A DNA stretch of 64,000 nt from Ensifer sp. LC11 (GTDB taxonomy: Bacteria > Pseudomonadota > Alphaproteobacteria > Rhizobiales > Rhizobiaceae): positions 62,001 to 126,000 of the forward strand of contig NZ_MBSO01000010.1 in the NCBI RefSeq assembly GCF_001695835.1. The letters are read 5' to 3'. The position numbers and the translations under genes were made by a program. This document shows, one piece after another, positions 1-64,000 of the stretch. The notes beneath the pieces are model-generated. The model searched no databases and was not told where the DNA came from. It saw only the letters and a list, made by a program, of their open reading frames with translations. Position 1 is the first letter of the stretch, and each line of letters opens with the position of its first letter.

Positions 1-1538
1 ACGAGACCGTGCTCGCGGCAAAGCTGAACGCGGATCAGGCCGAGGGACTGTTGTTCGCCCGTTACGACCCCCAACGCGGACCCGGCAACGATTGTCTCCG
101 AGAGGCCCGCGCCGACTTCCACCCCTTCGAGAAACAGGTTGGCCTCAGCTCCCTCCAGCACCAGCAGCCCGTCCTGCTGCACGACGCGCGCTGCAAAGGG
201 GGCGACGATCTCGCTGCCGGCCGCAAGGCAGATATCGACGTGCAGCGCGAAGGTTGCGTCGGGCTTCGGCGATCGCAGCTGGGTCTCGGTCATGCGATAC
301 TCGCCGTAGCGCGTGGTCGCGATGCCGATCGCGTGCGCCGCATGCTGGAGCAGCGAGACCGGCAATCCCTGGTGTTGCCAGCGCTCCTCCGGCAGGAGCG
401 GGCTCAGGATCGACAGGTCGATGTGGCGTACATCCGTTGGACCGAGTCCCTGGATCAGGCTCGCTCCGGTCACCGGAGCCGGTTCCGGCGTAAAGCCGAC
501 GGCCGAAAGAATGGCCTGTTCCATCAGCGCCGAAGGAACCGAGGATGCGACGTCGAATATCTCCCGCTCATGGACGGCATTGCCCTCGACGTAAGTGTTT
601 TCAGGCTCGCGCGCGAGCTGGTGTTCGGAGCTTGCGACCAGCACGGCGGCGCGGGCGACGATCAGTGGCCAGAGTGCCTTAAGCTCCGTCTCGGTCAAAG
701 GGCATGCCGCGTGAAACGCCCTGACCGCTGGCAGCATGAACCAGGGGTCGCCGTCGGCATGATGCAGCAGCGAAGCGCAGGTGACGGCGAGTTCAGCGAC
801 CAGCCAGCCGTTCAGAATGTCGCCGAAATCGATGACGCCATCCGGGATCGCCCGGCCAGCGGCATCCGGCTGGCTCACGACATTGTCGTCGGTGATGTCG
901 TGGTGGATCGCCTGGATCCGCAGATCCGGTATCAACGGTTGCAGGCGCCGCATGGCGCCAACCACGACTTCGGCGATACGTTTCTTGCGCTGCTGGTCCG
1001 ACATTTCGGCGAGGAGATGGAGAATGACCGGGCCGGCGCGGCGCAGATCCCACTGCAGTTCGCGTTCGAGGCCGGGATGTTCGAAATCTCGTAGAGCCGA
1101 GGCGAGCTGTCCCGCGAGCGCGCCGAGCGCTGCAATCGCCCCCGGCGACAGGTGCTTGCGTCGGGTCAAGGGCTCGCCGTCGAGATAGCTGAGCAGCCGG
1201 ATTCGGTAGGCCTGGTCGCGGACGATCACATTCTCGATCACCTCGCCTTTGAGCGACGGCATGACCTGCGCAACCCGTGCCGATACCAGCCTCTCGGCGA
1301 GATGCTGCAAGGCCGCGTTCTGCGCTTCAAGCTCAAGCAGCCCGTACTCCGCCCGGCAGATCTTCAGCACGTAGCGCCGCTCGCCGGTATCAAGCAGGTA
1401 GTTGCGGTCCTGCTGGCTGCCGAGCTCGCGGATCGCGCCTGACAGACCGTAGTGCTCAGCCAGAAGCGTGGCCGCCTCCTCGGCACTGATATCGGGCCTC
1501 GGCAGCTCGGTACGAAGCTTCAGCGCGTCCTCAACCAT
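1..1538 (-). CDS. APH-like kinase / M23-like fusion protein, C-terminus beyond window
   Basis: Open through the left edge; about 512 residues are visible. Start ATG at 1538 has GAGG about 12 nt upstream. Residues ~20-300 look like an aminoglycoside phosphotransferase/choline kinase fold: a VLKI segment near residue 58, catalytic loop IHHDITDDN at ~211-219 and metal loop VIDFGD at ~235-240. After a linker, the segment around LHVDICLAAGSEIVAP resembles an M23 (LytM) domain. Rhizobia carry ~970-residue proteins that join APH, M23 and a class III aminotransferase; the aminotransferase would lie outside the window, which is inference. The gene is transcribed away from hutC, which is on the same strand upstream. 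No gene symbol is assigned. Confidence 0.72.
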   Translation of the reverse strand, partial: MVEDALKLRTELPRPDISAEEAATLLAEHYGLSGAIRELGSQQDRNYLLDTGERRYVLKICRAEYGLLELEAQNAALQHLAERLVSARVAQVMPSLKGEVIENVIVRDQAYRIRLLSYLDGEPLTRRKHLSPGAIAALGALAGQLASALRDFEHPGLERELQWDLRRAGPVILHLLAEMSDQQRKKRIAEVVVGAMRRLQPLIPDLRIQAIHHDITDDNVVSQPDAAGRAIPDGVIDFGDILNGWLVAELAVTCASLLHHADGDPWFMLPAVRAFHAACPLTETELKALWPLIVARAAVLVASSEHQLAREPENTYVEGNAVHEREIFDVASSVPSALMEQAILSAVGFTPEPAPVTGASLIQGLGPTDVRHIDLSILSPLLPEERWQHQGLPVSLLQHAAHAIGIATTRYGEYRMTETQLRSPKPDATFALHVDICLAAGSEIVAPFAARVVQQDGLLVLEGAEANLFLEGVEVGAGLSETIVAGSALGVVTGEQQSLGLIRVQLCREHGL

Positions 1539-1654
1539 GGTCTCGTCATCCTCCCATTCGGCGGTCGATCCTCCGAATCGACCGGAATGTTGTCGAGATT
1601 AGAGCGGGACGAGGAAAAGTCTGCGCGGTTATGCGCCCTTATCCTGCTCGCGTG

Positions 1655-2398
1655 CTACTGCGACATGCCTTCCAGGCGATAGCGCGTGCCGGGGTAGAGC
1701 AGCCGCGCCGTCGTCACATTGCCCGCATCCGACCAGGTGCGGCGCCGGATCATCAGGCATGGCTCGTTGCGGTCGATGCCGAGCAACTTGCATTCCCAGA
1801 GCTGCGGCGACACGGCTTCGACGATCTGTTCGGTGCGGGTGATCGGCGCCATCGCGGTCAGATAGGCATTCGGCGTCATCGTCTGGAAATCCTGTTCCAG
1901 ATAGCGCGGGCAGATCGCCGGATTGACGAAACGATCCTCGATCTGGATCGGCAGGCCGTTTTCCGAATGCACCATGATCGAGTGGAAAACGCGGGCGCCG
2001 GTGGCAAGCCCGAGCGCGTAGCCGGTCTCGGGTGTCGCCACCTCTTCCTGCAGCAGCGTCATCAGCGACGTGTGGGTGTGGCCGCGTCCATGAATCTCGT
2101 CGGCAATGTTGCGCACTTCCAGGAGCGCCGTGCTGCCCTTATGCGCGGCGACAAAGGATCCGACGCCCTGAACGCGTGTAATCGCGCCCTCGGTTGCCAG
2201 TTCCCGAAGCGCCCTGTTGGCGGTCATGCGGCTGACCCCGAGGTCGGCGACGATTTCGTTTTCCGAGGGGATGCGGTGATGGGCGGGCCACTCGCCACTC
2301 TCGATACGGCTGCGGATGAACTGCTTGACCGCCTCGTAGCGCGGCACCGGGCCGTCTTCGAAAGCGCCCATATCGTTGCGTTTTCCCAGTGCCGTCAT
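1655..2398 (-). CDS. hutC: HutC, GntR/UTRA-family histidine utilization repressor
   Basis: The 247-residue product has an N-terminal winged helix (residues ~20-90, with IPSENEIVADLGVSRMTANR) and a C-terminal UTRA effector domain ending in the YPGTRYRLEGMSQ-type tail usual for HutC. HutC proteins sense urocanate and repress hut genes. It is divergent from hutF across a ~136-bp gap with a strong palindrome, so autoregulation plus control of hutF and hutXWV is likely. ATG at 2398 was preferred to the TTG one codon upstream; a second ATG at ~2371 is possible. Confidence 0.92.
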   Translation of the reverse strand: MTALGKRNDMGAFEDGPVPRYEAVKQFIRSRIESGEWPAHHRIPSENEIVADLGVSRMTANRALRELATEGAITRVQGVGSFVAAHKGSTALLEVRNIADEIHGRGHTHTSLMTLLQEEVATPETGYALGLATGARVFHSIMVHSENGLPIQIEDRFVNPAICPRYLEQDFQTMTPNAYLTAMAPITRTEQIVEAVSPQLWECKLLGIDRNEPCLMIRRRTWSDAGNVTTARLLYPGTRYRLEGMSQ

Positions 2399-2499
2399 CA
2401 ACTCACGCCCCGCCCTTCCGGAATGCCGAACAAATCATGCGCATTCCCTCACGAATCTTTTCGTTCATTTCACGCTTGCGCGCCAGCTTAAAATATCTA

Positions 2500-2517
2500 T
2501 AGTTCCATATACAACTA
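2500..2517. promoter_or_regulatory. Probable HutC operator
   Basis: An 18-bp interrupted palindrome, TAGTT-cc-ATAT-ac-AACTA, lies in the hutC-hutF intergenic region about 18 bp before the hutF start. GntR/HutC-subfamily operators are short AT-centred palindromes, so this is the best repressor site in the gap. Binding is inferred, not shown. Confidence 0.6.
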
Positions 2518-2534
2518 CGTACAGGAAAATGCAC

Positions 2535-3911
2535 ATGGCAACTTTTCCCGTCAACCGGATCTTTGCAGAACGGGCGCTGCTGCCCGGCGGCTGGGCCGAA
2601 AACGTCGCGATTTCGCTCGATGCGTCCGGCCGGATTGCAGCGATCGAACCCGGCAGCGCCGCCGCCAATGGCGACGAGCGTGCGGCTGGGCCACTGATCC
2701 CGGCGATCGCCAACCTGCACTCCCATGCTTTCCAGCGCGCGATGGCAGGCCTCGCCGAAGTCGCCGGCAGCGGCGACGACAGCTTCTGGACCTGGCGCGA
2801 GGAAATGTACCGCACCGTCGGACTGGTAAACCCCGATGATGTCGAGGCGATCGCCGCCAAGCTCTACATGGAGATGCTGAAGGGCGGTTTCGGCCACGTC
2901 GCCGAATTCCACTACCTGCATCACCAGGCCGATGGCAGCGCTTACGCCGATCCGGCGGAAATGTCGCTGCGCATCCTTGGCGCCGCCCGCACGACCGGTA
3001 TCGGCCTTACCCATTTGCCGGTTTTCTACGCTCACGCTAATTTCGGCGGCGTCGCACCGAATGCCGGCCAACGGCCGTTCCTGCACGATCCCGACCGCTT
3101 CCTCGCTCTTCTCCAGCGCCTTGAGCCACTCTGCCGCGAAGCCGGCCATACGCTCGGCTACGCCATCCATTCGCTGCGCGCCGCAACGCCCGAAGAGATG
3201 CGCACGATCCTAGAAGCGGCACCCGTCGCCGGCCCGATCCACATTCACGTCGCCGAACAGACCAAGGAGGTTGACGACAGCCTCGCCTGGAGCGGCCGCC
3301 GCCCGGTCGAATGGCTGCTCGACGAGATGCCGGTCGACGAGCGCTGGTGCGCGATCCACGCGACGCATCTGACGGAAAACGAACGCCAACGCCTGGCGCG
3401 CTCCGGCGCTGTTGCCGGTCTCTGCCCCGCGACCGAGGCCAATCTTGGCGACGGCATCTTCCCGGCGGTTGATTTCTTGGTCGAAGGCGGCACCTTCGGC
3501 ATCGGCACCGACAGCCATGTGGCGACCAGCGTCGCCGAGGAATTGCGGCTGCTCGAATACGGCCAGCGCCTGCGCGACCGCCGCCGCAACCGGCTGGCCT
3601 CCGGCCCAGGCACTTCGATCGGTCGCACCATTTTCGGCGCGGCTCACAAGGGCGGCGCGCAGGCAGCTGGCCAGAAGACGGCCGGCATCACTGTGGGCGC
3701 CCGTGCCGATTTCGTCGTGCTCGATGGTGACAATCCGTACATCGCCGCCGCCAGCGACAACCAGATCCTCGACCGCTGGCTCTTTGCACTTGGCGGCGAG
3801 AGCGTTCGCGACGTCATGGTCGCTGGCGCGTGGAAGATCCGGAACGGACGCCACGACCGGGAGGAAGATATCGACCGCGCTTTTGCGCGGGTGCTGATGA
3901 AACTGAAATAG
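2535..3911 (+). CDS. hutF: HutF, N-formimidoyl-L-glutamate deiminase
   Basis: The 458-residue amidohydrolase has metal-binding LHSHAFQRAM (H62, H64 from this start), IHIHVAEQ, and GIGTDSHV near the C-terminus. HutF converts formiminoglutamate to formylglutamate plus ammonia in the five-step histidine pathway, so hutG (deformylase) should exist elsewhere. The open frame extends upstream to 2376, but ATG 2535 has an AGGA ribosome site at 2523-2526 with good spacing, while ATG 2529 is too close to it. hutX starts 35 bp downstream, so co-transcription is likely. Confidence 0.93.
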   Translation: MATFPVNRIFAERALLPGGWAENVAISLDASGRIAAIEPGSAAANGDERAAGPLIPAIANLHSHAFQRAMAGLAEVAGSGDDSFWTWREEMYRTVGLVNPDDVEAIAAKLYMEMLKGGFGHVAEFHYLHHQADGSAYADPAEMSLRILGAARTTGIGLTHLPVFYAHANFGGVAPNAGQRPFLHDPDRFLALLQRLEPLCREAGHTLGYAIHSLRAATPEEMRTILEAAPVAGPIHIHVAEQTKEVDDSLAWSGRRPVEWLLDEMPVDERWCAIHATHLTENERQRLARSGAVAGLCPATEANLGDGIFPAVDFLVEGGTFGIGTDSHVATSVAEELRLLEYGQRLRDRRRNRLASGPGTSIGRTIFGAAHKGGAQAAGQKTAGITVGARADFVVLDGDNPYIAAASDNQILDRWLFALGGESVRDVMVAGAWKIRNGRHDREEDIDRAFARVLMKLK

Positions 3912-3946
3912 TCGTCGAAGCCAAAATCAAAACAGGGAACAGCTTT

Positions 3947-4981
3947 ATGTCGATCAACAAACTGAAACTCACGCTTGCCGCCACCGGCCTCGTGCTTGCC
4001 GCCTCCACCGGCAGCGCCAGCGCCTCCTATTGCGGCGACGGCAAGACCGTCATGTTCGCCGGCATCGATTGGGAAAGCGGTGCGTTCATCACCGAAGTGA
4101 TGAAGACCATCCTTTCCAAGGGCTACGATTGCCAGGTGGATTCGATCCCCGGCAACTCCGTGACGCTGGAGCAGGCAACCGCCAACAACGACGTGCAGAT
4201 CTTCGCCGAGGAATGGCTCGGACGCTCTGACGTCTGGAACAAGGCGGTCGAGGAAAAGAAGGTCGTCGCCGTTGGCAAGACCTTCGTCGGCGCCAGCGAA
4301 GGCTGGTTCGTACCGGAATACGTGATCAAGGGCGACGCCGCGCGCAATCTCGAAGCCAAGGCGCCGGACCTGAAGAGCGTTTCGCAGCTTTCGGACCCCA
4401 AGATGGTCGAACTCTTCGCCGATCCGGAAGAGCCGACCAAGGGCCGCTTCCTCAATTGCCCCTCCGGCTGGACCTGCGAGGGCGTGAGCTCCGCCAAGCT
4501 CGAAGCCTACAAGCTTGGCGAGACCTATGTGAACTTCCGTCCGGGCACCGGCACCGCGCTCGATTCCGCCATCACCTCGGCCTATCTCCAGGGCGAGCCG
4601 ATCCTCTTCTACTACTGGTCGCCGACCGCGATCATGGGCAAGTTCAAGCTCGTCCAGCTTGAGGAGCCGGCCTATAGCGAAGCCTGCTGGAAGGAGCTTT
4701 CGAGCGCCAACGGCAAGCGCGATGAGGGTTGCGCCTTCCCGTCGGTGGACGTCTCCTATGGCGTCAACAGCACCTTCGCCCAGGAAGCCCCCGAGATCGT
4801 CGCCATCCTCGAAAAGGCGACCTTCCCGCTCGACGCCGTCAACGGCAGCCTTGCCTATATGACCGACAACAAGGTCGACGCGACGGCAGCCGCCGCCGAG
4901 TTCCTGAAGACCAAGGCGGATGTCTGGGGCCAGTGGGTTTCCGATGAAGCCCGCGGCAAGATCGAAGCCAGCCTGAAGTAA
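3947..4981 (+). CDS. hutX: HutX, periplasmic histidine/proline/betaine-binding protein
   Basis: The 344-residue product has a Sec signal peptide (residues 1-26, cleavage after SASA) followed by an OpuAC-type glycine betaine-binding fold. The start at 3947 has AGGGA upstream and begins the signal peptide; the longer open frame from 3830 overlaps hutF. In S. meliloti, HutXWV takes up histidine, proline and proline betaine and is induced by histidine. The row hutX-hutW-hutV-hutH2 here has the same order. Confidence 0.9.
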   Translation: MSINKLKLTLAATGLVLAASTGSASASYCGDGKTVMFAGIDWESGAFITEVMKTILSKGYDCQVDSIPGNSVTLEQATANNDVQIFAEEWLGRSDVWNKAVEEKKVVAVGKTFVGASEGWFVPEYVIKGDAARNLEAKAPDLKSVSQLSDPKMVELFADPEEPTKGRFLNCPSGWTCEGVSSAKLEAYKLGETYVNFRPGTGTALDSAITSAYLQGEPILFYYWSPTAIMGKFKLVQLEEPAYSEACWKELSSANGKRDEGCAFPSVDVSYGVNSTFAQEAPEIVAILEKATFPLDAVNGSLAYMTDNKVDATAAAAEFLKTKADVWGQWVSDEARGKIEASLK

Positions 4982-5123
4982 TCGCGACCAGCCGCCGGCT
5001 CGGGCTCCGTCGTCGCGTCCAACGCGGCGCGAGCCTGATCCGATGGCCGGCCACAATACCCGAAGCAAGCGCCATCGGCGGCCGCCAGCGGCTGCCCGCC
5101 GGCCCGAGCAAGGAACGTTTCCG

Positions 5124-5981
5124 ATGTTTCCGGATTCTCTCAATCTCTCCATTCGCGGGCCGGTGAACGATTTCATCCAGGCACTGGTCAGCGGCTATGG
5201 CTGGGTCTTCAAGGCGATCAGCGCCGTCATTCTGAAAGCCGTTCTGTATATCGAATGGATCCTGCGCGGCCTGCCCTGGTGGGTCGTCATCCTGATTTTC
5301 ATGGCGCTCGCCTGGCAGAGCTCCAAGCGCTGGCCCCTGACGGTGGTCGTCGGCGTTCTGCTCTTCTTCGTCGGTGTGCTCGGCCTCTGGGACCTGACCA
5401 TGCAGACGCTGGCCTTGATGCTGATGGCAACGATCGTCTCGGTCGTCATCGGTGTGCCCATGGGCATTCTCGTCGCCAAGAGCCGCGTGATGCGCAACAT
5501 CACCCTGCCGGTGCTTGACGTCATGCAGACGATGCCGAGCTTCGTCTACCTGATCCCGGCGCTGATGCTCTTCGGCCTCGGCAAGGTGCCGGCCATCCTC
5601 GCCACCATCATCTACGCGGTGCCGCCCTTGATCCGCCTCACCGATCTCGGCATCCGCCAGGTCGATCACGAGGTGGTGGAAGCGGCGACCGCCTTTGGCG
5701 GCAGCCCCAACCAGATCCTCTTCGGCGTCGAGCTGCCGCTCGCCACCCCGACGATCATGGCCGGCCTCAACCAGACGATCATGATGGCGCTGTCGATGGT
5801 GGTCGTCGCCTCGATGATCGGCGCGCGGGGCCTCGGCGAGCAGGTGCTGAACGGCATCCAGACGCTCGACGTCGGCAAGGGGCTCGAAGCCGGCATCGGC
5901 ATCGTCATTCTCGCGATCGTACTCGACCGCATCACACAAGGCTTCGGCAAGAGCCGGACGGAGGATCCCCGCAATGGCTGA
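5124..5981 (+). CDS. hutW: HutW, ABC transporter permease
   Basis: The 285-residue ProW/OpuAB-type inner-membrane permease has several hydrophobic segments (e.g. ILIFMALAWQ, LALMLMATIVSVVIGVPMG) and an EAA loop reading EAATAFGGSPNQ before the last helices. ATG 5124 follows AAGGAA at ~5109. Its stop overlaps the hutV start by 8 bp (ATGGCTGA), indicating translational coupling. It forms the translocation channel with HutX and HutV. Confidence 0.92.
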   Translation: MFPDSLNLSIRGPVNDFIQALVSGYGWVFKAISAVILKAVLYIEWILRGLPWWVVILIFMALAWQSSKRWPLTVVVGVLLFFVGVLGLWDLTMQTLALMLMATIVSVVIGVPMGILVAKSRVMRNITLPVLDVMQTMPSFVYLIPALMLFGLGKVPAILATIIYAVPPLIRLTDLGIRQVDHEVVEAATAFGGSPNQILFGVELPLATPTIMAGLNQTIMMALSMVVVASMIGARGLGEQVLNGIQTLDVGKGLEAGIGIVILAIVLDRITQGFGKSRTEDPRNG

Positions 5982-6801
5982 TATCGAGATCCGCAACGTC
6001 TACAAGATCTTCGGACAGGACGCCAAAGCCGCCCTCGCCATGGCCAAGGAAGGGCTCAACAAGTCCGAAATCCTCGCCCGCTCAGGCTGCAGCGTCGGCC
6101 TCAACAATGTCAGCCTGACCATCGGCGCCGGCAAGATCTTCGTGATCATGGGGCTTTCCGGCTCCGGCAAGTCGACGCTGGTGCGCCACATCAACCGGCT
6201 GATCGAGCCGACCAGCGGCGAAGTGGCATTCGACGGCAACAACATCCTGGACCTCGACGCCAAGGCGCTGCGCACCTTCCGCATGCACCGCGTCAGCATG
6301 GTGTTCCAGAGTTTTGCGCTGATGCCGCATCGTACCGTGCTGCAGAACGTCGTCTACGGCCAGCGGGTGCGTGGTCTCCCCAAGGCCGAAGCCCGCGAGA
6401 TCGGCATGAAATGGATCGAGACGGTTGGGCTTTCCGGCTACGACGCCAAGTTTCCGCATCAGCTTTCGGGCGGCATGAAGCAGCGCGTCGGCTTGGCTAG
6501 GGCGCTGGCCGCCGATACCGACGTGATCCTGATGGACGAGGCCTTCTCGGCGCTCGACCCGCTGATCCGCGCCGATATGCAGGACCAGCTGCTGCAATTG
6601 CAGCAGAACCTGTCGAAGACCATCGTCTTCATCACCCACGATCTCGACGAGGCGCTGCGCATCGGTTCGGAAATCGCCATCCTCAAGGATGGTCAGGTGG
6701 TGCAGGTCGGCACACCGGACGATATCTTGGAGCGGCCGGCCAACGACTATGTCGCCCGGTTCGTGCAACGCCGCCAGGGACGGCCGGAAGCCCATGAGTA
6801 A
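5974..6801 (+). CDS. hutV: HutV, ABC transporter ATPase
   Basis: The 275-residue ATPase has Walker A GLSGSGKST, signature LSGGMKQRVGLARAL, Walker B VILMDEAFSALD and the switch histidine in VFITHDLDEA. It lacks the C-terminal CBS pair of osmotically regulated ProV/OpuAA (about 400 residues), which fits a catabolic rather than osmoprotective uptake system. It overlaps both neighbours by 8 bp (ATGGCTGA and ATGAGTAA). Confidence 0.93.
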   Translation: MADIEIRNVYKIFGQDAKAALAMAKEGLNKSEILARSGCSVGLNNVSLTIGAGKIFVIMGLSGSGKSTLVRHINRLIEPTSGEVAFDGNNILDLDAKALRTFRMHRVSMVFQSFALMPHRTVLQNVVYGQRVRGLPKAEAREIGMKWIETVGLSGYDAKFPHQLSGGMKQRVGLARALAADTDVILMDEAFSALDPLIRADMQDQLLQLQQNLSKTIVFITHDLDEALRIGSEIAILKDGQVVQVGTPDDILERPANDYVARFVQRRQGRPEAHE

Positions 6802-8275
6802 GAGCATAGCCCTCGATGCGCCGCTGACCTGGCAAGAGATCGCGGCGGTCGCCAATGGCGCCCGCCTTGAGCTTTCGAAGGCCGCGCGACAGCGCATTGT
6901 CAATGCCCGACGGATCGTCGGCGCTCTGGTCGAGCGCGGCATCCGCGGCTACGGCATCAACACCGGAGTGGGCGCGCTCTGCGATGTCATCATCGACCGC
7001 GAGAACCAGCAGGCGCTGTCGCGCAACATCGTCCTCAGCCACGCCTGCGGCGTCGGCGACCCGCTCCCCCGCCCGGAAGCCCGCGCCGTGATGGCAGCCC
7101 AGATCGCCAATTTTGCCCACGGCTATTCCGGCGTGCGCATTGAAACGGTCGAGGCGCTGCTGGCACTGCTCAATGCGGACCTCGTTCCGGACATTCCGTC
7201 GCGCGGATCGGTCGGCTATCTCACCCATGCGGCCGCGATCGGCCTCGTCCTGATCGGCCATGGAACGGTCGATGACGGCAAGGGCAGGATCGGCGGCGCC
7301 GAAGCGCTCGCGCGGATCGGGTTGAAGCCGCTGCGGCTGGAAGCCAAGGAGGGCCTGAGCCTCGTCAACGGCACACCTTGCGCCACTGGCCTTGCGGCCT
7401 TGGCGCTGTCGCGCGCCGCTCGCCTGTTCGACTGGGCAGATGCGGCCGCCGCCATGACCTACGAAAACCTCGGCAGCCAGGCGAACGCCTTTGCCGCCGT
7501 CCCGCTGGCGCTTCGCCGCTCCAAGGGGCTCGAGGCGGTCGGCGCGTCGCTGCGCACCTATCTCGCCGACAGCCCGATGCTGGCAGAGACCGCCGGCACG
7601 CGCACCCAGGATCCTTTAAGCCTTCGCGCCGTACCGCATGTGCACGGCGCTGCCCGCGATGCGTTTGCCCAGGTCGCCGAAGTCGTCGACCGGGAACTCG
7701 CAAGCCTCACCGACAACCCGGCCGTTGCCGGAACGCCGGAGGCGCCGGAGGTGCATTCGCAGGCGCACGCGGTCGGCGCCGCCCTTGGCCTTGCCATGGA
7801 CAGCCTGGCGGTCGCCATCGCCGAAGTCGCCGCCATCTCCGAGCGCCGCATCGACCGGCTCGTCAATCCGCTGGTGAGCGGCCTGCCGGCCTTCCTTGCC
7901 GGGGACAGCGGCGTTTCCTCCGGTTTCATGATCGCGCAATATACGGCCGCTTCGCTCGCCGCCGAAAACCGGCGCCTCGCGGCCCCCGCAAGCCTCGACG
8001 GCGGCATCACCTCGGCGCTGCAGGAGGACATCCTCACCCATGCGACGCCAGCCGCCTGGAAGGCGCTCTCAATCGCCGACAATCTCGAAACGATCCTGGC
8101 GATCGAACTGCTCGCCGCATCCCAGGCCTATGACCTGCAGCCGCGTCGCCGCGCCGCCGGTACCGACGTGCTCTACCAGCGCATCCGCACCGTGATCCCT
8201 GTTTATGCCGACGACCGGCCGCTGAACGGCGACTTTGCGCGCATGCGCACGATCATTGAAGAGACCATGCCATGA
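6794..8275 (+). CDS. hutH2: HutH2, histidine ammonia-lyase homologue lacking the MIO triad
   Basis: The 493-residue product belongs to the aromatic amino acid ammonia-lyase fold: YGINTGVG near residue 54, LVNGT, QDPLSLR, and QED towards the C-terminus. Active HutH has GSVGASGDLAPLxH, where Ala-Ser-Gly cyclises to the MIO electrophile. Here the text is GSVG-YLTHAAAIG-LVLIG: exactly the three residues ASG are absent and the DLAPL stretch is changed. The usual Tyr of QDPYSLR is Leu. A lyase reaction by the known mechanism is therefore unlikely. The ORF is intact and coupled to hutV (8-bp overlap) and hutD (4-bp overlap), so it is not simple decay. ATG 6794 was preferred over the longer frame from 6689. 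Confidence 0.88.
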   Translation: MSKSIALDAPLTWQEIAAVANGARLELSKAARQRIVNARRIVGALVERGIRGYGINTGVGALCDVIIDRENQQALSRNIVLSHACGVGDPLPRPEARAVMAAQIANFAHGYSGVRIETVEALLALLNADLVPDIPSRGSVGYLTHAAAIGLVLIGHGTVDDGKGRIGGAEALARIGLKPLRLEAKEGLSLVNGTPCATGLAALALSRAARLFDWADAAAAMTYENLGSQANAFAAVPLALRRSKGLEAVGASLRTYLADSPMLAETAGTRTQDPLSLRAVPHVHGAARDAFAQVAEVVDRELASLTDNPAVAGTPEAPEVHSQAHAVGAALGLAMDSLAVAIAEVAAISERRIDRLVNPLVSGLPAFLAGDSGVSSGFMIAQYTAASLAAENRRLAAPASLDGGITSALQEDILTHATPAAWKALSIADNLETILAIELLAASQAYDLQPRRRAAGTDVLYQRIRTVIPVYADDRPLNGDFARMRTIIEETMP

Positions 8276-8853
8276 AGATCCTGCGCGCCAGCACCTACAA
8301 GCGCATGCCCTGGAAGAACGGCGGCGGCGAGACCGTGGAGATCGCGGTTTTCCCCGAAAAAGCCTCGCTTGGCGATTTCGACTGGCGCGTCAGCATGGCG
8401 ACCGTCGCCAGCGACGGGCCCTTCTCCAGCTTTCCCGGCATCGATCGCACGCTCTCGATCCTTCAGGGCAAGGGCATGCGGCTCTCGATAGAAGGCCGCG
8501 CGCCTGTTGTGATGACCGGCGAAGCGGCCCCGCTCCCCTTCCCGGCGGATGTCGCGACATCGGCGACGCTGGTAGACGGTCCGATCGTCGATCTCAATGT
8601 CATGACAAGGCGCGGCAGGCTCGCCCACACGGTTCGACGCCTGGCGATCGATCATCCGCAGACGGTGGAAGGCTCGGCGGAAACGACCCTCGTCCTTTGC
8701 CACGGCGGTGCCGTGCGTTTGACCGCAGCAGAGGGACAGGCAGACCTCGCGGCAGGAGACACGGCGATCCTCAAAGGTGCCGCCGCCGTCACCATCGAAC
8801 CGGCGGCCTCTGCCGTTCTGTTCCTGATCACCATCGACCGGCCGACTGCCTGA
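8272..8853 (+). CDS. hutD: HutD/Ves-family cupin-like protein
   Basis: The 193-residue protein has the family opening YKRMPWKNGGGETVEI and a WRVSMA motif, typical of HutD (a proposed governor of hut expression in Pseudomonas) and E. coli Ves. ATGA overlap with hutH2 places it last in the hutXWV-H2-D unit. A small GGCGC-cggttc-GCGCC hairpin at ~8856-8871 lies between it and the convergent acetyltransferase gene and may end both transcripts. Confidence 0.87.
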   Translation: MKILRASTYKRMPWKNGGGETVEIAVFPEKASLGDFDWRVSMATVASDGPFSSFPGIDRTLSILQGKGMRLSIEGRAPVVMTGEAAPLPFPADVATSATLVDGPIVDLNVMTRRGRLAHTVRRLAIDHPQTVEGSAETTLVLCHGGAVRLTAAEGQADLAAGDTAILKGAAAVTIEPAASAVLFLITIDRPTA

Positions 8854-8874
8854 CCCGGCGCCGGTTCGCGCCGT

Positions 8875-9315
8875 TCAACCCCGACGCAAATGCAGCAGCG
8901 GATAGGGCCGCCCTGCATCATCGACCGGTGAGCGCCCGACGGTCTCGAAACCCATGCGCTGGTAGAATCCGGCTCCCGATGCGTTCTGCTCGTTGACGTC
9001 GACCGTCAGCACCGGATGCAGGCTCATCGCGTGTTCGATGAGCCGTCGGCCGACACCGGCGCCACGCGCCTGCGCATGGACGAAGAGGGAATCGATCTGC
9101 GCACCGGTCATGCCCATGAAACCGAGCGCCCGGTCGTTCTCGTCGGCCGCGATCCAGAACTCGGCAGCCGGCAGATACTGGTCGCGCACCAGCGCCTCGA
9201 TGGCAACAAAATCTTCCGGCGTCAAAAAATCATGGGTGGCGACAACGGCTGTGCGCCAGATCTCGAAGGTGCGCGGAAAATCGGACGGCAGGGAGGGGCG
9301 TATGGAAATGGTCAT
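8875..9315 (-). CDS. YjaB-like GNAT N-acetyltransferase
   Basis: The 146-residue GNAT protein aligns by eye with E. coli YjaB along its length: ATHDFL near residue 26, the acetyl-CoA loop HAQARGAGVGRRLIEHA, DVNEQNASGAGFY and a C-terminal RPYPLLHLR. The substrate is unknown. ATG 9315 was chosen over a TTG two codons upstream. It is convergent with hutD. Confidence 0.85.
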   Translation of the reverse strand: MTISIRPSLPSDFPRTFEIWRTAVVATHDFLTPEDFVAIEALVRDQYLPAAEFWIAADENDRALGFMGMTGAQIDSLFVHAQARGAGVGRRLIEHAMSLHPVLTVDVNEQNASGAGFYQRMGFETVGRSPVDDAGRPYPLLHLRRG

Positions 9316-9622
9316 GAACAATCACTTTTGTGAGAATTGGCTTTGACGGAGCGCGCTCGACCCTCCGATAGAAGCTGGCGTGCAGCACGCCGGACGTAAG
9401 ACCGGCCGCCCGATTGGGGCCGGCACGGGTGGCGCAATTTATTCAAACGGACGTTAATCGCAAGCCGTTAACCGGTCACGTAGAGGACGGGCGCAGCTAA
9501 GAATTCGCTAACCATATTTCATGTTCCCGGGGGAACAGCGGCATCGACGCCACACGATAGTCTCCGTGTCACGATTTCTACCGACACACGTCAACAAACG
9601 CAGGGCTCGGAGGACAAGGGAC
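9316..9622. other. Intergenic region with no clear gene
   Basis: No convincing ORF. The region holds the upstream sequence of the acetyltransferase gene, a GC-rich hairpin (CCGGCC ... GGCCGG, 9402-9423) and an AT-rich stretch around 9435-9470. Promoters for both flanking genes must lie here, but none is clear enough to place. Confidence 0.5.
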
Positions 9623-9781
9623 ATGATCAAAACCGCTTTCGGCGTCAACGTCACTGTACTGGTTTTCTCGATCACCGTAATCGCCATCATGCACTTTGCC
9701 CTGTCCCAATATCGGGCGCCCGAAATCGCCGATATCAACCTGCCCGACTACACGACGATCACCTCATCCATCCATCGCTGA
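9623..9781 (+). CDS. Small single-pass membrane protein
   Basis: The 52-residue product has one hydrophobic helix (VTVLVFSITVIAIMHFAL, residues ~9-26) and a short polar tail. ATG 9623 is preceded by a strong ribosome site (GGAGGACAAGGG). The open frame extends further upstream, but the ribosome site and the hydrophobic start favour 9623. Function unknown. Confidence 0.6.
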   Translation: MIKTAFGVNVTVLVFSITVIAIMHFALSQYRAPEIADINLPDYTTITSSIHR

Positions 9782-10256
9782 TGGCGTAGCTCGGATTGAG
9801 CGTGCCGCTTCCGATAGCGGCCGGCGACGGCGGGCGGGAAACGGGTGGTTTCCCGGATCACCGGGACCGAGAATGTCCCATCAAACGATGGAGCCAGCCA
9901 TGATGTCTCTCCTCACCCTTCACATGATCGCAGCCGCGCGCGGTGACGGTCTTCGTCCCGAGTTGCTTGCCGCCAAAACCAGCGTTCAGCCGGTGACGAT
10001 GGTCGCTGGGCACGCGATGCGAGCCTTGAATGCCGGATGGCCCCAGCGATCCCAACATGTTCGCTTCCGACGCATAGAAGCTTGAACCCCGTCCCGTTGG
10101 CGTCCTTGCGCCACGGGTGAAGACGCCCTCGGACGGCATACGTCAATCAACATACTTCGCTTATCCATGAAGGCCCGGATGGAATATGTTAGGCAGCCGG
10201 TTGAGCGAATCGCCGCTCCCGGCGGCGCTGGACAGGACATGCAGGAAAGGCCCGAG
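9782..10256. other. Low-information spacer, no confident gene
   Basis: Overlapping frames on both strands here lack recognisable domains. A possible 61-codon + strand ORF (9901-10085, beginning MMSLLTLHMIAA) has only a weak ribosome site. I see no repeats, RNA gene or terminator I can support. Confidence 0.4.
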
Positions 10257-10622
10257 ATGAAGGATCCGCAAAACGAACTGAAGCTCAGCGCTTTCACGTT
10301 CCACGAGCAGGCGGTGCGGGCATCCGTCGGCGGGAAACCGCTGGCACTCGATGCGCTCGAGCTCGGCGGCGAGATCCTGGTCGTCCTCACGTGGCTCGGC
10401 AATTCCGAGAGAGGCCTGCGCAAGCCGGAATATGTGTTGCCCTTAAGCGCGGTGACGCACCAGAGCCTGAGCAACGATCCGGAAGCGAACTACAAATGGG
10501 CCATCGGCGCACCGCTGCCGCAATCGCTGTTTGACGGCAGCGCATCACGGCAGTTCAGAAGGCAGTTCGGGGTCAGGAGTGGGCCAGCGCTGACACTGCC
10601 GTTGGAGCCGACGCGCCATTGA
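10257..10622 (+). CDS. Hypothetical protein
   Basis: 121 residues beginning MKDPQNELKLSAFTF, mixed alpha/beta composition, no recognised domain. ATG 10257 was chosen because AGGAAAGG lies 8 nt upstream; the frame is open further upstream to 10167. It is followed by decayed phage sequence on the other strand. Confidence 0.5.
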   Translation: MKDPQNELKLSAFTFHEQAVRASVGGKPLALDALELGGEILVVLTWLGNSERGLRKPEYVLPLSAVTHQSLSNDPEANYKWAIGAPLPQSLFDGSASRQFRRQFGVRSGPALTLPLEPTRH

Positions 10623-10900
10623 TGCCCAGGTTCGGTTGGACCTCGGCCCCGGAAGGATCGTTGTAGGTGTGACCGGGATTTTGTAGAATTCGGTGAGGTG
10701 CGCGATGACGTCCATGGCGCGATGCCACTGGGTTTCCGTCATCGGTGGTCGCCGCGGGCGAGCGTGCCCGCCCCCTCGACGAAGAAGTGATAGTGCCCCT
10801 TGTCAAGTTTGGAGGCTCAATAGGCGCCGGCGCTCCAATGCGCGATGATACGCGACGTCTGCACCGGCTGGAGCCATTCCAGCGGTGGGCGGTCGATCAT
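10560..10900 (-). pseudogene. Decayed phage-type N-acetylmuramoyl-L-alanine amidase
   Basis: Reading the minus strand from ATG 10900 gives MIDRPPLEWLQPVQTSR then IIAHWSAGAY, an in-frame TGA, then HYHFFVEGAGTLARGDH: the start of a PGRP/amidase-type endolysin. After a stop and frame change the text continues MTETQWHRAMDVIAHL and FYKIPVTP, and in a third frame AEVQPNLGIN, the C-terminal amidase landmarks. The middle (~60 residues) is missing. At least one nonsense codon, two frame changes and an internal deletion make it a pseudogene. It is distinct in sequence from the intact prophage amidase at 53.6 kb, suggesting an older phage insertion. Confidence 0.75.
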
Positions 10901-11003
10901 AGCGATTTCCTTGGAGAGAGATGTACGCCCAGAGGTAATTGAAACGAGGCACAAGTTGAATTAGTCGAGATCCATCGCGTTAACTCTGAGGGGGGGACAG
11001 GGC

Positions 11004-11696
11004 ATGAAGTTCGTTGAGAGGCTTGCGCGCAATTATCTGCGCAAACGAGGCTATTCCATTTCGGAATGTGGCGCTGAGGATCATGACGGCGACTACCGTC
11101 TTGTGCGCTATTCCAGCTACGACCAGTATGTTTCAGTCCAGACCGAGGGGAACAAGCGCAAGATCAATCAGGTGTGGGCTGACGAGGCCACCATTGATGT
11201 GATCTGCGACTATATCCGCAAAACAATTCCCGATGCGAAGCGCGGTCTTTGCCACGGGTCGAGGAATGGTACGGAGGTGCGCTGGTTTTCGGAGCGTCTG
11301 GGTATCGACGTCATGGGGACGGACATTTCCGACACCGCCTCTCAGTTTGGGCTCACCCAGTGGGACTTCCACAACGAAAACCCGGCTTGGGAGAAAGCTT
11401 TCGACTTCGTCTATACCAACTCCCACGATCATGCCCATGATCCGAAAAAGGCCTTCACAACTTGGGTCGGACAACTTGCCGCTGGCGGGAAGCTCTTTAT
11501 CGAGCATTCCGTCGGGCATGCCCCGGCGGCTGTATCCACTCTGGATCCTTTCGGTATAGACCCGAAGCTGCTGCCCTATGCGGTCTTGGGATTCGGCGAC
11601 GGAAAGTTTGCCGTAACTGACGTTCTCAAGCCCGATCACAAAAAGGCAGGCGGCCCAATCTGGGTCTTTGTGATCGAGCGCGTCCAGGCGAACTAG
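11004..11696 (+). CDS. Class I SAM-dependent methyltransferase-like protein
   Basis: The 230-residue product has a glycine-containing SAM motif I region (GLCHGSRNGTEV) followed by an acidic strand end (IDVMGTDIS) and a later FDFVYTNSHDHAHD segment, as in Methyltransf_11-type enzymes. The substrate is unknown. The start follows a purine-rich ribosome site (GAGGGGGGGACAGG). No operon partner is visible; a 281-bp gap with no recognised feature separates it from the DUF5131 gene. Confidence 0.7.
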   Translation: MKFVERLARNYLRKRGYSISECGAEDHDGDYRLVRYSSYDQYVSVQTEGNKRKINQVWADEATIDVICDYIRKTIPDAKRGLCHGSRNGTEVRWFSERLGIDVMGTDISDTASQFGLTQWDFHNENPAWEKAFDFVYTNSHDHAHDPKKAFTTWVGQLAAGGKLFIEHSVGHAPAAVSTLDPFGIDPKLLPYAVLGFGDGKFAVTDVLKPDHKKAGGPIWVFVIERVQAN

Positions 11697-11977
11697 AGGC
11701 TGCTTACAGCCTTCCACATGGCGTCGATCTCAGTCCCGGCAAGACCGAGTGCGGCGCCAACCATCACGTGGCGGGTGCATGCGATTGAAGGTGGTCGCGC
11801 ATGCACATTCGATCTCCGCTTTGCCCCGGTCTGAGCCCGGCGGCAGGCCCGCGATCGTCGATGTGAGTAAATGAGTCGTTCTTCGCCTTCAAAAACTCTT
11901 CCAGACGATCTTAAACCTTTGGTGACCACGTAGGATTGAAGGTAGGATTCGACTGATTTGCAACAAGGGGAAGCGCG

Positions 11978-12814
11978 ATGGCTTCGAACTCAACTATTGA
12001 GTGGACTGACCACACCTTCAATCCTTGGACCGGATGCACAAACATCAGCCCTGGATGCGATAACTGCTACGCTGAAGCCTGGTCCAAACGCTCAGGCCAG
12101 GTCAAGTGGGGGAACTCGCCACGAAAGAGAACGACCGAGGCCTATTGGAAGGCTCCGCACATGTGGCAAAAAAGAGCCGCACAGTTCGCGGCGCAGTACG
12201 GGCGCCGGCAGCGAGTATTCTGTGCATCGCTGGCCGATGTGTTCGATAACAAGGCCGACGCGAAGTGGCGGGAAGATCTATTCGAGGTTATCAGGGCGAC
12301 CCCTGCTCTCGATTGGCAACTCCTGACAAAGCGCCCGCAAAACATCCGTAAGATGCTGCCGAGCGATTGGGGTGATTCGGGATACTCGAATGTTTGGCTC
12401 GGCTTCACCGCTGAGGACCAGACTAGGTTCGAACAACGCAAAAGGTTCATAGCGGAGATCCCAGCGGCAGTTTGGTTTGTTTCCTATGAACCTGCTATTG
12501 GGCCTTTGCGTATCGTCGAGAGCGACCCAAAACCAAACTGGCTCATCAGTGGCGGCGAAAGCGGTCATGGCGCGAGACCAATGCTCGCGCAGTGGGCACG
12601 CGACGTTATTTCAGACTGCCGTCAGTTCGGCATAGCGGCGTTTCATAAACAGTGGGGCGCCATTGGCAACAACCCACTTGTCGAGGAGCAGGGTATGTCG
12701 CCGGCCGAAGTCAAGGAGCTTGACATCTATGGCAAGGGCGGCGGGCTGATGGACGGCCAACTCGTTCGAGAATTTCCGCATGTGAACATTAGCGATCAAC
12801 GCATGCGAGCTTGA
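11978..12814 (+). CDS. DUF5131 / phage Gp37-Gp68 family protein (three-Cys motif)
   Basis: The 278-residue product begins STIEWTDHTFNPWTGC and has a cysteine cluster CTNISPGCDNC (C-x6-C-x2-C) followed by YAE, the hallmark of this family, whose cysteines recall but do not match the radical-SAM CX3CX2C cluster. LLTKRPQNI and WLISGGESG are further family landmarks. AAGGGGAAG precedes the start. Its stop overlaps the TTG start of the next gene, and the family is commonly paired with TcmP. Biochemical activity is unknown to me; a role in mobile-element conflict is only inference from position next to an attachment site. Confidence 0.85.
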   Translation: MASNSTIEWTDHTFNPWTGCTNISPGCDNCYAEAWSKRSGQVKWGNSPRKRTTEAYWKAPHMWQKRAAQFAAQYGRRQRVFCASLADVFDNKADAKWREDLFEVIRATPALDWQLLTKRPQNIRKMLPSDWGDSGYSNVWLGFTAEDQTRFEQRKRFIAEIPAAVWFVSYEPAIGPLRIVESDPKPNWLISGGESGHGARPMLAQWARDVISDCRQFGIAAFHKQWGAIGNNPLVEEQGMSPAEVKELDIYGKGGGLMDGQLVREFPHVNISDQRMRA

Positions 12815-14118
12815 CGAATCGGCCGTGGTTCAACTCACTGTTGTCGAAAGAGCAGAGGAGTTGCATCATAGCAGAATTCGGTTGGAAAGTCGGCGCACCC
12901 CCACCGCCACTACACGATCACAGCGACGCCAAATTGAGGCTGATTGCCGAATACTTGGAACGCTATTTCCCGGCCATCCTCGTTAGCCGAGGGCAGACGC
13001 GACAACGGATCACCCTGGTCGACGGCTTCTGTGGTGGTGGAAAATTCACGAGGGATGGCGCCTATACGAAAGGTACGCCCTTTCTGTTTCTCGAAGCAGT
13101 CGAGAATGCCGAACGCCAGGCCAACGTTGGCCGATCGAAAAAGCTTACGATCGATGCCGAGTTCCATTTCGTCGACAGCAACCAGCACCACATCGACTTT
13201 CTACGCAACGAGCTCATTCAAGCGGGCTACTCGGCGAAACTCGATCAATCGATTTTTCTCCACTGTAGCGAGTTCGAGCAGATATTCCCGGACATCTGTC
13301 GTCGCATCGAGGTTCGCACCCGTGGCTATGTTGGTCGGTCGATCTTCCTCCTCGACCAGAAAGGATACACCGACGTCACGTTTGAGACGGTGAGGCAAAT
13401 CCTTCGGTTCTCTGCTGCAGAGTGCATCCTGACATTCGCCGTGGGGTGGTTGATCGACTACTTGAGCAACAAGCCTGAGGTTCTGCAGCGAGTAGCGCCC
13501 GTCGAGCTTTCTGCGGACCAGATTAAGGAATTCCTCCGCCTGAAGGGCGAGTGGGGTGGTCGCTATTCAGTACAACGGCTGCTGCTTCGGCACATCTCTC
13601 AGGCAACCGGTGCGGAATTCCAGAGCCCCTTCTTCTTGCGCTCCCAGGAAGCCAGAAAAGACCTTTGGCTCGTGCATCTTTCCAAACACCTAAAAGCGCG
13701 CAACGTCATGGTCGATAGTCACTGGATTATCAACAATCAGTCCCTTCACCAGGGGCATGGTGGGTTGGAGATGCTCGGCTTTGATCCGAACATCGATCAA
13801 GGTGGGGCACCTGATTTTTGGTTTGGAGCGAACGACCAAACGAAGATGAAAGAGCGCCTGGCAGAGGATTTTATGAGGCGCATTCACGACCAACATCGCC
13901 ACGCGCCAATTTCCTATTCTCGCTTCTTAACCTCGATCGCGAACGAAACACCGGCAAGACTGACCGACCTCGATAACGTCACATCGTTGCTCGTCGAAGA
14001 GAAAGAACTCGACCTAAGGAACGAGCACAATTCGGCGAAGCGGAGTTCAAGACCCGGCCAACGCGACAGCATCGCTATTGCCCGCGAACCGAGACTCTGG
14101 TCGTTCGGGAAAACCTAG
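12811..14118 (+). CDS. tcmP: Three-Cys-motif partner protein TcmP
   Basis: 435 residues. The landmark DGFCGGGKF (residues ~70-78) after the charged TLV strand and the N-terminal HDHSDAKLRLIAEYLERYF match the TcmP family, which takes its name from co-occurrence with DUF5131-type proteins. It starts at TTG 12811, overlapping the upstream stop (TTGA), so it is probably translated by coupling; no ATG fits as well. GC content is lower than in the hut genes, consistent with acquisition. The gene ends 131 bp before attL. Confidence 0.82.
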   Translation: MTNRPWFNSLLSKEQRSCIIAEFGWKVGAPPPPLHDHSDAKLRLIAEYLERYFPAILVSRGQTRQRITLVDGFCGGGKFTRDGAYTKGTPFLFLEAVENAERQANVGRSKKLTIDAEFHFVDSNQHHIDFLRNELIQAGYSAKLDQSIFLHCSEFEQIFPDICRRIEVRTRGYVGRSIFLLDQKGYTDVTFETVRQILRFSAAECILTFAVGWLIDYLSNKPEVLQRVAPVELSADQIKEFLRLKGEWGGRYSVQRLLLRHISQATGAEFQSPFFLRSQEARKDLWLVHLSKHLKARNVMVDSHWIINNQSLHQGHGGLEMLGFDPNIDQGGAPDFWFGANDQTKMKERLAEDFMRRIHDQHRHAPISYSRFLTSIANETPARLTDLDNVTSLLVEEKELDLRNEHNSAKRSSRPGQRDSIAIAREPRLWSFGKT

Positions 14119-14128
14119 CAGTGAAAAG

Positions 14129-14183
14129 AATTTTGACACCGGAGATCGGAGAAATTGTTTTTCCGGTTTTCGCTGTCAAAATT
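14129..14183. repeat. Inverted repeat downstream of tcmP
   Basis: AATTTTGACA (14129-14138) and TGTCAAAATT (14174-14183) are perfect 10-bp inverted arms with a 35-nt spacer, in the host-side flank between tcmP and attL. Possibly a terminator of the DUF5131-tcmP transcript. The TTTTGACA/TGTCAAAA halves recur, abutting, at 22578-22593 inside the prophage. Confidence 0.45.
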
Positions 14184-14249
14184 CCGGAAAATCGCGGCGA
14201 GCTACAGGCGTAAAACGCAAAAAACCGTGTAATTCCAATGACTTGGGAA

Positions 14250-14294
14250 TGGTAGCGGAGGAGGGATTCGAACCCCCGACACAAGGATTATGAT
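14250..14294. other. attL (45-bp direct repeat, tRNA-Met 3' remnant)
   Basis: These 45 bases are identical to 62820-62864, the 3' part of tRNA-Met including the encoded CCA. Identity stops exactly at 14249/62819 and 14295/62865. The sequence right of it is not tRNA, so this copy is the displaced original 3' end and marks the left prophage border. The integrase gene begins about 190 bp inside. Confidence 0.93.
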
Positions 14295-14447
14295 GCCAAT
14301 GCTCTGACTTATAGCGGTTTTTCGCGGGTCGTCAATTCAACAAACCTTCCAGAAAAATCGTCTTATTATCAAGCTATTTCAGTGTATTAGTCAAAGATCA
14401 GCGATCCCAGCCGTTTCCGTACAAAGAGCTTGCCTGGCGAAACGCCA

Positions 14448-14468
14448 CCGGTATAAAGCCGGTATAAA
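14448..14468 (+). repeat. Paired CCGGTATAAA direct repeats, left integrase arm sites
   Basis: CCGGTATAAA occurs at 14448-14457 and 14459-14468, an 11-bp step, just upstream of int. The same pair with the same step and orientation occurs near the right end at 62723-62743. Such paired one-turn repeats at both ends of an element are typical of integrase or excisionase arm-type sites; they may also overlap the int promoter. Confidence 0.65.
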
Positions 14469-14480
14469 AGCGGGGTGGGC

Positions 14481-16583
14481 ATGGCAAGCGAAAACGTCTT
14501 CATTGAAAAAGAACATGCAGACCGGGCGGCGGAAATGGCCGCGTCAGGGTCGACACCGGACGGCAAACCATTCTTCTTTTCTGACCGTGGTGTGCCGGGT
14601 CTTCGCCTGTTGGTGCAGAGTAGCAAGGCGGCCTGGATTATTCGATATGGCGCGAAATCCACGTCGAAGACGCTCGGCTATCACTTCCCTGGCGACCACA
14701 TCCGCAGCATCACGATCAAGCAGGCCAGGGATTTGGCGCAGGAAGTGCAGCGTCTTGTCCAGAACCGAGAGGAAGGCAAGATCGATGGCGTGATCGCCGC
14801 CTTTCACGAGCAAAGGAAAGGCAAGAAGTCGGTCGCCAAGGCGGTGGACGAAGCTAAACCGGTCGCGACGACATGGACGCTGAAGGAGTGTTTCGAGCAG
14901 ACAATACAAGACAAGCGGAGCCAGGATCACACTAACCCGATTTCCGACGCCCAGGAAAAGGACATGCGGGTAACGATGGGTCGGTCCGCATTTGCAAAGT
15001 TGATGTCGACTCCGGCTGTTTTGATCTCCCAGGGAGACATCGAATCCGTCCGCGATACCGTAAAACAGGAGCAGGAGCAGGCTGGAAACTCGGGTATCAG
15101 CCCTTCGAACAAAGTGATCAATCATACCAGGGCTGTTCTCGACTATTGTGCGAGCAGATACAGCGGACCTTCAGGCCTCGGAAGGGTACAGCCGTGGTGG
15201 CGGATGCTCGCGACCCTCTACAAGACACCGAAGAAGAAGCGTAAGCCTCACCTTGAAGACATCGTTCGTACGCTAATGCTCGCGGAAGAGTATCTCGACA
15301 AGCCGCTTCCCGGACGTGCGATCAAGGCCGCAGGTGTTAAGCCTGGCACTCTTGCCGGGCTGTGGTGGATTATCCTCACGTGTCAACGGTCTGACGCAGG
15401 CCTGTCACTTCTACCTTACAACGTCGGACCGGACCTGGGTCCTGATCTCGCCTCCCCGGTCAAGGGGTGGCAACTGGCGGCTTGGGACGAAGGTACCATG
15501 AAAGCGGGCGAGTCATTCGTACTGCCGGTACCGGCTCGGTCATGGGGTTTTATCCAGCAGCTTCGGTCGAAAAATCGGCATCATGCGTCCGATCACTGGG
15601 TCTTCCCAAGCGAGAAAGATGCTGAAAAACACGCGACGGTCAGTGGCATCTATCGCATTCTGTATCGCCTCGCAGGCCGCGACGCACTGATCCAAATTCC
15701 GAAGCAGATTGGAGACGAAACAAAAAAACGGGATCGCAAGGCCTCTATCAGGACGGAGAGGAAGGACCTGCTGGCGGAAGCCGGTATCGAATGGTGGTCG
15801 ATGCACGACGTCAGAAGGACGCTCGGAGAGGTGCTCAAACAGAAGGGCATTCCGGGCGGCACGTCCGCGATCTTGGCTCACGAGGTTCAGGAAAGCGAGG
15901 CACTGACTGCAACAGCATCGGAACAGCGTCGCGCGGACTTCCTCCGACAGCGGACAGCGAAAATCACACGCATGGCATACGACAGTGAATCGCAGTTTAT
16001 CGAGCTTAAGCGCGAGGCCATGGAGATTTGGACGAATGCCGTGCTCGATTGTTATGAAGAGCTGACCGGTAAGTCGGCCGCGCGACGCTCTGTTGAAGCC
16101 GAGCGGGCCCTACTATTGGCGATCTATCAAGATGCGACGTCGCTCCAAGACGCGAAAAAACACGCTCTCATCGAACTGGAGAAGAAGCGCCACGAGAGTG
16201 TTGATGCGCTGAAAAAAGAAGAAGCGATGCTGTTGGCTTTGATGCAGTCGTCGACCGACCTTGCCAAAATCCGGCAGGTAAAAGCTTGGGTCGAGGAATC
16301 CAGACAGATCACCGAACAGTATAGGACAAGTCCGGCTAATGAGCTTTCGCGCTTGAGCCGCGAGTACAAGAGCCTGTCGATGATAATGGTAGGAGGTCTG
16401 CGGTCTAATGGTGCATCCAAGATTGATCTGCCCACCGATGCGCCGGAATATGAGGTCCTGCGCACCCGTTTTCTGCTGAGCGAGATCGATTACGAAACGT
16501 TCAAGCGAGAAGTCGAACAGCGCTGGCGCATTGATTTCAGCTTGATGTCGGACCGTATCGTCCTGCCCAAGACGTCGGAGTGA
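14481..16583 (+). CDS. int: P4-type tyrosine integrase with C-terminal coiled-coil extension
   Basis: The 700-residue product has an N-terminal DUF4102-like domain (FSDRGVPGLRLLV, residues ~33-100), core-binding region, and catalytic domain with Arg I in TCQRSDAG (~R303), box II HDVRR (H442, R445) and a tyrosine in RMAYDSESQF (~Y500) in the P4-integrase context. The usual LGH box reads LAHE. P4 integrases are ~400-450 residues; here another ~200 residues follow the tyrosine, much of it charged helix (ALIELEKKRHESVDALKKEE). ATG 14481 was chosen over GTG 14475. It lies next to attL, as expected for the enzyme recombining the tRNA-Met att sites. Confidence 0.9.
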   Translation: MASENVFIEKEHADRAAEMAASGSTPDGKPFFFSDRGVPGLRLLVQSSKAAWIIRYGAKSTSKTLGYHFPGDHIRSITIKQARDLAQEVQRLVQNREEGKIDGVIAAFHEQRKGKKSVAKAVDEAKPVATTWTLKECFEQTIQDKRSQDHTNPISDAQEKDMRVTMGRSAFAKLMSTPAVLISQGDIESVRDTVKQEQEQAGNSGISPSNKVINHTRAVLDYCASRYSGPSGLGRVQPWWRMLATLYKTPKKKRKPHLEDIVRTLMLAEEYLDKPLPGRAIKAAGVKPGTLAGLWWIILTCQRSDAGLSLLPYNVGPDLGPDLASPVKGWQLAAWDEGTMKAGESFVLPVPARSWGFIQQLRSKNRHHASDHWVFPSEKDAEKHATVSGIYRILYRLAGRDALIQIPKQIGDETKKRDRKASIRTERKDLLAEAGIEWWSMHDVRRTLGEVLKQKGIPGGTSAILAHEVQESEALTATASEQRRADFLRQRTAKITRMAYDSESQFIELKREAMEIWTNAVLDCYEELTGKSAARRSVEAERALLLAIYQDATSLQDAKKHALIELEKKRHESVDALKKEEAMLLALMQSSTDLAKIRQVKAWVEESRQITEQYRTSPANELSRLSREYKSLSMIMVGGLRSNGASKIDLPTDAPEYEVLRTRFLLSEIDYETFKREVEQRWRIDFSLMSDRIVLPKTSE

Positions 16584-16589
16584 CCGTCC

Positions 16590-16913
16590 ATGTCCGCACC
16601 CAATTTTAACCGCGCTCGACCAGAATATCTCGCAGACATCGAGGAACTGCGCGGCCGCCTTTCTGATGACCAGATCGCCGACGTTCTGGAGCGATATCAG
16701 GCTGGTGGCCTGGATCGCGACCAGACGATGGAGGCGCTCGCTATCGATTACATCGGCCTCCTGTATGAGCTGATCGCCGTCTATGAGATTGAGGCTCCGG
16801 CACCCGATCCGGCAGAGGAAGAACGTCAGGCGACGGTAATGAGCATGCTGCTCAACGGCGAGGAAGTCCCGATGGACCTGCGACAGCCTGCATCCTGGCG
16901 GGTGCGGCATTAG
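16590..16913 (+). CDS. Hypothetical protein downstream of int
   Basis: 107 residues, acidic, largely helical, starting 6 bp after int and so likely co-transcribed. RLSDDQIADVLERYQAGGLDRDQTMEAL could be a small helical fold. The position would suit an accessory recombination factor, but it is not basic like most excisionases, so no function is assigned. Confidence 0.6.
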   Translation: MSAPNFNRARPEYLADIEELRGRLSDDQIADVLERYQAGGLDRDQTMEALAIDYIGLLYELIAVYEIEAPAPDPAEEERQATVMSMLLNGEEVPMDLRQPASWRVRH

Positions 16914-16921
16914 AGAGATTA

Positions 16922-16943
16922 GAAGCTAAGACAAGGTAGCTTC
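16922..16943. terminator. Hairpin between convergent genes
   Basis: GAAGCTA (16922-16928) pairs with TAGCTTC (16937-16943) across 8 nt. It lies between the convergent int-operon end and the end of the zinc-finger operon. There is no clear U-run, so intrinsic termination is only suggested. Confidence 0.4.
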
Positions 16944-16976
16944 CAATCTCGAAGCCGAAGTGGCCGGAAAATCAGG

Positions 16977-17660
16977 CTAATCCATTGCCCGATAGTGGGC
17001 GTCGAGATCAAGAATGACCCCGTCCTGTTCCTCGTTGAGCGGATATACCAGGTGCTTATGTCGCTCGCACAGCGTCAAGCAAACGGAAATGCCCATCCGC
17101 AATCTACCCGGCTCCCCGCACTCCTGACACGTCTGCAGTGATCGCCGATACGCGATGCCGCGCAATCGGCCGACGGCTTCGTCGTCTCCGCTCTCGGGGT
17201 CAGGATTTCGGGTATGAAACAATCTCATCGCGCCAAATTTTTCTTTACCCCAGCGCAGGTAATACCGCTTGCCCTGCCGGTGCAGCTCGCGGAGGCCGTC
17301 ACAAAACTCTCGTAATATCCCTTCCCAGCCCGGAGAGAATTCCAACCCCCGACCGCCCGGCAAATCGTCCTCAGGTAAAAAAACGTCGGCATACTCCGCT
17401 CGGAAATAGAAGAACCTCCGCCGCACGTGGATTTCATGGTGCATCGCCAGGATGTCCTCCCATGAGAACCCGATCTGGTGCAGTTCGTCCGGTTTCGGCC
17501 AGCTGTGATCGCGCGGAAAAACCGGTCGGCGGCAGGTCAGGTCGCCGACTTCGAGGATGTGGACAATACTTGTCTGCCACTTGAGCCCCAGGATCGCGGT
17601 AGCCGAACTCAGTGGGATCAACTTGTGTGACCTCCGATATCCAAATTTAGATTCCGGCAT
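16977..17660 (-). CDS. Zinc-finger phage protein, paralogue A
   Basis: The 227-residue product carries GKEKFGAMRLF followed ~30 residues later by TCQECGEPGRLRMG and TLCERH, the CxxCG...C-x2-H signature of a widespread uncharacterised phage/bacterial family (KEKFGGLRFY ... TCExCGxPGxLR ... TLCxxH). A zinc ribbon is expected, from family knowledge. ATG 17660 has GGGAGG upstream; its start overlaps the end of the upstream paralogue by 14 bp. It is last of five coupled minus-strand genes. Confidence 0.75.
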   Translation of the reverse strand: MPESKFGYRRSHKLIPLSSATAILGLKWQTSIVHILEVGDLTCRRPVFPRDHSWPKPDELHQIGFSWEDILAMHHEIHVRRRFFYFRAEYADVFLPEDDLPGGRGLEFSPGWEGILREFCDGLRELHRQGKRYYLRWGKEKFGAMRLFHTRNPDPESGDDEAVGRLRGIAYRRSLQTCQECGEPGRLRMGISVCLTLCERHKHLVYPLNEEQDGVILDLDAHYRAMD

Positions 17661-18561
17661 CGCGCGGCCTCCCCTCGTCCCGAGCACGCCGTGTCAGCAC
17701 CAGGCGCGTGCATGATACGGCCCAGTACCGGCGCGTTTGCTCATCGAGATCGGCAAACGTTTTCAGGAAATCACTGAGGATGACGTCGGCGGAGAGGCCC
17801 TCGTCTTCCCAGGCGGCAATGATCGGCCGCCAGCGATCGGAGCATTCGGAAAAATGCCGCTGCAGGCGTTCGTATTCCTCGTCTGACAGATCGAGGACGC
17901 GACCGACCTCATGCTCGTCACACAAGGTCTTTCTCCAGTGAAATTTCCTGAGCTTTCCGGGGCGACCACAAGTTTCGCAGGTTACCTTACTCTGTTCGAC
18001 TGCCTCGATTTCCGCTTCCTGTAGATCATCCGGCCGAGCGAAAGCCTCCCAGCTCAGTGCCAGAACGCCCCACTTTTCCCTGGCGCTCCAAAGTTGGAAT
18101 CCGGAGTGCTCAATGCCCGCGTCAACGAAGCGTTCAACGATCCGGTGCCAACCCTGGTCACAGGAGTACCGCGACCGATAAGCTCGATGCCGCTCGACGT
18201 AGACAGTGATCGCTACCCGCAGCGCGGCTTCGGAGAACCGCAAATCGTGGTCGTCGGTGAACCGCTGGCGGGCCTTCGCTTTCGCCCAGGCTTCGATAGT
18301 GTCCGGGGTCCGCTGACTGTCGATGAGGAAGACGTCAGCGTACTCTTGGCAGTCGGCATCGATCTCGTCAGCATGACGCCTACGAATGCCCTCGTAAAGC
18401 TGCCGGATGTCGTGGGTCGCAAGCGATTTTGCCAGGCCGGGATACAATTCGGACAAGTATTTTTCCGCGATCTCTTCGTAGGGCGGCAGGAAAATCCGGG
18501 CCCGGCGTTCGGACATGCGACGCCGAACTGCGGCGATTTTATCTTCGCGGTCGTCAGTCAT
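17647..18561 (-). CDS. Zinc-finger phage protein, paralogue B
   Basis: The 304-residue product has REKWGVLALSW then TCETCGRPGKLRKF and TLCDEH near residue 220-245, the same layout as paralogue A but with long extra N- and C-terminal helices. ATG 18561 with AGGTGA upstream overlaps the stop of paralogue C by 8 bp (ATGACTGA). Function unknown. Confidence 0.75.
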   Translation of the reverse strand: MTDDREDKIAAVRRRMSERRARIFLPPYEEIAEKYLSELYPGLAKSLATHDIRQLYEGIRRRHADEIDADCQEYADVFLIDSQRTPDTIEAWAKAKARQRFTDDHDLRFSEAALRVAITVYVERHRAYRSRYSCDQGWHRIVERFVDAGIEHSGFQLWSAREKWGVLALSWEAFARPDDLQEAEIEAVEQSKVTCETCGRPGKLRKFHWRKTLCDEHEVGRVLDLSDEEYERLQRHFSECSDRWRPIIAAWEDEGLSADVILSDFLKTFADLDEQTRRYWAVSCTRLVLTRRARDEGRPRDAGI

Positions 18562-19189
18562 TTTGATCACCTCGCGCTCGCTCGGCGGCGATTTGCGAGA
18601 TCGACATCTTGGCACAGCTGATAGCCTGTCGATGGCGGATACCCGTCAGGTGATCGAACCTTGCAGTCCATTGTTCTGGCAAATCACCCGTGCGGAGATA
18701 TTCGGAAATCGCTTGCTCGATCTCATCAGCATGCGCCGCTGCGAATCCAGAGGGCAATCCGGGTCCGCCAGCTGCAAGCCACGCTAAGCGCTCGTGACGG
18801 TGATAGCGGCACAGTGTCTGGTAACAGCCGTCGTAGTTCCCGACCTTCGCTGGATCGCCGCACACCTCACACGTCTGCATGCTTTGCTGCTCAGCTTTGT
18901 CCCGGATGTCGGTCAGCTCGATCTCAAGCTGCTTTGGTAAGTGCACAGCCGCGCTGATCGGTTCGACGTAAACGCGCATCGCGGCAAGTTTTTCCTTAAT
19001 CCGCACAACTCGTGCGAGACCGAGACAACCGTGGCTTTCGAGGCATGTCTCGATCTCTCCGAGAATCGCGGCGATGAGCCGGAGCCAGCCGTTGTCGACC
19101 GACATCGCCACGCTCGGAAGCAGGATGTGGGCGTGTTTTTCCCGGAGTCCGGAAATGAAACCTTCGCGGTCGAAATTGTCAGGAAGCAT
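18554..19189 (-). CDS. Zinc-finger phage protein, paralogue C
   Basis: The 211-residue product has IKEKLAAMRVYVEP, then TCEVCGDPAKVGNY and TLCRYH. The KEK-block and the CxxCG...C-x3-H block are kept while the rest has diverged. ATG 19189 follows a near-perfect AGGAGGT ribosome site and overlaps paralogue D by 11 bp. Confidence 0.75.
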   Translation of the reverse strand: MLPDNFDREGFISGLREKHAHILLPSVAMSVDNGWLRLIAAILGEIETCLESHGCLGLARVVRIKEKLAAMRVYVEPISAAVHLPKQLEIELTDIRDKAEQQSMQTCEVCGDPAKVGNYDGCYQTLCRYHRHERLAWLAAGGPGLPSGFAAAHADEIEQAISEYLRTGDLPEQWTARFDHLTGIRHRQAISCAKMSISQIAAERARGDQND

Positions 19190-19577
19190 CGGCACCTCCT
19201 GGGACATGCTCATCGCAGAACACACCCTCCTTTGGGCCATAGTTTCGCAGCCAGGCATCGCGCGATCCGCACACCCGGCAGGTCGTCTGCGTTTCCCCCC
19301 TCAAATCGTCGACGATTTCAAGGAGCGCAATTGCCATCAATGGGTCCCATTTTTTGATGCCGAGGACGGGCGTTACGTAGACCATGATGCCGTTAGTGCC
19401 GACTTGCCATTGAAGGGCTACCAGGACCTTGTCGTGGTCTTCGGGCCAAGCAATCGTCCGCAGTTTCTTCAGGAATGTCTCCAGCGGCCCGATCCAACCG
19501 TCCGGCACCGACAGCAGGTCGTCGGAGACGTAGTAAGGATATTCCGCACGAAGGCGGTCGATGTCTTCCTTCTTCAT
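19179..19577 (-). CDS. Zinc-finger phage protein, paralogue D (short form)
   Basis: 132 residues; the most diverged member. The KEKFG block is reduced to WQVGTNGIMVYV, but TTCRVCGSRDAW and VFCDEH remain. GGAGGT precedes ATG 19577, which overlaps the metallophosphoesterase stop (ATGA). Confidence 0.7.
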   Translation of the reverse strand: MKKEDIDRLRAEYPYYVSDDLLSVPDGWIGPLETFLKKLRTIAWPEDHDKVLVALQWQVGTNGIMVYVTPVLGIKKWDPLMAIALLEIVDDLRGETQTTCRVCGSRDAWLRNYGPKEGVFCDEHVPGGADAS

Positions 19578-20116
19578 GCCGCGACCTCCGCGTCCTGCAT
19601 CGAGGCCGTCAACTGTTGGAAAGTGGCCGGGGCATACCCGACATCCCCGCAGTCAACGCCAACATCCCTGGACCGACCGTAGGGTTCCAGGCGACCGTGC
19701 GAGTGGCCATACAGATGCCAGGAGCCGTGGCATGAGGCCGACCAGGTGCGCATCGCGTAGTGATGCAAGATGACGCGTTCGCCATTCTGTTTGGTCTCAG
19801 CGTAGTGTGTTGGCGGCTGATCCCAGGCGAGATTGGCAATGGACGCGCGAATGTTGCCTTTGTTGTCCAGATCATGATTGCCGAGGATCAGGCGCTTGCG
19901 GCCACGGAGCTGGGCGAAGATAGAGCGAGTGCGGGCCTCGGCATGGTACGAGAAGTCACCCAAATGCCAGACGATATCGCCGTCCTTGACGACGGAATTC
20001 CACGCATCGATCAGGTAGTGATCCATCTCGTCCGCCGATTCGAACGGACGAAACTTGAGCATCAATTGATGCCCGAAATGATGGTCGGCGGTGAAAAATT
20101 GGCTGGTGAACGCCAT
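19574..20116 (-). CDS. Calcineurin-like metallophosphoesterase
   Basis: The 180-residue product shows the full motif set of small phage-type metallophosphoesterases: FTADHHFGH (D-x-H), HLGDFSYH (GD), ILGNHD (GNHD), ILHHYAM and YGHSHGR (GHxH). It would hydrolyse a phosphoester of unknown identity using two metal ions. First gene of the minus-strand operon; two hairpins lie upstream. ATG 20116 was preferred (AAGGA upstream); in-frame ATGs exist at 20137 and 20146. Confidence 0.88.
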   Translation of the reverse strand: MAFTSQFFTADHHFGHQLMLKFRPFESADEMDHYLIDAWNSVVKDGDIVWHLGDFSYHAEARTRSIFAQLRGRKRLILGNHDLDNKGNIRASIANLAWDQPPTHYAETKQNGERVILHHYAMRTWSASCHGSWHLYGHSHGRLEPYGRSRDVGVDCGDVGYAPATFQQLTASMQDAEVAA

Positions 20117-20155
20117 TTCTGCGAGTCCTTTTTCCATTCGATACATTCCAAAGCA

Positions 20156-20190
20156 CCCGCAAACGCGGGCAGCCTAGCCGTCAGGCTAGG
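20156..20190. promoter_or_regulatory. Tandem hairpins upstream of the zinc-finger operon
   Basis: CCCGC-aaac-GCGGG (20156-20169, inner arms) is followed after 3 bases by a perfect 7-bp hairpin CCTAGCC-gtca-GGCTAGG (20173-20190). Both precede the metallophosphoesterase gene on its strand. They may be a leader structure or a terminator for transcription coming from rep. Confidence 0.45.
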
Positions 20191-20283
20191 TCTAGCTGCT
20201 TGGATAGCTGTATCGAGCGGACTCGCATTTCGTGGTGCCTCGGATGGCGTTTAGGACTTCCTTACTCAACCACAGGGGAGTCC

Positions 20284-20307
20284 CCTGCGCAAGACTCTAT
20301 GCGCAGG
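20284..20307. terminator. Terminator-like hairpin after rep
   Basis: CCTGCGCA (20284-20291) pairs with TGCGCAGG (20300-20307) with an 8-nt loop, about 15 bp after the rep stop on the minus strand. Likely separates rep from the next minus-strand operon; no strong U-run follows. Confidence 0.5.
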
Positions 20308-20320
20308 AAAGTTGCCGTGA

Positions 20321-22081
20321 TTAATAGTCGATCACATTCTGTGATTTCGCTGATCTGACCGCCTCGGCCATCTCGCGCTTCTTCCAGTTCCACTTTCCGC
20401 CGGTCAGATCATCAACGCTGATGCGGTCAGCGTTAGCGAAGACACCTTTGACGATCCGCTGGATAATAGTGAAATCGTTGCTCAGCACGGCGCGTCCGAA
20501 AGACGTAGCAGCCAGTTTCATCCGGTTTGGATGTGCGTTCGACAACAGCCGGACCGCTTTCTGCAGGCCACCTAGATTGATATCCTGAGGCGAAGCAGCG
20601 GGAATCTTGTGCCAGTGAATGTCATACTGGAAATGCGAGCGGAGAGCGTCGTAGTCCTGCTCCTGACACTCGGAAAAACCAGCCAGTCTCCAAAAGAACT
20701 CATAGAGGGCCGGTGAGAAGACCATCTCCTCCGGATACGGTGTCGTCGCCGTCCGGGTCGGAATTGGCCTGGATCGGATCGGACCACAGCGCTCGTCGTC
20801 CATTGCCCATCGCTCAAATACCTTGTCGATGCCGCCGGTCCTCCAATCATCGAGAGCTGCCAAAATGTTGAAGCCTGTCATCGTGGATGAGATCGGCTTT
20901 TCTGGGTCCGTGTGTGCGATATCGAGCGCGTGACGCCACCGTGCATCCAGGTCACGTGGAAGTCCGACCTCGTTATGGTGGCGGCTCTCGGACGCCTGAA
21001 ATCCGAAGTAGCCTTCGGTCATCCGTTTCCGATGACATACCGCTGCGAAGGTGGCGGCGGATGGGAACCAACTGCGGTCGTAAAAGGGATCGTCGGCTTC
21101 GATGATCTCACGAACGGCCTTCGCAATACGGCCACGCTTCCGGCGAGTGATGTCAGCCTGGTCGTAAGGAATGTCAGCTCTTGGCGTGATCACCTTGAAT
21201 TCAAGGTCGGCGAGAGGACGTCCACGGCCTTCTTCTCGTCGGAGAGGAGACATCTCGACTTGGAAGCCGATCAAGTCCTCGGTTTCCGCGAGGTCATTGA
21301 GAACAGGCTTGATTACTCGGTCGACAAATAGGGCAGCGTTGAACTTCTGCTTACCGTTAGACCAGCCCAGCCGCTTTGCCAGGTCCTCGGCGCTGATCTT
21401 CAGCGGCCGTCTAAGGAACTCGTCTTGCGGAGCCTTGACTGCCAGTAGCTGATAAAAGGCGTTTGCGTACATCGATTTGAAGCTGGCGATGGCTGCCAGG
21501 GACAGCCAAGTGTATGGCTTCGGCGCAAGGTAGAGTTCCCGAATTTCCTCTGGGACTTCAAAGGTCAAAGTCGCGCTCTCTTGCTGAAACTGCTCCTTTA
21601 GCAATCCTCTGAGGTGCCGTGCGTCATCATATTCGAGATCGAAAGACAGCAGGCTACGAGCCCCGCGACGACGACGACCGGTAGCGAGAATCCGGAAATC
21701 ATAAGCTACTGTAGTCGACACGATACGAACGAGAGCATCGCAAAGCCGGTCAATGCTAGTGATCTGCAGATACCGCATTAGTGTGGAGACTGCGACGGTG
21801 TGCTTGCGATCTTCCATGCCCTGTTTCCGTGCGACGGCCAGCAGAGCTTCATACAAGGCCATATCTTTTGCACTGGACCTGCATTCGTTCACGATCTCAG
21901 CGCTCTCGATCATGATCGCGGGTTTGTCGACCTGCACCTTCTGTCGGCGCATCTCGGTGATATCGGAAAGCGCTAGGTAGAAGTCGCGAGCACGCACTCC
22001 GGTTCGCTTTGCCGCCGACACCAGTTCGCCGTTCTTAAACACGTATGGTTTGTATGTGTGGATTGATCGGCTGACCGGCAT
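20321..22081 (-). CDS. Plasmid-type replication initiator (Rep_3-like)
   Basis: 586 residues. An N-terminal half with RLCDALVRIVSTTVAYDF, then ELYLAPKPYTWLSLAAI, MYANAFYQLLAVKA and AEDLAKRLGW reads like the paired winged-helix initiators of Rep_3/RepA plasmids; the C-terminal ~250 residues are unassigned. In a prophage it is the best candidate replication initiator; no helicase or polymerase gene is evident. ATG 22081 follows AAGGAG; the frame is open further upstream to 22153. The AT-rich sequence upstream could be its origin (inference). Confidence 0.68.
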   Translation of the reverse strand: MPVSRSIHTYKPYVFKNGELVSAAKRTGVRARDFYLALSDITEMRRQKVQVDKPAIMIESAEIVNECRSSAKDMALYEALLAVARKQGMEDRKHTVAVSTLMRYLQITSIDRLCDALVRIVSTTVAYDFRILATGRRRRGARSLLSFDLEYDDARHLRGLLKEQFQQESATLTFEVPEEIRELYLAPKPYTWLSLAAIASFKSMYANAFYQLLAVKAPQDEFLRRPLKISAEDLAKRLGWSNGKQKFNAALFVDRVIKPVLNDLAETEDLIGFQVEMSPLRREEGRGRPLADLEFKVITPRADIPYDQADITRRKRGRIAKAVREIIEADDPFYDRSWFPSAATFAAVCHRKRMTEGYFGFQASESRHHNEVGLPRDLDARWRHALDIAHTDPEKPISSTMTGFNILAALDDWRTGGIDKVFERWAMDDERCGPIRSRPIPTRTATTPYPEEMVFSPALYEFFWRLAGFSECQEQDYDALRSHFQYDIHWHKIPAASPQDINLGGLQKAVRLLSNAHPNRMKLAATSFGRAVLSNDFTIIQRIVKGVFANADRISVDDLTGGKWNWKKREMAEAVRSAKSQNVIDY

Positions 22082-22652
22082 GTTGCGCTCCTTGTTAGGA
22101 ATATGCTCATTCGGTCGGCGGAATGGAGCAAGCCTTTTGCACGATGTAAGCAATAAAATATCGATAACGCATTGTATTTGATAGAAAATTTCTTGTTTTT
22201 TCTCGCTTCAAAAAGAGCCATTTCCAGGCACAAAAAGCAAAAACGAAGCAAATAAAATTGAATTAATCGTCTGTTTTTATTCAATAAATTCCTTCAAAAA
22301 TGGCAATTTGATACGCGGATATAATGTAGAATATTATAGGGCTGCGCCGCAGTCGGTTTCCAGATTTTTGAATCCAATGGTTTCTGAGATTCAGGCGCTT
22401 CGCGCCGCCGTGAGGATTTTTGTTTTTCTTTTGATTAGGTCTTGCTCAGTCCTACCAAGGCTTTTGCAAACGCTTCCAAGGAAGAAGGCTTACGCCTTCT
22501 GACATGAGAGGTTTCGTTTTCTTTCCTTTGAAGGGTTTCAAAGCTCCCCTCCTCACTCCAGGCGCTTCATATTTTCATTTTGACATGTCAAAAACTGCTT
22601 TGAGTTTTCCGCCGATCAGGTCAGCATGTTCTCAGTACAAAAGAGAAATGAC
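22082..22652. other. AT-rich, hairpin-rich regulatory/origin-like region
   Basis: No convincing gene in ~570 bp. 22140-22340 is very AT-rich and lies upstream of rep, fitting a promoter or origin. Then several hairpins follow: GGCGC-ttc-GCGCC (22394-22406) leading into a T-rich run, AGAAGGC-ttac-GCCTTCT (22483-22500), and CTTTGAA-gggt-TTCAAAG (22526-22543). The region ends with two TGACATGTCA palindromes. It may hold divergent early promoters, a small RNA, or the replication origin. Confidence 0.5.
22578..22593. promoter_or_regulatory. Palindromic operator TTTTGACATGTCAAAA
   Basis: A perfect 16-bp palindrome about 60 bp before the start of the next gene. Its TGACATGTCA core recurs at 22649-22658 across that gene's start codon. 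Two such sites flanking a promoter suggest a dimeric repressor; each half also contains TTGACA and could be part of a -35 element. Confidence 0.55.
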
Positions 22653-22658
22653 ATGTCA
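22649..22658. promoter_or_regulatory. Second TGACATGTCA palindrome at a start codon
   Basis: TGACATGTCA, followed by AAA as in the first copy, spans the ATG at 22653. A bound protein here would block early elongation or initiation; the spacing to the first palindrome is about 68 bp centre to centre. Confidence 0.5.
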
Positions 22659-23018
22659 AAACCAATCACAGATATTGAGATCAGCACATTGCTCCAGGCA
22701 ATGAAGGCCGAACCGTCAGGCATTGCTGCAATGTCAGCGCTGGAGCGCCAGGAATACAATCGAGCAGCGAAAGCACGCTCCCGAGAGCGTCAGCGACAGT
22801 CGGTCGAAGCTGGGGCCGCCAAGCCTAATGTAGACACTGCACGCGATTTGCTTGCTGACATTGCGATCATGATGCTTGCCGCCGATGCCGTCGGATCGGA
22901 CACGATCATGTCTGCGCTCAACAGGTATTATGGTGGCGGTGGTTGGCCGGAGCAGATCAAGCGCCGAGCAAAGACCGGCAGGTTGAAGACCAGAATCCTG
23001 GGTCGTCAGTCAGCTTGA
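22653..23018 (+). CDS. Hypothetical small basic early protein
   Basis: 121 residues beginning MSKPITDIEISTLLQAM; a very basic stretch AAKARSRERQRQ (residues ~33-44) and a basic C-terminus suggest nucleic-acid binding. An alternative ATG at 22626 has AGG closer by. First gene after the TGACATGTCA operators. No family recognised. Confidence 0.6.
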   Translation: MSKPITDIEISTLLQAMKAEPSGIAAMSALERQEYNRAAKARSRERQRQSVEAGAAKPNVDTARDLLADIAIMMLAADAVGSDTIMSALNRYYGGGGWPEQIKRRAKTGRLKTRILGRQSA

Positions 23019-23113
23019 CGGTAAAAGCTACATTTTTGATTTAAAAGAAAGCGTCTCAATTTATTTCGATTGCTGTCGATTTATCCCGCTTTCTTGCATC
23101 GCCGAAGTTTAAC

Positions 23114-23155
23114 GTCGTTATACACGGCGTTATTGCTTTTTCGTCACGCCGTTAT
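23114..23155 (+). repeat. Three GNCGTTAT direct repeats
   Basis: GTCGTTAT (23114), GGCGTTAT (23126) and GCCGTTAT (23148) are spaced 12 and 22 bp, near whole helical turns, upstream of the gene at 23182. A fourth, GCCGTTAT, lies inside that gene at 23231. They could be operator or iteron half-sites. Confidence 0.4.
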
Positions 23156-23181
23156 CGGTAGGTGATTGAAGAGGCTAAGCA

Positions 23182-23586
23182 ATGGCAAGGAAAGCGAAAG
23201 CGACGACATCAAAGAGAGCAATCGCACAACGCCGTTATCGTCAGCGTGTTTCTGAGCGCAGGGAGCCGGACATCCGTGTGATCGACGTTGCGGCCATGTC
23301 GGCGCTGGCTGAGTTTATCGTGTCGTCAACGGTACCTGCGGGAGACCGCACGTTTTACAATCGGCTCCTTTCGTTGGTCCATCGCCGCCTGACGGATCAA
23401 GGCTACGACGGCACTAAAGCCAAGGAGGTGCTACATCGCAGGTTGGCATTCTTAGCTAAGGAAGGTCATCAGCCTGATGCTGACGACGTTGTCCGGAAGT
23501 CGTGGTCGCCTCCACTTCCTTCAAACAGGCCGTCATCGGTCACCCCAATGAATCCGGAAATGGACGATGTCGACGATGATTCCTGA
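23182..23586 (+). CDS. Hypothetical basic protein
   Basis: 134 residues with a strongly basic N-terminus (SKRAIAQRRYRQRVSERRE) and an acidic tail (MDDVDDDS). The layout recalls the preceding gene product. Its start overlaps no gene; the ribosome site is in GAAGAGG. Function unknown, nucleic-acid binding possible. Confidence 0.6.
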   Translation: MARKAKATTSKRAIAQRRYRQRVSERREPDIRVIDVAAMSALAEFIVSSTVPAGDRTFYNRLLSLVHRRLTDQGYDGTKAKEVLHRRLAFLAKEGHQPDADDVVRKSWSPPLPSNRPSSVTPMNPEMDDVDDDS

Positions 23587-23929
23587 TCAGCACTCTCCCC
23601 GTTACTTCCTGCAAAAGAAACAGTTTTCTCAGATGTCACGCCGTGATCGTTGGCAGGCCGCAGCCAAGGTCCACCAGGCGCTCGTTTATCTCAAGCGGTT
23701 AGACGGCGATCACGCCTGTTACGAGAACGGTCGAGGCTTCAGCAAGGCCGATAGTCGAAAGGGCCATGAGTTGGCATCTTGGCCAGAATTCGTCTTTGTC
23801 CACTCGCATTGGATGCACGACCCCGGGCGAAGCTTGGTTCACAAATACCGAAAGCAGCTGCCTCAACATCTTAAGCTGCCGATTGACCGAGACCCGGTGT
23901 TAATGTCCAGCAACAAAACAAAATTCTGA
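23567..23929 (+). CDS. Hypothetical protein
   Basis: 120 residues, rich in His, Arg and aromatic residues (WPEFVFVHSHWMHDPGR), no recognised domain. It overlaps the previous gene by 20 bp (a second ATG at 23576), indicating coupling. A strong terminator follows at 24014. Confidence 0.55.
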   Translation: MSTMIPDQHSPRYFLQKKQFSQMSRRDRWQAAAKVHQALVYLKRLDGDHACYENGRGFSKADSRKGHELASWPEFVFVHSHWMHDPGRSLVHKYRKQLPQHLKLPIDRDPVLMSSNKTKF

Positions 23930-24013
23930 TCTGTCTTGCCGCCGACGGCGATCACGATGACGATAGTAGTCAGAGTTTAGGACCAGCTGAAACAGTCCTG
24001 AGCCGCACGCTAT

Positions 24014-24051
24014 GCCCCCGTCGAGGTCATCCTCCGGGGGCGCTTTTTTTT
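24014..24051 (+). terminator. Rho-independent terminator
   Basis: GCCCCC (24014-24019) pairs with GGGGGC (24036-24041), followed by GC and eight Ts. It closes the transcript carrying the 22.6-23.9 kb genes. Confidence 0.85.
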
Positions 24052-24124
24052 GCCGAAGAACCTCTGCTTTCTTGCGTCGCCAGAACCCACGATCTCCTCA
24101 GCACAACGCCTGAGGAGAGAGGCG

Positions 24125-25069
24125 ATGACGGTTCCTAACGTCGGCGACAAGATCGCAAGCCGGGTCATAGACAGCTGTAACTCACTGGGATTGGACCCGC
24201 AACTCGGCCTTCGTCGATATGCTGTCGAACATGTGCTTTTGGGTTTCCGTGCTGTCTATCCCAACCTTTTCATCGTCAATGGTAACGACATCAGGTTCGT
24301 TCGCAAAGCAACCGCCGACGAAATCCGTCAGGCGTTTATCCGGCTAGCGCCCCTTATTCAGCATCTCGGCATTGAGATGGAAACCGTCTCGGCACCCGAA
24401 TACCTCGATATGCCGAATAGCGTGCCAGGCATGCGGTTCAAGTTCCGAGCACGGATCGGGACCAGAACCGTCGACGCTCACATCAACATGAGCTTTTCTG
24501 ACGGCAGGAAGTGCGCTTTCCCGGGCAGATGGTCGACGGAACTGCCGACCTGGATCGAGGGTCAGCCGGTTTTCAAAGGCCGCGTTGCGTTGCCAGAAAC
24601 CCATGTAGCCGAGCAGATGGTCACGATTCTGGCAAAGGGCGACACTGATCTCCGCTGGAAGAATTATTTGGACATCGCCATGGTGGCCGAGAACCTGGAC
24701 AGACAGTTCCTGATCCGGGAGATCGCTCGCGTCATCGAAGATCGCCGCCTCGATAGCTCGATCATGAAAGATGTCCCCTCCGGTCTCGACCTGGAGCTAC
24801 TTCGGATAAAGGCTGCGGATTGGGCGGCATTCACTCAGAAGACGGGCCGCAAGGTCGATATGACACAGACATTGTGCACGGTCCGTCAGTTGTGGGCACA
24901 GGTCCGCGATCAAGCAAGGCAGTTAGTGGTCGAGCGCGAGAACCGCGAACTCCAGGACCTGATCCATACGCCCGGTAGCCTACGACCGCGCCGCCCTGGC
25001 CGTAAGGTGATGCCGCAAGCTCAGGTGTTTGATCTGGATCGCTACCGGCAGACGAGGCCCCGATTCTAA
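24125..25069 (+). CDS. AbiEii/AbiGii-like nucleotidyltransferase-fold protein, catalytic residues apparently lost
   Basis: The 314-residue C-terminal half reads like AbiEii: ALPETHVAEQMVTILAKG then DLRWKNYLDIAMV matches the family's ETVxAEKLxAL...R.KDxYDL. In the N-terminal half the expected GGTxL...R.S.DID nucleotidyltransferase motif is replaced by FIVNGNDIRFVRKATADEI, without the GG and DxD residues. Probably a degenerate or repurposed member. No AbiEi-like antitoxin gene is adjacent. ATG 25125-side alternatives are worse; ATG 24125 has AGGAGAGAGG upstream. Confidence 0.5.
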   Translation: MTVPNVGDKIASRVIDSCNSLGLDPQLGLRRYAVEHVLLGFRAVYPNLFIVNGNDIRFVRKATADEIRQAFIRLAPLIQHLGIEMETVSAPEYLDMPNSVPGMRFKFRARIGTRTVDAHINMSFSDGRKCAFPGRWSTELPTWIEGQPVFKGRVALPETHVAEQMVTILAKGDTDLRWKNYLDIAMVAENLDRQFLIREIARVIEDRRLDSSIMKDVPSGLDLELLRIKAADWAAFTQKTGRKVDMTQTLCTVRQLWAQVRDQARQLVVERENRELQDLIHTPGSLRPRRPGRKVMPQAQVFDLDRYRQTRPRF

Positions 25070-25073
25070 GTAT

Positions 25074-25113
25074 AAATGTCAACATATGTGAGCCATATAG
25101 AATGTTGACATTT
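25074..25113. repeat. 12-bp inverted repeat AAATGTCAACAT / ATGTTGACATTT
   Basis: Perfect arms at 25074-25085 and 25102-25113 with a 16-nt spacer, right after the AbiEii-like gene. It contains the same TGTCAA half-site as the 22578 palindrome, so it may be an operator rather than a terminator; a short T-run follows the right arm. Confidence 0.5.
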
Positions 25114-25216
25114 TACCCGTGAGCAACGACAAAAAAATACTTTAAAAATAATGATCTTTTCTTGCATCAAAGCTTGCGCCGACAGTTTTCTCGACTCACA
25201 ATTATTATATTGAAAC

Positions 25217-25238
25217 GTCGCCGGATTGGTCCGGCGAC
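25217..25238. promoter_or_regulatory. 9-bp perfect hairpin in a leader
   Basis: GTCGCCGGA-ttgg-TCCGGCGAC lies about 18 bp before ATG 25256. It is too close to the gene and lacks a T-run for a terminator; a leader structure affecting translation is more likely. Confidence 0.4.
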
Positions 25239-25255
25239 AACGTTGGAACCGTCCG

Positions 25256-25648
25256 ATGTCGAAGAAGCAAAGATCAGCCTGGATTATGAGGAAGGCCTGG
25301 CAGCTTGCAAAAGCTGGTGCCGAACGCTTTGGCGGAAAGGCCCGCGAGTATCTCGCTGAGGCTATCCGCGAGGCCTGGGTTATGTTCCGCGAGCTGCCTC
25401 AGAAATCGCATCCTCTTGCCGTTACACTGGAGCTGGCCGCGTCTCTGGCGAAGAGCCTTTTCGGTATCAAGTCGGAAGCTCGCAACGAGCATTCTGCTGC
25501 TGCAATGCCGACCGTTCGCTCGGCTGTAGTCTCCGTTGCTGGCAAGGTTTCGAGCGCTTTCAAATCCCTTTTCCGCAACATCACCGCCCCGGTCACCCCG
25601 GCATATGCCTTCGCTGGGAACGGCACCGGACATCACCAGCGAGAGTAG
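25256..25648 (+). CDS. Hypothetical protein with rhizobial phage/plasmid N-terminal motif
   Basis: 130 residues beginning SKKQRSAWIMRKAWQLAK followed by GAERFGGKAREYLAEAIREAW, a helical motif seen in short proteins of rhizobial plasmids and phages; the rest is low complexity. Function unknown. It is 2 bp from the next gene. Confidence 0.55.
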   Translation: MSKKQRSAWIMRKAWQLAKAGAERFGGKAREYLAEAIREAWVMFRELPQKSHPLAVTLELAASLAKSLFGIKSEARNEHSAAAMPTVRSAVVSVAGKVSSAFKSLFRNITAPVTPAYAFAGNGTGHHQRE

Positions 25649-25650
25649 CA

Positions 25651-25938
25651 ATGCAAACACATATGTCCGCCGCTGATCTCCTGATCATGTGCGGCGAGGA
25701 AATTCACGGAGCAGGCTGGAAACGCCCGCTGGCCGACCGCCTTGGCGTGTCCGTTCGCACCCTTTCAAGATGGGCTGCGAAGACGACATCGCTGGGCTAC
25801 GACCACGGCCTTTGGGCCGATCTTCGCGAGATAATCGCGGAGGAAATCCACGACACTCTGGATCGCGTCAAGTCAATGCAGGTCCTCGAACAACGAATCA
25901 AGATACATGCCGAAGGGGAGACAGCAGATGCAAAGTGA
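25651..25938 (+). CDS. Small helix-turn-helix protein
   Basis: The 95-residue product has a clear HTH: PLADRLGVSVRTLSRWAA at residues ~26-43. It is a candidate Cro-like or other early regulator, though no C-terminal dimerisation or cleavage domain is present. It overlaps the next gene by 11 bp. Confidence 0.6.
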   Translation: MQTHMSAADLLIMCGEEIHGAGWKRPLADRLGVSVRTLSRWAAKTTSLGYDHGLWADLREIIAEEIHDTLDRVKSMQVLEQRIKIHAEGETADAK

Positions 25939-26437
25939 CGGGCCGAAGAACATGGGACGGGGCGAGGTATATTACCGCCCGCAAAGTGGAGATGACTGGC
26001 GACTGATCGGATACACCGACAACCGTGACCCGGTTCGCGGCAAAGCCGAAGCCGAACGGCTCATCATGGAAGCTCCGGTGATGGACTGGGCACTCGACTG
26101 TCTGGAACGACTTGAAGTAGAAGCCGAACAGAAAGCTGGTGCCGAGGACCTTCGGGCTCGCATGGAGGTCGAAGGCTTCGGTGAATCCGATATCGATAGC
26201 CACCTGTTGAGTGGGATCATGTCGCGTGCCCAAGCGATCAAGTTTTTCGGCCTCGGCAACATTCAAAATCCAGTCACGGCGGAAATTGAGCGGCTTGTAA
26301 ATAGTCTGGCTGCTGCTGCTCACGTGGAAGGATGGCTCAGCCGAAGGCAAGAAGACTGCGAAGAGGCGAAGGCGGAGACACAGTGTGCCAAAGCCGATCT
26401 CCTAGCCGCATTTGATCGGCTGAGGGGGCGTGTATGA
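25928..26437 (+). CDS. Hypothetical protein
   Basis: 169 residues; helical C-terminal half with charged repeats (SRRQEDCEEAKAETQCAKAD). ATG 25928 lies inside the previous gene's end; the next gene overlaps by ATGA. No family recognised. Confidence 0.55.
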   Translation: MQSDGPKNMGRGEVYYRPQSGDDWRLIGYTDNRDPVRGKAEAERLIMEAPVMDWALDCLERLEVEAEQKAGAEDLRARMEVEGFGESDIDSHLLSGIMSRAQAIKFFGLGNIQNPVTAEIERLVNSLAAAAHVEGWLSRRQEDCEEAKAETQCAKADLLAAFDRLRGRV

Positions 26438-26865
26438 ACGGCATCAATCCCGACTACTTCCTGGAAGAAAGCACCACGATAACGCCGATCTATCCGTATC
26501 ATGTTTTCTGGCGTCGTTTCTCCAGTGGTTTCCTCGTGTCGTCCAAGCTGTCATCGGAAGCGTGCGAAGAACACATCCGCCGTCAGGTTTCCGACAACCT
26601 GCGGAGTTACCCGTATTGCGTCGCACGTGGCGGCATGACCACCTGTAGCCCGACACCTGACAATCCAATCAACGACATCAGGCGCTCGATGTCGTTGATT
26701 GCCGAATACGAACTGGCCGAGATCGATGCGGACATGTCTGCGATCAGGATCGCCGCTAGTCGCGGCTACATGACTGGTGAGGCCGTGGCGGCCTACAGCC
26801 GGTTGACGAAGCGCAAGGATAAGCTGGAGGCGATCATCTCCAAGACCGACGAGGTCTCGGCATGA
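26434..26865 (+). CDS. Hypothetical protein
   Basis: 143 residues; the C-terminal ~60 residues are helical and may form a coiled coil. ATGA overlaps with both neighbours place it in a coupled early operon. Function unknown. Confidence 0.55.
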   Translation: MNGINPDYFLEESTTITPIYPYHVFWRRFSSGFLVSSKLSSEACEEHIRRQVSDNLRSYPYCVARGGMTTCSPTPDNPINDIRRSMSLIAEYELAEIDADMSAIRIAASRGYMTGEAVAAYSRLTKRKDKLEAIISKTDEVSA

Positions 26866-27098
26866 ACATTCTCGTGAAACTCAACGGGAAGCCGCTACCC
26901 ACCGATAACCTGGCAGACTTGATGATCGAGGTCAGAGCAGCATCCGAAGCCTATCGGAAACCGCACATCACCGAGCAGCTGCAGACCATGGTCGTCGCGC
27001 GTGTGAGGGACGCCTTAAAGGGGGTTTGCGACGATATCGGTACCGCCGATCATGACCGCCCAGGTGTCGACATTACGGTCCGGTTCTTCGCATTGTAA
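26862..27098 (+). CDS. Hypothetical small protein
   Basis: 78 residues, begins MNILVKLNGKPLPTDNL; alpha/beta pattern, no recognised domain. ATGA overlap with the preceding gene. Confidence 0.5.
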   Translation: MNILVKLNGKPLPTDNLADLMIEVRAASEAYRKPHITEQLQTMVVARVRDALKGVCDDIGTADHDRPGVDITVRFFAL

Positions 27099-27206
27099 AC
27101 ACGACGGGAATCAAACCGTCAAAACCATAGACGGCACAGGATGGTCTGGAATTGATGCGCAAAGCCTGATTGAGTGGGAGGACAACGCGGAGCATAAAGT
27201 TACGGC

Positions 27207-28124
27207 ATGGCGGCTATGGATGACGAGCAAGCAGAAGCAATAGCGACTGAATGGGGCGTAGACCCAGAATTGCTCAAGGAAGCCGAATGGAAACTGGAGA
27301 CTATCGACGGTAACGATGGCGAGCTTTACGGCTACTTTGTACGGTTTCGAGAGGATACCGATCCTGACTTGCTCGCACAGCTAGGCGTATCTCCTGGTGA
27401 ATACTATCGACAGGTTGGCATCAATGTGTTTGATGAGCCCGAGCCTGAACAAGACAACCCCTTCCCCGACAACCGCCTTGAAATTGCTAATGCTTATCCT
27501 GAGGAATGGGGAAATATACTGGCTGATTTTGCCCGGGGCGATCCCATCGAATCTGCAACCGGGGCGGCTTTCTCCGGGTCAGCTTTTGATGGCGATGCAT
27601 TCGCGGCTGCCGATGCCTCTGTGTTGACGGCGGATAGCGGAGAGGTCCTTACAGACGACGATGGGAACCGGCTGGTAGTTGGCACGGACGACACGACGAG
27701 AGATTTTCAAAGAGACTTGTTGCTTCGACTGGACCGCCTTGAGGTAGCACTACAGACGTACCGTGATCATGTTCCACCCCGCAACCACAACGGTCCGCCA
27801 GAACTCGTAGAAGCCGATCCGATCCCTCCCAAGGACCTTGAACTGGTCGTCAAGGTGGTCGTTGACCTGAGGACCGAAGCACAACAGGAGCAGCCTGATC
27901 CGGTTAAACTGGAAGTTCAGGCATCCACCTTTCGACGGGTAGCAGGCGCGATTCTTTCCTGGATAGGCCGTAAGGCAGATAAGGCCGTTGATAGTGCCAT
28001 CACGTCTAGTGTGCCGATTGGCGTCGCGTGGGTGATCGCGGACCCAAAAAGCCTTCATGACGCGCTTGTGTCAGTGGCCGATGCAGCGTCGGCGTTGGCT
28101 GCTCACCTTCAGAACTTGTTGTGA
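27207..28124 (+). CDS. Hypothetical protein with PPRNHNGPPE motif
   Basis: The 305-residue product has an acidic N-terminal half, then the short motif PPRNHNGPPE (~residue 190), seen as GHNxPPE in many rhizobial phage-linked proteins, and a helical C-terminus ending in a moderately hydrophobic stretch. Function unknown. It is convergent with the minus-strand gene at 28137. Confidence 0.55.
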   Translation: MAAMDDEQAEAIATEWGVDPELLKEAEWKLETIDGNDGELYGYFVRFREDTDPDLLAQLGVSPGEYYRQVGINVFDEPEPEQDNPFPDNRLEIANAYPEEWGNILADFARGDPIESATGAAFSGSAFDGDAFAAADASVLTADSGEVLTDDDGNRLVVGTDDTTRDFQRDLLLRLDRLEVALQTYRDHVPPRNHNGPPELVEADPIPPKDLELVVKVVVDLRTEAQQEQPDPVKLEVQASTFRRVAGAILSWIGRKADKAVDSAITSSVPIGVAWVIADPKSLHDALVSVADAASALAAHLQNLL

Positions 28125-28136
28125 GGTGTTGGGCGG

Positions 28137-28835
28137 CTATGTCCCGGCAGGCTGCTTCACTGCGGCTTGCTCCCTCATTTCCCGTTCCTGGCGCTCTTTG
28201 CGAGACTTTTCCATTCGAGCGAAGAACTCCGCCTGCTTGGCCTTTTGCGCTTCGCGAGACTTCTTGATCTTGACGATAGTCGCTTCGAATGTGTGCTGCG
28301 GATCGTGATGCTCCCGCTCCTGGAACTCGACACCATAATCGTCCCGAAGGCGATTCAGGATATGGACGGCGGAGAGCCCGATCTTCGAATAGCGATCTTC
28401 AAGCTCTTCAAAATACTCGCTGTAGTCCGGTGGACCCGCGACATGCTCAGCAACGAAACTGGCGGACTCTTCTGCAGATTTGATCATGCCGGGGATGAGC
28501 AAGCTGCGATACATGAGGTCAGACGGTATCGACGCCCAGTCTAAGGCTGACGGCCATTCGATCCTCGGCGTCGGTGCGGTTGCGTGTGCGACACCCTCGT
28601 CGTCTTCATGCTTCGGATCGAAGACGACGTTCATGCAGTCGTCGATAAGCTGATCCATTGTCGTAGCAAGAAGCATCGCGTGATAGCGGATGAGCCTGCG
28701 ACGCTTCCACCAGTCGGTGAAGATATCCTTCAAGCCGCCGAGAAACACGCCGAATAGCGTCACCAGCAACGTGCCACAGACCGTGATGACCACCTTGCCG
28801 AAGTCATCTTTTGCGAATGCAGTCAGCCAATCCAT
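28137..28835 (-). CDS. Membrane-anchored cytoplasmic protein, moron candidate
   Basis: 232 residues: N-terminal transmembrane helix (VVITVCGTLLVTLFGVFLGGL, with positive residues after it), then a helical soluble part with LDWASIPSDLMYRSL and a C-terminal charged coiled coil. It is opposite in strand to the surrounding early-late genes, the pattern of a lysogen-expressed moron. The layout, DWxSxxPxxxYR and the later Lx2-L-R block are shared with the protein at 62079-62594, so both appear to be one family. A role in superinfection exclusion is only a guess. Confidence 0.6.
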   Translation of the reverse strand: MDWLTAFAKDDFGKVVITVCGTLLVTLFGVFLGGLKDIFTDWWKRRRLIRYHAMLLATTMDQLIDDCMNVVFDPKHEDDEGVAHATAPTPRIEWPSALDWASIPSDLMYRSLLIPGMIKSAEESASFVAEHVAGPPDYSEYFEELEDRYSKIGLSAVHILNRLRDDYGVEFQEREHHDPQHTFEATIVKIKKSREAQKAKQAEFFARMEKSRKERQEREMREQAAVKQPAGT

Positions 28836-28875
28836 GTGAACCCCTGATTTTTGCGATCAGAGTGCATGAAACATC

Positions 28876-28894
28876 ACGGGTTTCAATCAGCCGA
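28876..28894 (+). repeat. Late-region 19-bp element, copy 1
   Basis: Reads ACGGGTTTCAATCAGCCGA, 32 nt before ATG 28927. Between it and the start lies CTGTT-gaa-AACAG followed at once by GAG of the ribosome site. It sits in the gap between the divergent gene at 28835 and the first late gene. Confidence 0.8.
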
Positions 28895-28926
28895 CGCCCG
28901 CACACTGTTGAAAACAGGAGATCATT

Positions 28927-29502
28927 ATGGCCGGAATCGAAGTTTCCTTCGACGCACAGAAGTTCGCTGCCGAAGCGCACCGGATGGTCCAGGTCGAGCT
29001 GCCAGCCGCCATCCGTGCGGGTATGCGATCTGCTGCCAACAGGATCACGCACCAGCTCGGGCTAATGCTCGCCGACAAGCTCGATGACCCCGTTCCTTTC
29101 ACCCAGCGCGGCTTCTATGCCGAGGTCAGCACTGCTGCAGCTGAGCCTGAGATGGAGATCGGCGTCAGGCCAATGCAAGCTGCATACCTGCAATACGTGT
29201 TCGATGGCGGCGTTGACAGCAACGCCCTTGTGCCAACGGCTGACACCGATCTCGACCGATACGGCAACATCCCTCGCGGTTACCTGGCCGCTGAGCAGGC
29301 TCAGGGCGCGGTCTGGATGACCGCACGCAGCGGCGTCCGCACATTGTTCGAAGACGGCAAAGGCCGCCTGAAGGCCGTGGCCATGATTGTCGACGAAGTC
29401 AGCTACGACAAGCTGGTCGACTTCGAGACGGAGGTCAGCATCGCTGTGTCCGATCTTCTACCCGATGCTGTCGCCGACAAGCTCGCCATTGCATTCGGCT
29501 GA
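28927..29502 (+). CDS. Phage structural protein (minor head/tail, HK97 gp10-like size)
   Basis: 191 residues starting GIEVSFDAQKFAAEAHRMVQVELPAAIRAGM, a pattern of tail-completion/minor tail proteins, followed by a PTADTDLDRYGNIPRGYLAAE segment. It lies upstream of the terminase genes, an unusual place for a structural gene. Function inferred weakly from composition and context. Confidence 0.45.
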   Translation: MAGIEVSFDAQKFAAEAHRMVQVELPAAIRAGMRSAANRITHQLGLMLADKLDDPVPFTQRGFYAEVSTAAAEPEMEIGVRPMQAAYLQYVFDGGVDSNALVPTADTDLDRYGNIPRGYLAAEQAQGAVWMTARSGVRTLFEDGKGRLKAVAMIVDEVSYDKLVDFETEVSIAVSDLLPDAVADKLAIAFG

Positions 29503-29511
29503 CCAGTTCAT

Positions 29512-29530
29512 CCGGGTCTCTATCACCCCC
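29512..29530 (+). repeat. Late-region 19-bp element, copy 2
   Basis: Reads CCGGGTCTCTATCACCCCC: the first 14 bases match the consensus, the last five differ. It begins 10 bp after the stop at 29502 and lies 124 nt before the small terminase gene; CTGGT ... ACCAG in between may form a hairpin. Confidence 0.75.
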
Positions 29531-29654
29531 ACCGGGTAGGTTCTTTCCAGGAGCAGAACGACGAGAGGGTTCGGCATCGTCCCACCCCTCTCAATTGCTG
29601 GTGCGAAAACCAGGTAACGGGTAACGCTCGCGCCACAACCTGGGGGAGAACGGC

Positions 29655-30248
29655 ATGGATTTTTCAAAGCTCGAACCGCTGTCGCAGGCAAAGTTTGCAA
29701 AGATTGCGGGTGTCTCTGGAAAAACCGTAAGTGATTGGAAATCAAAAGGTTATCTGACTTTTACGGATGATGGCCTCGTTGATTCAGCCGCTTCAGCAAA
29801 AGTTCTTCATGATCGCGGTTTGGGCAAGTTTGAGACCGTTACCCCACCTGCGGCAACCGTTACCCTCGCCGAGCCGACGGAAGAGTCTGACGCCGACACC
29901 GAAAGCCAGGCCGCCAATCTCATGATGCAAATCCTCGACGGTCAGGTCGAGATGGAGCTGCTCACATACAAGGAAGCCGAGACATACAAAGAAAACTATC
30001 TCGCGATGAACGCTCGGCTCAAATACGAGCATAGCGCCGGTCGGCTTGTAGAGAAGGCTGCGGTTGAAAAGCTATTCATCGAGCGCTGGTCGGCCGAGCG
30101 CGATGCTTGGGAAGTATGGCCGTCACTCGTCTGCGGCACGCTCGCCGCGAAGTTCGGCATCGATCAAATCCAGCTGCGTGTCGCTCTTGAAGATGCCGTT
30201 GAGGCTCAGCTCAAAGACCGCGTGTCCCGGCCAACGGTGAAACTATAA
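29655..30248 (+). CDS. terS: Terminase small subunit, lambda Nu1-like
   Basis: The 197-residue product has an N-terminal MerR-like winged HTH (AKFAKIAGVSGKTVSDWKSKGYL, residues ~13-35) that would bind the cos site, and a C-terminal helical region expected to contact the large subunit. GGGGGAG precedes the start. It overlaps terL by one base. Confidence 0.85.
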   Translation: MDFSKLEPLSQAKFAKIAGVSGKTVSDWKSKGYLTFTDDGLVDSAASAKVLHDRGLGKFETVTPPAATVTLAEPTEESDADTESQAANLMMQILDGQVEMELLTYKEAETYKENYLAMNARLKYEHSAGRLVEKAAVEKLFIERWSAERDAWEVWPSLVCGTLAAKFGIDQIQLRVALEDAVEAQLKDRVSRPTVKL

Positions 30249-32473
30249 TGGCTCGTCAGTGGCGTCCTGGCGAAGATGACAACGAGGAAGTCGGCGAGGG
30301 TATCAAGCTTGTCCTGCGTCGGTTATTTGACCAGTCGCTGCCAAAGTTGGCCGACCCGGCAAAGGTCGAGCAGGACGCCTTCAGCTTGGGCTATAGCCCG
30401 AACGAACGGCTGCTAGTCAGTGAGATAGCCGACCAACACCGCTACCTCGCTGGTGTTGGTGCATCGGAACCTGGCCTCTTTCGCACAGCCCGCACCCCGT
30501 ACCTGAAGGAGCCGATGGACAATGCGTCCGTGGGGTCACCGGTTTGGAAGACAGTGTTCGTTTCGGGTGCACAGACCGGCAAGTCGGAAGCCGGTAACAA
30601 CATGGTCTTCTATTGGATGTCGGCGGCACCCGGGCCGATCATGATGGTATTGCCGTCAGCCGGAGTCGCCAAGAAGGTCAGCAAGCAGCGCCTCACGCCG
30701 ATGATTCAAGCTTCGGATTATCTGAGGGAGCGTGTCATTGAAGACCTGCTGCTATCGAAGGAGTTTCGCGGCGGTCTCCTTTTCATGGCATCGGCCGAGT
30801 CCGGGGCCGACCTGCGTTCGCTTCCTATCCGATACCTGTATTGCGACGAGGTCGATGCATACGTTCTCGACGTCAACGGGGAAGGTCCGCCTGTCGGACT
30901 GGCCATGCGCCGCACGAACACCTTCAAGAGCAAGCGAAAGGTCTACCTGACTTCGACACCGACAAAAGAAGCGACGTCAGTAATCTGGCGTGAGTTCCTG
31001 CTCGGTGACCAACGTCTATACCACATGCCTTGCCCGTCCGAGAAATGCGGTAAGCTCCTAGTCTTCGAATTTGAAGGTCTGAAGTGGACTTGGGGCAAAG
31101 CAGCCGAGACGGTCTATTTCGAGTGCCCGCACTGCAAGTTCCACATTCATGAGCATCACAAGGAGACGATGCTCCCGGCCGGTCAGTGGATCGCGACCAG
31201 GAAGGACCTGGAGAACGTCGAGGAAGGCGTCCGTAGCTACCGCCTCAATTCGCTTTATTCGCCACTGGGCTGGCTCTCGTGGGCCGATATCGCTCGGACT
31301 TGGGAAGACTACCAAGGCTCGCCGATGAAGATCGCCGAGTTCCGCAATACCATCCTTGGCCTACCCTCCATTGAAGTCTCCGAAAAGGTCGATTGGGAAG
31401 CAGTCTACAATCGCGGAGACATCGGCGAGACGCCGTATGTCATGGAGAAGAACGGTCGCACTATCGTGCCGAGCGGCTGCCTTTTCCTTACGCGCGGGAT
31501 CGACGTCGGTCAGGACCATATCGAAATTGGTGTCCACGGCTACGGTCGTGACGGCCACCGGTTCTGGATCGATCATTTCCGCATCAGTGGCGACACCAAT
31601 CAGCAGGCAATCTGGGACGAGCTGACGCGGCATATCCAGCACGCATACGTCAATGTCTACGGCGTGCCGATGCTGCCAAAGAAGAACCTTATCGACACCA
31701 GCTATCTGACCCCAATGGTGAAGGCCTGGATACGCAAGCAGAACCAGACTCTGGTGCTGGGTGTGGACCCTATGGATGACAGGCCCATGCCAGTTAAGGT
31801 CGAAGTACAGGGTGAACCCGATCCGTTCAATTCAGGCAAGAAGACGAATGTCGGGGCACTGAAGATTGTCCAGGCGGATGTTAGCCACTTCAAGAGCGAG
31901 CTGCTCAGTATCCTGAATATCCCGACCCCGAGCGATACGACCGAAGCGCCGATGAACTGGTTCCACGTCCCTCTCAAGGGCGGAGAGTTCTCGAAGGAGC
32001 TGGCCAAGCAGCTAACGTCCGAGCGCAAGGTTCTCATCCGTGATCCGAGCGGTCTGATTACCGGAGAGAAGTACGTCCGCATCGAGGGTCGTCGAGCAGA
32101 AGCTCTCGACTGCCACAACTACGCCCGTGCAGGCGCATACCTGCTTGGGTGGGACCGCTTTACGGGGGCGCACTTCGACCGGCTCGAACAGCAGCTCCGT
32201 GATGCGGCAGATGCGCTGAAGGCCGAGCAGGCAGCAGAGGAACGCGGGGCTCCGGTCCAGAAACCGGTCTCTCGAACCAAGGTCGAAGCTCCTCCCATGG
32301 TGCCGAAGCTCGACATCACACCGCCAGGTCAGAAGCCGATGATTAAGATCACGCCACCGAAAACATCCGGGTCTCAATCAGCCAATCGTCCGACAGTTGA
32401 GGGAAAGCCTCGCCGCCACATCGTCCCGATGCCTGCGGCCGCGTTGCAGGGAGACGATGACGATGAGTTCTAA
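30248..32473 (+). CDS. terL: Terminase large subunit, lambda gpA (GpA) family
   Basis: The 741-residue product has ATPase Walker A SGAQTGKSEAGNN (~residue 105), Walker B YLYCDEVDA (~195), a zinc-ribbon pair CPSEKCG / CPHC (~261 and ~292), and a nuclease acidic strand GIDVGQDHIE (~417). It cuts cos DNA and drives packaging into the prohead. The C-terminal tail is Pro-rich and contains an in-frame copy of the 19-bp late element encoding SGSQSA. It overlaps the gpW gene by 11 bp. Confidence 0.95.
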   Translation: MARQWRPGEDDNEEVGEGIKLVLRRLFDQSLPKLADPAKVEQDAFSLGYSPNERLLVSEIADQHRYLAGVGASEPGLFRTARTPYLKEPMDNASVGSPVWKTVFVSGAQTGKSEAGNNMVFYWMSAAPGPIMMVLPSAGVAKKVSKQRLTPMIQASDYLRERVIEDLLLSKEFRGGLLFMASAESGADLRSLPIRYLYCDEVDAYVLDVNGEGPPVGLAMRRTNTFKSKRKVYLTSTPTKEATSVIWREFLLGDQRLYHMPCPSEKCGKLLVFEFEGLKWTWGKAAETVYFECPHCKFHIHEHHKETMLPAGQWIATRKDLENVEEGVRSYRLNSLYSPLGWLSWADIARTWEDYQGSPMKIAEFRNTILGLPSIEVSEKVDWEAVYNRGDIGETPYVMEKNGRTIVPSGCLFLTRGIDVGQDHIEIGVHGYGRDGHRFWIDHFRISGDTNQQAIWDELTRHIQHAYVNVYGVPMLPKKNLIDTSYLTPMVKAWIRKQNQTLVLGVDPMDDRPMPVKVEVQGEPDPFNSGKKTNVGALKIVQADVSHFKSELLSILNIPTPSDTTEAPMNWFHVPLKGGEFSKELAKQLTSERKVLIRDPSGLITGEKYVRIEGRRAEALDCHNYARAGAYLLGWDRFTGAHFDRLEQQLRDAADALKAEQAAEERGAPVQKPVSRTKVEAPPMVPKLDITPPGQKPMIKITPPKTSGSQSANRPTVEGKPRRHIVPMPAAALQGDDDDEF
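32367..32385 (+). repeat. Late-region 19-bp element, copy 3 (inside terL)
   Basis: Reads CCGGGTCTCAATCAGCCAA, inside the 3' end of terL in the frame TCC GGG TCT CAA TCA GCC (SGSQSA), 77 nt before the gpW start. The same variant in the same frame occurs at 41484. Confidence 0.75.
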
Positions 32474-32708
32474 CCAGGCCCGACTTCTGCAGCTCAATTC
32501 CTGGATTGCCGACGGTGAACGGGCGCTGTTCGAGCTGGCTACCGGGTCAAAAGTTGTGATGTTGAGCTACAGCATTGACGGCAACATGCAGCGCCAATTT
32601 AATCAGGCAAGTGCCCAGTTCCTGCGCGACCTGATCGTCCAATGGAAGTCTGAGGCTGCTAGCCTTGGAGGCGGAGGATTCCGTCGTCGTCCGATGATCC
32701 TTGCGTAA
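32463..32708 (+). CDS. Head-tail joining protein, lambda gpW-like
   Basis: 81 residues with ARLLQLNSWIADGERALFELATG followed by a short beta region and helix, fitting gpW in size, pattern and position (between gpA and gpB homologues). gpW stabilises packaged DNA and allows gpFII to bind. ATG 32463 overlaps the terL stop. Confidence 0.8.
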   Translation: MSSNQARLLQLNSWIADGERALFELATGSKVVMLSYSIDGNMQRQFNQASAQFLRDLIVQWKSEAASLGGGGFRRRPMILA

Positions 32709-32717
32709 GGATCGCCG

Positions 32718-34310
32718 ATGACAGTCACGATCATTCCTCCCTCTGCCGGTCCCCGTCATCCGAAGATGTATCAGCTCCTAAATGCTGACGGGTCGCCCAT
32801 GTCGTCTGTGTCCGCATCCGACACAGCGTTCAAGGCCGCCTCCCAGGAAGGCAAGATGCGGCTGTGGAACCCCGCTAAAGGTTCTGCGGATTCTGACTTA
32901 TTGCCGGAAAAGCCGACCATCGACGCGCGTTCGGTCGATCTCGTCCGCAACGAGGTCTCCGCGAAGTCGGGCATCGACACCTTACTAGACTTGGTGATCG
33001 GCACCGGGCCGACCATCGTGCCGATCCCTGACTATAAGGCTCTGGGTCTGGACAAGGAGTGGGCAGCAGAGTGGGCTCGTAACGTGCAGGGCATCGTGCA
33101 CGACTACATCGATTCAGAGGCTATGGACGTGACCCGCTCAGGAAATCTAACCGACAACTTGAGGATGGGTCTCCGCACTGAGATCGCACAGGGCGAACAG
33201 GCTGTCGTCCCATACTTCATCGAAGGCCGACCCGGCTCTGATTTCGCGACGTGCTTCCAGTGGATTGATCCCGACCGTATCAGCAATCCCCTCGGCACGT
33301 TCGACTCACAGTATCTCCGGTCAGGCATCGAGATTGACGAGTTCGGAGCACCACAGCGTTACCATGTGCAGAAAGTTCATCCCGCTGATGTAGGCACCTT
33401 CGCGGCAATCGAAGGGGCCTACGAATGGGAGGCAATCGACGCTTTGACCGAGTGGGGCCGACCCAGCTTCATACATGTTTTCGAACGTGAGCGTCCTGAC
33501 CAGCATCGTGGTCTATCGATGCTCGCGGCGATGATGCCGTTCTATAAGGACGCGTCCGACTACCGTGGGGCCGAAGTAAAGGCCGCCCTTGCAAACGCCA
33601 TTGTTGCGGGCTTCACCGAGAGTTCCATGGAAATGAGCCAACTGCTCGACATGTTCGGCGGGGACGCATCGTCGTTGCTTGCGGCACGTGCGGAATACAT
33701 CCTCAACATGCAACCTGGATCGATCTTGCCGCTATTCCCTGGTGACAAGTTTGCGTCGCACAACCCATCTCGTCCGAACGCTGCGTATGAGGGTTTCATG
33801 CGTGCGATCAAAAAGGACCAGTCGCTTGGCTTCAACTTGCCGCATCAGATCGCCATGAAAGACACCGACGGTGATAGTTATTCCAGTTTGAAGGGTGCCT
33901 TCAACATGGCACGGCGTGCCATTGCACCCCGACAGTCGTCCTCCAAAACGAAGTGCGTCGACAAGATCGTTCGCTGTTTGATGGAAGAGCTAGTCGGCAC
34001 CGGCATCATCGAAGCACCGGGTTTTTGGGACAACAACCGTACACGCAATGCCTGGCTTCGAACCCGGATCATCTGGGACGGTGAAGGGTGGCTTGATCCT
34101 GCTCGTGAGGCACAGGCAGCTCAGCTCCGCATTGCTCTCGGCATCAGCACCTACGAAATCGAGTGTGCGGCACAGGGTCTCGATTGGCGTGAAGTGATGG
34201 AACAGAGGTCGGTTGAGCAGCGCTTCATGAAAGCGCTCGACCTCGACCAGAATCAGTTGACGACCTCCATCGCTCTGGCTCCCCAAACGCCGGAGCGGCC
34301 CGAGCAATAA
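32718..34310 (+). CDS. Portal protein, lambda gpB family
   Basis: 530 residues, typical lambda-portal landmarks: LVRNEVSAKSGIDTLLDLVIGTG, WIDPDRISNP, GRPSFIHVFERERPDQHRG and DGDSYSSLKGAFNM. A dodecamer forms the DNA channel at the capsid vertex. It sits 9 bp after gpW and precedes the gpC-like protease. Confidence 0.93.
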   Translation: MTVTIIPPSAGPRHPKMYQLLNADGSPMSSVSASDTAFKAASQEGKMRLWNPAKGSADSDLLPEKPTIDARSVDLVRNEVSAKSGIDTLLDLVIGTGPTIVPIPDYKALGLDKEWAAEWARNVQGIVHDYIDSEAMDVTRSGNLTDNLRMGLRTEIAQGEQAVVPYFIEGRPGSDFATCFQWIDPDRISNPLGTFDSQYLRSGIEIDEFGAPQRYHVQKVHPADVGTFAAIEGAYEWEAIDALTEWGRPSFIHVFERERPDQHRGLSMLAAMMPFYKDASDYRGAEVKAALANAIVAGFTESSMEMSQLLDMFGGDASSLLAARAEYILNMQPGSILPLFPGDKFASHNPSRPNAAYEGFMRAIKKDQSLGFNLPHQIAMKDTDGDSYSSLKGAFNMARRAIAPRQSSSKTKCVDKIVRCLMEELVGTGIIEAPGFWDNNRTRNAWLRTRIIWDGEGWLDPAREAQAAQLRIALGISTYEIECAAQGLDWREVMEQRSVEQRFMKALDLDQNQLTTSIALAPQTPERPEQ

Positions 34311-34315
34311 TTCCT

Positions 34316-34334
34316 CCGGGTTTCAATCAGCCGA
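34316..34334 (+). repeat. Late-region 19-bp element, copy 4
   Basis: Reads CCGGGTTTCAATCAGCCGA, 6 bp after the portal stop and 34 nt before the gpC-like gene. It is followed by a 9-bp hairpin ATCTCCTGT-gctgaga-ACAGGAGAT whose right arm contains the AGGAG ribosome site. Confidence 0.85.
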
Positions 34335-34368
34335 TTGCGATCTCCTGTGCTGAGAACAGGAGATACGC

Positions 34369-35820
34369 ATGCGCTTTTTCAACCGTTTGAGATCGTCGGG
34401 GGAGCCGTGGCTGCTCACGCCAGAGGCCTTCCGTGCGATGTCGGAAGCTGCCGCTGAGCAGGACACGACGATCCGCGCCATTGCTAAAGAGTGGGGCGAG
34501 CCGGAGGAAGGTACCTGGGACGTAGAAGTTCACAATGGCGTCGCTGTCGTAAAGGTAGACGGCGTCCTGATGCGCAATTGGAGCATCTGGTCCTTTCTGT
34601 TTGGCGGCTCCGCTTACGAACTCCTGATCAAAGATATCGCCACCGCCATCAAAGACGACAACATCAAAGCCATCGTTCTCGATATCGACAGCCCTGGCGG
34701 CGAAGTTACCGGATGCGCCGAGTTGGCAAACGCCATCTTCGAGATGCGATCACAGAAGCCGATCATCGCATATGCGACCGGTACCGCTGCATCAGCCGCA
34801 TATTGGATCGCCTCCTCGTGCTCGAAGGTCATCATCAGTTCCACCTCCGCTCTCGGCTCCATCGGCTGCGTCATGGAGGTCAGTGACTATTCGTCGGCGC
34901 GGGAAAAAGCGGGCATCAAGGACATTCAGATTGTCAGCTCGCAGAGCCCTCTAAAGCGTCCGGACCTTAGCACCGACGAAGGTTTGTCAACGGTTCAGGC
35001 CCACGTCGACGCCATCGCCGCAGTCTTCATCGCTGACGTCGCGAAATTTAGGGGGGTCTCTATCAAACGTGTCAGCGAAGATTTCGGAAAGGGCGATTGC
35101 TTCATCGGACAAGCCGCCGTCGACGCCGGTTTGGCGGACGAGATCGGGAGCCTGGAAGCGGTGATCGCCGAATACGGAATCGAACAACAGGCCACGCCGA
35201 CAGTCGGCGTACCGGCCGATACGGGAGGAAATGGAATGCTGAAAGCTATCGCTAAGGCAACCAAGAAGACCGCCAAGATCGCTGCTAAGGCAAAGGCTGA
35301 GGAGCAGGACCAAGAAGCGGAGGACGAAGAGATCGATCCTGAAGCCGAAGATGATGTCGACACCGATGCTGAAGGTGAAGACGTCGATCCAGATGCAGAA
35401 GGCGAAGAGGACGTCGACGCGGAGGATGAAGACCTAGACCCCGACGCGGAGGACGAGGAAGTCGATCCGGATGCCGAGGACGAAGAAGAGCAACCTGTTT
35501 CGAATAAGGCTTCCGCCGCTCAGAAGCGTATTGCTGCGATTCTTCGTGCTCCGGAAGCTAGCGGACGCCGCAAGCTCGCCGAGCACCTCGCGCTAAACAC
35601 GCACCTTTCCAGCAAAGCCGCTCGGTCGATCCTGAAGGCGTCCCCGAAAGCGCAGGCGGCTTCGGGGAACTCGAAGGCTTCCAGTTCCTTCCGGTCGGCC
35701 ATGCTCGCCAAAGGGAACCCAAAAATCGGAAACGGTACCGGCAAGGGCAAGACCATGTCGGCTGAAGACAAAGCTGTCGACGCGATCCTCGCATCCGTTG
35801 ACCAGCTTCGCGGAAAGTAA
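34369..35820 (+). CDS. S49 capsid protease with C-terminal scaffold, lambda gpC-like
   Basis: The 483-residue N-terminal ~280 residues are an S49/SppA-type protease: LDIDSPGGEVTG, GTAASAAYWIAS (nucleophile Ser ~143) and a lysine in SQSPLKRP (~195). A highly acidic repeat region follows (~residues 305-375; DPDAEDEEVDPDAEDEE-type units), then a basic helical tail like a scaffold. In lambda, C protease and the Nu3 scaffold share the same arrangement. The upstream hairpin overlaps its ribosome site. Confidence 0.9.
   Translation: MRFFNRLRSSGEPWLLTPEAFRAMSEAAAEQDTTIRAIAKEWGEPEEGTWDVEVHNGVAVVKVDGVLMRNWSIWSFLFGGSAYELLIKDIATAIKDDNIKAIVLDIDSPGGEVTGCAELANAIFEMRSQKPIIAYATGTAASAAYWIASSCSKVIISSTSALGSIGCVMEVSDYSSAREKAGIKDIQIVSSQSPLKRPDLSTDEGLSTVQAHVDAIAAVFIADVAKFRGVSIKRVSEDFGKGDCFIGQAAVDAGLADEIGSLEAVIAEYGIEQQATPTVGVPADTGGNGMLKAIAKATKKTAKIAAKAKAEEQDQEAEDEEIDPEAEDDVDTDAEGEDVDPDAEGEEDVDAEDEDLDPDAEDEEVDPDAEDEEEQPVSNKASAAQKRIAAILRAPEASGRRKLAEHLALNTHLSSKAARSILKASPKAQAASGNSKASSSFRSAMLAKGNPKIGNGTGKGKTMSAEDKAVDAILASVDQLRGK
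35236..35820 (+). CDS. Nested scaffold protein, internal in-frame start (Nu3-like)
   Basis: ATG 35236 lies in the gpC frame and is preceded by GGGAGG (35223-35228) with 7-nt spacing, a better ribosome site than most in the operon. The 194-residue product would be MLKAIAKATKKTAKI..., the acidic repeats and the basic tail: a scaffold without protease. Lambda uses the same nested-gene design (C/Nu3). In-vivo use is inferred. Confidence 0.65.
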   Translation: MLKAIAKATKKTAKIAAKAKAEEQDQEAEDEEIDPEAEDDVDTDAEGEDVDPDAEGEEDVDAEDEDLDPDAEDEEVDPDAEDEEEQPVSNKASAAQKRIAAILRAPEASGRRKLAEHLALNTHLSSKAARSILKASPKAQAASGNSKASSSFRSAMLAKGNPKIGNGTGKGKTMSAEDKAVDAILASVDQLRGK

Positions 35821-35832
35821 GGGAGGATTACG

Positions 35833-36201
35833 ATGACCGCATCTATTCAATTTGACGAGCTGAAGCAGGTCGAAATCCTCGCCAGCAATCTACCGACCGC
35901 CATGGAGATGGTCACTATTGCAGCCGGTCAGAACCTGCCGCGTGGTGCCGTTCTCGGCCGCGTCACGGCGACGAAGGAATACGTCCTTTCGCTCGCCGCA
36001 TCCACCGATGGTTCCGAAACCCCAAGCGCGATCCTCGAAGAGGCTGTTGACGCTTCTGTAGGTGCCGACAAAGGGCCAGCCCATCTTTCCGGACATTTCG
36101 TCGCTCGCAACTTGACGTTCGGCACCGGCCATACAGCGGCCAGCACCAAGGACGGCCTGCGTGCATTCGGCATCTACCTCGATCTCGCGCCAGCGATCTA
36201 A
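35833..36201 (+). CDS. Head decoration protein, lambda gpD-like
   Basis: 122 residues with QNLPRGAVLGRVT, a run of Ser/Thr/Ala strands and GHFVARNLTFG, as in gpD trimers that clamp the expanded capsid. It lies between scaffold and major capsid genes as in lambda; GGGAGG precedes the start. Confidence 0.88.
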   Translation: MTASIQFDELKQVEILASNLPTAMEMVTIAAGQNLPRGAVLGRVTATKEYVLSLAASTDGSETPSAILEEAVDASVGADKGPAHLSGHFVARNLTFGTGHTAASTKDGLRAFGIYLDLAPAI

Positions 36202-36216
36202 GCAAGGAACAGACAC

Positions 36217-37236
36217 ATGAGCAATATCTATGATCCAATCGTCCTGGCGAAGACCGTTAAGCGTCTGATCCGCCCGAAGACGCATTTCCTGTCGAGCGCA
36301 TTCCCGATCATCGATGTCCAGGAGACTGAAATGGTCGCCATCGATATCGAGAAGTCTCGTCGGGCTCTAGCGCCTTTCGTTCACCCGGACATGCCAGGCC
36401 AAGCAGTCGATGCCCTGCCGTTCGAGACGGTTACGCTGAAACCGGCATACGTGAAGCCGACCAGCATCCTGAAGCCGAAGGACACGCAGAAGCGCCGCGC
36501 TGGCGAACGCATCGGAGGCGACATGACTCTCCGCGACCGCCGCGCCGCTGCAGTCGCTGAAACGCTGCTCGACCACGTCGACCAGATCACCCGCCGTAAA
36601 GAGTTCATGGCAGCTCAACTGCTGACGACCGGTAAGGCCACGATCACTGGCGAGAATTATCCGACCCGCATCATTGACTATCGTCGTGATCCTGATCTTA
36701 CCCTCACACTGACGGGCACGGACCGTTGGGGTCAGGCGGATGCAAAGCCCCTTGACGATTTGGAAGACATGGCAGAACGCGTCCATGAAAAGGAAGGCGT
36801 GACCGTGCGCAAGATCACCATGGACCCCCAGGCCTGGCGAGCGTTCAAGAAGGATAAGGATGTCAGAGAAATCCTCGACAACCGTCGTGCGGCCGGTGGC
36901 TATGCTGAGTTCGGCGCACTCGATCTAGCCAACGGTGCGCAGCTCGCTGGTGTCTTCGGGCTCTTCGAGGTTTGGGTCTACAGCGAGTATTACGAGCTGA
37001 ACGGCGTTAACTACCCGCTCATGGCACCAGGCACGGTCGTCGGACACTCCGATCAGATGGAAGGCATCCAAGTTCACGGTGCGATCCTGGACGAAGAAGC
37101 TCTACAGGCCATGGAAATCTTCCCGAACTCTTGGATCGAGCGGAACCCGAGCCGTCGCCTCCTACAATCGCAGTCTTCGCCAATCCTGAACCCTGGCCGC
37201 CGCAACGCGTCGTTCACGATCAAGGCATTCGGCTAA
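36217..37236 (+). CDS. Major capsid protein, lambda gpE-like
   Basis: 339 residues of HK97-fold gpE type: TETVxxD-like core (QETEMVAIDIEKSRRALAP), GQAVDALPFETVTLKPAYVKP, and C-terminal FPNSWIERNPSRRLLQSQSSP with a RNASFTIKAFG end. AAGGAA precedes the start. It forms the capsid shell with the decoration protein. Confidence 0.94.
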   Translation: MSNIYDPIVLAKTVKRLIRPKTHFLSSAFPIIDVQETEMVAIDIEKSRRALAPFVHPDMPGQAVDALPFETVTLKPAYVKPTSILKPKDTQKRRAGERIGGDMTLRDRRAAAVAETLLDHVDQITRRKEFMAAQLLTTGKATITGENYPTRIIDYRRDPDLTLTLTGTDRWGQADAKPLDDLEDMAERVHEKEGVTVRKITMDPQAWRAFKKDKDVREILDNRRAAGGYAEFGALDLANGAQLAGVFGLFEVWVYSEYYELNGVNYPLMAPGTVVGHSDQMEGIQVHGAILDEEALQAMEIFPNSWIERNPSRRLLQSQSSPILNPGRRNASFTIKAFG

Positions 37237-37290
37237 CGGATTTGGGCCTCTGGGAGATCAGAGGCTCTCCGAACTTTGGAGAAAAGAAAA

Positions 37291-37560
37291 ATGGCAACCG
37301 CAAAGAGACAAGAACAGGTCACCTCGGAAAATGTGGAAGGTTCTGTTCTTCCGACCCTCATTCTCACCGGCTCGGTCAAGATCGCCGGAGAATACCATGG
37401 GGCTAAGTCCAAGATCGACACCGACGACCGGGAGCTTCACGCGGCGCTCTTGGCATCCGGTGCCGCCAAGAAATTCCTTGTCGTTGAGAAGGATGAGGTC
37501 CTCCTCGATGAGGAAACCGGCCTTCCAGTCGAGGTCGAAAACGTAGTCGAGACCGAGTGA
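37291..37560 (+). CDS. Small phage protein in the gpFI position
   Basis: 89 residues, beginning MATAKRQEQVTSE, with a short beta segment (LILTGSVKIAGEYHGA) and a very acidic C-terminus. Its position after gpE fits a gpFI-type packaging/head protein, but there is no sequence support. ATG 37291 follows GGAGAAAAG; a strong terminator follows. Confidence 0.55.
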   Translation: MATAKRQEQVTSENVEGSVLPTLILTGSVKIAGEYHGAKSKIDTDDRELHAALLASGAAKKFLVVEKDEVLLDEETGLPVEVENVVETE

Positions 37561-37587
37561 GACATTTTCTCCAGTTGTCTCGCTCCC

Positions 37588-37627
37588 GAGGCCGTCTGTA
37601 GCTCCTTGCAGACGGCCTCGTCATTTT
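37588..37627 (+). terminator. Rho-independent terminator after the head genes
   Basis: A perfect 11-bp stem, GAGGCCGTCTG (37588-37598) with CAGACGGCCTC (37609-37619), followed by GTCATTTTC. It ends the head operon or attenuates it; element copy 5 begins two bases later, implying a new transcription or translation unit. Confidence 0.8.
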
Positions 37628-37628
37628 C

Positions 37629-37647
37629 AGGGGTCTCTATCAGCCGA
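37629..37647 (+). repeat. Late-region 19-bp element, copy 5
   Basis: Reads AGGGGTCTCTATCAGCCGA, directly after the terminator and 35 nt before ATG 37683. The spacer holds AGCTC-taacgacg-GAGCT, whose right arm covers the GGAG ribosome site. Confidence 0.82.
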
Positions 37648-37682
37648 TGACTCCACGATAGCTCTAACGACGGAGCTTTGAG

Positions 37683-38018
37683 ATGGCTGACACCAATATC
37701 GATTATCTACTGACAGTTTTCGGCGAGCATCTGATCACCCCCGTTCCGCCCATGCCCAGACTGGTGACTAGCATCCCCGTGGCCGCCGGAGACACGGTCG
37801 AGCACACGTTCGACGACACGACCGAATTCATGTCGTTCCGAGTGCCCCCAGGTACCGAAGGTGCCAGCATGCTCGGTGGTTCTATGGCTGAGGCGTCCGG
37901 AAAAACGTTCCTTCCAATCTATCCAGGAGATGAGGGCCGTAAGGTCGATCCGGGCTCAAAAGTCTGCATCAAGAACTCCGGTGCATCTGCCATCGAAATC
38001 TACATCGCGGAGATTTAA
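37683..38018 (+). CDS. Hypothetical structural protein
   Basis: 111 residues, beta-rich (VAAGDTVEHTFDDTTEFMSFRVPPGTEGA), acidic, no recognised family. It is coupled to the glycine-rich gene 2 bp downstream, so it could be a base or chaperone for that protein. Confidence 0.55.
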   Translation: MADTNIDYLLTVFGEHLITPVPPMPRLVTSIPVAAGDTVEHTFDDTTEFMSFRVPPGTEGASMLGGSMAEASGKTFLPIYPGDEGRKVDPGSKVCIKNSGASAIEIYIAEI

Positions 38019-38020
38019 CG

Positions 38021-38866
38021 ATGAGCTGGTCTCCTTCCTACATCGCGGGCTCGTCTGGCGGTGGCGCTTCCGGTCCCTTCCCGGCTCGTCGACGCATCAT
38101 GAAATTTGGCACCGCCGACCACATCAAATACACCACGTCAGCCACGACGTCGAAAGCAGACATTGTGGCTGCGATTGGTGCTGCTGAGCCTGGTTTGGAC
38201 CCGCGCCAGATCGAGCTGGAATTCATGGTTGTCGGTGCTGGCGGTGCAGGAGCTTCCGGTGAATCAGCCTTTGGCGGCCTCGCTGGCATCGTCTCCGTTA
38301 AGAGCATTTGGCTCTCGGACGTCCCCGACGGCTCGATCTACATCGACATCGGCGCGGGTGGCCTCGGGGCAATCGGGGATATGGGCAATGGCGGTAGTCC
38401 GACTGTAGTCACTTTTACCGGTGGCCGGTCGATTATGGCTTTCGGCGGGATGGGAGGATGGCCCAACGTTGATGCGCAACGAATGAACTGGGTTATCGCT
38501 GTCGGCAACGGCGCTAGATACGGCGATCCTGCGATTGTCAAAGACGGCCCAAGCAATCCAACCGGACCTGGCAACGGCGGCGGGCGTGATCCCGGCTATT
38601 TTGGGACCGGTGGAGCATCGTCGACGGCCGACAACGAGCTGGCATTGTATACCGGCTGGGGCGACTTCGGCATTGCCGGGTCGGATGCGAATACCAACCT
38701 CTACGGTCAATTTGGCTCCGGCGGTTCTTGCGGAGACGGTAGCACACCAGGCGGCAAAGGAGGCATTCCCGGTGGGGCCGGAGGGGCGTCCCCTGTCGAT
38801 CTAGCTGGTGGTCCCGGTGAGCGAGGCGAAGTTAGAATCCGCGTGATTGTCTGGGAGACCCTCTGA
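38021..38866 (+). CDS. Glycine-rich tail/fibre tip protein (receptor-binding candidate)
   Basis: 281 residues. A small N-terminal domain is followed by many Gly-rich loops (FMVVGAGGAGASGESAFGG, GSGGSCGDGSTPGGKGG, GGAGGASP) and a C-terminal strand GERGEVRIRVIVWETL. Such polyglycine-rich domains occur at receptor-binding tips of phage fibres. It is placed among head-completion genes, unlike lambda. Role inferred from composition. Confidence 0.6.
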   Translation: MSWSPSYIAGSSGGGASGPFPARRRIMKFGTADHIKYTTSATTSKADIVAAIGAAEPGLDPRQIELEFMVVGAGGAGASGESAFGGLAGIVSVKSIWLSDVPDGSIYIDIGAGGLGAIGDMGNGGSPTVVTFTGGRSIMAFGGMGGWPNVDAQRMNWVIAVGNGARYGDPAIVKDGPSNPTGPGNGGGRDPGYFGTGGASSTADNELALYTGWGDFGIAGSDANTNLYGQFGSGGSCGDGSTPGGKGGIPGGAGGASPVDLAGGPGERGEVRIRVIVWETL

Positions 38867-39063
38867 TGCACAATCGATATTTTAAAGTCGACATTGCCAC
38901 GCATTACATCGTGGCAGTTACCGTTGGTCAGGCACCTAGACCGGGCATCGAGTTCCTCGAACAGACGCCGGAGACCGCTCACGTCGGCATCGGCTGGAGC
39001 TATGTCGGAGGTGAGTTCACCGACACCCGCGAGGCCTACAAGCGGAATTTGGGAGCTGTCTGA
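38866..39063 (+). CDS. Small tail-fibre-assembly-like protein
   Basis: 65 residues ending IGWSYVGGEFTDTREAYKRNLGAV; the IGWxYxxGxFT pattern is common in small proteins next to fibre genes. It overlaps the preceding stop by one base and the next start by one base. A chaperone role for the glycine-rich protein is plausible. Confidence 0.5.
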   Translation: MHNRYFKVDIATHYIVAVTVGQAPRPGIEFLEQTPETAHVGIGWSYVGGEFTDTREAYKRNLGAV

Positions 39064-39416
39064 TGCACCTGAACTCCGGTTCCTTTCCCATCGCTACAGC
39101 CCCTGGCTTCGAAACCATGGCCGACGATCTGCTGACATACGGCGGATCGGAGCCTGTGGTTTGGACAGCAGGCGGTCAGCAGCCTGTTACCATCCGTGCC
39201 ATCGTGCGGCAGTTCTCGGCCAAGGTTGAGACTGCTCTGCAGACCGTTTCCAAGGTTGGCATCAGTTCGATCCTTGTCGCGGCAATGGATGTACCGGGGC
39301 TTCAACCAGGTGATCTCTTCTCCCTTCGCGGTGCCACCTTCCGCGTCGCCGATGGAGGCGTCTGGCCCGACGGATTTGCGATGGTGAAAGTCGAGGTGAC
39401 GGAGGTCTATCCGTGA
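39063..39416 (+). CDS. Head completion protein, gpFII-like
   Basis: 117 residues, beginning HLNSGSFPIATAPGFETMADDLLTYGG, with a C-terminal beta domain (VPGLQPGDLFSLRGATFRVADGGVWPDG) resembling gpFII, which is also 117 residues and joins head to tail. It lies directly before the gpU-like gene, as in lambda. Confidence 0.65.
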   Translation: MHLNSGSFPIATAPGFETMADDLLTYGGSEPVVWTAGGQQPVTIRAIVRQFSAKVETALQTVSKVGISSILVAAMDVPGLQPGDLFSLRGATFRVADGGVWPDGFAMVKVEVTEVYP

Positions 39417-39865
39417 AGCTAGAACTAGACCTTTGCGACACGATCCGTGACCTCCTGATTGCCGGTTTGCCAGATATCGGAGGCCGCATCCTAGTTGATC
39501 AGAAATTTCCGACGGATAAACGGTACTGGCCGTGCGTCCTCGTTTGGATGCCACGCGTCGACTACCGGCATACGGGCAAACGCATCGGACATCGGCCGAG
39601 AACGGGTTTACCAGCACTCACGATCACGGTCGCCGATGACGGCTCTAAGCCGGAAATCGGCCGATCACTTGCCCTGCTCGGCCAGCAGATCGACGACATT
39701 TTGACCGGTAGCGAAAGCCTGCAGGACGGCGGCCTAACTTTATCGTGGTCTCAATCAGATGTTGCCCGACACAATGGCGCAATGCTCGCAGTCCGGCAGC
39801 TCGGCTATGGCCTCACTTACGAGACGCGCGAAGGGGAAACAACCGAGACGATTGGGTCTCGATAA
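39413..39865 (+). CDS. Tail terminator protein, gpU-like
   Basis: 150 residues, GTG start overlapping the previous stop (GTGA). RYWPCVLVWMPRVDY and GLPALTITVADDGSKPEIGRSL are consistent with a gpU-type tail terminator, and position between FII- and V-like genes supports it. A weak relative of the 19-bp element (GGGTCTCGATAAG, 39854-39866) spans its stop, just before the tail-tube gene. Confidence 0.65.
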   Translation: MKLELDLCDTIRDLLIAGLPDIGGRILVDQKFPTDKRYWPCVLVWMPRVDYRHTGKRIGHRPRTGLPALTITVADDGSKPEIGRSLALLGQQIDDILTGSESLQDGGLTLSWSQSDVARHNGAMLAVRQLGYGLTYETREGETTETIGSR

Positions 39866-39876
39866 GGGAGGAATAC

Positions 39877-40656
39877 ATGCCTAGCTACAATGTGCTTAGC
39901 AAAACTCTATACGAAATCCGTCGTGCGGAAGTCATGATCCGCAAGGTAGGCAGCAGCCTCTGGCTTCAGCTCGGTGACGTGGACAGCTTCACGCTCAACC
40001 TTGCACCTACGTTCATTGAGCGGAAAGGCAAAAACGGTCCGGTCCGAACGACCCGGACCCGCATTCTCAACGAGATCGCGTCGACCGTCAGCTTCACGGC
40101 CATGCAGAAGACAAAGTTCATCCGCGCCGTATCCTTGCTCTCGTCCGAGGGTGTCTTGACGCAAGATGCCGTTGCAGCCGGAACGTTCGACAGAACGGTA
40201 GGCATCGGCGACCTTATCCATGCCGGTCACTACGATATCGCTGATGTCGAGATTCTTTCTGGCGCGACCTCACTAGTTGAAGGTACCGATTTCAAAGTCG
40301 TCGATCCCGAATTTGGCATGATCCAAATTCTGAAAGTACCGACCGGTGTTACGCCTGACGCCAGCGGAAAGTTCCCGATCACGGGCGCATACACTGCTAC
40401 GGCAATCACAGCGTCCGACAAGCGCCTGCTCGCCAAGATCGGCTCCAACACCGAGATCGATGTCGAGATCGCCGTGCGTGATGTAGGCAAGAACTCGCAG
40501 CCGAAGGTCCTTCGTCTGTGGCAAGTGACCCTCTCTCCAAACGGGGACATCGCCTACGTCGACGAAGATGATGTCACAGGCGTCCAGATCAACGGCACTG
40601 CACTAGACCTTGGCGGCGATCAGGGTATTGGCATCGAAGTCGATCTCGCCGCCTGA
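39877..40656 (+). CDS. Major tail tube protein, gpV-like
   Basis: 259 residues, beta-rich, with FTLNLAPTFIERKGK and a C-terminal Ig-like stretch (DVTGVQINGTALDLGG). Position before the G/GT pair identifies it as the tail tube. ATG 39877 follows GGGAGG; the longer frame from 39745 overlaps gpU in another frame and is not needed. Confidence 0.8.
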   Translation: MPSYNVLSKTLYEIRRAEVMIRKVGSSLWLQLGDVDSFTLNLAPTFIERKGKNGPVRTTRTRILNEIASTVSFTAMQKTKFIRAVSLLSSEGVLTQDAVAAGTFDRTVGIGDLIHAGHYDIADVEILSGATSLVEGTDFKVVDPEFGMIQILKVPTGVTPDASGKFPITGAYTATAITASDKRLLAKIGSNTEIDVEIAVRDVGKNSQPKVLRLWQVTLSPNGDIAYVDEDDVTGVQINGTALDLGGDQGIGIEVDLAA

Positions 40657-40680
40657 TCTTTATCGATCCCACTTTATGAA

Positions 40681-40709
40681 AGGCCGTCGTAGTGCGGCCT
40701 CTCTTTTTT
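40681..40709 (+). terminator. Rho-independent terminator after the tail tube gene
   Basis: AGGCCG (40681-40686) pairs with CGGCCT (40695-40700), followed by CTC and six Ts. Tail tube protein is needed in many copies, so partial termination here fits. Element copy 6 follows immediately. Confidence 0.82.
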
Positions 40710-40728
40710 CCGGGTCTCTATCAGCCGA
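40710..40728 (+). repeat. Late-region 19-bp element, copy 6
   Basis: An exact consensus copy, CCGGGTCTCTATCAGCCGA, adjoining the terminator and 41 nt before ATG 40770. The spacer folds TTTTCCAG-aacatcagaa-CTGGAGAA (one mismatch), placing the GGAG ribosome site in the right arm. Confidence 0.87.
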
Positions 40729-40769
40729 TAGCGTCACGCTTTTCCAGAACATCAGAACTGGAGAACGCG

Positions 40770-41234
40770 ATGTCGAACCTGAAAACAATGAAATCGACAG
40801 TACGAAATATTACGGTCAACGACGGGTCTGGCAACGCCATGACTCTCAATCCAATCGGCTTCATTCCCGTTACCGAGCGAATCTCCGGAGATAGAGACCT
40901 GTCGAACGCTGTGATGCTTGCAAAAGATCACGGGCCATACGCCATGCTGACAGAAATCAGGAAATTCCCTGAGTTCATCCGCTGGATTATTGTTCAGTCG
41001 TTCATTCGAGCTGAGGTCACTCCATCCAAAGAGGATGTCGAGATCATCGAAGCCTATGTCGACGGGCTGTCCTTCGACGAAATGTTCGATATGGCCAAGG
41101 CACTCTTCGAACACTGGTTCCCCGATTTAGAAGTGACTAAAAAAAACCTTTCGATCCTGTTCGCGACTTTGTCGGAGAAGAGTCCGCCGGAGCCACAAGC
41201 CGACGACGGGTCAGCCACCCAAGCCAACTCGTAG
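40770..41234 (+). CDS. Tail assembly chaperone, gpG-like
   Basis: 154 residues, helical C-terminal half (EIIEAYVDGLSFDEMFDMAKALFEHWF) typical of tail assembly chaperones. It contains the slippery heptamer A-AAA-AAC at codons 125-126 (41141-41147), which allows a -1 shift into the T frame. ATG 40770 with GGAG upstream; the frame is open upstream but crosses the terminator. Confidence 0.85.
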   Translation: MSNLKTMKSTVRNITVNDGSGNAMTLNPIGFIPVTERISGDRDLSNAVMLAKDHGPYAMLTEIRKFPEFIRWIIVQSFIRAEVTPSKEDVEIIEAYVDGLSFDEMFDMAKALFEHWFPDLEVTKKNLSILFATLSEKSPPEPQADDGSATQANS

Positions 41235-41602
41235 ACGACCAAGGCCCAGATCGCCTGGGCTTTTTCGAAGCGCTCGACGAGATGTGCGCTGCCCTTTGCG
41301 AAGCCGGTTATCCAGACCCGTGGATGATGACACCTCGCCAGATCGTACACCGTTTCCAGGTTCATCACCGTCTCAAGCAGCGCTCTGACATTCGTGATCT
41401 TGAGATCGCCGTCCTTGGCGCTCGTGGCGAGCAAAAGGCGCTGACCGGTTTCATCAACCGCCGGTCGGGAGGCTCGGATTCATCCGGGTCTCAATCAGCC
41501 AAACCGGACACAATTCCAGAATTGGAGACCAAGCGCGTGTCGACAGCCACGGCGTCGCGCCTCGACCGGGAGATCGAGGACATGGGGTGGAGTAAGCGGT
41601 AA
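40770..41602 (+). CDS. Tail assembly chaperone fusion gpGT by -1 frameshift
   Basis: The 0 frame reads AAA AAA AAC at 41139-41147; slipping back one base at A-AAA-AAC continues as CCT TTC GAT CCT and stays open to the stop at 41602. The product is ~277 residues (126 from the G frame plus 151). The T part contains LGFFEALDEMCAALCEAGYPDPWMM and carries an in-frame copy of the 19-bp element (SGSQSA). Lambda and most siphophages make G and GT this way to load the tape measure protein. The downstream frame has no good independent start, supporting frameshifting. Confidence 0.82.
41484..41502 (+). repeat. Late-region 19-bp element, copy 7 (inside the T frame)
   Basis: Reads CCGGGTCTCAATCAGCCAA, identical to the copy in terL and read in the same frame (SGSQSA), 99 nt before the tape measure gene. 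Confidence 0.78.
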
Positions 41603-44600
41603 TGGCAAAAGCGCCGGAGATCAAAATCAATGCTAAGGTCACGGGCTTTGACGAGATTTTCGCGCGTCTCCAAGACCTTGAGAGCCGCTTCAAGCAGGTT
41701 TCGGCGAAGATCGATGCATCCGCGTCGAAAGCTACAGATGGTCTTACCACCGGCCTAAAGAATTCCCAGACGGCGATTGCCACAACCGCCTCAATCGGCG
41801 TGAAGAGCTTTGGCGCTATAAAAGGCGCTGCCAGCACGTTCGTGTCTGTCTTGCAGACCGGTGTTTCCATTCTTGCCAGCCTGGGTCGCATGGCCGTCAA
41901 TGTGGGTGGTTCCATCGCTCTGCTTGGCGGCGGTGCTTATACCGCCATGAAGGCCTTCTCGACGCAGACTGCATCCTCGATTGCGGACATGGGCAACCTG
42001 GCGAAGGCTGCCGGTGTTCCCGTCGAACGGTTCTCGCGTCTTGCGTCGGCCGTTCGCGGTGTCGGTGGCAATGTTAATGATCTGACGACCGGCCTGCAGA
42101 GCCTGTCGGACAAAGTCATCGAAGCCGGTAAGGATGCTGAGGGAACCGCCGCCGGGGCTTTCGAGCAAATCGGTGTCGAGGTCCGTGATGCCCAGGGAAA
42201 CCTGAAATCTACGTCGACCGTCATTGATGAGGTTGCGGACGCACTTCAAAGAGTCCCGTCCGACACTCTGCGAGCCGGGGCCGCGTTCGACTTGTTTGGC
42301 ACCTCGGCTCAGAAAATCTTGCCAATCCTCCGTAACGGAGCAAAGGGGCTGGCTGAGGCTGAGCAGCGTGCCGACCGCTTTGGCACCGTTGTGACAGCCG
42401 CCCAGGCGGAGAAGATGGAAGGTCTGCTCGTGAAGCAGCGATCCGTCAACGAAGCCTTGCGCGGGCTCGCCTACAAGACCGTCGACGCCATCTTCCCTAC
42501 CCTGACGGATAGGTCGGAGGAATGGGCCGACGCGATTGCGAAGAACAGTGCCCGGGTGTCGAAATTCCTTGGCGACACGCTGGTTACCGTGAAGCAAATC
42601 GGCGATGACGTCGTAAGCGCCTTCCAGGGTAAGACCGTCGAGATTGAAAACAGTGTCGTCCGGAGGATGGCCCCTGCCCTTTATACTGTCCGCCGCATCT
42701 CACTCGACCTGATCGATACGCTCAACGGGCGCGGTGCCTCTCGTGAACTGTGGCTGAATGACGTCGGCAAGAGCCTCAGTGCCGCGACTGACGGTGCGCT
42801 CCAGTTTGGCTTGGCGATCCTGGGGGCTGCTGGTTACGCACAGGACGATTTGCCGACAATTGCTCAGCTTGCCGAAGGCGTGCGCATTGCTATCGAGAGC
42901 TTGAAGAACGGTTTGGCTGGAAATGATAGCTCGGACGCTATCATGCCGTGGGCGTCGAACATCGGTGAGAGCCTTCGCAATCTCGGTATAGCAGTCGGTG
43001 CCGTCGCGAGCGTCATTATCAAGCACAAAGACGAGATCACGGCCGCCCTGGCGTTCATCACAAAGGGTTTCAGCGATCTTGTCCAGGCCGTGGCGACCTT
43101 GCTGAACGGCGGTCAAATTTCCGAAGAGAATCCTTTCGAATTCCTGCAGCCGATTGCGGAATTCGTCCGCGCGAATTCCGACATGATCATTGCGACTATC
43201 GTAGCGATCCCGGCTCAGATCGCCGGTGCTTTCGAGTTCCTAAAGAGCTTCTTCGTCACGATCTACGGCTTCCTGGACAGCTTCGCCCAGATGATCGGTC
43301 TCGACTCGGCTCTTCAGCTCGGCCTTATCCTGCTCGCTCTGAAACTGACGGGCGTCGGAGCTTTGCTGCAAAAGCTAGGAACCGCATTTTCGACCACACT
43401 CTTTATCGTCAACGGCCTGACCGGCGTTTTCAAGAACCTCTTTTCCTTGATCGCAGTATCTGTAGTCCCCGCGATCTCTTCGTTGGCGACGATGATCGTC
43501 GGTGCAACAGCGCCAATATGGCTATTTGCTGCGGCCGTCGCGGGCATCGTTGCTGCCATCGTCGCAGCTGCTGCCGCTGTTTGGTACTGGCGGGATGAGC
43601 TGTGGTCAGCAGTCACGTGGATCGGCGGCACCCTGTGGTCTGCGATGAAGGGCATCGTCAACGCCCTGCTTCATCCTGTCGACACGTTCTACAAAGCGAT
43701 GGACTTTGTGAAATCGAAGTTGCGCTCCTTCGCCGAGTGGATCGGTCTTTTCGATAAGGAGATCGAAAGCCCGTTCGACACGGCTGCTGAGAAGATCGAG
43801 GAGAAGACCGGCAGCACGGTTGATCGCCTGAAGGATAAGTACGGCGAGCTGAAAGAGAGCGCTTCCGACACGGCTGACGACATCAGGAAAGAGATGTCCG
43901 ACGCAGCTGTCGACAGCGAAAAGGCCTTCGACAGTTTCCTATCCACCGCCCCGAGCGCCGCAGATGCCGCTGTCGACGGCATGAAGAACAAGCTCAGCGA
44001 ACTTCCCGAAGCTGTGAAAGGAAATGCTGAGGACCTGCAGAAGTCGCTCGGTTCGACCTTTGACGGCTATGCGTCAAAGGCGTCGCCAGCCATCGACGGC
44101 ATGAAAGCGAAGTTAGATGCGCTCGGACAGCGCTCTGAAGAGCTGACCGCTCGTGGAAAAGCGACTTATGACGAACTTTCGACGGATGGTCTCAATGTTG
44201 ATCTGTCCGGTGCCGGTGCCGCCGTCGATAAAGGCATGCTGCTGGTCAAAGATAAGTTTGGACAGCTCGTTCCTTACGTTGACGGCGTCTCTTCCGAGAC
44301 CGAGCAGCGCACCGACGAACTTGGCAAGAACCTGGCGAAAACTCTCGACCAGCAGGTCTCGAACGCTCAGAAACTGTCGAGCGACGGCACTGCATATGTG
44401 CTTGACCAGTACGGTCAGGTAGTGCCCGTCGTCGGGAAGATCGCAGATGAGGCCAATGCTCGCTCTCGCGATATCCTCCAAGGTCTCAGCGATCAGGCCG
44501 TGCAGAGCAACGACGCAATCCAGCAGTCCCTCGGCGAGCTACCTGGTTTCCTTGGTGAACAGGGCAAACTTGTGCGGCAATCGCTCGATCAGCAGATCGG

Positions 44601-45543
44601 TGACGTCAAGTCGACGTCGGCCGACGGAATTGCCTATGTTCGTGACCAATACGGGCAGTTGGTACCATATGTTGAACAGCAGCGGGACGGTATGCGCTCG
44701 GCCGCGCAGGGGGCATTTGACGCCGTCGGAGAACGGGCCACAAAGGTCGGTGAGGATGTACGCACCACGTGGGATACCCTGCCCGGCTACATCGACCAGC
44801 AAGCGAAGTCGGTCAACTCCGGCATCAATCAGTTGCTCGATCAGGCTGATCGTTATCAGACTACCGTCCTCGGGAAGATGGAAGCCGGATGGACCCGCTT
44901 CAACGAGTTCTTCCGCAGCTCAGTGAATACCTTCAGCGGACTCTTCGCCGATCTCTGGGGTTCTTTCCTGGAAACACCGCAGCTTGCCTATGAAGCGGTC
45001 GTCAATGCATGGGGCGGCATGGACGACCACTTCGCCAGTGTCGTCGGAAATGTCGACGGTTACTTCGAGACGCTCTGGAAAAACGTGAAATCCGGTGCCA
45101 CCGAAGCCTGGCAAAAAGTCCGGACCATGTTTGCCCCGGGCTTCTCGTCTGCGAGCGAAGCCATCACCGGAGCGGTCAGCCAGGTCCAGAAGTTCGCGAA
45201 CGGCGGCACTATCTCCGGCCCCGGTACCGGCACGTCGGATTCGATCTGGGCGAAGGTTTCAACCGGCGAAGGTATCCTGACGTCCCGTGCCGTTTCTCAC
45301 TACGGCTCAGGCATCGTCGACATGCTGAACAGTCTGGTCATGCCGAAAAACTTCATGGCGACGCCTGCCTACGCTCCGTCTCGATCCGGACAGGACCTGG
45401 GCCGCTTGTCCCTTGCAATTGATGGCCGTGGCGTCGGTGGGACCGTCTACGCCGACAGCGATGCGCTGCGCTCGATCAAGCGAGACTTCCGCAATCGAGC
45501 TTCGTCGGCACGTGGCGCAGTTCCACGCTGGAGAGGATACTGA
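41602..45543 (+). CDS. Tape measure protein, gpH-like
   Basis: 1313 residues, the longest gene of the window. Early helical domain, hydrophobic segments around residues ~560-680 (LQLGLILLALKL, GIVAAIVAAAAAVWYW) that may insert in the host membrane during ejection, and a C-terminal coiled region. Three repeats of a (Y/L)VxDxxGQ(L/V)VP motif start near residues 880, 931 and 1011. Overlap with the GT stop (TAATG) couples it to its chaperone. At ~1.5 angstrom per residue it suggests a tail of roughly 200 nm. Confidence 0.92.
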   Translation: MAKAPEIKINAKVTGFDEIFARLQDLESRFKQVSAKIDASASKATDGLTTGLKNSQTAIATTASIGVKSFGAIKGAASTFVSVLQTGVSILASLGRMAVNVGGSIALLGGGAYTAMKAFSTQTASSIADMGNLAKAAGVPVERFSRLASAVRGVGGNVNDLTTGLQSLSDKVIEAGKDAEGTAAGAFEQIGVEVRDAQGNLKSTSTVIDEVADALQRVPSDTLRAGAAFDLFGTSAQKILPILRNGAKGLAEAEQRADRFGTVVTAAQAEKMEGLLVKQRSVNEALRGLAYKTVDAIFPTLTDRSEEWADAIAKNSARVSKFLGDTLVTVKQIGDDVVSAFQGKTVEIENSVVRRMAPALYTVRRISLDLIDTLNGRGASRELWLNDVGKSLSAATDGALQFGLAILGAAGYAQDDLPTIAQLAEGVRIAIESLKNGLAGNDSSDAIMPWASNIGESLRNLGIAVGAVASVIIKHKDEITAALAFITKGFSDLVQAVATLLNGGQISEENPFEFLQPIAEFVRANSDMIIATIVAIPAQIAGAFEFLKSFFVTIYGFLDSFAQMIGLDSALQLGLILLALKLTGVGALLQKLGTAFSTTLFIVNGLTGVFKNLFSLIAVSVVPAISSLATMIVGATAPIWLFAAAVAGIVAAIVAAAAAVWYWRDELWSAVTWIGGTLWSAMKGIVNALLHPVDTFYKAMDFVKSKLRSFAEWIGLFDKEIESPFDTAAEKIEEKTGSTVDRLKDKYGELKESASDTADDIRKEMSDAAVDSEKAFDSFLSTAPSAADAAVDGMKNKLSELPEAVKGNAEDLQKSLGSTFDGYASKASPAIDGMKAKLDALGQRSEELTARGKATYDELSTDGLNVDLSGAGAAVDKGMLLVKDKFGQLVPYVDGVSSETEQRTDELGKNLAKTLDQQVSNAQKLSSDGTAYVLDQYGQVVPVVGKIADEANARSRDILQGLSDQAVQSNDAIQQSLGELPGFLGEQGKLVRQSLDQQIGDVKSTSADGIAYVRDQYGQLVPYVEQQRDGMRSAAQGAFDAVGERATKVGEDVRTTWDTLPGYIDQQAKSVNSGINQLLDQADRYQTTVLGKMEAGWTRFNEFFRSSVNTFSGLFADLWGSFLETPQLAYEAVVNAWGGMDDHFASVVGNVDGYFETLWKNVKSGATEAWQKVRTMFAPGFSSASEAITGAVSQVQKFANGGTISGPGTGTSDSIWAKVSTGEGILTSRAVSHYGSGIVDMLNSLVMPKNFMATPAYAPSRSGQDLGRLSLAIDGRGVGGTVYADSDALRSIKRDFRNRASSARGAVPRWRGY

Positions 45544-46025
45544 TGACGACCGAAACTGTTCTTGATCTCGTTGAACTTGGCATAGTGCCACAGTCGGCAA
45601 GGGCGCTTGGCCAGACCTTGACGCCGATTGCAAATGGTTCGCGTCGCCGTCTTGCAAATGGGGAGCTGGTCAGCCGCAAGCGGGTTTCTTTCGAAAAATT
45701 CGCATCCACGATCAGCTTCTCCGACACCTACGCACCGGCTTTCGGAGACCTTTGGGCGGGGGAGACCATCACGGTCTATTGCGTCTGCGAAATCAACGAA
45801 AAGGTCGGCAGACCCTTCCAACGGCCACCGGTCCCAGGCTCCGTCATCTACCGTGATGCTGGCGGCAAGGTCGTGCCTCATGGCAGCGATGAAACCGTGG
45901 CTCCGGTCGGCGCGTTGTGGCGCACCTACCGTCCGATCATCGTATTCATGGTCGACGGCTGGGATATGGACACGGACGAGTACGCTGCTGTCGTCAGCTC
46001 CACCCTGAATCTGTTTGAGGCCTGA
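45543..46025 (+). CDS. Minor tail protein (unassigned)
   Basis: 160 residues, beta-rich; TISFSDTYAPAFGDLWAGETITVYCVCEINEKVG suggests a tail-tip component. Overlaps the tape measure stop by one base and lies 2 bp from the next gene. No lambda gpM/L/K homologue can be recognised in this row. Confidence 0.6.
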   Translation: MTTETVLDLVELGIVPQSARALGQTLTPIANGSRRRLANGELVSRKRVSFEKFASTISFSDTYAPAFGDLWAGETITVYCVCEINEKVGRPFQRPPVPGSVIYRDAGGKVVPHGSDETVAPVGALWRTYRPIIVFMVDGWDMDTDEYAAVVSSTLNLFEA

Positions 46026-46027
46026 TC

Positions 46028-47947
46028 ATGGCCTACGGCGACCCATATTTCGCTTGGATTGATGAGACCGAGGGTTTCGACCAGGTACTGCACCGCCGTT
46101 TCGATGAAGAGATCGAGGAGTGGGTCCTTGATGCGGAGGAAGACGGCTTCGCGGTCGGCACACTCAAAGTCCGACCACCGGAAGGTGGCATGCTGAAAAC
46201 CACTCGGAAGTTGTGGGGTCTTCTCTCTGTAGAGCTGTCCGACGGCAGCCTCGATCTTATCTGGAAAGGCAAAGTCGACAGTTTTCCGCTTGGCGGCAAT
46301 CCGGAAGAAGCGACGCTAAAATTCAAATGCGCCCCAGGGGACTGGCAAGACCGTCAGCTCACCTTGTTGCAAGCGACGAAGTCCCAACCTCATTGGGACG
46401 ACGTTCTCGTAGCGAAGGAAAGCAGAAACGATCCGACGGAAATCCTGGACGGCCAAAGCCGCGTGATCTGCTTTCATCCGGCTACGCACGTCTGCGAGCT
46501 GCACGACATTTTCGGCGTTGGCCTGGACGAATGGGATATCGGTCTCGAATGGTTCGAAGACAGCTTGTCGGCTGAGATCACGGAGCCACCAATTTCCTAT
46601 GTTGACGTCACGGTCACCGCGAAGTGGAAGCAGCAGCTGTCAGGCAGTTTCTCTGCCACGGCTGCGGTTCGCAGTGCTTTCGGTGGCACCGATCCCGCTA
46701 CATTGACTGGCGAAGATTTCGAGAACAGGTGGCCAGGTCAGGGTGACGGCATCTCGAACAACAATGGCTACACCGTCCAGACCAGCAGCTTAAAACTGAT
46801 CACGCCGAATGACGGTCGACCGACGGAGCACACCTTCCGCGCGGCCGCGAAATGGTTTCCATATCTCACCGATGCAAACCTGACCTCCCCTGGGACCCGG
46901 AATCCACCTTTGCCGATCACGTATTATAACGCCGATATCGACCTGTCCTGGACTGCCGAACAGTCTCGCAGCGAAGTCATCAAGATGCGTCTGAAGAGCG
47001 GCGTGCAAGACACTTCTCTTGGTAATGGCGGTGGCCGCACGCTCGATATCACTCTTCAAGACATTACCGTCGACGACGTGTCAGAAGCCTGGAGACCGGG
47101 CGTGTTCTATGCCGTCGGTCAACAGGTCCGTGCTGGCTCCAAAACTTACGAACGTCTTCGAGCTGGGGTGTCCGAGGCGACCTGGGGCGAAGACTTCACT
47201 TACATGGACCTGTCAACATTTCCTCCAACGTTGCGCCAAAACTGGGAGGCGGTACAGGATCAAAGCCCGCTCGGCGGCATTGGAAGCGACAAGTATTTTC
47301 CAACGGTCCGAGGACATACAACCCTCCTCGCTGTCTTGATGAAGGCCCGAGCCATTCTCGCCGAAGCCATGCGCTGCATCGAGATCGAGTTCGAGGTCCC
47401 TCTCATGGACGCACTCGAAGCAGGTCTCTATCTCGGCAAGCGCATCCGTGTGGAGGTCCCCCCGGGCCGCCTGGCTATCGAGGGTGAGATCATCGTCGGC
47501 AAGGTCTCGGCATACACGATGACCTCGAATGCATCGGACGACACCTGTCGTATTACTATCAAAGCAGCCTGTGGGTCCGGGAAATCTACGACCGGTACTG
47601 GTGCGCAATCGGCATCTCAGACCGGCGAAACCTGGGACCAGGTTGTCCTTCCGAGCATCGCTGGTCTGACACCTACGCCGATGGCGACAGGCGGTATCGT
47701 TCGTGCTCGTGTCGAGAATGCCCTGCAAGAGCAGATCGATTACATCTCCGCACGGGACTACGACCCAGCAGCCGGTCGCACCAACGAAGATGCGACGAAT
47801 CCCGAGAAGCTCATCCGAGACGTCCCGACAAGGCTCACTTTCGACCTGGTTCCTATCGCCGCCGCAGATGATCTTGTTCTTGAGCATTCGATGACGATCC
47901 CGGTTCCCTTCGAAGGTCCGCGTCAGATCGACTTTGGAGGAGCGTGA
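46028..47947 (+). CDS. Tail-tip/baseplate hub-like protein
   Basis: 639 residues. The N-terminal ~160 residues (YFAWIDETEGFDQVLHRRF, LKVRPPEGG) look like a hub domain; a middle segment contains a carbohydrate-binding-like patch (SEAWRPGVFYAVGQQVRAGSKTYERL, ~355-380), and the C-terminus resembles a phage tail hub (LGKRIRVEVPPGRLAIEGEIIVGKV). Role inferred from size, order and motifs. Confidence 0.6.
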   Translation: MAYGDPYFAWIDETEGFDQVLHRRFDEEIEEWVLDAEEDGFAVGTLKVRPPEGGMLKTTRKLWGLLSVELSDGSLDLIWKGKVDSFPLGGNPEEATLKFKCAPGDWQDRQLTLLQATKSQPHWDDVLVAKESRNDPTEILDGQSRVICFHPATHVCELHDIFGVGLDEWDIGLEWFEDSLSAEITEPPISYVDVTVTAKWKQQLSGSFSATAAVRSAFGGTDPATLTGEDFENRWPGQGDGISNNNGYTVQTSSLKLITPNDGRPTEHTFRAAAKWFPYLTDANLTSPGTRNPPLPITYYNADIDLSWTAEQSRSEVIKMRLKSGVQDTSLGNGGGRTLDITLQDITVDDVSEAWRPGVFYAVGQQVRAGSKTYERLRAGVSEATWGEDFTYMDLSTFPPTLRQNWEAVQDQSPLGGIGSDKYFPTVRGHTTLLAVLMKARAILAEAMRCIEIEFEVPLMDALEAGLYLGKRIRVEVPPGRLAIEGEIIVGKVSAYTMTSNASDDTCRITIKAACGSGKSTTGTGAQSASQTGETWDQVVLPSIAGLTPTPMATGGIVRARVENALQEQIDYISARDYDPAAGRTNEDATNPEKLIRDVPTRLTFDLVPIAAADDLVLEHSMTIPVPFEGPRQIDFGGA

Positions 47948-47949
47948 TC

Positions 47950-48558
47950 ATGAGCGATTTGACGTCTGGTATTCGTCGAGCAGCAGCACCTGAACGAAAG
48001 CCCGGTGCCGTCGTCACCTCGTCGTCCGGCGTCAACCAGGGCGATCCTACCCTCTCGCGAGAACCTGGTCGGGAGACCATTGGTTCCCGCAGCAAGGCTT
48101 TTCCGTCCGACGCCGGAGCGGGACACAAGAGCAATGGCTGGCATGAGCTGACCGACGTCGAACATCGAGCTTACACAGAGACGGCGGTTAATCTCACGCT
48201 CAACGCGGGAGACGTGCTGACGCTCGATCCGACGCGCTGCCAAAACTGGCGCGTGTCGGTGAATGGCGCGACCACGATCATCATGCCTGCCCCCAGCTTC
48301 CCGGAGCCTGCCGTGGCTCGGATCGACGCGCCCGAGCGTAGCCGTCTATGGTCCTGTGTCCTGATCGTCGATGTCCCGAGCGGCGGGACCTTTCCGACCA
48401 TCCAAGGGGCGAAGTGGAGCGAAAAGGCAGCGGCTCCAAACGTCAAGAAAGCTGACGGTACTGACCCGGAAGATTGGGGTGGGCGTTATTCATTCACGTT
48501 CGTGCTCGATCCGCTGCTTGGCGATGTTATCGGACACGAGGGAGCGGTGAGGGTCTAA
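47950..48558 (+). CDS. Hypothetical tail-associated protein
   Basis: 202 residues; first ~70 Ser/Gly/Pro-rich, then a beta domain (NLTLNAGDVLTLDPTRCQNWRV). ATG 47950 follows GGAGGAGC; an upstream GTG at 47944 overlaps the previous stop and is also possible. It overlaps the next start by one base. Confidence 0.55.
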   Translation: MSDLTSGIRRAAAPERKPGAVVTSSSGVNQGDPTLSREPGRETIGSRSKAFPSDAGAGHKSNGWHELTDVEHRAYTETAVNLTLNAGDVLTLDPTRCQNWRVSVNGATTIIMPAPSFPEPAVARIDAPERSRLWSCVLIVDVPSGGTFPTIQGAKWSEKAAAPNVKKADGTDPEDWGGRYSFTFVLDPLLGDVIGHEGAVRV

Positions 48559-50126
48559 TGCTGGCGAGACGTCTTTCCGGGGCTCGGCCAGCGGTGCCGG
48601 AGGCCGAAACTTTCACCGATTATTATGTCGTATGTGGCGGTTCAGGCATCATCTACGCCTCGCCAAGTCTGTCCGACCCCCGATTTGCGGTTTTGGGAAA
48701 GATCGCCATGTCCGCGCCTCGCCCGGTCGTTCCGTACATCTCAAAAGACGAGATGGGGATCGGTCTCTCTTACGGCTCCGCAGGGCACAAGTTCATCAAG
48801 CACAAGACGAAGGATTTTGACGGAACGCTGGCACCGACCTCCGAAGTTCCTAACACGACCGAAGGCTATCGCTGGACAACAACCCGATCCGCCATCTTGA
48901 GGTACAAGATCGACGGTGTAATTCCCCCAGCGGAGCAGAACGTTATCAGTTTCTTCTCATGGTCCGGCACGTCAACGCCGATTTCGCAGATCGATGTGGA
49001 CGACTACGGCTTCGATATTTTTTCAGGTATTGGATCAGGACTTGTTTACAGCCCGTCTGGATACAGCGCGTACCTGCTAAATAATCGGTCAGACAGGGTC
49101 GGACCTGCGAATACTATTCTTGCTCTTAACAATAACCGAACCGTGTTCTCTTATCTAGAAAACAAGAGCAATCCGAGTCCCTGTGTTGAACCAGATAGAG
49201 CCGATTCTTCGGGTCTTAGTTCAGGCCTTAAGCCGTTCGCACTGAGAATTCCGCCGTCAGGGACACCCACAACTATCGATCTCAGCATCATCGACCACTG
49301 GTCTTGCCGTCCCTACGTCCCTGCGGGATCGGAAGGATTGCCATCGTATCGAATGATCAGGAAATTCAAAGAATTGGCGCATTGCCAGGCTCGCGACGCT
49401 CTGTATGTCCTGGGCCGCATCGATATTGAAGAAATGCGCCGGTCAGACATTACCATTCTCAATCTTGGCAAGCGGGCAGGTGTCGCAACTGGACTTGATC
49501 GGCTGATTGGCCGCGTTGAGGGCTCATACTCGACTCAGTCAGCGATTGTGATTTTCAAAGTGACCGATGCGGGAATTGCGGTTGCAGACTATCTATACCG
49601 CAACATTCAAGCTGTGCCGTACGGCCGCTACCCATACCGCCAGGCGACATCGCAGCGGGATATTATGTGCATCGACGGTACGCTTTTTGCTAACAACGGT
49701 ACGTCGTCTGATTACGAGATCAGTAGAGCTGAATGGGATGCAAACTTCGACCGCGCGAGCTACGCAGTCGTGCCTTCCGTCCCGAACGTAACGAAGATTC
49801 CCGGCGTATTCACAGCTACCATCAAAAGCCCGTTGATGGCTTTTGACGGAAGAGACTTCTTTTTTGAAATCGCGGAGACCGCGACGCGGCACGCGATCTA
49901 TAGGCTCGACAGGTCAAATGGTGATGTAACGCGGGTCTTTCAGCTGGACGCAAACGATACGTACGCTCACGCCTATTTTGACGTGATCTCGAATCCGCCC
50001 GTATTTCACGCTGAAAGCACATCGACATCAACATTTGCTACGTATCAAGTGACGAAGGACGGGAGTGCCACCGCTAATGTGGCTCGGGCCCTTGTCTCTA
50101 CTACATCCTGGTTGTGTAGAATATAA
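48558..50126 (+). CDS. Putative receptor-binding or tail-tip protein
   Basis: 522 residues, Ser/Tyr/Asn-rich and mostly beta (e.g. YYVVCGGSGIIYASPSLSD, FDGRDFFFEIAETATRHAIYRL). Codon use is more AT-rich than in the preceding tail genes, as often seen for exchanged host-range genes. It is the last tail gene before a hairpin. No family recognised. Confidence 0.5.
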   Translation: MLARRLSGARPAVPEAETFTDYYVVCGGSGIIYASPSLSDPRFAVLGKIAMSAPRPVVPYISKDEMGIGLSYGSAGHKFIKHKTKDFDGTLAPTSEVPNTTEGYRWTTTRSAILRYKIDGVIPPAEQNVISFFSWSGTSTPISQIDVDDYGFDIFSGIGSGLVYSPSGYSAYLLNNRSDRVGPANTILALNNNRTVFSYLENKSNPSPCVEPDRADSSGLSSGLKPFALRIPPSGTPTTIDLSIIDHWSCRPYVPAGSEGLPSYRMIRKFKELAHCQARDALYVLGRIDIEEMRRSDITILNLGKRAGVATGLDRLIGRVEGSYSTQSAIVIFKVTDAGIAVADYLYRNIQAVPYGRYPYRQATSQRDIMCIDGTLFANNGTSSDYEISRAEWDANFDRASYAVVPSVPNVTKIPGVFTATIKSPLMAFDGRDFFFEIAETATRHAIYRLDRSNGDVTRVFQLDANDTYAHAYFDVISNPPVFHAESTSTSTFATYQVTKDGSATANVARALVSTTSWLCRI

Positions 50127-50142
50127 TCTCTCGGCTATTGCG

Positions 50143-50184
50143 CTACGCCTCAAGTTGAATCACGCTTTAGATTCAACCGCGTAG
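50143..50184 (+). promoter_or_regulatory. Two-part hairpin before the gene at 50193
   Basis: An outer stem CTACGC (50143-50148) / GCGTAG (50179-50184) encloses an inner perfect stem GTTGAATC (50154-50161) / GATTCAAC (50170-50177). The GGAGG ribosome site of the next gene abuts the outer right arm, again a structured translation start. It may also act as a terminator for the tail operon. Confidence 0.5.
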
Positions 50185-50192
50185 GAGGTGCC

Positions 50193-50840
50193 ATGGGTAA
50201 CGTCATTGGGAATGCCAGTATCGGTCGAGATCACTCGAACTCGATCATTGACGGGATGCGGCAGAGGCAGGTCGACGCAATCGTTCGCCACGTTTATGCG
50301 TTGAACATCACCGGATCAAAGCTGTGGAGCATGACACACTCGATCCGGCCGAATGAATTGAGTGACCTAAAAATTGGCGAGACCAAGAATTTCGGGGTCG
50401 GGCGTCTCGCAACAGTTTGCCAGACGCTAGGCATGGAGCAGGTTTTCCGCTGTTACCGGCCGCTTGAGTCATACAAACATCTCAAGACAAAAGACCAACG
50501 AATTCACAGACTATTCTCCGAGCTTTACCGCGTTTACGACCTAAGCCAGGAGACGATGGTTGATATCGGAGCACGGTCTTATCCGACGACCCGAGCCGTG
50601 GTTGACCAAGTCGGGGTTCTATCGCTTCAGCTTGTCGAGAATATCAGCCGAGAACCGTATTTCTGGCACAGAGAGGTTTTCGCCGTCTCGGCCATTTATC
50701 TCTCAGCCGAACAGTTGCTTAAACGGATGAAAACCAGAACCTGGCGGATCGATCAGCTTCTTTTCCAGCTCGGAACAACGGCGGAGCTTATGGAAGGGAT
50801 CGCCGACGATCTTCTCGCCAAGGACGCTGAGGCAGCATAA
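50193..50840 (+). CDS. Hypothetical protein
   Basis: 215 residues, charged and helical, no membrane segment or recognised domain. Features seen: SYPTTRAVVDQVGVLSLQLVENI and KRMKTRTWRIDQLLFQLGTT. It lies between tail and lysis-region genes, preceded by a hairpin and followed by element copy 8. Confidence 0.55.
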   Translation: MGNVIGNASIGRDHSNSIIDGMRQRQVDAIVRHVYALNITGSKLWSMTHSIRPNELSDLKIGETKNFGVGRLATVCQTLGMEQVFRCYRPLESYKHLKTKDQRIHRLFSELYRVYDLSQETMVDIGARSYPTTRAVVDQVGVLSLQLVENISREPYFWHREVFAVSAIYLSAEQLLKRMKTRTWRIDQLLFQLGTTAELMEGIADDLLAKDAEAA

Positions 50841-50845
50841 TTCAA

Positions 50846-50864
50846 CCGGGTCTCTATCACGCCC
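50846..50864 (+). repeat. Late-region 19-bp element, copy 8
   Basis: Reads CCGGGTCTCTATCACGCCC, 5 bp after a stop and 46 nt before ATG 50911. The spacer has CCCTC-caac-GAGGG. Confidence 0.78.
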
Positions 50865-50910
50865 GTATGCTCACAATCCCTCCAACGAGGGGACCAAGTG
50901 GACAGTTTGA

Positions 50911-51153
50911 ATGGCAGCCGACGACACGTTGCTCGAAGTGGTGAGGAAGCTCTCCGTAGTCGAGACCAAGATCGATATCTTTATTAACAAGCAGACTTCG
51001 TCTGACCAAAAAATTGCGGCGATTGAGACTGATCTTTCGGCTCTCAAGACGGAAATCCGAGGCTGGAAGTCAAAATTTGCCGGTGCGGCCGCCGTTATCT
51101 CGGCTGCAATGGTCTTTTTGGTTCCGTTTGTCAAAAATAAACTAGGACTATAA
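50911..51153 (+). CDS. XhlA-like membrane protein (holin-associated candidate)
   Basis: 80 residues: an N-terminal coiled coil (LLEVVRKLSVVETKIDIFI ... SALKTEIRGWKSK) and one C-terminal transmembrane helix (AAAVISAAMVFLVPFV). This is the architecture of XhlA proteins, which act with holins in some phages. Function inferred from architecture. Confidence 0.65.
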   Translation: MAADDTLLEVVRKLSVVETKIDIFINKQTSSDQKIAAIETDLSALKTEIRGWKSKFAGAAAVISAAMVFLVPFVKNKLGL

Positions 51154-51293
51154 CTCCTTGCGCCGCCTGATCGCGTCAACAGATTGGGATTTAAGCTGCT
51201 GTATTTGTTGGCAAAAATTGTTGCGCCGACAGAATTATTTGCGAACATCGTATTCAAGCCGCACAAAAAACAACAAGGCGGCGGGAGATATAA

Positions 51294-53177
51294 ATGTTTC
51301 AGCAGCATGATCGCGCGGCGGATGCGCAACTTATACATCCGTACCTGTCAAAAGGACTTTCGTTTACTAAGATCGCCGAAGCCACCGGCCTCGCGCGATC
51401 CCGATGCTACCGAGCAGCAAAATGGCTCGAAGAAAACTCCAGCCCGGACGAAATTCACGTCGCGATCCACGAGGTCGAAGGACCGGAGAAGCCCAAAAAG
51501 AAGAAGGGTCCGACCGAAACAGAGATCAGGCAGAAGGTCGCCACTGACGAGCTGACGGTCCCCTTCTCAAACTGGTTGGAGATCGGCCGTTGGGTCCGTG
51601 AAGCTGCTGAGCCCGTCGACATTTACGAGACCGACGAAGATGGCGAGCAGGTTCTGGTCGGCCAGAAAATCGACCCCGGCGTGATGTGGCCTGTTGATTG
51701 GGACGGTCCCAAGACCTACGCCCAGACGGCCTATGAGACTGGTCCGGCAAGACCATCAGTAAAGGCTGGTTACATTCTGGGCTATGTCCAAGAAGGAACT
51801 CCGATACACGGACCGGCTTGGATCAATATGATTTCCCTGGCGGCCGCCTATGGTGGCTACGCGGTCGGGATGGGGGGTGGAACCTACAGCAAGCGCTGGT
51901 TCATGCGGAAATCGAAAAAGGACGTAACCGAGATCGCTCCCTGGTCCGCAGTCGCCGAACCTTATGTGACGCGCAAGCGCCTCGATATCAGCCCGAAAAT
52001 CCAGTTTGCTGCTGAGATGAACCTGTCTCCGACAGCCACCCACCCCTTGACGGGGTTCGAAACCTACATAGGCGGCATCACGACCGTCTTCCCTCACCCA
52101 AAACGCGAAGTTCGGAGCCTTCCCAGAGGCCATTGGAACGAGTCCGTCACAGCCTGGACGACAGGCTCCATGACCGTCCCGAATTACATCTTGCAGAAAG
52201 CTGGTTTGAAAGCACTTAAGGCTCATGCAATCGGCTTCGTCATCGTCGAAATCGATCACGACGACAACGTCTTCGCACGCAATGTTAAATGCGATCCGGT
52301 ATCCGGCGCTTTCTATGACTTGGACCTGCATGTCGACCGAGGGATCGTGAGATTCGCAGCGGATGTCCGCCGAGAACAAGGGCTACTGGGGCCAGTGCTG
52401 GGCGTTGGATGTAGCCATGTCAGGATCGCCAACAACCGCTACCTGCGTGCGATTTATGGACTGGGGGGATACCCGACCGAAGACCTGCCGTTGATCGACG
52501 CTGTCGACGCTTCGGTACAGACCTTTCACGATCTTTTCGACGGCGGCTCGATCAACCATCACGAAGATAATGATGCCATCGCTCTCTACAAGCGTCACGC
52601 GCGGGGCACGGGTGTCTTACTCGAAGAAGTGCAACACGCTGCCGATTTCCTGGTAGAGACCTACCGGCCTACGTGCGAGACCGTGGTCGTCTATTCCAAC
52701 CACGATGATTTCCTTCGTCGCTGGCTTCTGAAGTCCTCCGATAGGGTCGACGTCCAAAACTCGAAGCTCTGGCATCGGTTGAACTGGGTCGTCCGAGAGC
52801 ACATCGACCAAGGCCAGAACATCAACATTTTTGAGCACCTGCTGCGGGAACGGCGACCGGATGCTGAATTCACCTTCGCCACCATGGCGGGTCTATGTGA
52901 GCGCCACGGTTATCAGCTCCAATACCACGGTGACCGCAATCCGAATGGTGCCAGAGGTTCGACAGCAGGCCTGGCCAAGATCGGGAAGCCCATCCTGAAA
53001 GCCCATGATCACGGGATGGCTCTTATAGACGAGTGCATATCCCTCGGGGCGATCATCGATGAAGAGCAAGCCGAATACGCAATCGGTCCATCGTCATGGG
53101 CTGCAGGATACGCTCTCGTGCACTGTGATGGAAACGCCCAGCTCGCGACCCTGGTCGGAGAAAAATGGCGGGCTTAG
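51294..53177 (+). CDS. T5 A1-like metallophosphatase-fold protein with N-terminal HTH
   Basis: 627 residues. Residues ~18-48 form a helix-turn-helix (LSFTKIAEATGLARSRCYRAAKWLEE). The remainder resembles the phage T5 A1 family; metallophosphoesterase-type motifs are visible as GCSHVRI (~370), YSNHDD (~466) and KAHDHG (~569). In T5, A1 is a pre-early protein needed for host DNA breakdown. Here it lies in the late region of a temperate phage. Family placement is by eye. Confidence 0.65.
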   Translation: MFQQHDRAADAQLIHPYLSKGLSFTKIAEATGLARSRCYRAAKWLEENSSPDEIHVAIHEVEGPEKPKKKKGPTETEIRQKVATDELTVPFSNWLEIGRWVREAAEPVDIYETDEDGEQVLVGQKIDPGVMWPVDWDGPKTYAQTAYETGPARPSVKAGYILGYVQEGTPIHGPAWINMISLAAAYGGYAVGMGGGTYSKRWFMRKSKKDVTEIAPWSAVAEPYVTRKRLDISPKIQFAAEMNLSPTATHPLTGFETYIGGITTVFPHPKREVRSLPRGHWNESVTAWTTGSMTVPNYILQKAGLKALKAHAIGFVIVEIDHDDNVFARNVKCDPVSGAFYDLDLHVDRGIVRFAADVRREQGLLGPVLGVGCSHVRIANNRYLRAIYGLGGYPTEDLPLIDAVDASVQTFHDLFDGGSINHHEDNDAIALYKRHARGTGVLLEEVQHAADFLVETYRPTCETVVVYSNHDDFLRRWLLKSSDRVDVQNSKLWHRLNWVVREHIDQGQNINIFEHLLRERRPDAEFTFATMAGLCERHGYQLQYHGDRNPNGARGSTAGLAKIGKPILKAHDHGMALIDECISLGAIIDEEQAEYAIGPSSWAAGYALVHCDGNAQLATLVGEKWRA

Positions 53178-53512
53178 GCCCTCCGTTTTCCGTCACGTTC
53201 GATCCGCTCTCGCAGCATTGTCAGAGCCCGGTCTACCGGGCTCTCACCTTTCGCCAAATCCCGAGCGTCGAATTTTTGGGTGTCGAGACCGGCATCTGAA
53301 CGTTTCGCTTTCAACATCACGTCGGCGGTGAAGGCTTCAAATTCCTTCGCCGCCTGGTCTCGTGCCGGGAATCTTTCCGGATGCTGCTTCCTGATGTCGG
53401 TCAGTACAACGACGTAAGGAAAGTCGGGGTGTTGGAAGAACCCCTCTCCTTTCTCGGTGATATCGCGAGTGAACTCGCGGATCGCATGCGGCTCGAAAAC
53501 TAAGTCTTTCAT
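53174..53512 (-). CDS. Antisense small protein, moron candidate
   Basis: 112 residues (from ATG 53512; the frame is open to 53554), starts MKDLVFEPHAIREFTRDITE, charged, no recognised domain. It is opposite to the late operon, its 3' end overlaps the A1-like gene by 4 bp, and element copy 9 lies immediately upstream of its start. It could be lysogen-expressed. Confidence 0.5.
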   Translation of the reverse strand: MKDLVFEPHAIREFTRDITEKGEGFFQHPDFPYVVVLTDIRKQHPERFPARDQAAKEFEAFTADVMLKAKRSDAGLDTQKFDARDLAKGESPVDRALTMLRERIERDGKRRA

Positions 53513-53515
53513 TTC

Positions 53516-53534
53516 CCGGGTCTCTATCAGCCGA
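53516..53534 (+). repeat. Late-region 19-bp element, copy 9
   Basis: An exact consensus copy, CCGGGTCTCTATCAGCCGA, 42 nt before the endolysin start and directly in front of the minus-strand gene start at 53512. A weak stem GGAGCC ... GGTTCC lies in the spacer. Confidence 0.87.
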
Positions 53535-53576
53535 ACATTCGACACTGGAGCCATAAAGGTATCTGGAGGTTCCTAA

Positions 53577-54074
53577 ATGTCGTTTAAGTTTGCCGATCCC
53601 AAACGCCCGGTGCACACAATCGTGCTGCACTGCTCAGCGACCAGGGTCAATTCCGACTATTCCGTTGAACAGTTGACGGCCGATCATAAAGGTCGTGGCT
53701 TCGACGGTCCCGGCTACCATTTCTACATCCGCAAAAACGGTGACGTCGTCTTCCTGCGGCCGATGACGTGCATCGGCGCTCACGTCCAGGGGCACAATAC
53801 CGGTTCAATCGGCATTTGCTACGAGGGTGGTCTGGACGCCTCTGGTAAGCCCAATGACACCCGAACGGCTGCCCAGAAGAAAACGATGCACGACCTGCTC
53901 GTTGCTTTAGCGGCATTCCTGCGCACCGTCGGACAAGAGATCACGACTATCTGCGGCCACCGTGATTTTTCACCTGACAAGAACGGCAACGGCAAGATCG
54001 ATGCGTGGGAGCGCATCAAGGAATGCCCATGCTTCGACGCGATCCCGGAGTTTGCCTATGCGAAAGCAGCCTAA
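53577..54074 (+). CDS. Endolysin, N-acetylmuramoyl-L-alanine amidase (amidase_2/PGRP)
   Basis: The 165-residue single-domain amidase has VLHCSATRVNSDYSV (zinc His), GPGYHFYIRKNGDV, TGSIGICYEGG and TTICGHRDFSPDKNGNGKIDAWE (second zinc His; the DxNxD loop could bind calcium). It cleaves the MurNAc-L-Ala bond during lysis. No signal peptide, so a holin is needed. TCTGGAGG precedes the start. Confidence 0.93.
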   Translation: MSFKFADPKRPVHTIVLHCSATRVNSDYSVEQLTADHKGRGFDGPGYHFYIRKNGDVVFLRPMTCIGAHVQGHNTGSIGICYEGGLDASGKPNDTRTAAQKKTMHDLLVALAAFLRTVGQEITTICGHRDFSPDKNGNGKIDAWERIKECPCFDAIPEFAYAKAA

Positions 54075-54351
54075 GATCAGGGCCGCTGCCGCCGACAAGA
54101 AGAGCAGCCGGACATTCACGAAACGGATCACAACCGTTTGCGTCCTGTCCGATATCGCTGTCGCTGTCCTTGGCGTAGCAGTAGGACACGCTGGAACCGC
54201 AGAACTCGTGAAAGAGCTGGCCTTTGGCCAAGCGATGTTCCTTTTCGCTTATCAGGCCGTCGGCTTAATGGACCACCGCATCGCCAAAAACCTGGACGGC
54301 ATCACGTCGCTTGTGTCCGCGATCCTGGGAAGGAGACGCACCGATGCTTAA
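54058..54351 (+). CDS. Holin candidate
   Basis: 97 residues: basic N-terminus (RKQPKIRAAAADKKSSRTFTKR), then two hydrophobic helices (VCVLSDIAVAVLGVAVGHAG; FGQAMFLFAYQAVGLM) and a basic tail, the size and pattern of a class II holin. It overlaps the amidase by 17 bp and the i-spanin gene by 8 bp. Confidence 0.7.
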   Translation: MRKQPKIRAAAADKKSSRTFTKRITTVCVLSDIAVAVLGVAVGHAGTAELVKELAFGQAMFLFAYQAVGLMDHRIAKNLDGITSLVSAILGRRRTDA

Positions 54352-54712
54352 GTTCCTGCAGCCATATTTCGCCTATGCGCAGATCGGAGCCCTCGTTCTC
54401 ATTGCCGGGTTCGTCGGTTTCCTTTGGGTCTCAATCGCTAATAAGAAGGCCGAGATCGCTCGCCTAGAGACCAGATTGTCTTCCTTGCAGGAAACCCTTT
54501 TGAAGGCGGTCGACGCCGCAGAAGCTAACCGGGAAATGATCAACAAGGTCGATGCAGCTCGCCGTCGTCAACTAGACGCGGTCAACCAGGAGTTTGAAGC
54601 TTACAAACAGCAGCAGGCAGCGCTTGACGCGATGGACGCCGAGATCGATGCCGCAGCCGACCAAGACGGTCCTCTGGCTCCGATTCTCAAGAATTGGAGG
54701 CCGCCGCAATGA
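54344..54712 (+). CDS. i-spanin (Rz-like)
   Basis: 122 residues: one N-terminal membrane helix (YAQIGALVLIAGFVGFLWVSIA) then a long periplasmic coiled coil (KKAEIARLETRLSSLQETLLKAV). With the adjacent lipoprotein it would form the spanin complex that fuses inner and outer membranes in lysis. It overlaps the o-spanin start by 4 bp (ATGA). Confidence 0.8.
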   Translation: MLKFLQPYFAYAQIGALVLIAGFVGFLWVSIANKKAEIARLETRLSSLQETLLKAVDAAEANREMINKVDAARRRQLDAVNQEFEAYKQQQAALDAMDAEIDAAADQDGPLAPILKNWRPPQ

Positions 54713-54987
54713 GAGCAGTCATCATAATGTCGATGGCGCTTGTTTTGACAGGCTGCCAGACGACCGAACCGACGGTCGTCATCAAAGAGGTCGAGCGTCC
54801 GGTCGAGATTCCTGATCAGCTACGGAGATGCGATCCTGTCGTGCCCGCGCCGATGGCGACCCAGGCGTCGGCCGCGAAGAACTTAAACCGTTACGCTCTC
54901 GGGCTTAGGCGCTGCATGCAGCGGCACGACCGGACTATCGAGCTGATCGATCAACACAACACTACGGTCTCGGGCTCTCAATTTTAG
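54709..54987 (+). CDS. o-spanin lipoprotein (Rz1-like)
   Basis: 92 residues with signal peptide and lipobox LVLTGC (Cys 16), then EPTVVIKEVERPVEIPDQL and a Pro-containing stretch. Outer-membrane partner of the i-spanin. Unlike lambda Rz1 it is not nested inside Rz but follows it. Its 3' end overlaps the convergent gene at 54962 by 26 bp. Confidence 0.82.
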   Translation: MRAVIIMSMALVLTGCQTTEPTVVIKEVERPVEIPDQLRRCDPVVPAPMATQASAAKNLNRYALGLRRCMQRHDRTIELIDQHNTTVSGSQF

Positions 54988-55570
54988 TCGTGCCGGGGCA
55001 AAGCCCGTAGGTCTGTTCAACAAGTTCTGAGGGGACATATCGATATCGAAAGCCAGGCTTCATGCCTCCTTGCGCCGCAATCCATTCACGGATCGCAGGG
55101 GCCTCGTAGCGGTACTGGTCGGGCGACAGATAGTAGGAGCCGTCCGGCGCTGGTTCAGCCGCAGTATGGACGCCCCAAGCCATGTCCCAACCGACGCAGG
55201 TTTTGCCGCCGTAGTAGGACACTTGGTCGACTAGGATCGTGCATGCGGAATTGCAAACATCGCTGCCCTTCACCTGCAGCTCTTTGCCGCTGATCACAAA
55301 CAGGTAGGCTGTTGCCCTGAATTGCTGGGTATTTCCGCCACCTGTGTACTCCTTTGGAAGAACGCACGGACTCGTACACTTCGCCGCCCACTTTGCAATT
55401 TCACCGCCTTTTTCGGGGTCATTGAGCAGTAGCAAGGTTACCAAGCGGGCAGCCTGTTGCTTCAGTCCCTTTTGTTCCGCTTTCAGCGCCTCTAACTCCA
55501 GGTCTTGAGCAGATGCGAAAGTGGTCGGCAGCAGCGTGAAAATGGCGGCGAGGAAAATTCTGATGAGCAT
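54962..55570 (-). CDS. Secreted ClpP/crotonase-like periplasmic protein, moron candidate
   Basis: 202 residues with a signal peptide (residues ~1-22, ending FASAQ). The segment DVCNSACTILVDQVSYYGGKT resembles the C-x-S-A/S-C nucleophile region of predicted periplasmic proteases with a ClpP-like fold. Five or more cysteines suggest disulfides. It is opposite to the late genes at the end of the lysis cassette: a likely lysogenic-conversion gene. Activity not established. Confidence 0.6.
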   Translation of the reverse strand: MLIRIFLAAIFTLLPTTFASAQDLELEALKAEQKGLKQQAARLVTLLLLNDPEKGGEIAKWAAKCTSPCVLPKEYTGGGNTQQFRATAYLFVISGKELQVKGSDVCNSACTILVDQVSYYGGKTCVGWDMAWGVHTAAEPAPDGSYYLSPDQYRYEAPAIREWIAAQGGMKPGFRYRYVPSELVEQTYGLCPGTTKIESPRP

Positions 55571-55667
55571 GGTGCGATCCGTTAGTGATCGCCGATCTCT
55601 ACAAGACGACCGTTGATAATCGAGAAGGCCGAATGCTCAAATTTGATGGATTGTAGCTGTCATGAAA

Positions 55668-55687
55668 AAGGCCCCGAAAGGGGCCTT
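55668..55687 (-). terminator. Rho-independent terminator for the minus-strand operon
   Basis: AAGGCCCC-gaaa-GGGGCCTT, a perfect 8-bp stem with a GNRA-like loop; on the minus strand it is followed by TTTTT. It overlaps the stop of the gene at 55686. Confidence 0.88.
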
Positions 55688-56042
55688 ATCGCTTGCGTTT
55701 TGGCAGCAGCGCCAGCATGTCCGGGATTTTTGGTTTCGGTGCGGTCCCGGCACCCTTCTCGGCCTCTGCCGCTTTCTGGGCAGCGACCTTCGCTTGATAT
55801 CGCTCACGCCGCTCATCTGCGTAGCAGCCCATGTCCTTGAGCTGTGTGAGATACGCTCTGACATGTGCGTCCGGTGTGCGGATGCGGTCCATCACGTCCG
55901 CCGTTAAACGAGCCCGGTTAACCAGGTCATCAGATCGCACGTAGAGCCCGGACCGGTCGGTGGAAGGGAATGGCACTGTTGAAGCAAATGGCTTCTCCAT
56001 AATCTGCCCGTCTTTAGCATAAATCATGAAGTATCTCCTCAT
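55686..56042 (-). CDS. Hypothetical protein
   Basis: 118 residues, helical and basic C-terminus (AKVAAQKAAEAEKGAG, LLPKRKR). The ATG at 56042 overlaps the stop of the upstream regulator gene (ATGA), so both form one unit ending at the terminator at 55668. No family recognised. Confidence 0.55.
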   Translation of the reverse strand: MRRYFMIYAKDGQIMEKPFASTVPFPSTDRSGLYVRSDDLVNRARLTADVMDRIRTPDAHVRAYLTQLKDMGCYADERRERYQAKVAAQKAAEAEKGAGTAPKPKIPDMLALLPKRKR

Positions 56043-56725
56043 GCCGCAACCCTCCCGTAAACATGGTTTTCGAGGCGTGCGACCATCTTCCGGGTTGGTG
56101 TGGTGTGCTCGTATTTGTCTTCGGTCAGATATCCGAGCAGCTTGTAACTATCGACATCGAAAAGGTCTGCGACCTCTGCCAGGGAAACATGATTCCGGAA
56201 GATCGGCTGACGAAAGCGCGATCTGAGCTGTTCATTCTCTGTCAGTACATGACCAGTTTTTCCGAACGGTCGTATCGTGTAGTTCCTCGCGTCGGCCACG
56301 AATTGGCCGTATGCGGGACTTGTCACGGTCATCACGACACCCTGGTCGCGTTCGTGGAGTTCGAAGGCCTGCGGCGTGTAGCCCGGCGAACGGCGGACGT
56401 AGGGCGGAATTGCCACTTTTTTGCCGGTCTCGATTTCCTCTTTTGCCTTCAGAGCGTCGGCCTCGGTCCACCTTGCTCGCTGAACGTCGCGCTCGATGAT
56501 GAGCTTGACCATGTCTTCGGCGGGCATCAGGCGAGAAGCCGTCGTCGACAGGTCCGCGCGATACTGACGGACGGTCTGCGGCGATTTTCCGATAATCCGA
56601 GCGACGACGCTCGGCTTCGTGAGATGACGTTTGCGAGCGTCGAACGAACGAGTATTGACGCACTCGCAATAGTAATGCGTGAGGTTTTTAATCTCCTCCG
56701 GCGATGTAGAAATGTTAATGAGCAT
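56039..56725 (-). CDS. Putative DNA-binding regulator
   Basis: 228 residues. Two HTH-like stretches: SVVARIIGKSPQTVRQYRADL (residues ~38-58) and SLAEVADLFDVDSYKLLGYL near the C-terminus. Such a protein could be the lysogeny repressor, a ParB-like factor or an early regulator; no cleavage domain is seen. ATG 56725 follows AAGGAG. A GTATATG palindrome lies ~58 bp upstream. Confidence 0.5.
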   Translation of the reverse strand: MLINISTSPEEIKNLTHYYCECVNTRSFDARKRHLTKPSVVARIIGKSPQTVRQYRADLSTTASRLMPAEDMVKLIIERDVQRARWTEADALKAKEEIETGKKVAIPPYVRRSPGYTPQAFELHERDQGVVMTVTSPAYGQFVADARNYTIRPFGKTGHVLTENEQLRSRFRQPIFRNHVSLAEVADLFDVDSYKLLGYLTEDKYEHTTPTRKMVARLENHVYGRVAA

Positions 56726-56782
56726 GACGATCTCCTTTCGTAAGAAAATTGTTCTCGAAGGAAAGGAGAAGATCAAGCTTCC

Positions 56783-56799
56783 GTATATGGATCATATAC
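56783..56799. promoter_or_regulatory. Palindromic operator GTATATG-gat-CATATAC
   Basis: A perfect 7-bp inverted repeat with a 3-bp centre, in the 207-bp gap between the divergent genes starting at 56725 (-) and 56933 (+). A natural binding site for the regulator encoded at 56039-56725 or for another dimeric repressor. Confidence 0.5.
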
Positions 56800-56932
56800 A
56801 AAGATACTTTTTCAGCCTTACGTTACCTGCGCCCGTCAACTAACTTTTTTATTTCTGTCGGCGGATTGAGTTGTCCTATGCAAGTTAATACCGAAAGATT
56901 TTGTCAGCACTCAATACGAAAGGAGATGAGAG

Positions 56933-57490
56933 ATGCTGGCAGCGATTTTTCGAGCGATAGCAATGGCCCTGCAGAGTGTGTGGTGGCTCCTAATGCAAGG
57001 CGGTCACGCCATCGACTGGACAATCAACAAGCTCTTCGGCGGTGGCGGACCTGCGCCTGCACCCGTGCCGAATTTGAAGATAGCGTTGGACGATCCGGAA
57101 GAGAAAATCGTCCAGGCGCAGGAAATGGTAAAGGGTGTGGTTCGAGCGGCAGAGACAATCAGCAAGATGAGTCCGGCTATCCAGGCTCAGGTGTTTGCGA
57201 GCATGCCCGCAAAGGATCGCGGACTTGCTGACCTTAGCCTGCTCTCCGATGATCAGGTGGATTGGCTTAATGGTTTGGTGGAAGGTCAGCTGAGGATCGT
57301 CGCGGAATCTTCGGAACGGCGCGTTGAGGCTGCCTTAAACGGGGATCGCAACTCGCTGCCTGCCATTCTGTCGGTGGGGCAGCCAGACCCGGAATCGGAA
57401 ACCGCTCTAGCAGCTAGAATCGCAGCTAAACGTCTTGGGAATCTTGCACCGACGCCCTTCTATACCGCACCGGTCCACACTATTCAGTGA
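56933..57490 (+). CDS. Membrane-anchored hypothetical protein
   Basis: 185 residues: hydrophobic N-terminus (IFRAIAMALQSVWWLLMQGG), Gly/Pro linker (GGGGPAPAPVP), then a helical soluble domain. AAGGAGATGAGAG precedes ATG 56933. The only + strand gene in this stretch; its end overlaps the minus-strand gene at 57484 by 7 bp. Function unknown. Confidence 0.55.
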   Translation: MLAAIFRAIAMALQSVWWLLMQGGHAIDWTINKLFGGGGPAPAPVPNLKIALDDPEEKIVQAQEMVKGVVRAAETISKMSPAIQAQVFASMPAKDRGLADLSLLSDDQVDWLNGLVEGQLRIVAESSERRVEAALNGDRNSLPAILSVGQPDPESETALAARIAAKRLGNLAPTPFYTAPVHTIQ

Positions 57491-57804
57491 CGCGTCAGGC
57501 GGCGGCCGATTTCCTTCCGCCGCCGCTGCCGTTCGCGCCTGAGACCACGGACGATGGTCTCAAGGTACCCCGGCTCTTCAGCGAGCCAGTGTGCATAGTG
57601 CCGCCAGGCCAATTCTTCGAGTTCTTCGCGCTCGAAGTCCTCTCCGGTCATGCTTGCCAGTTCCTCTTCATTGAGGTCATCAAGCCGGATGTGCTGAATT
57701 TCTCGGTAGATGTCCGAGATTTTCCTGTAACCGGTGGCCACAAGGACCTCTTTGATGGACAGCTCACCGTCAAGCCATGCATCCAGTGCGCAATCGACGT
57801 CCAT
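57484..57804 (-). CDS. Hypothetical protein
   Basis: 106 residues, acidic helical N-terminal half, basic C-terminus (RRERQRRRKEIGRRL). The start at 57804 follows the previous stop by one base. VLVATGYRKISDIYREIQHI could be a small HTH. No family recognised. Confidence 0.5.
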   Translation of the reverse strand: MDVDCALDAWLDGELSIKEVLVATGYRKISDIYREIQHIRLDDLNEEELASMTGEDFEREELEELAWRHYAHWLAEEPGYLETIVRGLRRERQRRRKEIGRRLTRH

Positions 57805-57805
57805 G

Positions 57806-58138
57806 TTAAGCAGCCTTCACCTTGTTCGCCGCAGCGAGGCGGCGTGCGCTCTCGTAATGGGTACGAGCGGCAGCTTCCAGCCGTGTGTTCTGAGCACGCA
57901 GGCGCTCGATCTCAGCTGCCTGCTGAGCTGCGACAGCTACGAGCCTGTTCGCATAGTCGATGAGTTGGTCGACCTGAGCGCGGAGCTGGTGTGACGACGC
58001 ATCCTCGCGAGCAGCCCGCATCGCCTGAAGACCGGACATGTGCGCGTTCACGGCACCGGAGGCGAGCATGCCGAAAATCAATGCCGTCTGGCCAGCCGCG
58101 ACACCTGCAGGATTCTTTGACGTGAACAAGTTCGACAT
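57806..58138 (-). CDS. Hypothetical coiled-coil protein
   Basis: 110 residues: short hydrophobic stretch (GQTALIFGMLASGAVNA) then a coiled coil (AAQQAAEIERLRAQNTRLEA). AAGGAG precedes ATG 58138. The gap upstream holds the large inverted repeat at 58265-58311. Confidence 0.55.
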   Translation of the reverse strand: MSNLFTSKNPAGVAAGQTALIFGMLASGAVNAHMSGLQAMRAAREDASSHQLRAQVDQLIDYANRLVAVAAQQAAEIERLRAQNTRLEAAARTHYESARRLAAANKVKAA

Positions 58139-58264
58139 TGCCAGCTCCTTCAAAATTCAACGCGATCACGTTGGGTTGATTTCGTAAACAACCTACTAAG
58201 AACACAATTAAACACAATATACATCGGACGATTTTCTGAAAGAATGTGGACGAGATCATGTATT

Positions 58265-58311
58265 TGTTACAAATGTCGGTAGCAACGCATTTGATACCGA
58301 CATTTGTAACA
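58265..58311. repeat. 17-bp perfect inverted repeat
   Basis: TGTTACAAATGTCGGTA (58265-58281) is exactly complementary to 58295-58311, with a 13-nt centre. A second perfect 6-bp hairpin, ATCAGC-aagc-GCTGAT (58311-58326), adjoins it. It lies in a non-coding 231-bp gap of the right-end minus-strand genes. Possible roles are a repressor operator, small RNA or terminator; no U-run is obvious. Confidence 0.7.
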
Positions 58312-58369
58312 TCAGCAAGCGCTGATAATCTGCATGTTATAGGCATGAGTGAAAACGATAACTTCTGGG

Positions 58370-58573
58370 TTATCGCCTTACTTTGGCAGTTTGCAACGTG
58401 TTACCGCGCTTATTGCCGCAATCTGTGCACCGGAGCTTAGACGGCAAGCTTACAAGCAGTACCTTCCGGCCGAACCGTCTGCCTATCTCGCTTCGATCTA
58501 CCCAGCCTTTATGCTGACACCTGGAGCATTTCCCGCCCAACAAGTACCACTCTTCTAGCTGATCGAGTGTCAT
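58370..58573 (-). CDS. Small zinc-ribbon protein
   Basis: 67 residues with CSRCQHKG near residue 16 and RCTDCGNKRG near residue 49, a CxxC...CxxC zinc ribbon of a type common in short rhizobial proteins. Function unknown. Confidence 0.6.
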   Translation of the reverse strand: MTLDQLEEWYLLGGKCSRCQHKGWVDRSEIGRRFGRKVLLVSLPSKLRCTDCGNKRGNTLQTAKVRR

Positions 58574-58625
58574 GCGATCCGCTTCTGTCTGATTGAATGC
58601 GGCCGCTCCCGCCGCCCGGGCGGCC

Positions 58626-58916
58626 TCATTGAAGAGGGGGCGGTGGGTCCGTCGCTTTCTCGGCGCTCATCCGGTATCGACCGTTGAGATGGATCAGGAT
58701 TTTTCCGGGACGTTGTTGCAACGCCTCGCGATAGGCGCTCATCGAGACATTGAAATCGGTCGACCGGGATATCGTCTCCAGGAGAGTGCCGCCAGCTTCA
58801 GGAGCGTCATCCCAAACCTCGATTCGGAACAGGTGCTGCGTCGATCCCCAGTCACCCTCACCGACCTTCGGTCGTGGGTTCTCACGGATGAGGTCGATGC
58901 CCTTCCGGTGTTTCAT
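58626..58916 (-). CDS. Hypothetical protein
   Basis: 96 residues; LFRIEVWDDAPEAGGTLLETISRS and a later GKILIHLNGRYRM indicate a small alpha/beta fold. ATGA overlap with the upstream gene. No family recognised. Confidence 0.5.
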   Translation of the reverse strand: MKHRKGIDLIRENPRPKVGEGDWGSTQHLFRIEVWDDAPEAGGTLLETISRSTDFNVSMSAYREALQQRPGKILIHLNGRYRMSAEKATDPPPPLQ

Positions 58917-59140
58917 GATCGCTCATACCGTGGCTGCCAACCACGACCGATGCCACGCCCCATCAAGCAATTCGCGGTGTAAAGCTCGCCCCTCAAGAAT
59001 GCCGCATCTGCCAAAAGTTCTCGGATCGCGGTTCGAACATCGCCTTCGTAGTGTTCGAGGACAGCGTCAACCAATTCCTCCGGAACTTCGGACACCGCAA
59101 TAGGCTCTTCGGCCGCCTTTTGAAGGGGCTGCGCGGACAT
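58913..59140 (-). CDS. Hypothetical protein, first gene after the LexA box
   Basis: 75 residues, acidic and helical (EELVDAVLEHYEGDVRTAIREL). The first gene of a minus-strand row whose promoter region carries a consensus alphaproteobacterial LexA site 51 bp upstream, so SOS-induced expression is likely. Confidence 0.55.
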   Translation of the reverse strand: MSAQPLQKAAEEPIAVSEVPEELVDAVLEHYEGDVRTAIRELLADAAFLRGELYTANCLMGRGIGRGWQPRYERS

Positions 59141-59190
59141 TAGTCACCTCATGAGAACTCTAGGATTTTGATATTCTTTTTACCGAATAT

Positions 59191-59205
59191 GTTCCTATTT
59201 TGTTC
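59191..59205. promoter_or_regulatory. LexA (SOS) box GTTC-N7-GTTC
   Basis: GTTC-ctatttt-GTTC matches exactly the alphaproteobacterial LexA direct repeat (GTTCN7GTTC) known from Rhizobiaceae. It lies 51-65 bp upstream of the start at 59140, in an AT-rich promoter-like stretch. It would place the 58.4-59.1 kb genes under the host SOS response and could link DNA damage to prophage induction. Confidence 0.75.
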
Positions 59206-59294
59206 TCGTAACGGTGGGGAGTCAATGGCGAGATTAATTAGATCACTTGTTTCCGAGCAGAAACCGATAGACGGCAGCGAGAAGCTACTAGCAA

Positions 59295-60302
59295 TTACAG
59301 GTCTAGGTCAGGAATCTCAGGCGTCTGAGCGATTTGCCGAGCAAGCTTTTGCTGGGCCACCTTCTGGGACAGCCTCGATTCGAACTCGGGCATCGTCGTT
59401 GGGACACCGGCAGTCAGCCCGACGACAGAAGCTTCCAACGTCGTCAGCACGACTTTTTCTACGACCAAAACCGCTTTTCCGGGATCAACATTCTCGTCAT
59501 AGTTCACTACCACCCAGACGATATCGCAATTGCTCACGTGATCGACGGTTTCCATGGGGGCCATGGCGTCAAGAAATGGCTTGTCGATGATTACGACCAT
59601 TTTCTTGCCCCACCGTCGCAGGCTTGGCACCTTGATCTGCAACTGTGGCATGAGCCGCTTCGGACCGCTGCTTCGGAAATCTGGTCGCCTTGCTGCGCCA
59701 GGCATTGGAATCCCATTGCCGCTGTAGTTTTTTATTACCTCGTAGTCCCGGGACATTGAGCCGCCTGAAAAATAAACGGCTTGCATCTCGACGGCGCACC
59801 ATTCGAGTGGATCGCGATCTGGATGGACAAAGACGAGATCGATCTTCCCGACATCTTCGCTATCGGGCTGTTCGCCAGCCGCCTCGTTTACGAGGTCGAC
59901 GTCATCACCAGCGACTGGAGCGGCAGTTACTCTCCTGAGAAACGCGATCTCTTTAACGACGACCGGGTCGTCGGTCCGAATTAAGCGGCTACCGATCTCT
60001 TTGATAACAGTACGATCTTCCAGGAAACGGTTTGGACAGGTGGCGGTCAGTGGACCGAATCTTAGCTGCCCGTCCTCTTGTTCCGTAAAATTCCTGATCG
60101 AGCACACACCGCCTTTTTTCGAACACTTGATGCTCCCGCGCGGGGCGAGATCAGGCACCGCAGCTAGAAACGGGCAGTCGGGAATCGGACTCGGATTGAG
60201 ATAGGCAGCTCGCTCGGTCGACCCGATATTCTTGTAGAGCTTCCCATACCATTCGCCGATGCCGTACTTGGCTTGATCGGTAGCACGAGGCCGTCGCGCC
60301 AT
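59295..60302 (-). CDS. NotI-family type II restriction endonuclease
   Basis: 335 residues. Near the N-terminus four cysteines, C43 (PDCPFL), C60 (IKCSKK), C67 (GVCSIR) and C89 (ATCPNRF), match the Cys4 metal site described for NotI. KIDLVFVHPD followed by WCAVEMQAVYFSGGSM gives a PD-(D/E)xK-like catalytic core (D...ExQ). ATG 60302 overlaps the methyltransferase stop (ATGA), the usual order of a type II R-M pair. The target site cannot be read from sequence. Confidence 0.82.
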   Translation of the reverse strand: MARRPRATDQAKYGIGEWYGKLYKNIGSTERAAYLNPSPIPDCPFLAAVPDLAPRGSIKCSKKGGVCSIRNFTEQEDGQLRFGPLTATCPNRFLEDRTVIKEIGSRLIRTDDPVVVKEIAFLRRVTAAPVAGDDVDLVNEAAGEQPDSEDVGKIDLVFVHPDRDPLEWCAVEMQAVYFSGGSMSRDYEVIKNYSGNGIPMPGAARRPDFRSSGPKRLMPQLQIKVPSLRRWGKKMVVIIDKPFLDAMAPMETVDHVSNCDIVWVVVNYDENVDPGKAVLVVEKVVLTTLEASVVGLTAGVPTTMPEFESRLSQKVAQQKLARQIAQTPEIPDLDL

Positions 60303-61432
60303 CAGGCAACGGCCTTGTCTTTGACAAGCGAAGAGTCGATTTCGAGCAGCTTCTCGGCAACCGCTTTACCCAGAAGAGGCGGAACGGCATTGCCGACCTG
60401 AACATACTGCTCCGTCCTCGACCCAATGAATTCGAAGGAGTCAGGAAAGCTCTGCAACCGCGCAGCCTCGCGAACCGTAATGGCGCGATCCTGCTCGGGG
60501 TGGATGTATGCTCCCCAATGCACGTCGCATTTGGTCAGGATGGTGCAGGAAAGGTCTGTCTTACGCGGACGTCCGTAGCGCTTTGTATGATCTGACCGTT
60601 TGGCCCTTTTCATGCCTTCTGGCAGTAGATCAAATGGGATGTCGCGCCAGGACCCGCCTGCCGGAATGTGCTTCATCCGTTCGAGATTAATCCCGCCGAG
60701 CTTCGGAGCAGAGTGATTCGGCGCAGTTTTCCGGTTTCCACGGAGCTGAGCCTGATATGGGTTTTGAGGAGCTGCTGCATATTTCTGCAGCACTTCCTTG
60801 CCGCCATTCTCTACCGGAGGCAGATCACCAATCGCGTCCCAAATAGTGACGAGGGGCTTCAAATCTTTCCCGTGCGTCGGCGAGGGAAACAGGATAGGTG
60901 CGCCAATCCTGTTGGCGATAAAGAATATGCGGCGACGCTCCTGCGGAACGCCATATTCCTCCGCCTTCAAAATTTTGAAGTCGACTTCATAGCCAAGGCT
61001 TTTCATGCCTTCCTTGATCTCGCGGATGATGCCGCCATCAGCAATCGATGTAAGACCAGCAACGTTTTCCATGACGAGCCATCGCGGCTTCAGGCCTTTC
61101 ACGATGCGAAGGTATTCGCGGAACAGCCCAGCTCGCGGATCGTCAACGCCGCGTTGATGATTGTAGACGGAATAGCCCTGACATGGAGGACCTCCGACCA
61201 GAACATCGAGTTGGCCTGGCTTCAGACCAGTAACTCTAAGGAGATGAGCGACCGTGACGTCTTGAATGCGCCCGCCGATGAAAGTCGCTTCTGGGTGGGT
61301 AGCTGCAAACGTTTTTCCGGCAGTGTCGTCAAAATCGCACCCGGCAAGAACCTGAAAACCAGCTTGCCGAAAGCCCTCGCTTAGCCCGCCTGCGCCGCAA
61401 AATAGATCGACGACCGTTCCCGCGTGGGTCAT
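60302..61432 (-). CDS. DNA (cytosine-5)-methyltransferase
   Basis: 376 residues with all m5C motifs in order: I VVDLFCGAGGLSEGF, IV GGPPCQGYS (catalytic Cys), VI MENVAG, VIII QERRRIFFIA, a target-recognition region (~residues 210-290), IX REAARLQSFPD and X QVGNAVPPLL. It protects the prophage and host DNA against the adjacent NotI-like enzyme. GGAGGTGAGC precedes ATG 61432; an inverted repeat TGTTCTT / AAGAACA (61459-61487) lies upstream and may be regulatory. Confidence 0.95.
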   Translation of the reverse strand: MTHAGTVVDLFCGAGGLSEGFRQAGFQVLAGCDFDDTAGKTFAATHPEATFIGGRIQDVTVAHLLRVTGLKPGQLDVLVGGPPCQGYSVYNHQRGVDDPRAGLFREYLRIVKGLKPRWLVMENVAGLTSIADGGIIREIKEGMKSLGYEVDFKILKAEEYGVPQERRRIFFIANRIGAPILFPSPTHGKDLKPLVTIWDAIGDLPPVENGGKEVLQKYAAAPQNPYQAQLRGNRKTAPNHSAPKLGGINLERMKHIPAGGSWRDIPFDLLPEGMKRAKRSDHTKRYGRPRKTDLSCTILTKCDVHWGAYIHPEQDRAITVREAARLQSFPDSFEFIGSRTEQYVQVGNAVPPLLGKAVAEKLLEIDSSLVKDKAVA

Positions 61433-61542
61433 GTCAGCTCACCTCCGAATCAATCCCTTGTTCTTTTCTTAGTACAAATCAAGAACATTAATGAAAAACC
61501 CTATACGAACAATTGAGTCTCTGGAATGGCACGGGGGGCAGA

Positions 61543-62007
61543 TCAGGAACGTTTTCCAAGGTCACGTAAGCCTCGCGCAAGCCCCAGGAACTCCTGCACG
61601 CGCTCGGCGACCTTGTTGATTTCCTTCAGCTCGCATTCCCACAACACCAGGGTCTGCCAGCCAGCATCGTGAAGGGCCATTGCGTTACGCGCGTCTCGAT
61701 CCAGATTGCGTTGAAGCTTCGGTCCCCAGTAATCTAGATTGGTCTTGGGTGCTTTGGCGCGGCGGCAGGAAGGATCGTAATGCAGGTGAACGTGCCAATA
61801 GCAACCGTGCACCATGATCACCTTCTTTCGGCCCGGAAAAACGAGATCAGGCTTCCCCGGCAAGCTTTTGCCGTGAAGCCGATACCGATAACCAAGCGAG
61901 TGGACCAGCCGCCTGACAAGCATTTCCGGCGCTGTATCAGCGCTCTTGATCAACGCCATGTTCCAGCTGCGTTGGTCAGGTGGCCCTATCCGAGGGCGAG
62001 GGCTCAA
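61543..62007 (-). CDS. vsr: Vsr very-short-patch mismatch endonuclease
   Basis: 154 residues with QRSWNMALIKSADTAPEM (N-terminal family signature), HGKSLPGKPDLVFPGRKKVIMVHGCYWH (catalytic Asp, zinc ligands) and LVLWECELK. Vsr nicks T:G mismatches formed by deamination of 5-methylcytosine, so it accompanies C5 methyltransferases. TTG 62007 was chosen because the family signature begins upstream of ATG 61959 and AAGGA precedes the TTG. Confidence 0.92.
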   Translation of the reverse strand: MSPRPRIGPPDQRSWNMALIKSADTAPEMLVRRLVHSLGYRYRLHGKSLPGKPDLVFPGRKKVIMVHGCYWHVHLHYDPSCRRAKAPKTNLDYWGPKLQRNLDRDARNAMALHDAGWQTLVLWECELKEINKVAERVQEFLGLARGLRDLGKRS

Positions 62008-62078
62008 CTCTCATTCCTTTCCGGCGGGCTCGGCGACCTCTCGATTCGTGCGCCTGCATCTTGCCTCGCGTATGGTCG

Positions 62079-62594
62079 CTATTTGAACAACGGTTGCAGC
62101 ATCGTACCGAAATCTGGCGGCTGAAGACCAGCAATACCCCGAAGCACGTTGGCCAGTTCGTGTGCCTTTTTGCCCGTCACCTTGACGGCTTCTTCGCCGC
62201 CGAATGGATTGCCTTCGAAATGGATCGCGTATCGGGAATTGACGGCCTGAGCCTCGCATTCGGTCAAAAACGTCATGGCGCGGTAAGCAACCTTCGGATC
62301 AACTGAATGCCAGTCGACGTCATCTGGATATGTCGGTGGGTCTGGAGGCGTCAGTTGAAGAGGTACTTTTGTCTGCCCGTAGTGGGCGTCCGATGCGTCG
62401 AGGAGTTCCGCACAGCTGATAGCGTACGATTCCAGAGCGGCGGCAAGTCGCATACACAGATAGATTCGGCTGCGTTTGCGGTTGGCTCGGCCTCGGAGGA
62501 AGTCGACGGTGGTCGAGGTTAAGCCTGACAAGATGCCCGTGCTAACCACTAGGCCTATAATTTCTCTCGTCGTCCAGATTGCCTCGTCAGCCAT
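62079..62594 (-). CDS. Membrane-anchored protein, homologue of the 28.1-kb gene product
   Basis: 171 residues from ATG 62594: one N-terminal membrane helix (IIGLVVSTGILSGLTSTT), basic stop-transfer RGRANRKRSR, then a helical domain with VDWHSVDPKVAYRAM and KKAHELANVLRGI. The layout and the DWxSxxPxxxYR block match the product of 28137-28835. It is the last prophage gene before attR and so probable cargo. Confidence 0.6.
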   Translation of the reverse strand: MADEAIWTTREIIGLVVSTGILSGLTSTTVDFLRGRANRKRSRIYLCMRLAAALESYAISCAELLDASDAHYGQTKVPLQLTPPDPPTYPDDVDWHSVDPKVAYRAMTFLTECEAQAVNSRYAIHFEGNPFGGEEAVKVTGKKAHELANVLRGIAGLQPPDFGTMLQPLFK

Positions 62595-62722
62595 ACCACC
62601 GCCCCTGCTCGCCCCAGCCAGGATGTCCCACGACGCGGGGTTTCCGTCAACTTGACCCATTTGCGCCGACGATGGGTGCCGAGCGGCAAGGCAAACGACA
62701 TTGACAGCTCGCAATCGCGCTA

Positions 62723-62743
62723 CCGGTATAGGACCGGTATAAA
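62723..62743 (+). repeat. Paired CCGGTATA direct repeats, right integrase arm sites
   Basis: CCGGTATA (62723) and CCGGTATAAA (62734) repeat with an 11-bp step, as at 14448/14459, in the same orientation and 77 bp from attR. Their presence at both ends supports arm-type binding sites of the integrase. Confidence 0.65.
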
Positions 62744-62819
62744 TGCCAAAACCGCTTCATACAGGCACATCACGGCGCAGCCGCCAATCGCGCAAAGCAC
62801 TGAAGTTATTGGAGAATTT

Positions 62820-62864
62820 TGGTAGCGGAGGAGGGATTCGAACCCCCGACACAAGGATTATGAT
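62820..62864. other. attR (45-bp direct repeat inside tRNA-Met)
   Basis: Identical to 14250-14294. It forms the 3' 45 bases (with CCA) of the intact tRNA gene, so the phage attP restored the tRNA on integration. Marks the right prophage border. Confidence 0.93.
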
Positions 62865-62896
62865 TCCTCTGCTCTAACCTACTGAGCTACTCCGCC
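62820..62896 (-). tRNA. tRNA-Met (CAT)
   Basis: 77 nt on the minus strand including the encoded CCA. The acceptor stem GGCGGAG pairs with CTCCGCT, the D arm reads GCTCAGTAGGTTAGAGC, the anticodon stem GAGGA/TCCTT encloses loop ATCATAA (anticodon CAT), and the T loop is GGTTCGAATCC. Elongator Met rather than initiator by its acceptor and D arm; a lysidine-modified Ile-CAT cannot be wholly excluded. It is the prophage integration target. Confidence 0.93.
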
Positions 62897-63031
62897 GGGT
62901 ACCATGTCTAGGCTTCGAAGGGGAAGCCGTCTTGACTGGACGGGCGGCTTATACGGCTCGCTTCCGGCCAGTGTCAAGCCAAGTCTCCGGGAAAATGTGA
63001 AGTTTTCACAACAGCCCGGAAATCAAGGGCT

Positions 63032-64000
63032 TCAAGCGGCGGCAGGCGCCGAAAGCAGCGCCTTGAGTGCCGCTTCGGCGCTTGCTTCACGCTCCGATTT
63101 GCGAATGAAACCGCCGCCATAGACGCGCGCGTCCTCGCCGACGCCGGAATAAAGCGCGCAGGCCTGGCCGGGCGCGATACCGGCTTCGCCTTCGCCAAGC
63201 TCCACATAGATGCCCTCGTCGTCCATCGCGAGCACAGCCGGCGCCGGCTGGCGGGTGGAGCGCACCTTGGCGAAGCAGTCAAAGCCACGCGCGGCCGCCG
63301 CTTCGAGTTCCTCGTCGCCCAGCCAGTTGACGTCGCGCAGGTAGACGCGGCGCGTTTCCAGCGCTTCCTTGGGGCCGACGATAACCCGGCGCGAGCGGGC
63401 GTCGAGATAGACGACATAGAGCGGCTCGCCGGTGGCAATGCCGATGCCGCGGCGCTGGCCGATCGTGAAGTGCAGGATGCCTTCGTGGGTGCCGAGCACG
63501 CGACCGTCGAGATGCACGATCTCGCCCGAGAGCGCCGCGTTCGGCTTCAGCTTCGAGACGATGTCGCTGTATTTGCCCTGCGGCACGAAACAGATGTCCT
63601 GGCTGTCGGCCTTCTGGGCGACGACGAGGCCCATCTCCTCGGCAAACTTTCGCGTCTCGGCCTTGGAATAGCCGCCGAGCGGAAAGCGCAGATAGTCGAT
63701 CTGCTCCTGGGTCGTGGCAAACAGGAAGTAGCTCTGATCGCGCTCGGCGTCGGTCGGCCGATAGAGCGCCCGCTGGCCGGCGTGGCGCGGGTTCGGGCTC
63801 GGGCGCGAGCGGATGTAATGGCCGGTTGCCAGCGCATCGGCGCCGAGCTCCTTGGCGGTCGCCAAGAGATCGGCAAACTTGACCGTCTGGTTGCAGGCAA
63901 CGCAGGGGATCGGCGTCTCGCCGGCGATGTAGCTTTCGGCGAAGGGATTGATCACCGTTTCGCGGAAGCGCGCTTCGTAGTCGAGCACGTAGTGCGGAAT
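63032..64000 (-). CDS. mnmA: MnmA, tRNA-specific 2-thiouridylase (N-terminus beyond window)
   Basis: 322 C-terminal residues are visible, open through the right edge. Both catalytic cysteines can be seen: [12 protein letters not shown] and [27 protein letters not shown] and the C-terminal barrel ([24 protein letters not shown]) complete the signature. MnmA makes the 2-thio group of U34 in Lys, Glu and Gln tRNAs using sulfur relayed from IscS. A host housekeeping gene flanking the tRNA-Met site. Confidence 0.96.

Follow-up and report, generated by a model that had tools for sequence, protein, structure and literature searches.

Within the 64,000-nt stretch of Ensifer sp. LC11 DNA that was analysed (the window) lies a prophage whose late block carries a 19-bp repeated element (Table 1). 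Nine copies had been listed in an earlier note (elements 1-4, 6 and 8-11), and all nine were verified at their positions on the + strand. The count itself was too low. Exact matches to the core, GGGTYTCWATCA, number ten in the window; they run from 28.9 to 53.5 kb, and every one is on the + strand. The tenth, at 35054 in the protease gene, had been missed, as had a core copy with one mismatch at 39746. The pattern downstream of the core, described below, also matches at 39746, and on its sequence this copy belongs to the set, making about eleven sites. When the 19-mer was searched with up to three mismatches, eight of the nine listed copies were found, the copy at 50846 being more divergent.

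Table 1. Element sites in the prophage late block and their counterparts in relatives. Element coordinates span 19 bp; the core positions 35054 and 39746 fall in elements 5 and 7. L180 and L177 belong to the relative IMGVR_UViG_2687453209; L064 and L065 belong to the Allorhizobium borbori prophage (G171).
Feature	Position (strand)	Setting	Hexamer	Predicted RNA start	Next gene	Counterparts
Element 1	28876..28894 (+)	before first late gene	-10-like CACACT 28901-28906	28913	28927	L180:5718, TAGTCTCACGCA
Element 2	29512..29530 (+)	adjoins cos-like sequence before terS	TAGGTT 29537-29542		29655 (terS)	L180:6334
Element 3	32367..32385 (+)	in terL end	-10-like GACAGT 32392-32397	32404	32463	L180:9208
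Element 4	34316..34334 (+)	before protease gene	TCTCCT 34341-34346	34353	34369 (protease)	L180:11973; degenerate L064:7115
Protease-leader hairpin	34341..34362 (+)	5' arm, -10 to -1 stretch; 3' arm, ribosome site AGGAG
Element 5	35052..35070 (+)	within protease gene	-10-like GAAGAT 35077-35082	35089		L180:12713, L064:7863
Element 6	37629..37647 (+)	3' of terminator-like stem 37587-37620	-10-like CACGAT 37654-37659	37666	37683	none found at matching place in relatives
Element 7	39744..39762 (+)	core with 1 mismatch, in end of gene 39413	-10-like CACAAT 39770-39775 (12 nt)	39782	39877 (major tail)	L180:17371, L064:12506
Element 8	40710..40728 (+)	3' of terminator-like stem 40681-40700	-10-like CACGCT 40735-40740	40747 (G)	40770	L180:18888, L064:13461
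Element 9	41484..41502 (+)	within gene 41282, before tape measure gene	-10-like CACAAT 41509-41514	41521	41602 (tape measure)	L180:19654
Element 10	50846..50864 (+)		-10-like CACAAT 50872-50877 (12 nt)	50884	50911	L177:14724; degenerate L065:3247
Element 11	53516..53534 (+)	before amidase gene	-10-like GACACT 53541-53546	53553	53577 (amidase)	L177:16954, L065:5836; glycosyl hydrolase 108 gene behind both

The statement that the rest of the window is free of the element stands for exact cores, on both strands. Allowing one mismatch in the core gave 12 matches in the window against 0.82 expected, and the maximum over 100 shuffles was 5. The other one-mismatch core, at 54426, was rejected as a site, as it shows 0/3 of the downstream pattern. 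Across the whole genome there are 12 exact cores, ten of them in the prophage; the two outside it compare with 1.8 expected, and this genome-wide scan thus gave no indication of a host regulon. The sites are limited to the late block and to one strand, and the early block of the prophage has none.

As had been described, six of the nine listed copies (28876, 34316, 37629, 40710, 50846 and 53516) have their last base 32-46 nt ahead of a start codon, and two, at 37629 and 40710, come immediately after terminator-like stems. An internal in-frame start at 35236, 3' of element 5, may be the source of a scaffold protein.

Alignment of the sites showed that conservation extends beyond the 19 bp, to a T-rich 5' flank and, on the 3' side, a -10-like hexamer. 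This hexamer, xAxxxT, lies 11 nt 3' of the core (12 at two sites), and an A stands at the implied +1. Counted from the core end, an A at +13, a T at +17 and an A at +24 form three columns with the spacing of positions -11, -7 and +1, and an agnostic column test returned P values of 0.001 and 0.0003. Copy 29512 has a deviant flank because it adjoins the cos-like sequence, and since its hexamer sits in that sequence it was left out of later statistics. The eight remaining listed sites gave 19/24 matches to the three columns (null mean 10.3, maximum 16 in 10,000 shuffles). This triple test was picked after the columns had been viewed among the nine listed sites, a selection that touches neither the held-out sites, nor the other phages, nor the agnostic test. 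The held-out sites, 35054 and 39746, matched 3/3 each (chance 1% and 2%). In IMGVR_UViG_2687453209 the layout recurs at 12 nt, with 25/30 matches over ten sites (no more than 18 in any of 5,000 shuffles) and a T at hexamer position 6 in all ten, and in G171 four sites gave 9/12 (P 0.0008).

Relative to the predicted RNA start the core occupies positions -35 to -24, and the predicted leaders at sites near a gene start are 12-32 nt long. The -10 hexamers are poor matches to TATAAT (e.g. CACACT, GACACT, TCTCCT), and TCTCCT at 34316 lacks the A at -11. No -35-like hexamer fit for a constitutive promoter was found in or beside the aligned block or by a simple scan of 26000-45900. A box at a fixed distance 5' of the -10 hexamer is present, as in activator-dependent phage promoters where such a box replaces the -35 element. 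We think it probable that the element is the 5' recognition block in a set of related phage late promoters, read by a putative phage-encoded factor. A phage-encoded DNA-binding protein, either an activator or a sigma-like factor, would bind a block of some 19-26 bp whose centre lies near -30, and the bound block would stand in for the host -35 element. Host RNA polymerase would thereby be guided to the weak xAxxxT hexamer, 11-12 nt further 3', and the first base of the RNA would mostly be A. Promoters of this type would number about eleven and be spread across the head, tail and lysis genes, with two right after terminators, one in the protease gene before the possible scaffold start and one adjoining cos. 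Of the roles first suggested for the element, part of a late promoter and a site for a phage activator are both favoured by the fixed spacing to the -10-like hexamer and +1 A despite differing elements, by the matching places in relatives and by host copies not above chance.

Known systems offer partial parallels. The MotA box of T4 middle promoters lies near -30 and replaces the -35 before a host-type -10, and MotA promoters require an excellent -10 (PMC6755090). The element likewise places a phage-specific box near -30 in lieu of a -35, as with MotA and AsiA, but its sequence is different and its genes are late rather than middle; because its -10 hexamers match TATAAT poorly, we do not class it as a T4 middle promoter. 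The earlier note had likened the element to the SAS and ESAS of cluster K mycobacteriophages. SAS is a 13-bp sequence, GGGATAGGAGCCC, found 3-9 bp before start codons; ESAS comprises a pair of 17-bp inverted repeats separated by a short spacer, with -35 and -10 hexamers 17-18 bp apart. The likeness to SAS fails, as the element has another sequence and ends at least 32 nt before starts. ESAS likewise recurs in intergenic positions ahead of some genes, and since ESAS in Adephagia is reported to contain putative SigA-like promoters (PMC11373665), the likeness to ESAS holds in function. The element differs from ESAS in being one asymmetric block with no inverted-repeat pair and no -35, and in its late genes and other hosts.

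Fixed spacing to a -10 would also be seen if the element were an operator overlapping a -35. A prophage repressor bound to these one-way sites might silence late promoters or, as at a stoperator, stop passing polymerase. Stoperators are known from phage L5, and one-way repeats concentrated in one phage, with host copies at chance level, would suit them. We consider repression quite unlikely, as the early block has no sites, the scan described above found no -35-like hexamer for a constitutive promoter, and the idea rests on a putative repressor. We infer positive rather than negative control, along with promoter activity, the RNA starts and the factor itself.

The late-promoter reading may also bear on translation. 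At the protease gene the leader folds at -20.0 kcal/mol, and by folding its SD openness is 0.00 in read-through RNA vs 0.38-0.53 in RNA begun at the predicted start. Median SD openness is 0.09 for read-through, 0.43 for the own start and 0.35 with positions -18..-1 shuffled; the effect is clear at 6/14 sites and reversed at one. In these folding models, initiation at the predicted start would, at some genes, remove the hairpin arm that masks the ribosome site. Since the -10 to +1 stretch would there double as the 5' arm, read-through RNA would be poorly translated and promoter-started RNA would not. A similar arrangement is described for T4 gene e, where the hairpin masking the ribosome site has a late promoter at its 5' arm and RNA begun there escapes (PMC3014915); the T4 case is experimental, whereas the effect we infer here comes from folding only and concerns a subset of sites.

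Hairpins around the SD, a single orientation and the 32-46 nt distance at six of the nine listed copies would also suit an RNA-level signal, in which the transcribed element, alone or with the hairpin, promotes or prevents translation of the gene that follows, as suggested for SAS. We regard this as unlikely, and the earlier suggestion of a translation signal in the element itself found no support: 5/11 sites have a predicted leader of 59-147 nt, four of these sites lying within coding sequence and one beside cos. Moreover, an RNA-level signal would not be expected to show the fixed-spacing xAxxxT/+1 pattern, and similar hairpin arms were seen by eye in the L163 and L164 leaders, which lack the element.

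Comparison with relatives revealed conserved places and changed sequence. The element stands at the places of 10/11 window sites in IMGVR_UViG_2687453209 and of 6/11 in the Allorhizobium borbori prophage; the case for orthology at the protease site draws partly on conserved codons. Absence from relatives with the same genes had been proposed as evidence against the element, and the outcome was mixed: it was not found in two of them, L163 and L164, but two phages and one fragment carry it. The second half of the element is mostly ACGCR in IMGVR_UViG_2687453209 and the Allorhizobium borbori prophage vs WATCA (longer, WATCAGCCGA) in the window prophage, and the spacing to the hexamer is 12 in IMGVR_UViG_2687453209 vs 11. 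Like the repeats, their spacing and their matching places, this phage-wide shift of second halves is read from the sequence, and it looks as if a single binding factor and all its sites had changed together. The lysis-gene site is retained though the enzyme gene behind it differs, an amidase in one case and a glycosyl hydrolase 108 in the other. Short boundary repeats can occur in mosaic phages, and many copies here lie at gene boundaries, one of them before the swapped lysis gene; the element might then be a passive remnant or recombination site with no regulatory role. This is very improbable, as the places are retained even though most second halves vary together from phage to phage, a start-like pattern recurs at fixed spacing and several copies lie within genes.

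Lambda-type phages have a single late promoter with Q antitermination. The prophage resembles them in that head, tail and lysis genes run in one direction, but in place of one long transcript it shows promoter-like sites, about eleven of them, together with internal stems resembling terminators. We tentatively entertain the possibility that in this lambda-type lineage the one late transcript was replaced by about eleven dispersed promoters under one putative factor, that between relatives the set was re-keyed with nearly every promoter kept in place, also where the lysis gene was swapped, and that at several genes a promoter built into the hairpin arm, with only its own transcript well translated, makes a double lock on late genes in the lysogen. 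If true, several phages would hold a natural promoter set in which the regulator and nearly all sites switched specificity together, which bears on regulon rewiring without loss of function, and lambda-type siphophages would have a further scheme of late-gene control beside the single promoter with antitermination. The element pattern predicts RNA starts to base level, and the element offers a handle for finding the putative factor in rhizobial phages, whether activator or sigma-like.

BLAST of early genes gave no regulator common to the phages and no similar HTH protein at that level, and AlphaFold single-sequence models of two HTH candidates were weak (mean pLDDT 64.5 and 59.7). No match to MotA or AsiA was present among the families shown, and no Q-like protein was recognised. 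The T7-type polymerase profile PF00940 matched neither the own genome nor the control genomes. Our search of the open-access literature found no rhizobial late promoters of this kind. The phage collection gave no match to the late block as DNA or to tail protein 46028, and its terminase matches were all below 60% identity; the plasmid collection gave portal matches only (<60%). A de novo repeat search of 20 relative stretches without a background model was dominated by GC-rich coding repeats, and ACGGGATTCAATCACCG-type matches in L044-L046, oriented opposite to the capsid gene, were considered coding. An exact CGGGTYTCWATCAGCC scan of viral contigs returned 32 stretches, of which 28, with a single exact match each, were put down to chance. 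The other four (six matches) come from IMGVR_UViG_2751185814, which is the same prophage (four pieces compared, 0 differences).

The exact core of the repeated element, GGGTYTCWATCA, occurs 10 times in the window; the earlier note had placed all copies on the + strand, as we found, but its count of nine was too low. A window scan allowing one mismatch added 39746 and 54426, for 12 matches against 0.82 expected and a maximum of 5 in 100 shuffles, and the 19-mer at up to three mismatches recovered 8/9 of the copies reported earlier. Genome-wide, 12 exact cores were present in 6.2 Mb, 10 of these in the window, where base composition predicts about 1.8 for the whole genome; the reversed core, used as a control, gave no matches in the 6.2-Mb genome. 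The elements range from just upstream of the first late gene as far as the amidase gene, across a block with PHROG matches to terminase subunits, head-tail adaptor, portal, protease, decoration, major head, head closure, major tail and tape measure proteins.

Coordinates of features (window positions unless a piece is named)
Feature	Position	Strand	Remark
45-bp direct repeat	14250-14294; 62820-62864		Likely attachment sites marking the prophage ends; right copy within tRNA-Met gene
Rep_3-type replication initiator ORF	20321-22153	-	Unusual in an integrated prophage; weak relative in G171
Palindrome TGACATGTCA, two copies, and inverted repeat AATGTCAACAT/ATGTTGACATT	22580-22665; 25075-25115		Found by eye; possible operators
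HTH-like ORF	25651-25938		E 0.008, below cut-off
Exact cores	28878-53529	+	
cos-like sequence CCCCCACCGGGTAGGTTCTTTC	29526-29546		Upstream of terS; close counterparts in G171, L163, L164 and 2687453209
Strong SD GGAGGA with in-frame ATG 35236	35222-35238		Within protease gene; same in G171
Amidase gene	53577		Pfam match
NotI-type endonuclease, C5 DNA methylase and Vsr genes	59298-62007	-	Restriction-modification set, right arm of prophage
Portal gene, L163	6412-7986		Two ORFs in this metagenome relative; may be interrupted or mis-assembled
Sigma region 4-like ORF	L180:4785-5093		E 0.0021, below cut-off

Alignment of the nine reported sites revealed A at column +13 after the core (7/9), T at +17 (8/9) and A at +24 (7/9), a spacing like that of promoter positions -11, -7 and +1. 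In an agnostic column test the best column reached P 0.001 and the best three 0.0003; a test of the triple, framed only after the columns had been seen, gave P 0.0002. Site 29512 was left out of an eight-site test because its hexamer falls in cos-like sequence, and the remaining sites showed 19/24 matches, where 10,000 shuffles averaged 10.3 and never exceeded 16. Among candidates previously unused for the pattern, 35054 matched 3/3 at 11 nt, 39746 matched 3/3 at 12 nt (1/3 at 11 nt) and 54426 matched 0/3; by chance, 3/3 is expected in 1% of cases if the spacing is fixed and in 2% if either spacing is allowed. With 11 or 12 nt permitted, T(-7) is present at 11/11 sites, and A(-11) and A(+1) at 10/11 each. 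This pattern suggests that the element is quite probably part of a promoter, its copies belonging to predicted late promoters.

Two relatives carry the element. The first is the prophage of Allorhizobium borbori DSM 26385 (G171; sites on pieces L064 and L065), whose terminase matches that of the window phage at 54%. CGGGTCTCACGCG occurs three times in the whole G171 genome, always on the + strand in the late block, and CCGGGTCTCACGCG, present in 17/394 family genomes, occurs more than twice in G171 only. With a fourth exact GGGTCTC (L064:12506) and degenerate copies (L064:7115, L065:3247), these elements match window sites at six places, the latter three included. The second, phage IMGVR_UViG_2687453209 (pieces L180 and L177; portal 54%, tail gene 59%), has ten GGGTCTC copies, 7/10 continuing ACGCR, plus one TAGTCTC copy. 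Gene-by-gene comparison put its elements at the places of 10/11 window sites, 37629 having no counterpart; its eleventh copy, L180:15254, lies downstream of a terminator two genes further on. Where the window has the amidase gene behind the element, both relatives have a glycosyl hydrolase 108 gene; no relative of the amidase gene was found in 2687453209. Fragment 3300014042_000051 has three copies, and contig 2739367697 has the same sites as G171; these two and 2687453209 hold all six stretches with TTYCCGCCGGGTCTCACGCR in the viral collection. CGGGTYTCWATCAGCC occurs in 3/397 genomes of the order and is repeated only in the genome from which the window comes.

The promoter-like pattern recurs in both. 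Ten 2687453209 sites, the cos-abutting one left out, gave 25/30 matches at 12 nt against a shuffle maximum of 18 (5,000 shuffles), with T(-7) at 10/10, A(-11) at 7/10 and A(+1) at 8/10. Four G171 sites, two degenerate ones left out, gave 9/12 (P 0.0008; T 4/4, A 3/4, A(+1) 2/4), a result not fully independent of the other since the two phages are alike at some sites. Both differ from the window in the element's second half and in spacing. The window's cos-like copy is one G shorter than its counterparts, which parallels the element-to-hexamer spacing, likewise shorter by one in the window.

The element is missing from two further relatives, L163 (terminase 57%) and L164 (terminase 52%): L163 gave one four-mismatch match, and L164 and its second piece L176 none. 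In both, the VS codons of the protease site reproduce part of the core, so the matching of places there rests partly on coding; before the major tail gene their codons differ.

A search for a single-subunit polymerase gave no match in the genome from which the window comes, but none in the control genomes either. No sigma factor appeared in the family listings of the scanned ORFs, which for the 46 ORFs of A2 covered 25 of 34 Pfam and 25 of 45 PHROG families. The HTH-like and sigma region 4-like ORFs, between which no similarity was found, are weak leads as candidate factors. The only early gene found in all three of the window, G171 and 2687453209 is AbiEii-like; L164 has it too.

Predicted leaders at near-start sites span 12-32 nt. 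Four phages supplied 17 such sites, of which 3 were left out for want of a recognised SD (n=14). Median predicted SD openness was 0.09 for read-through RNA, 0.43 for RNA beginning at the predicted start and 0.35 when the 18 nt ahead of that start were shuffled; 6/14 sites fell within the lowest tenth of shuffles. The order was reversed at L065:5836 (0.76 vs 0.39). As inspection by eye showed a similar hairpin in the leaders of the protease genes of the element-less L163 and L164, the hairpin is a separate feature, overlapped by some of the predicted promoters. T4 gene e, described in PMC3014915, is the precedent for this leader arrangement.

Promoters of this kind are already known from T4 middle promoters and from ESAS with putative promoters. 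In the open-access literature searched, we found no precedent for this promoter set, its shared places or its sequence change between phages.

The ATG within the protease gene could be where a scaffold protein starts internally, as with lambda C/Nu3.
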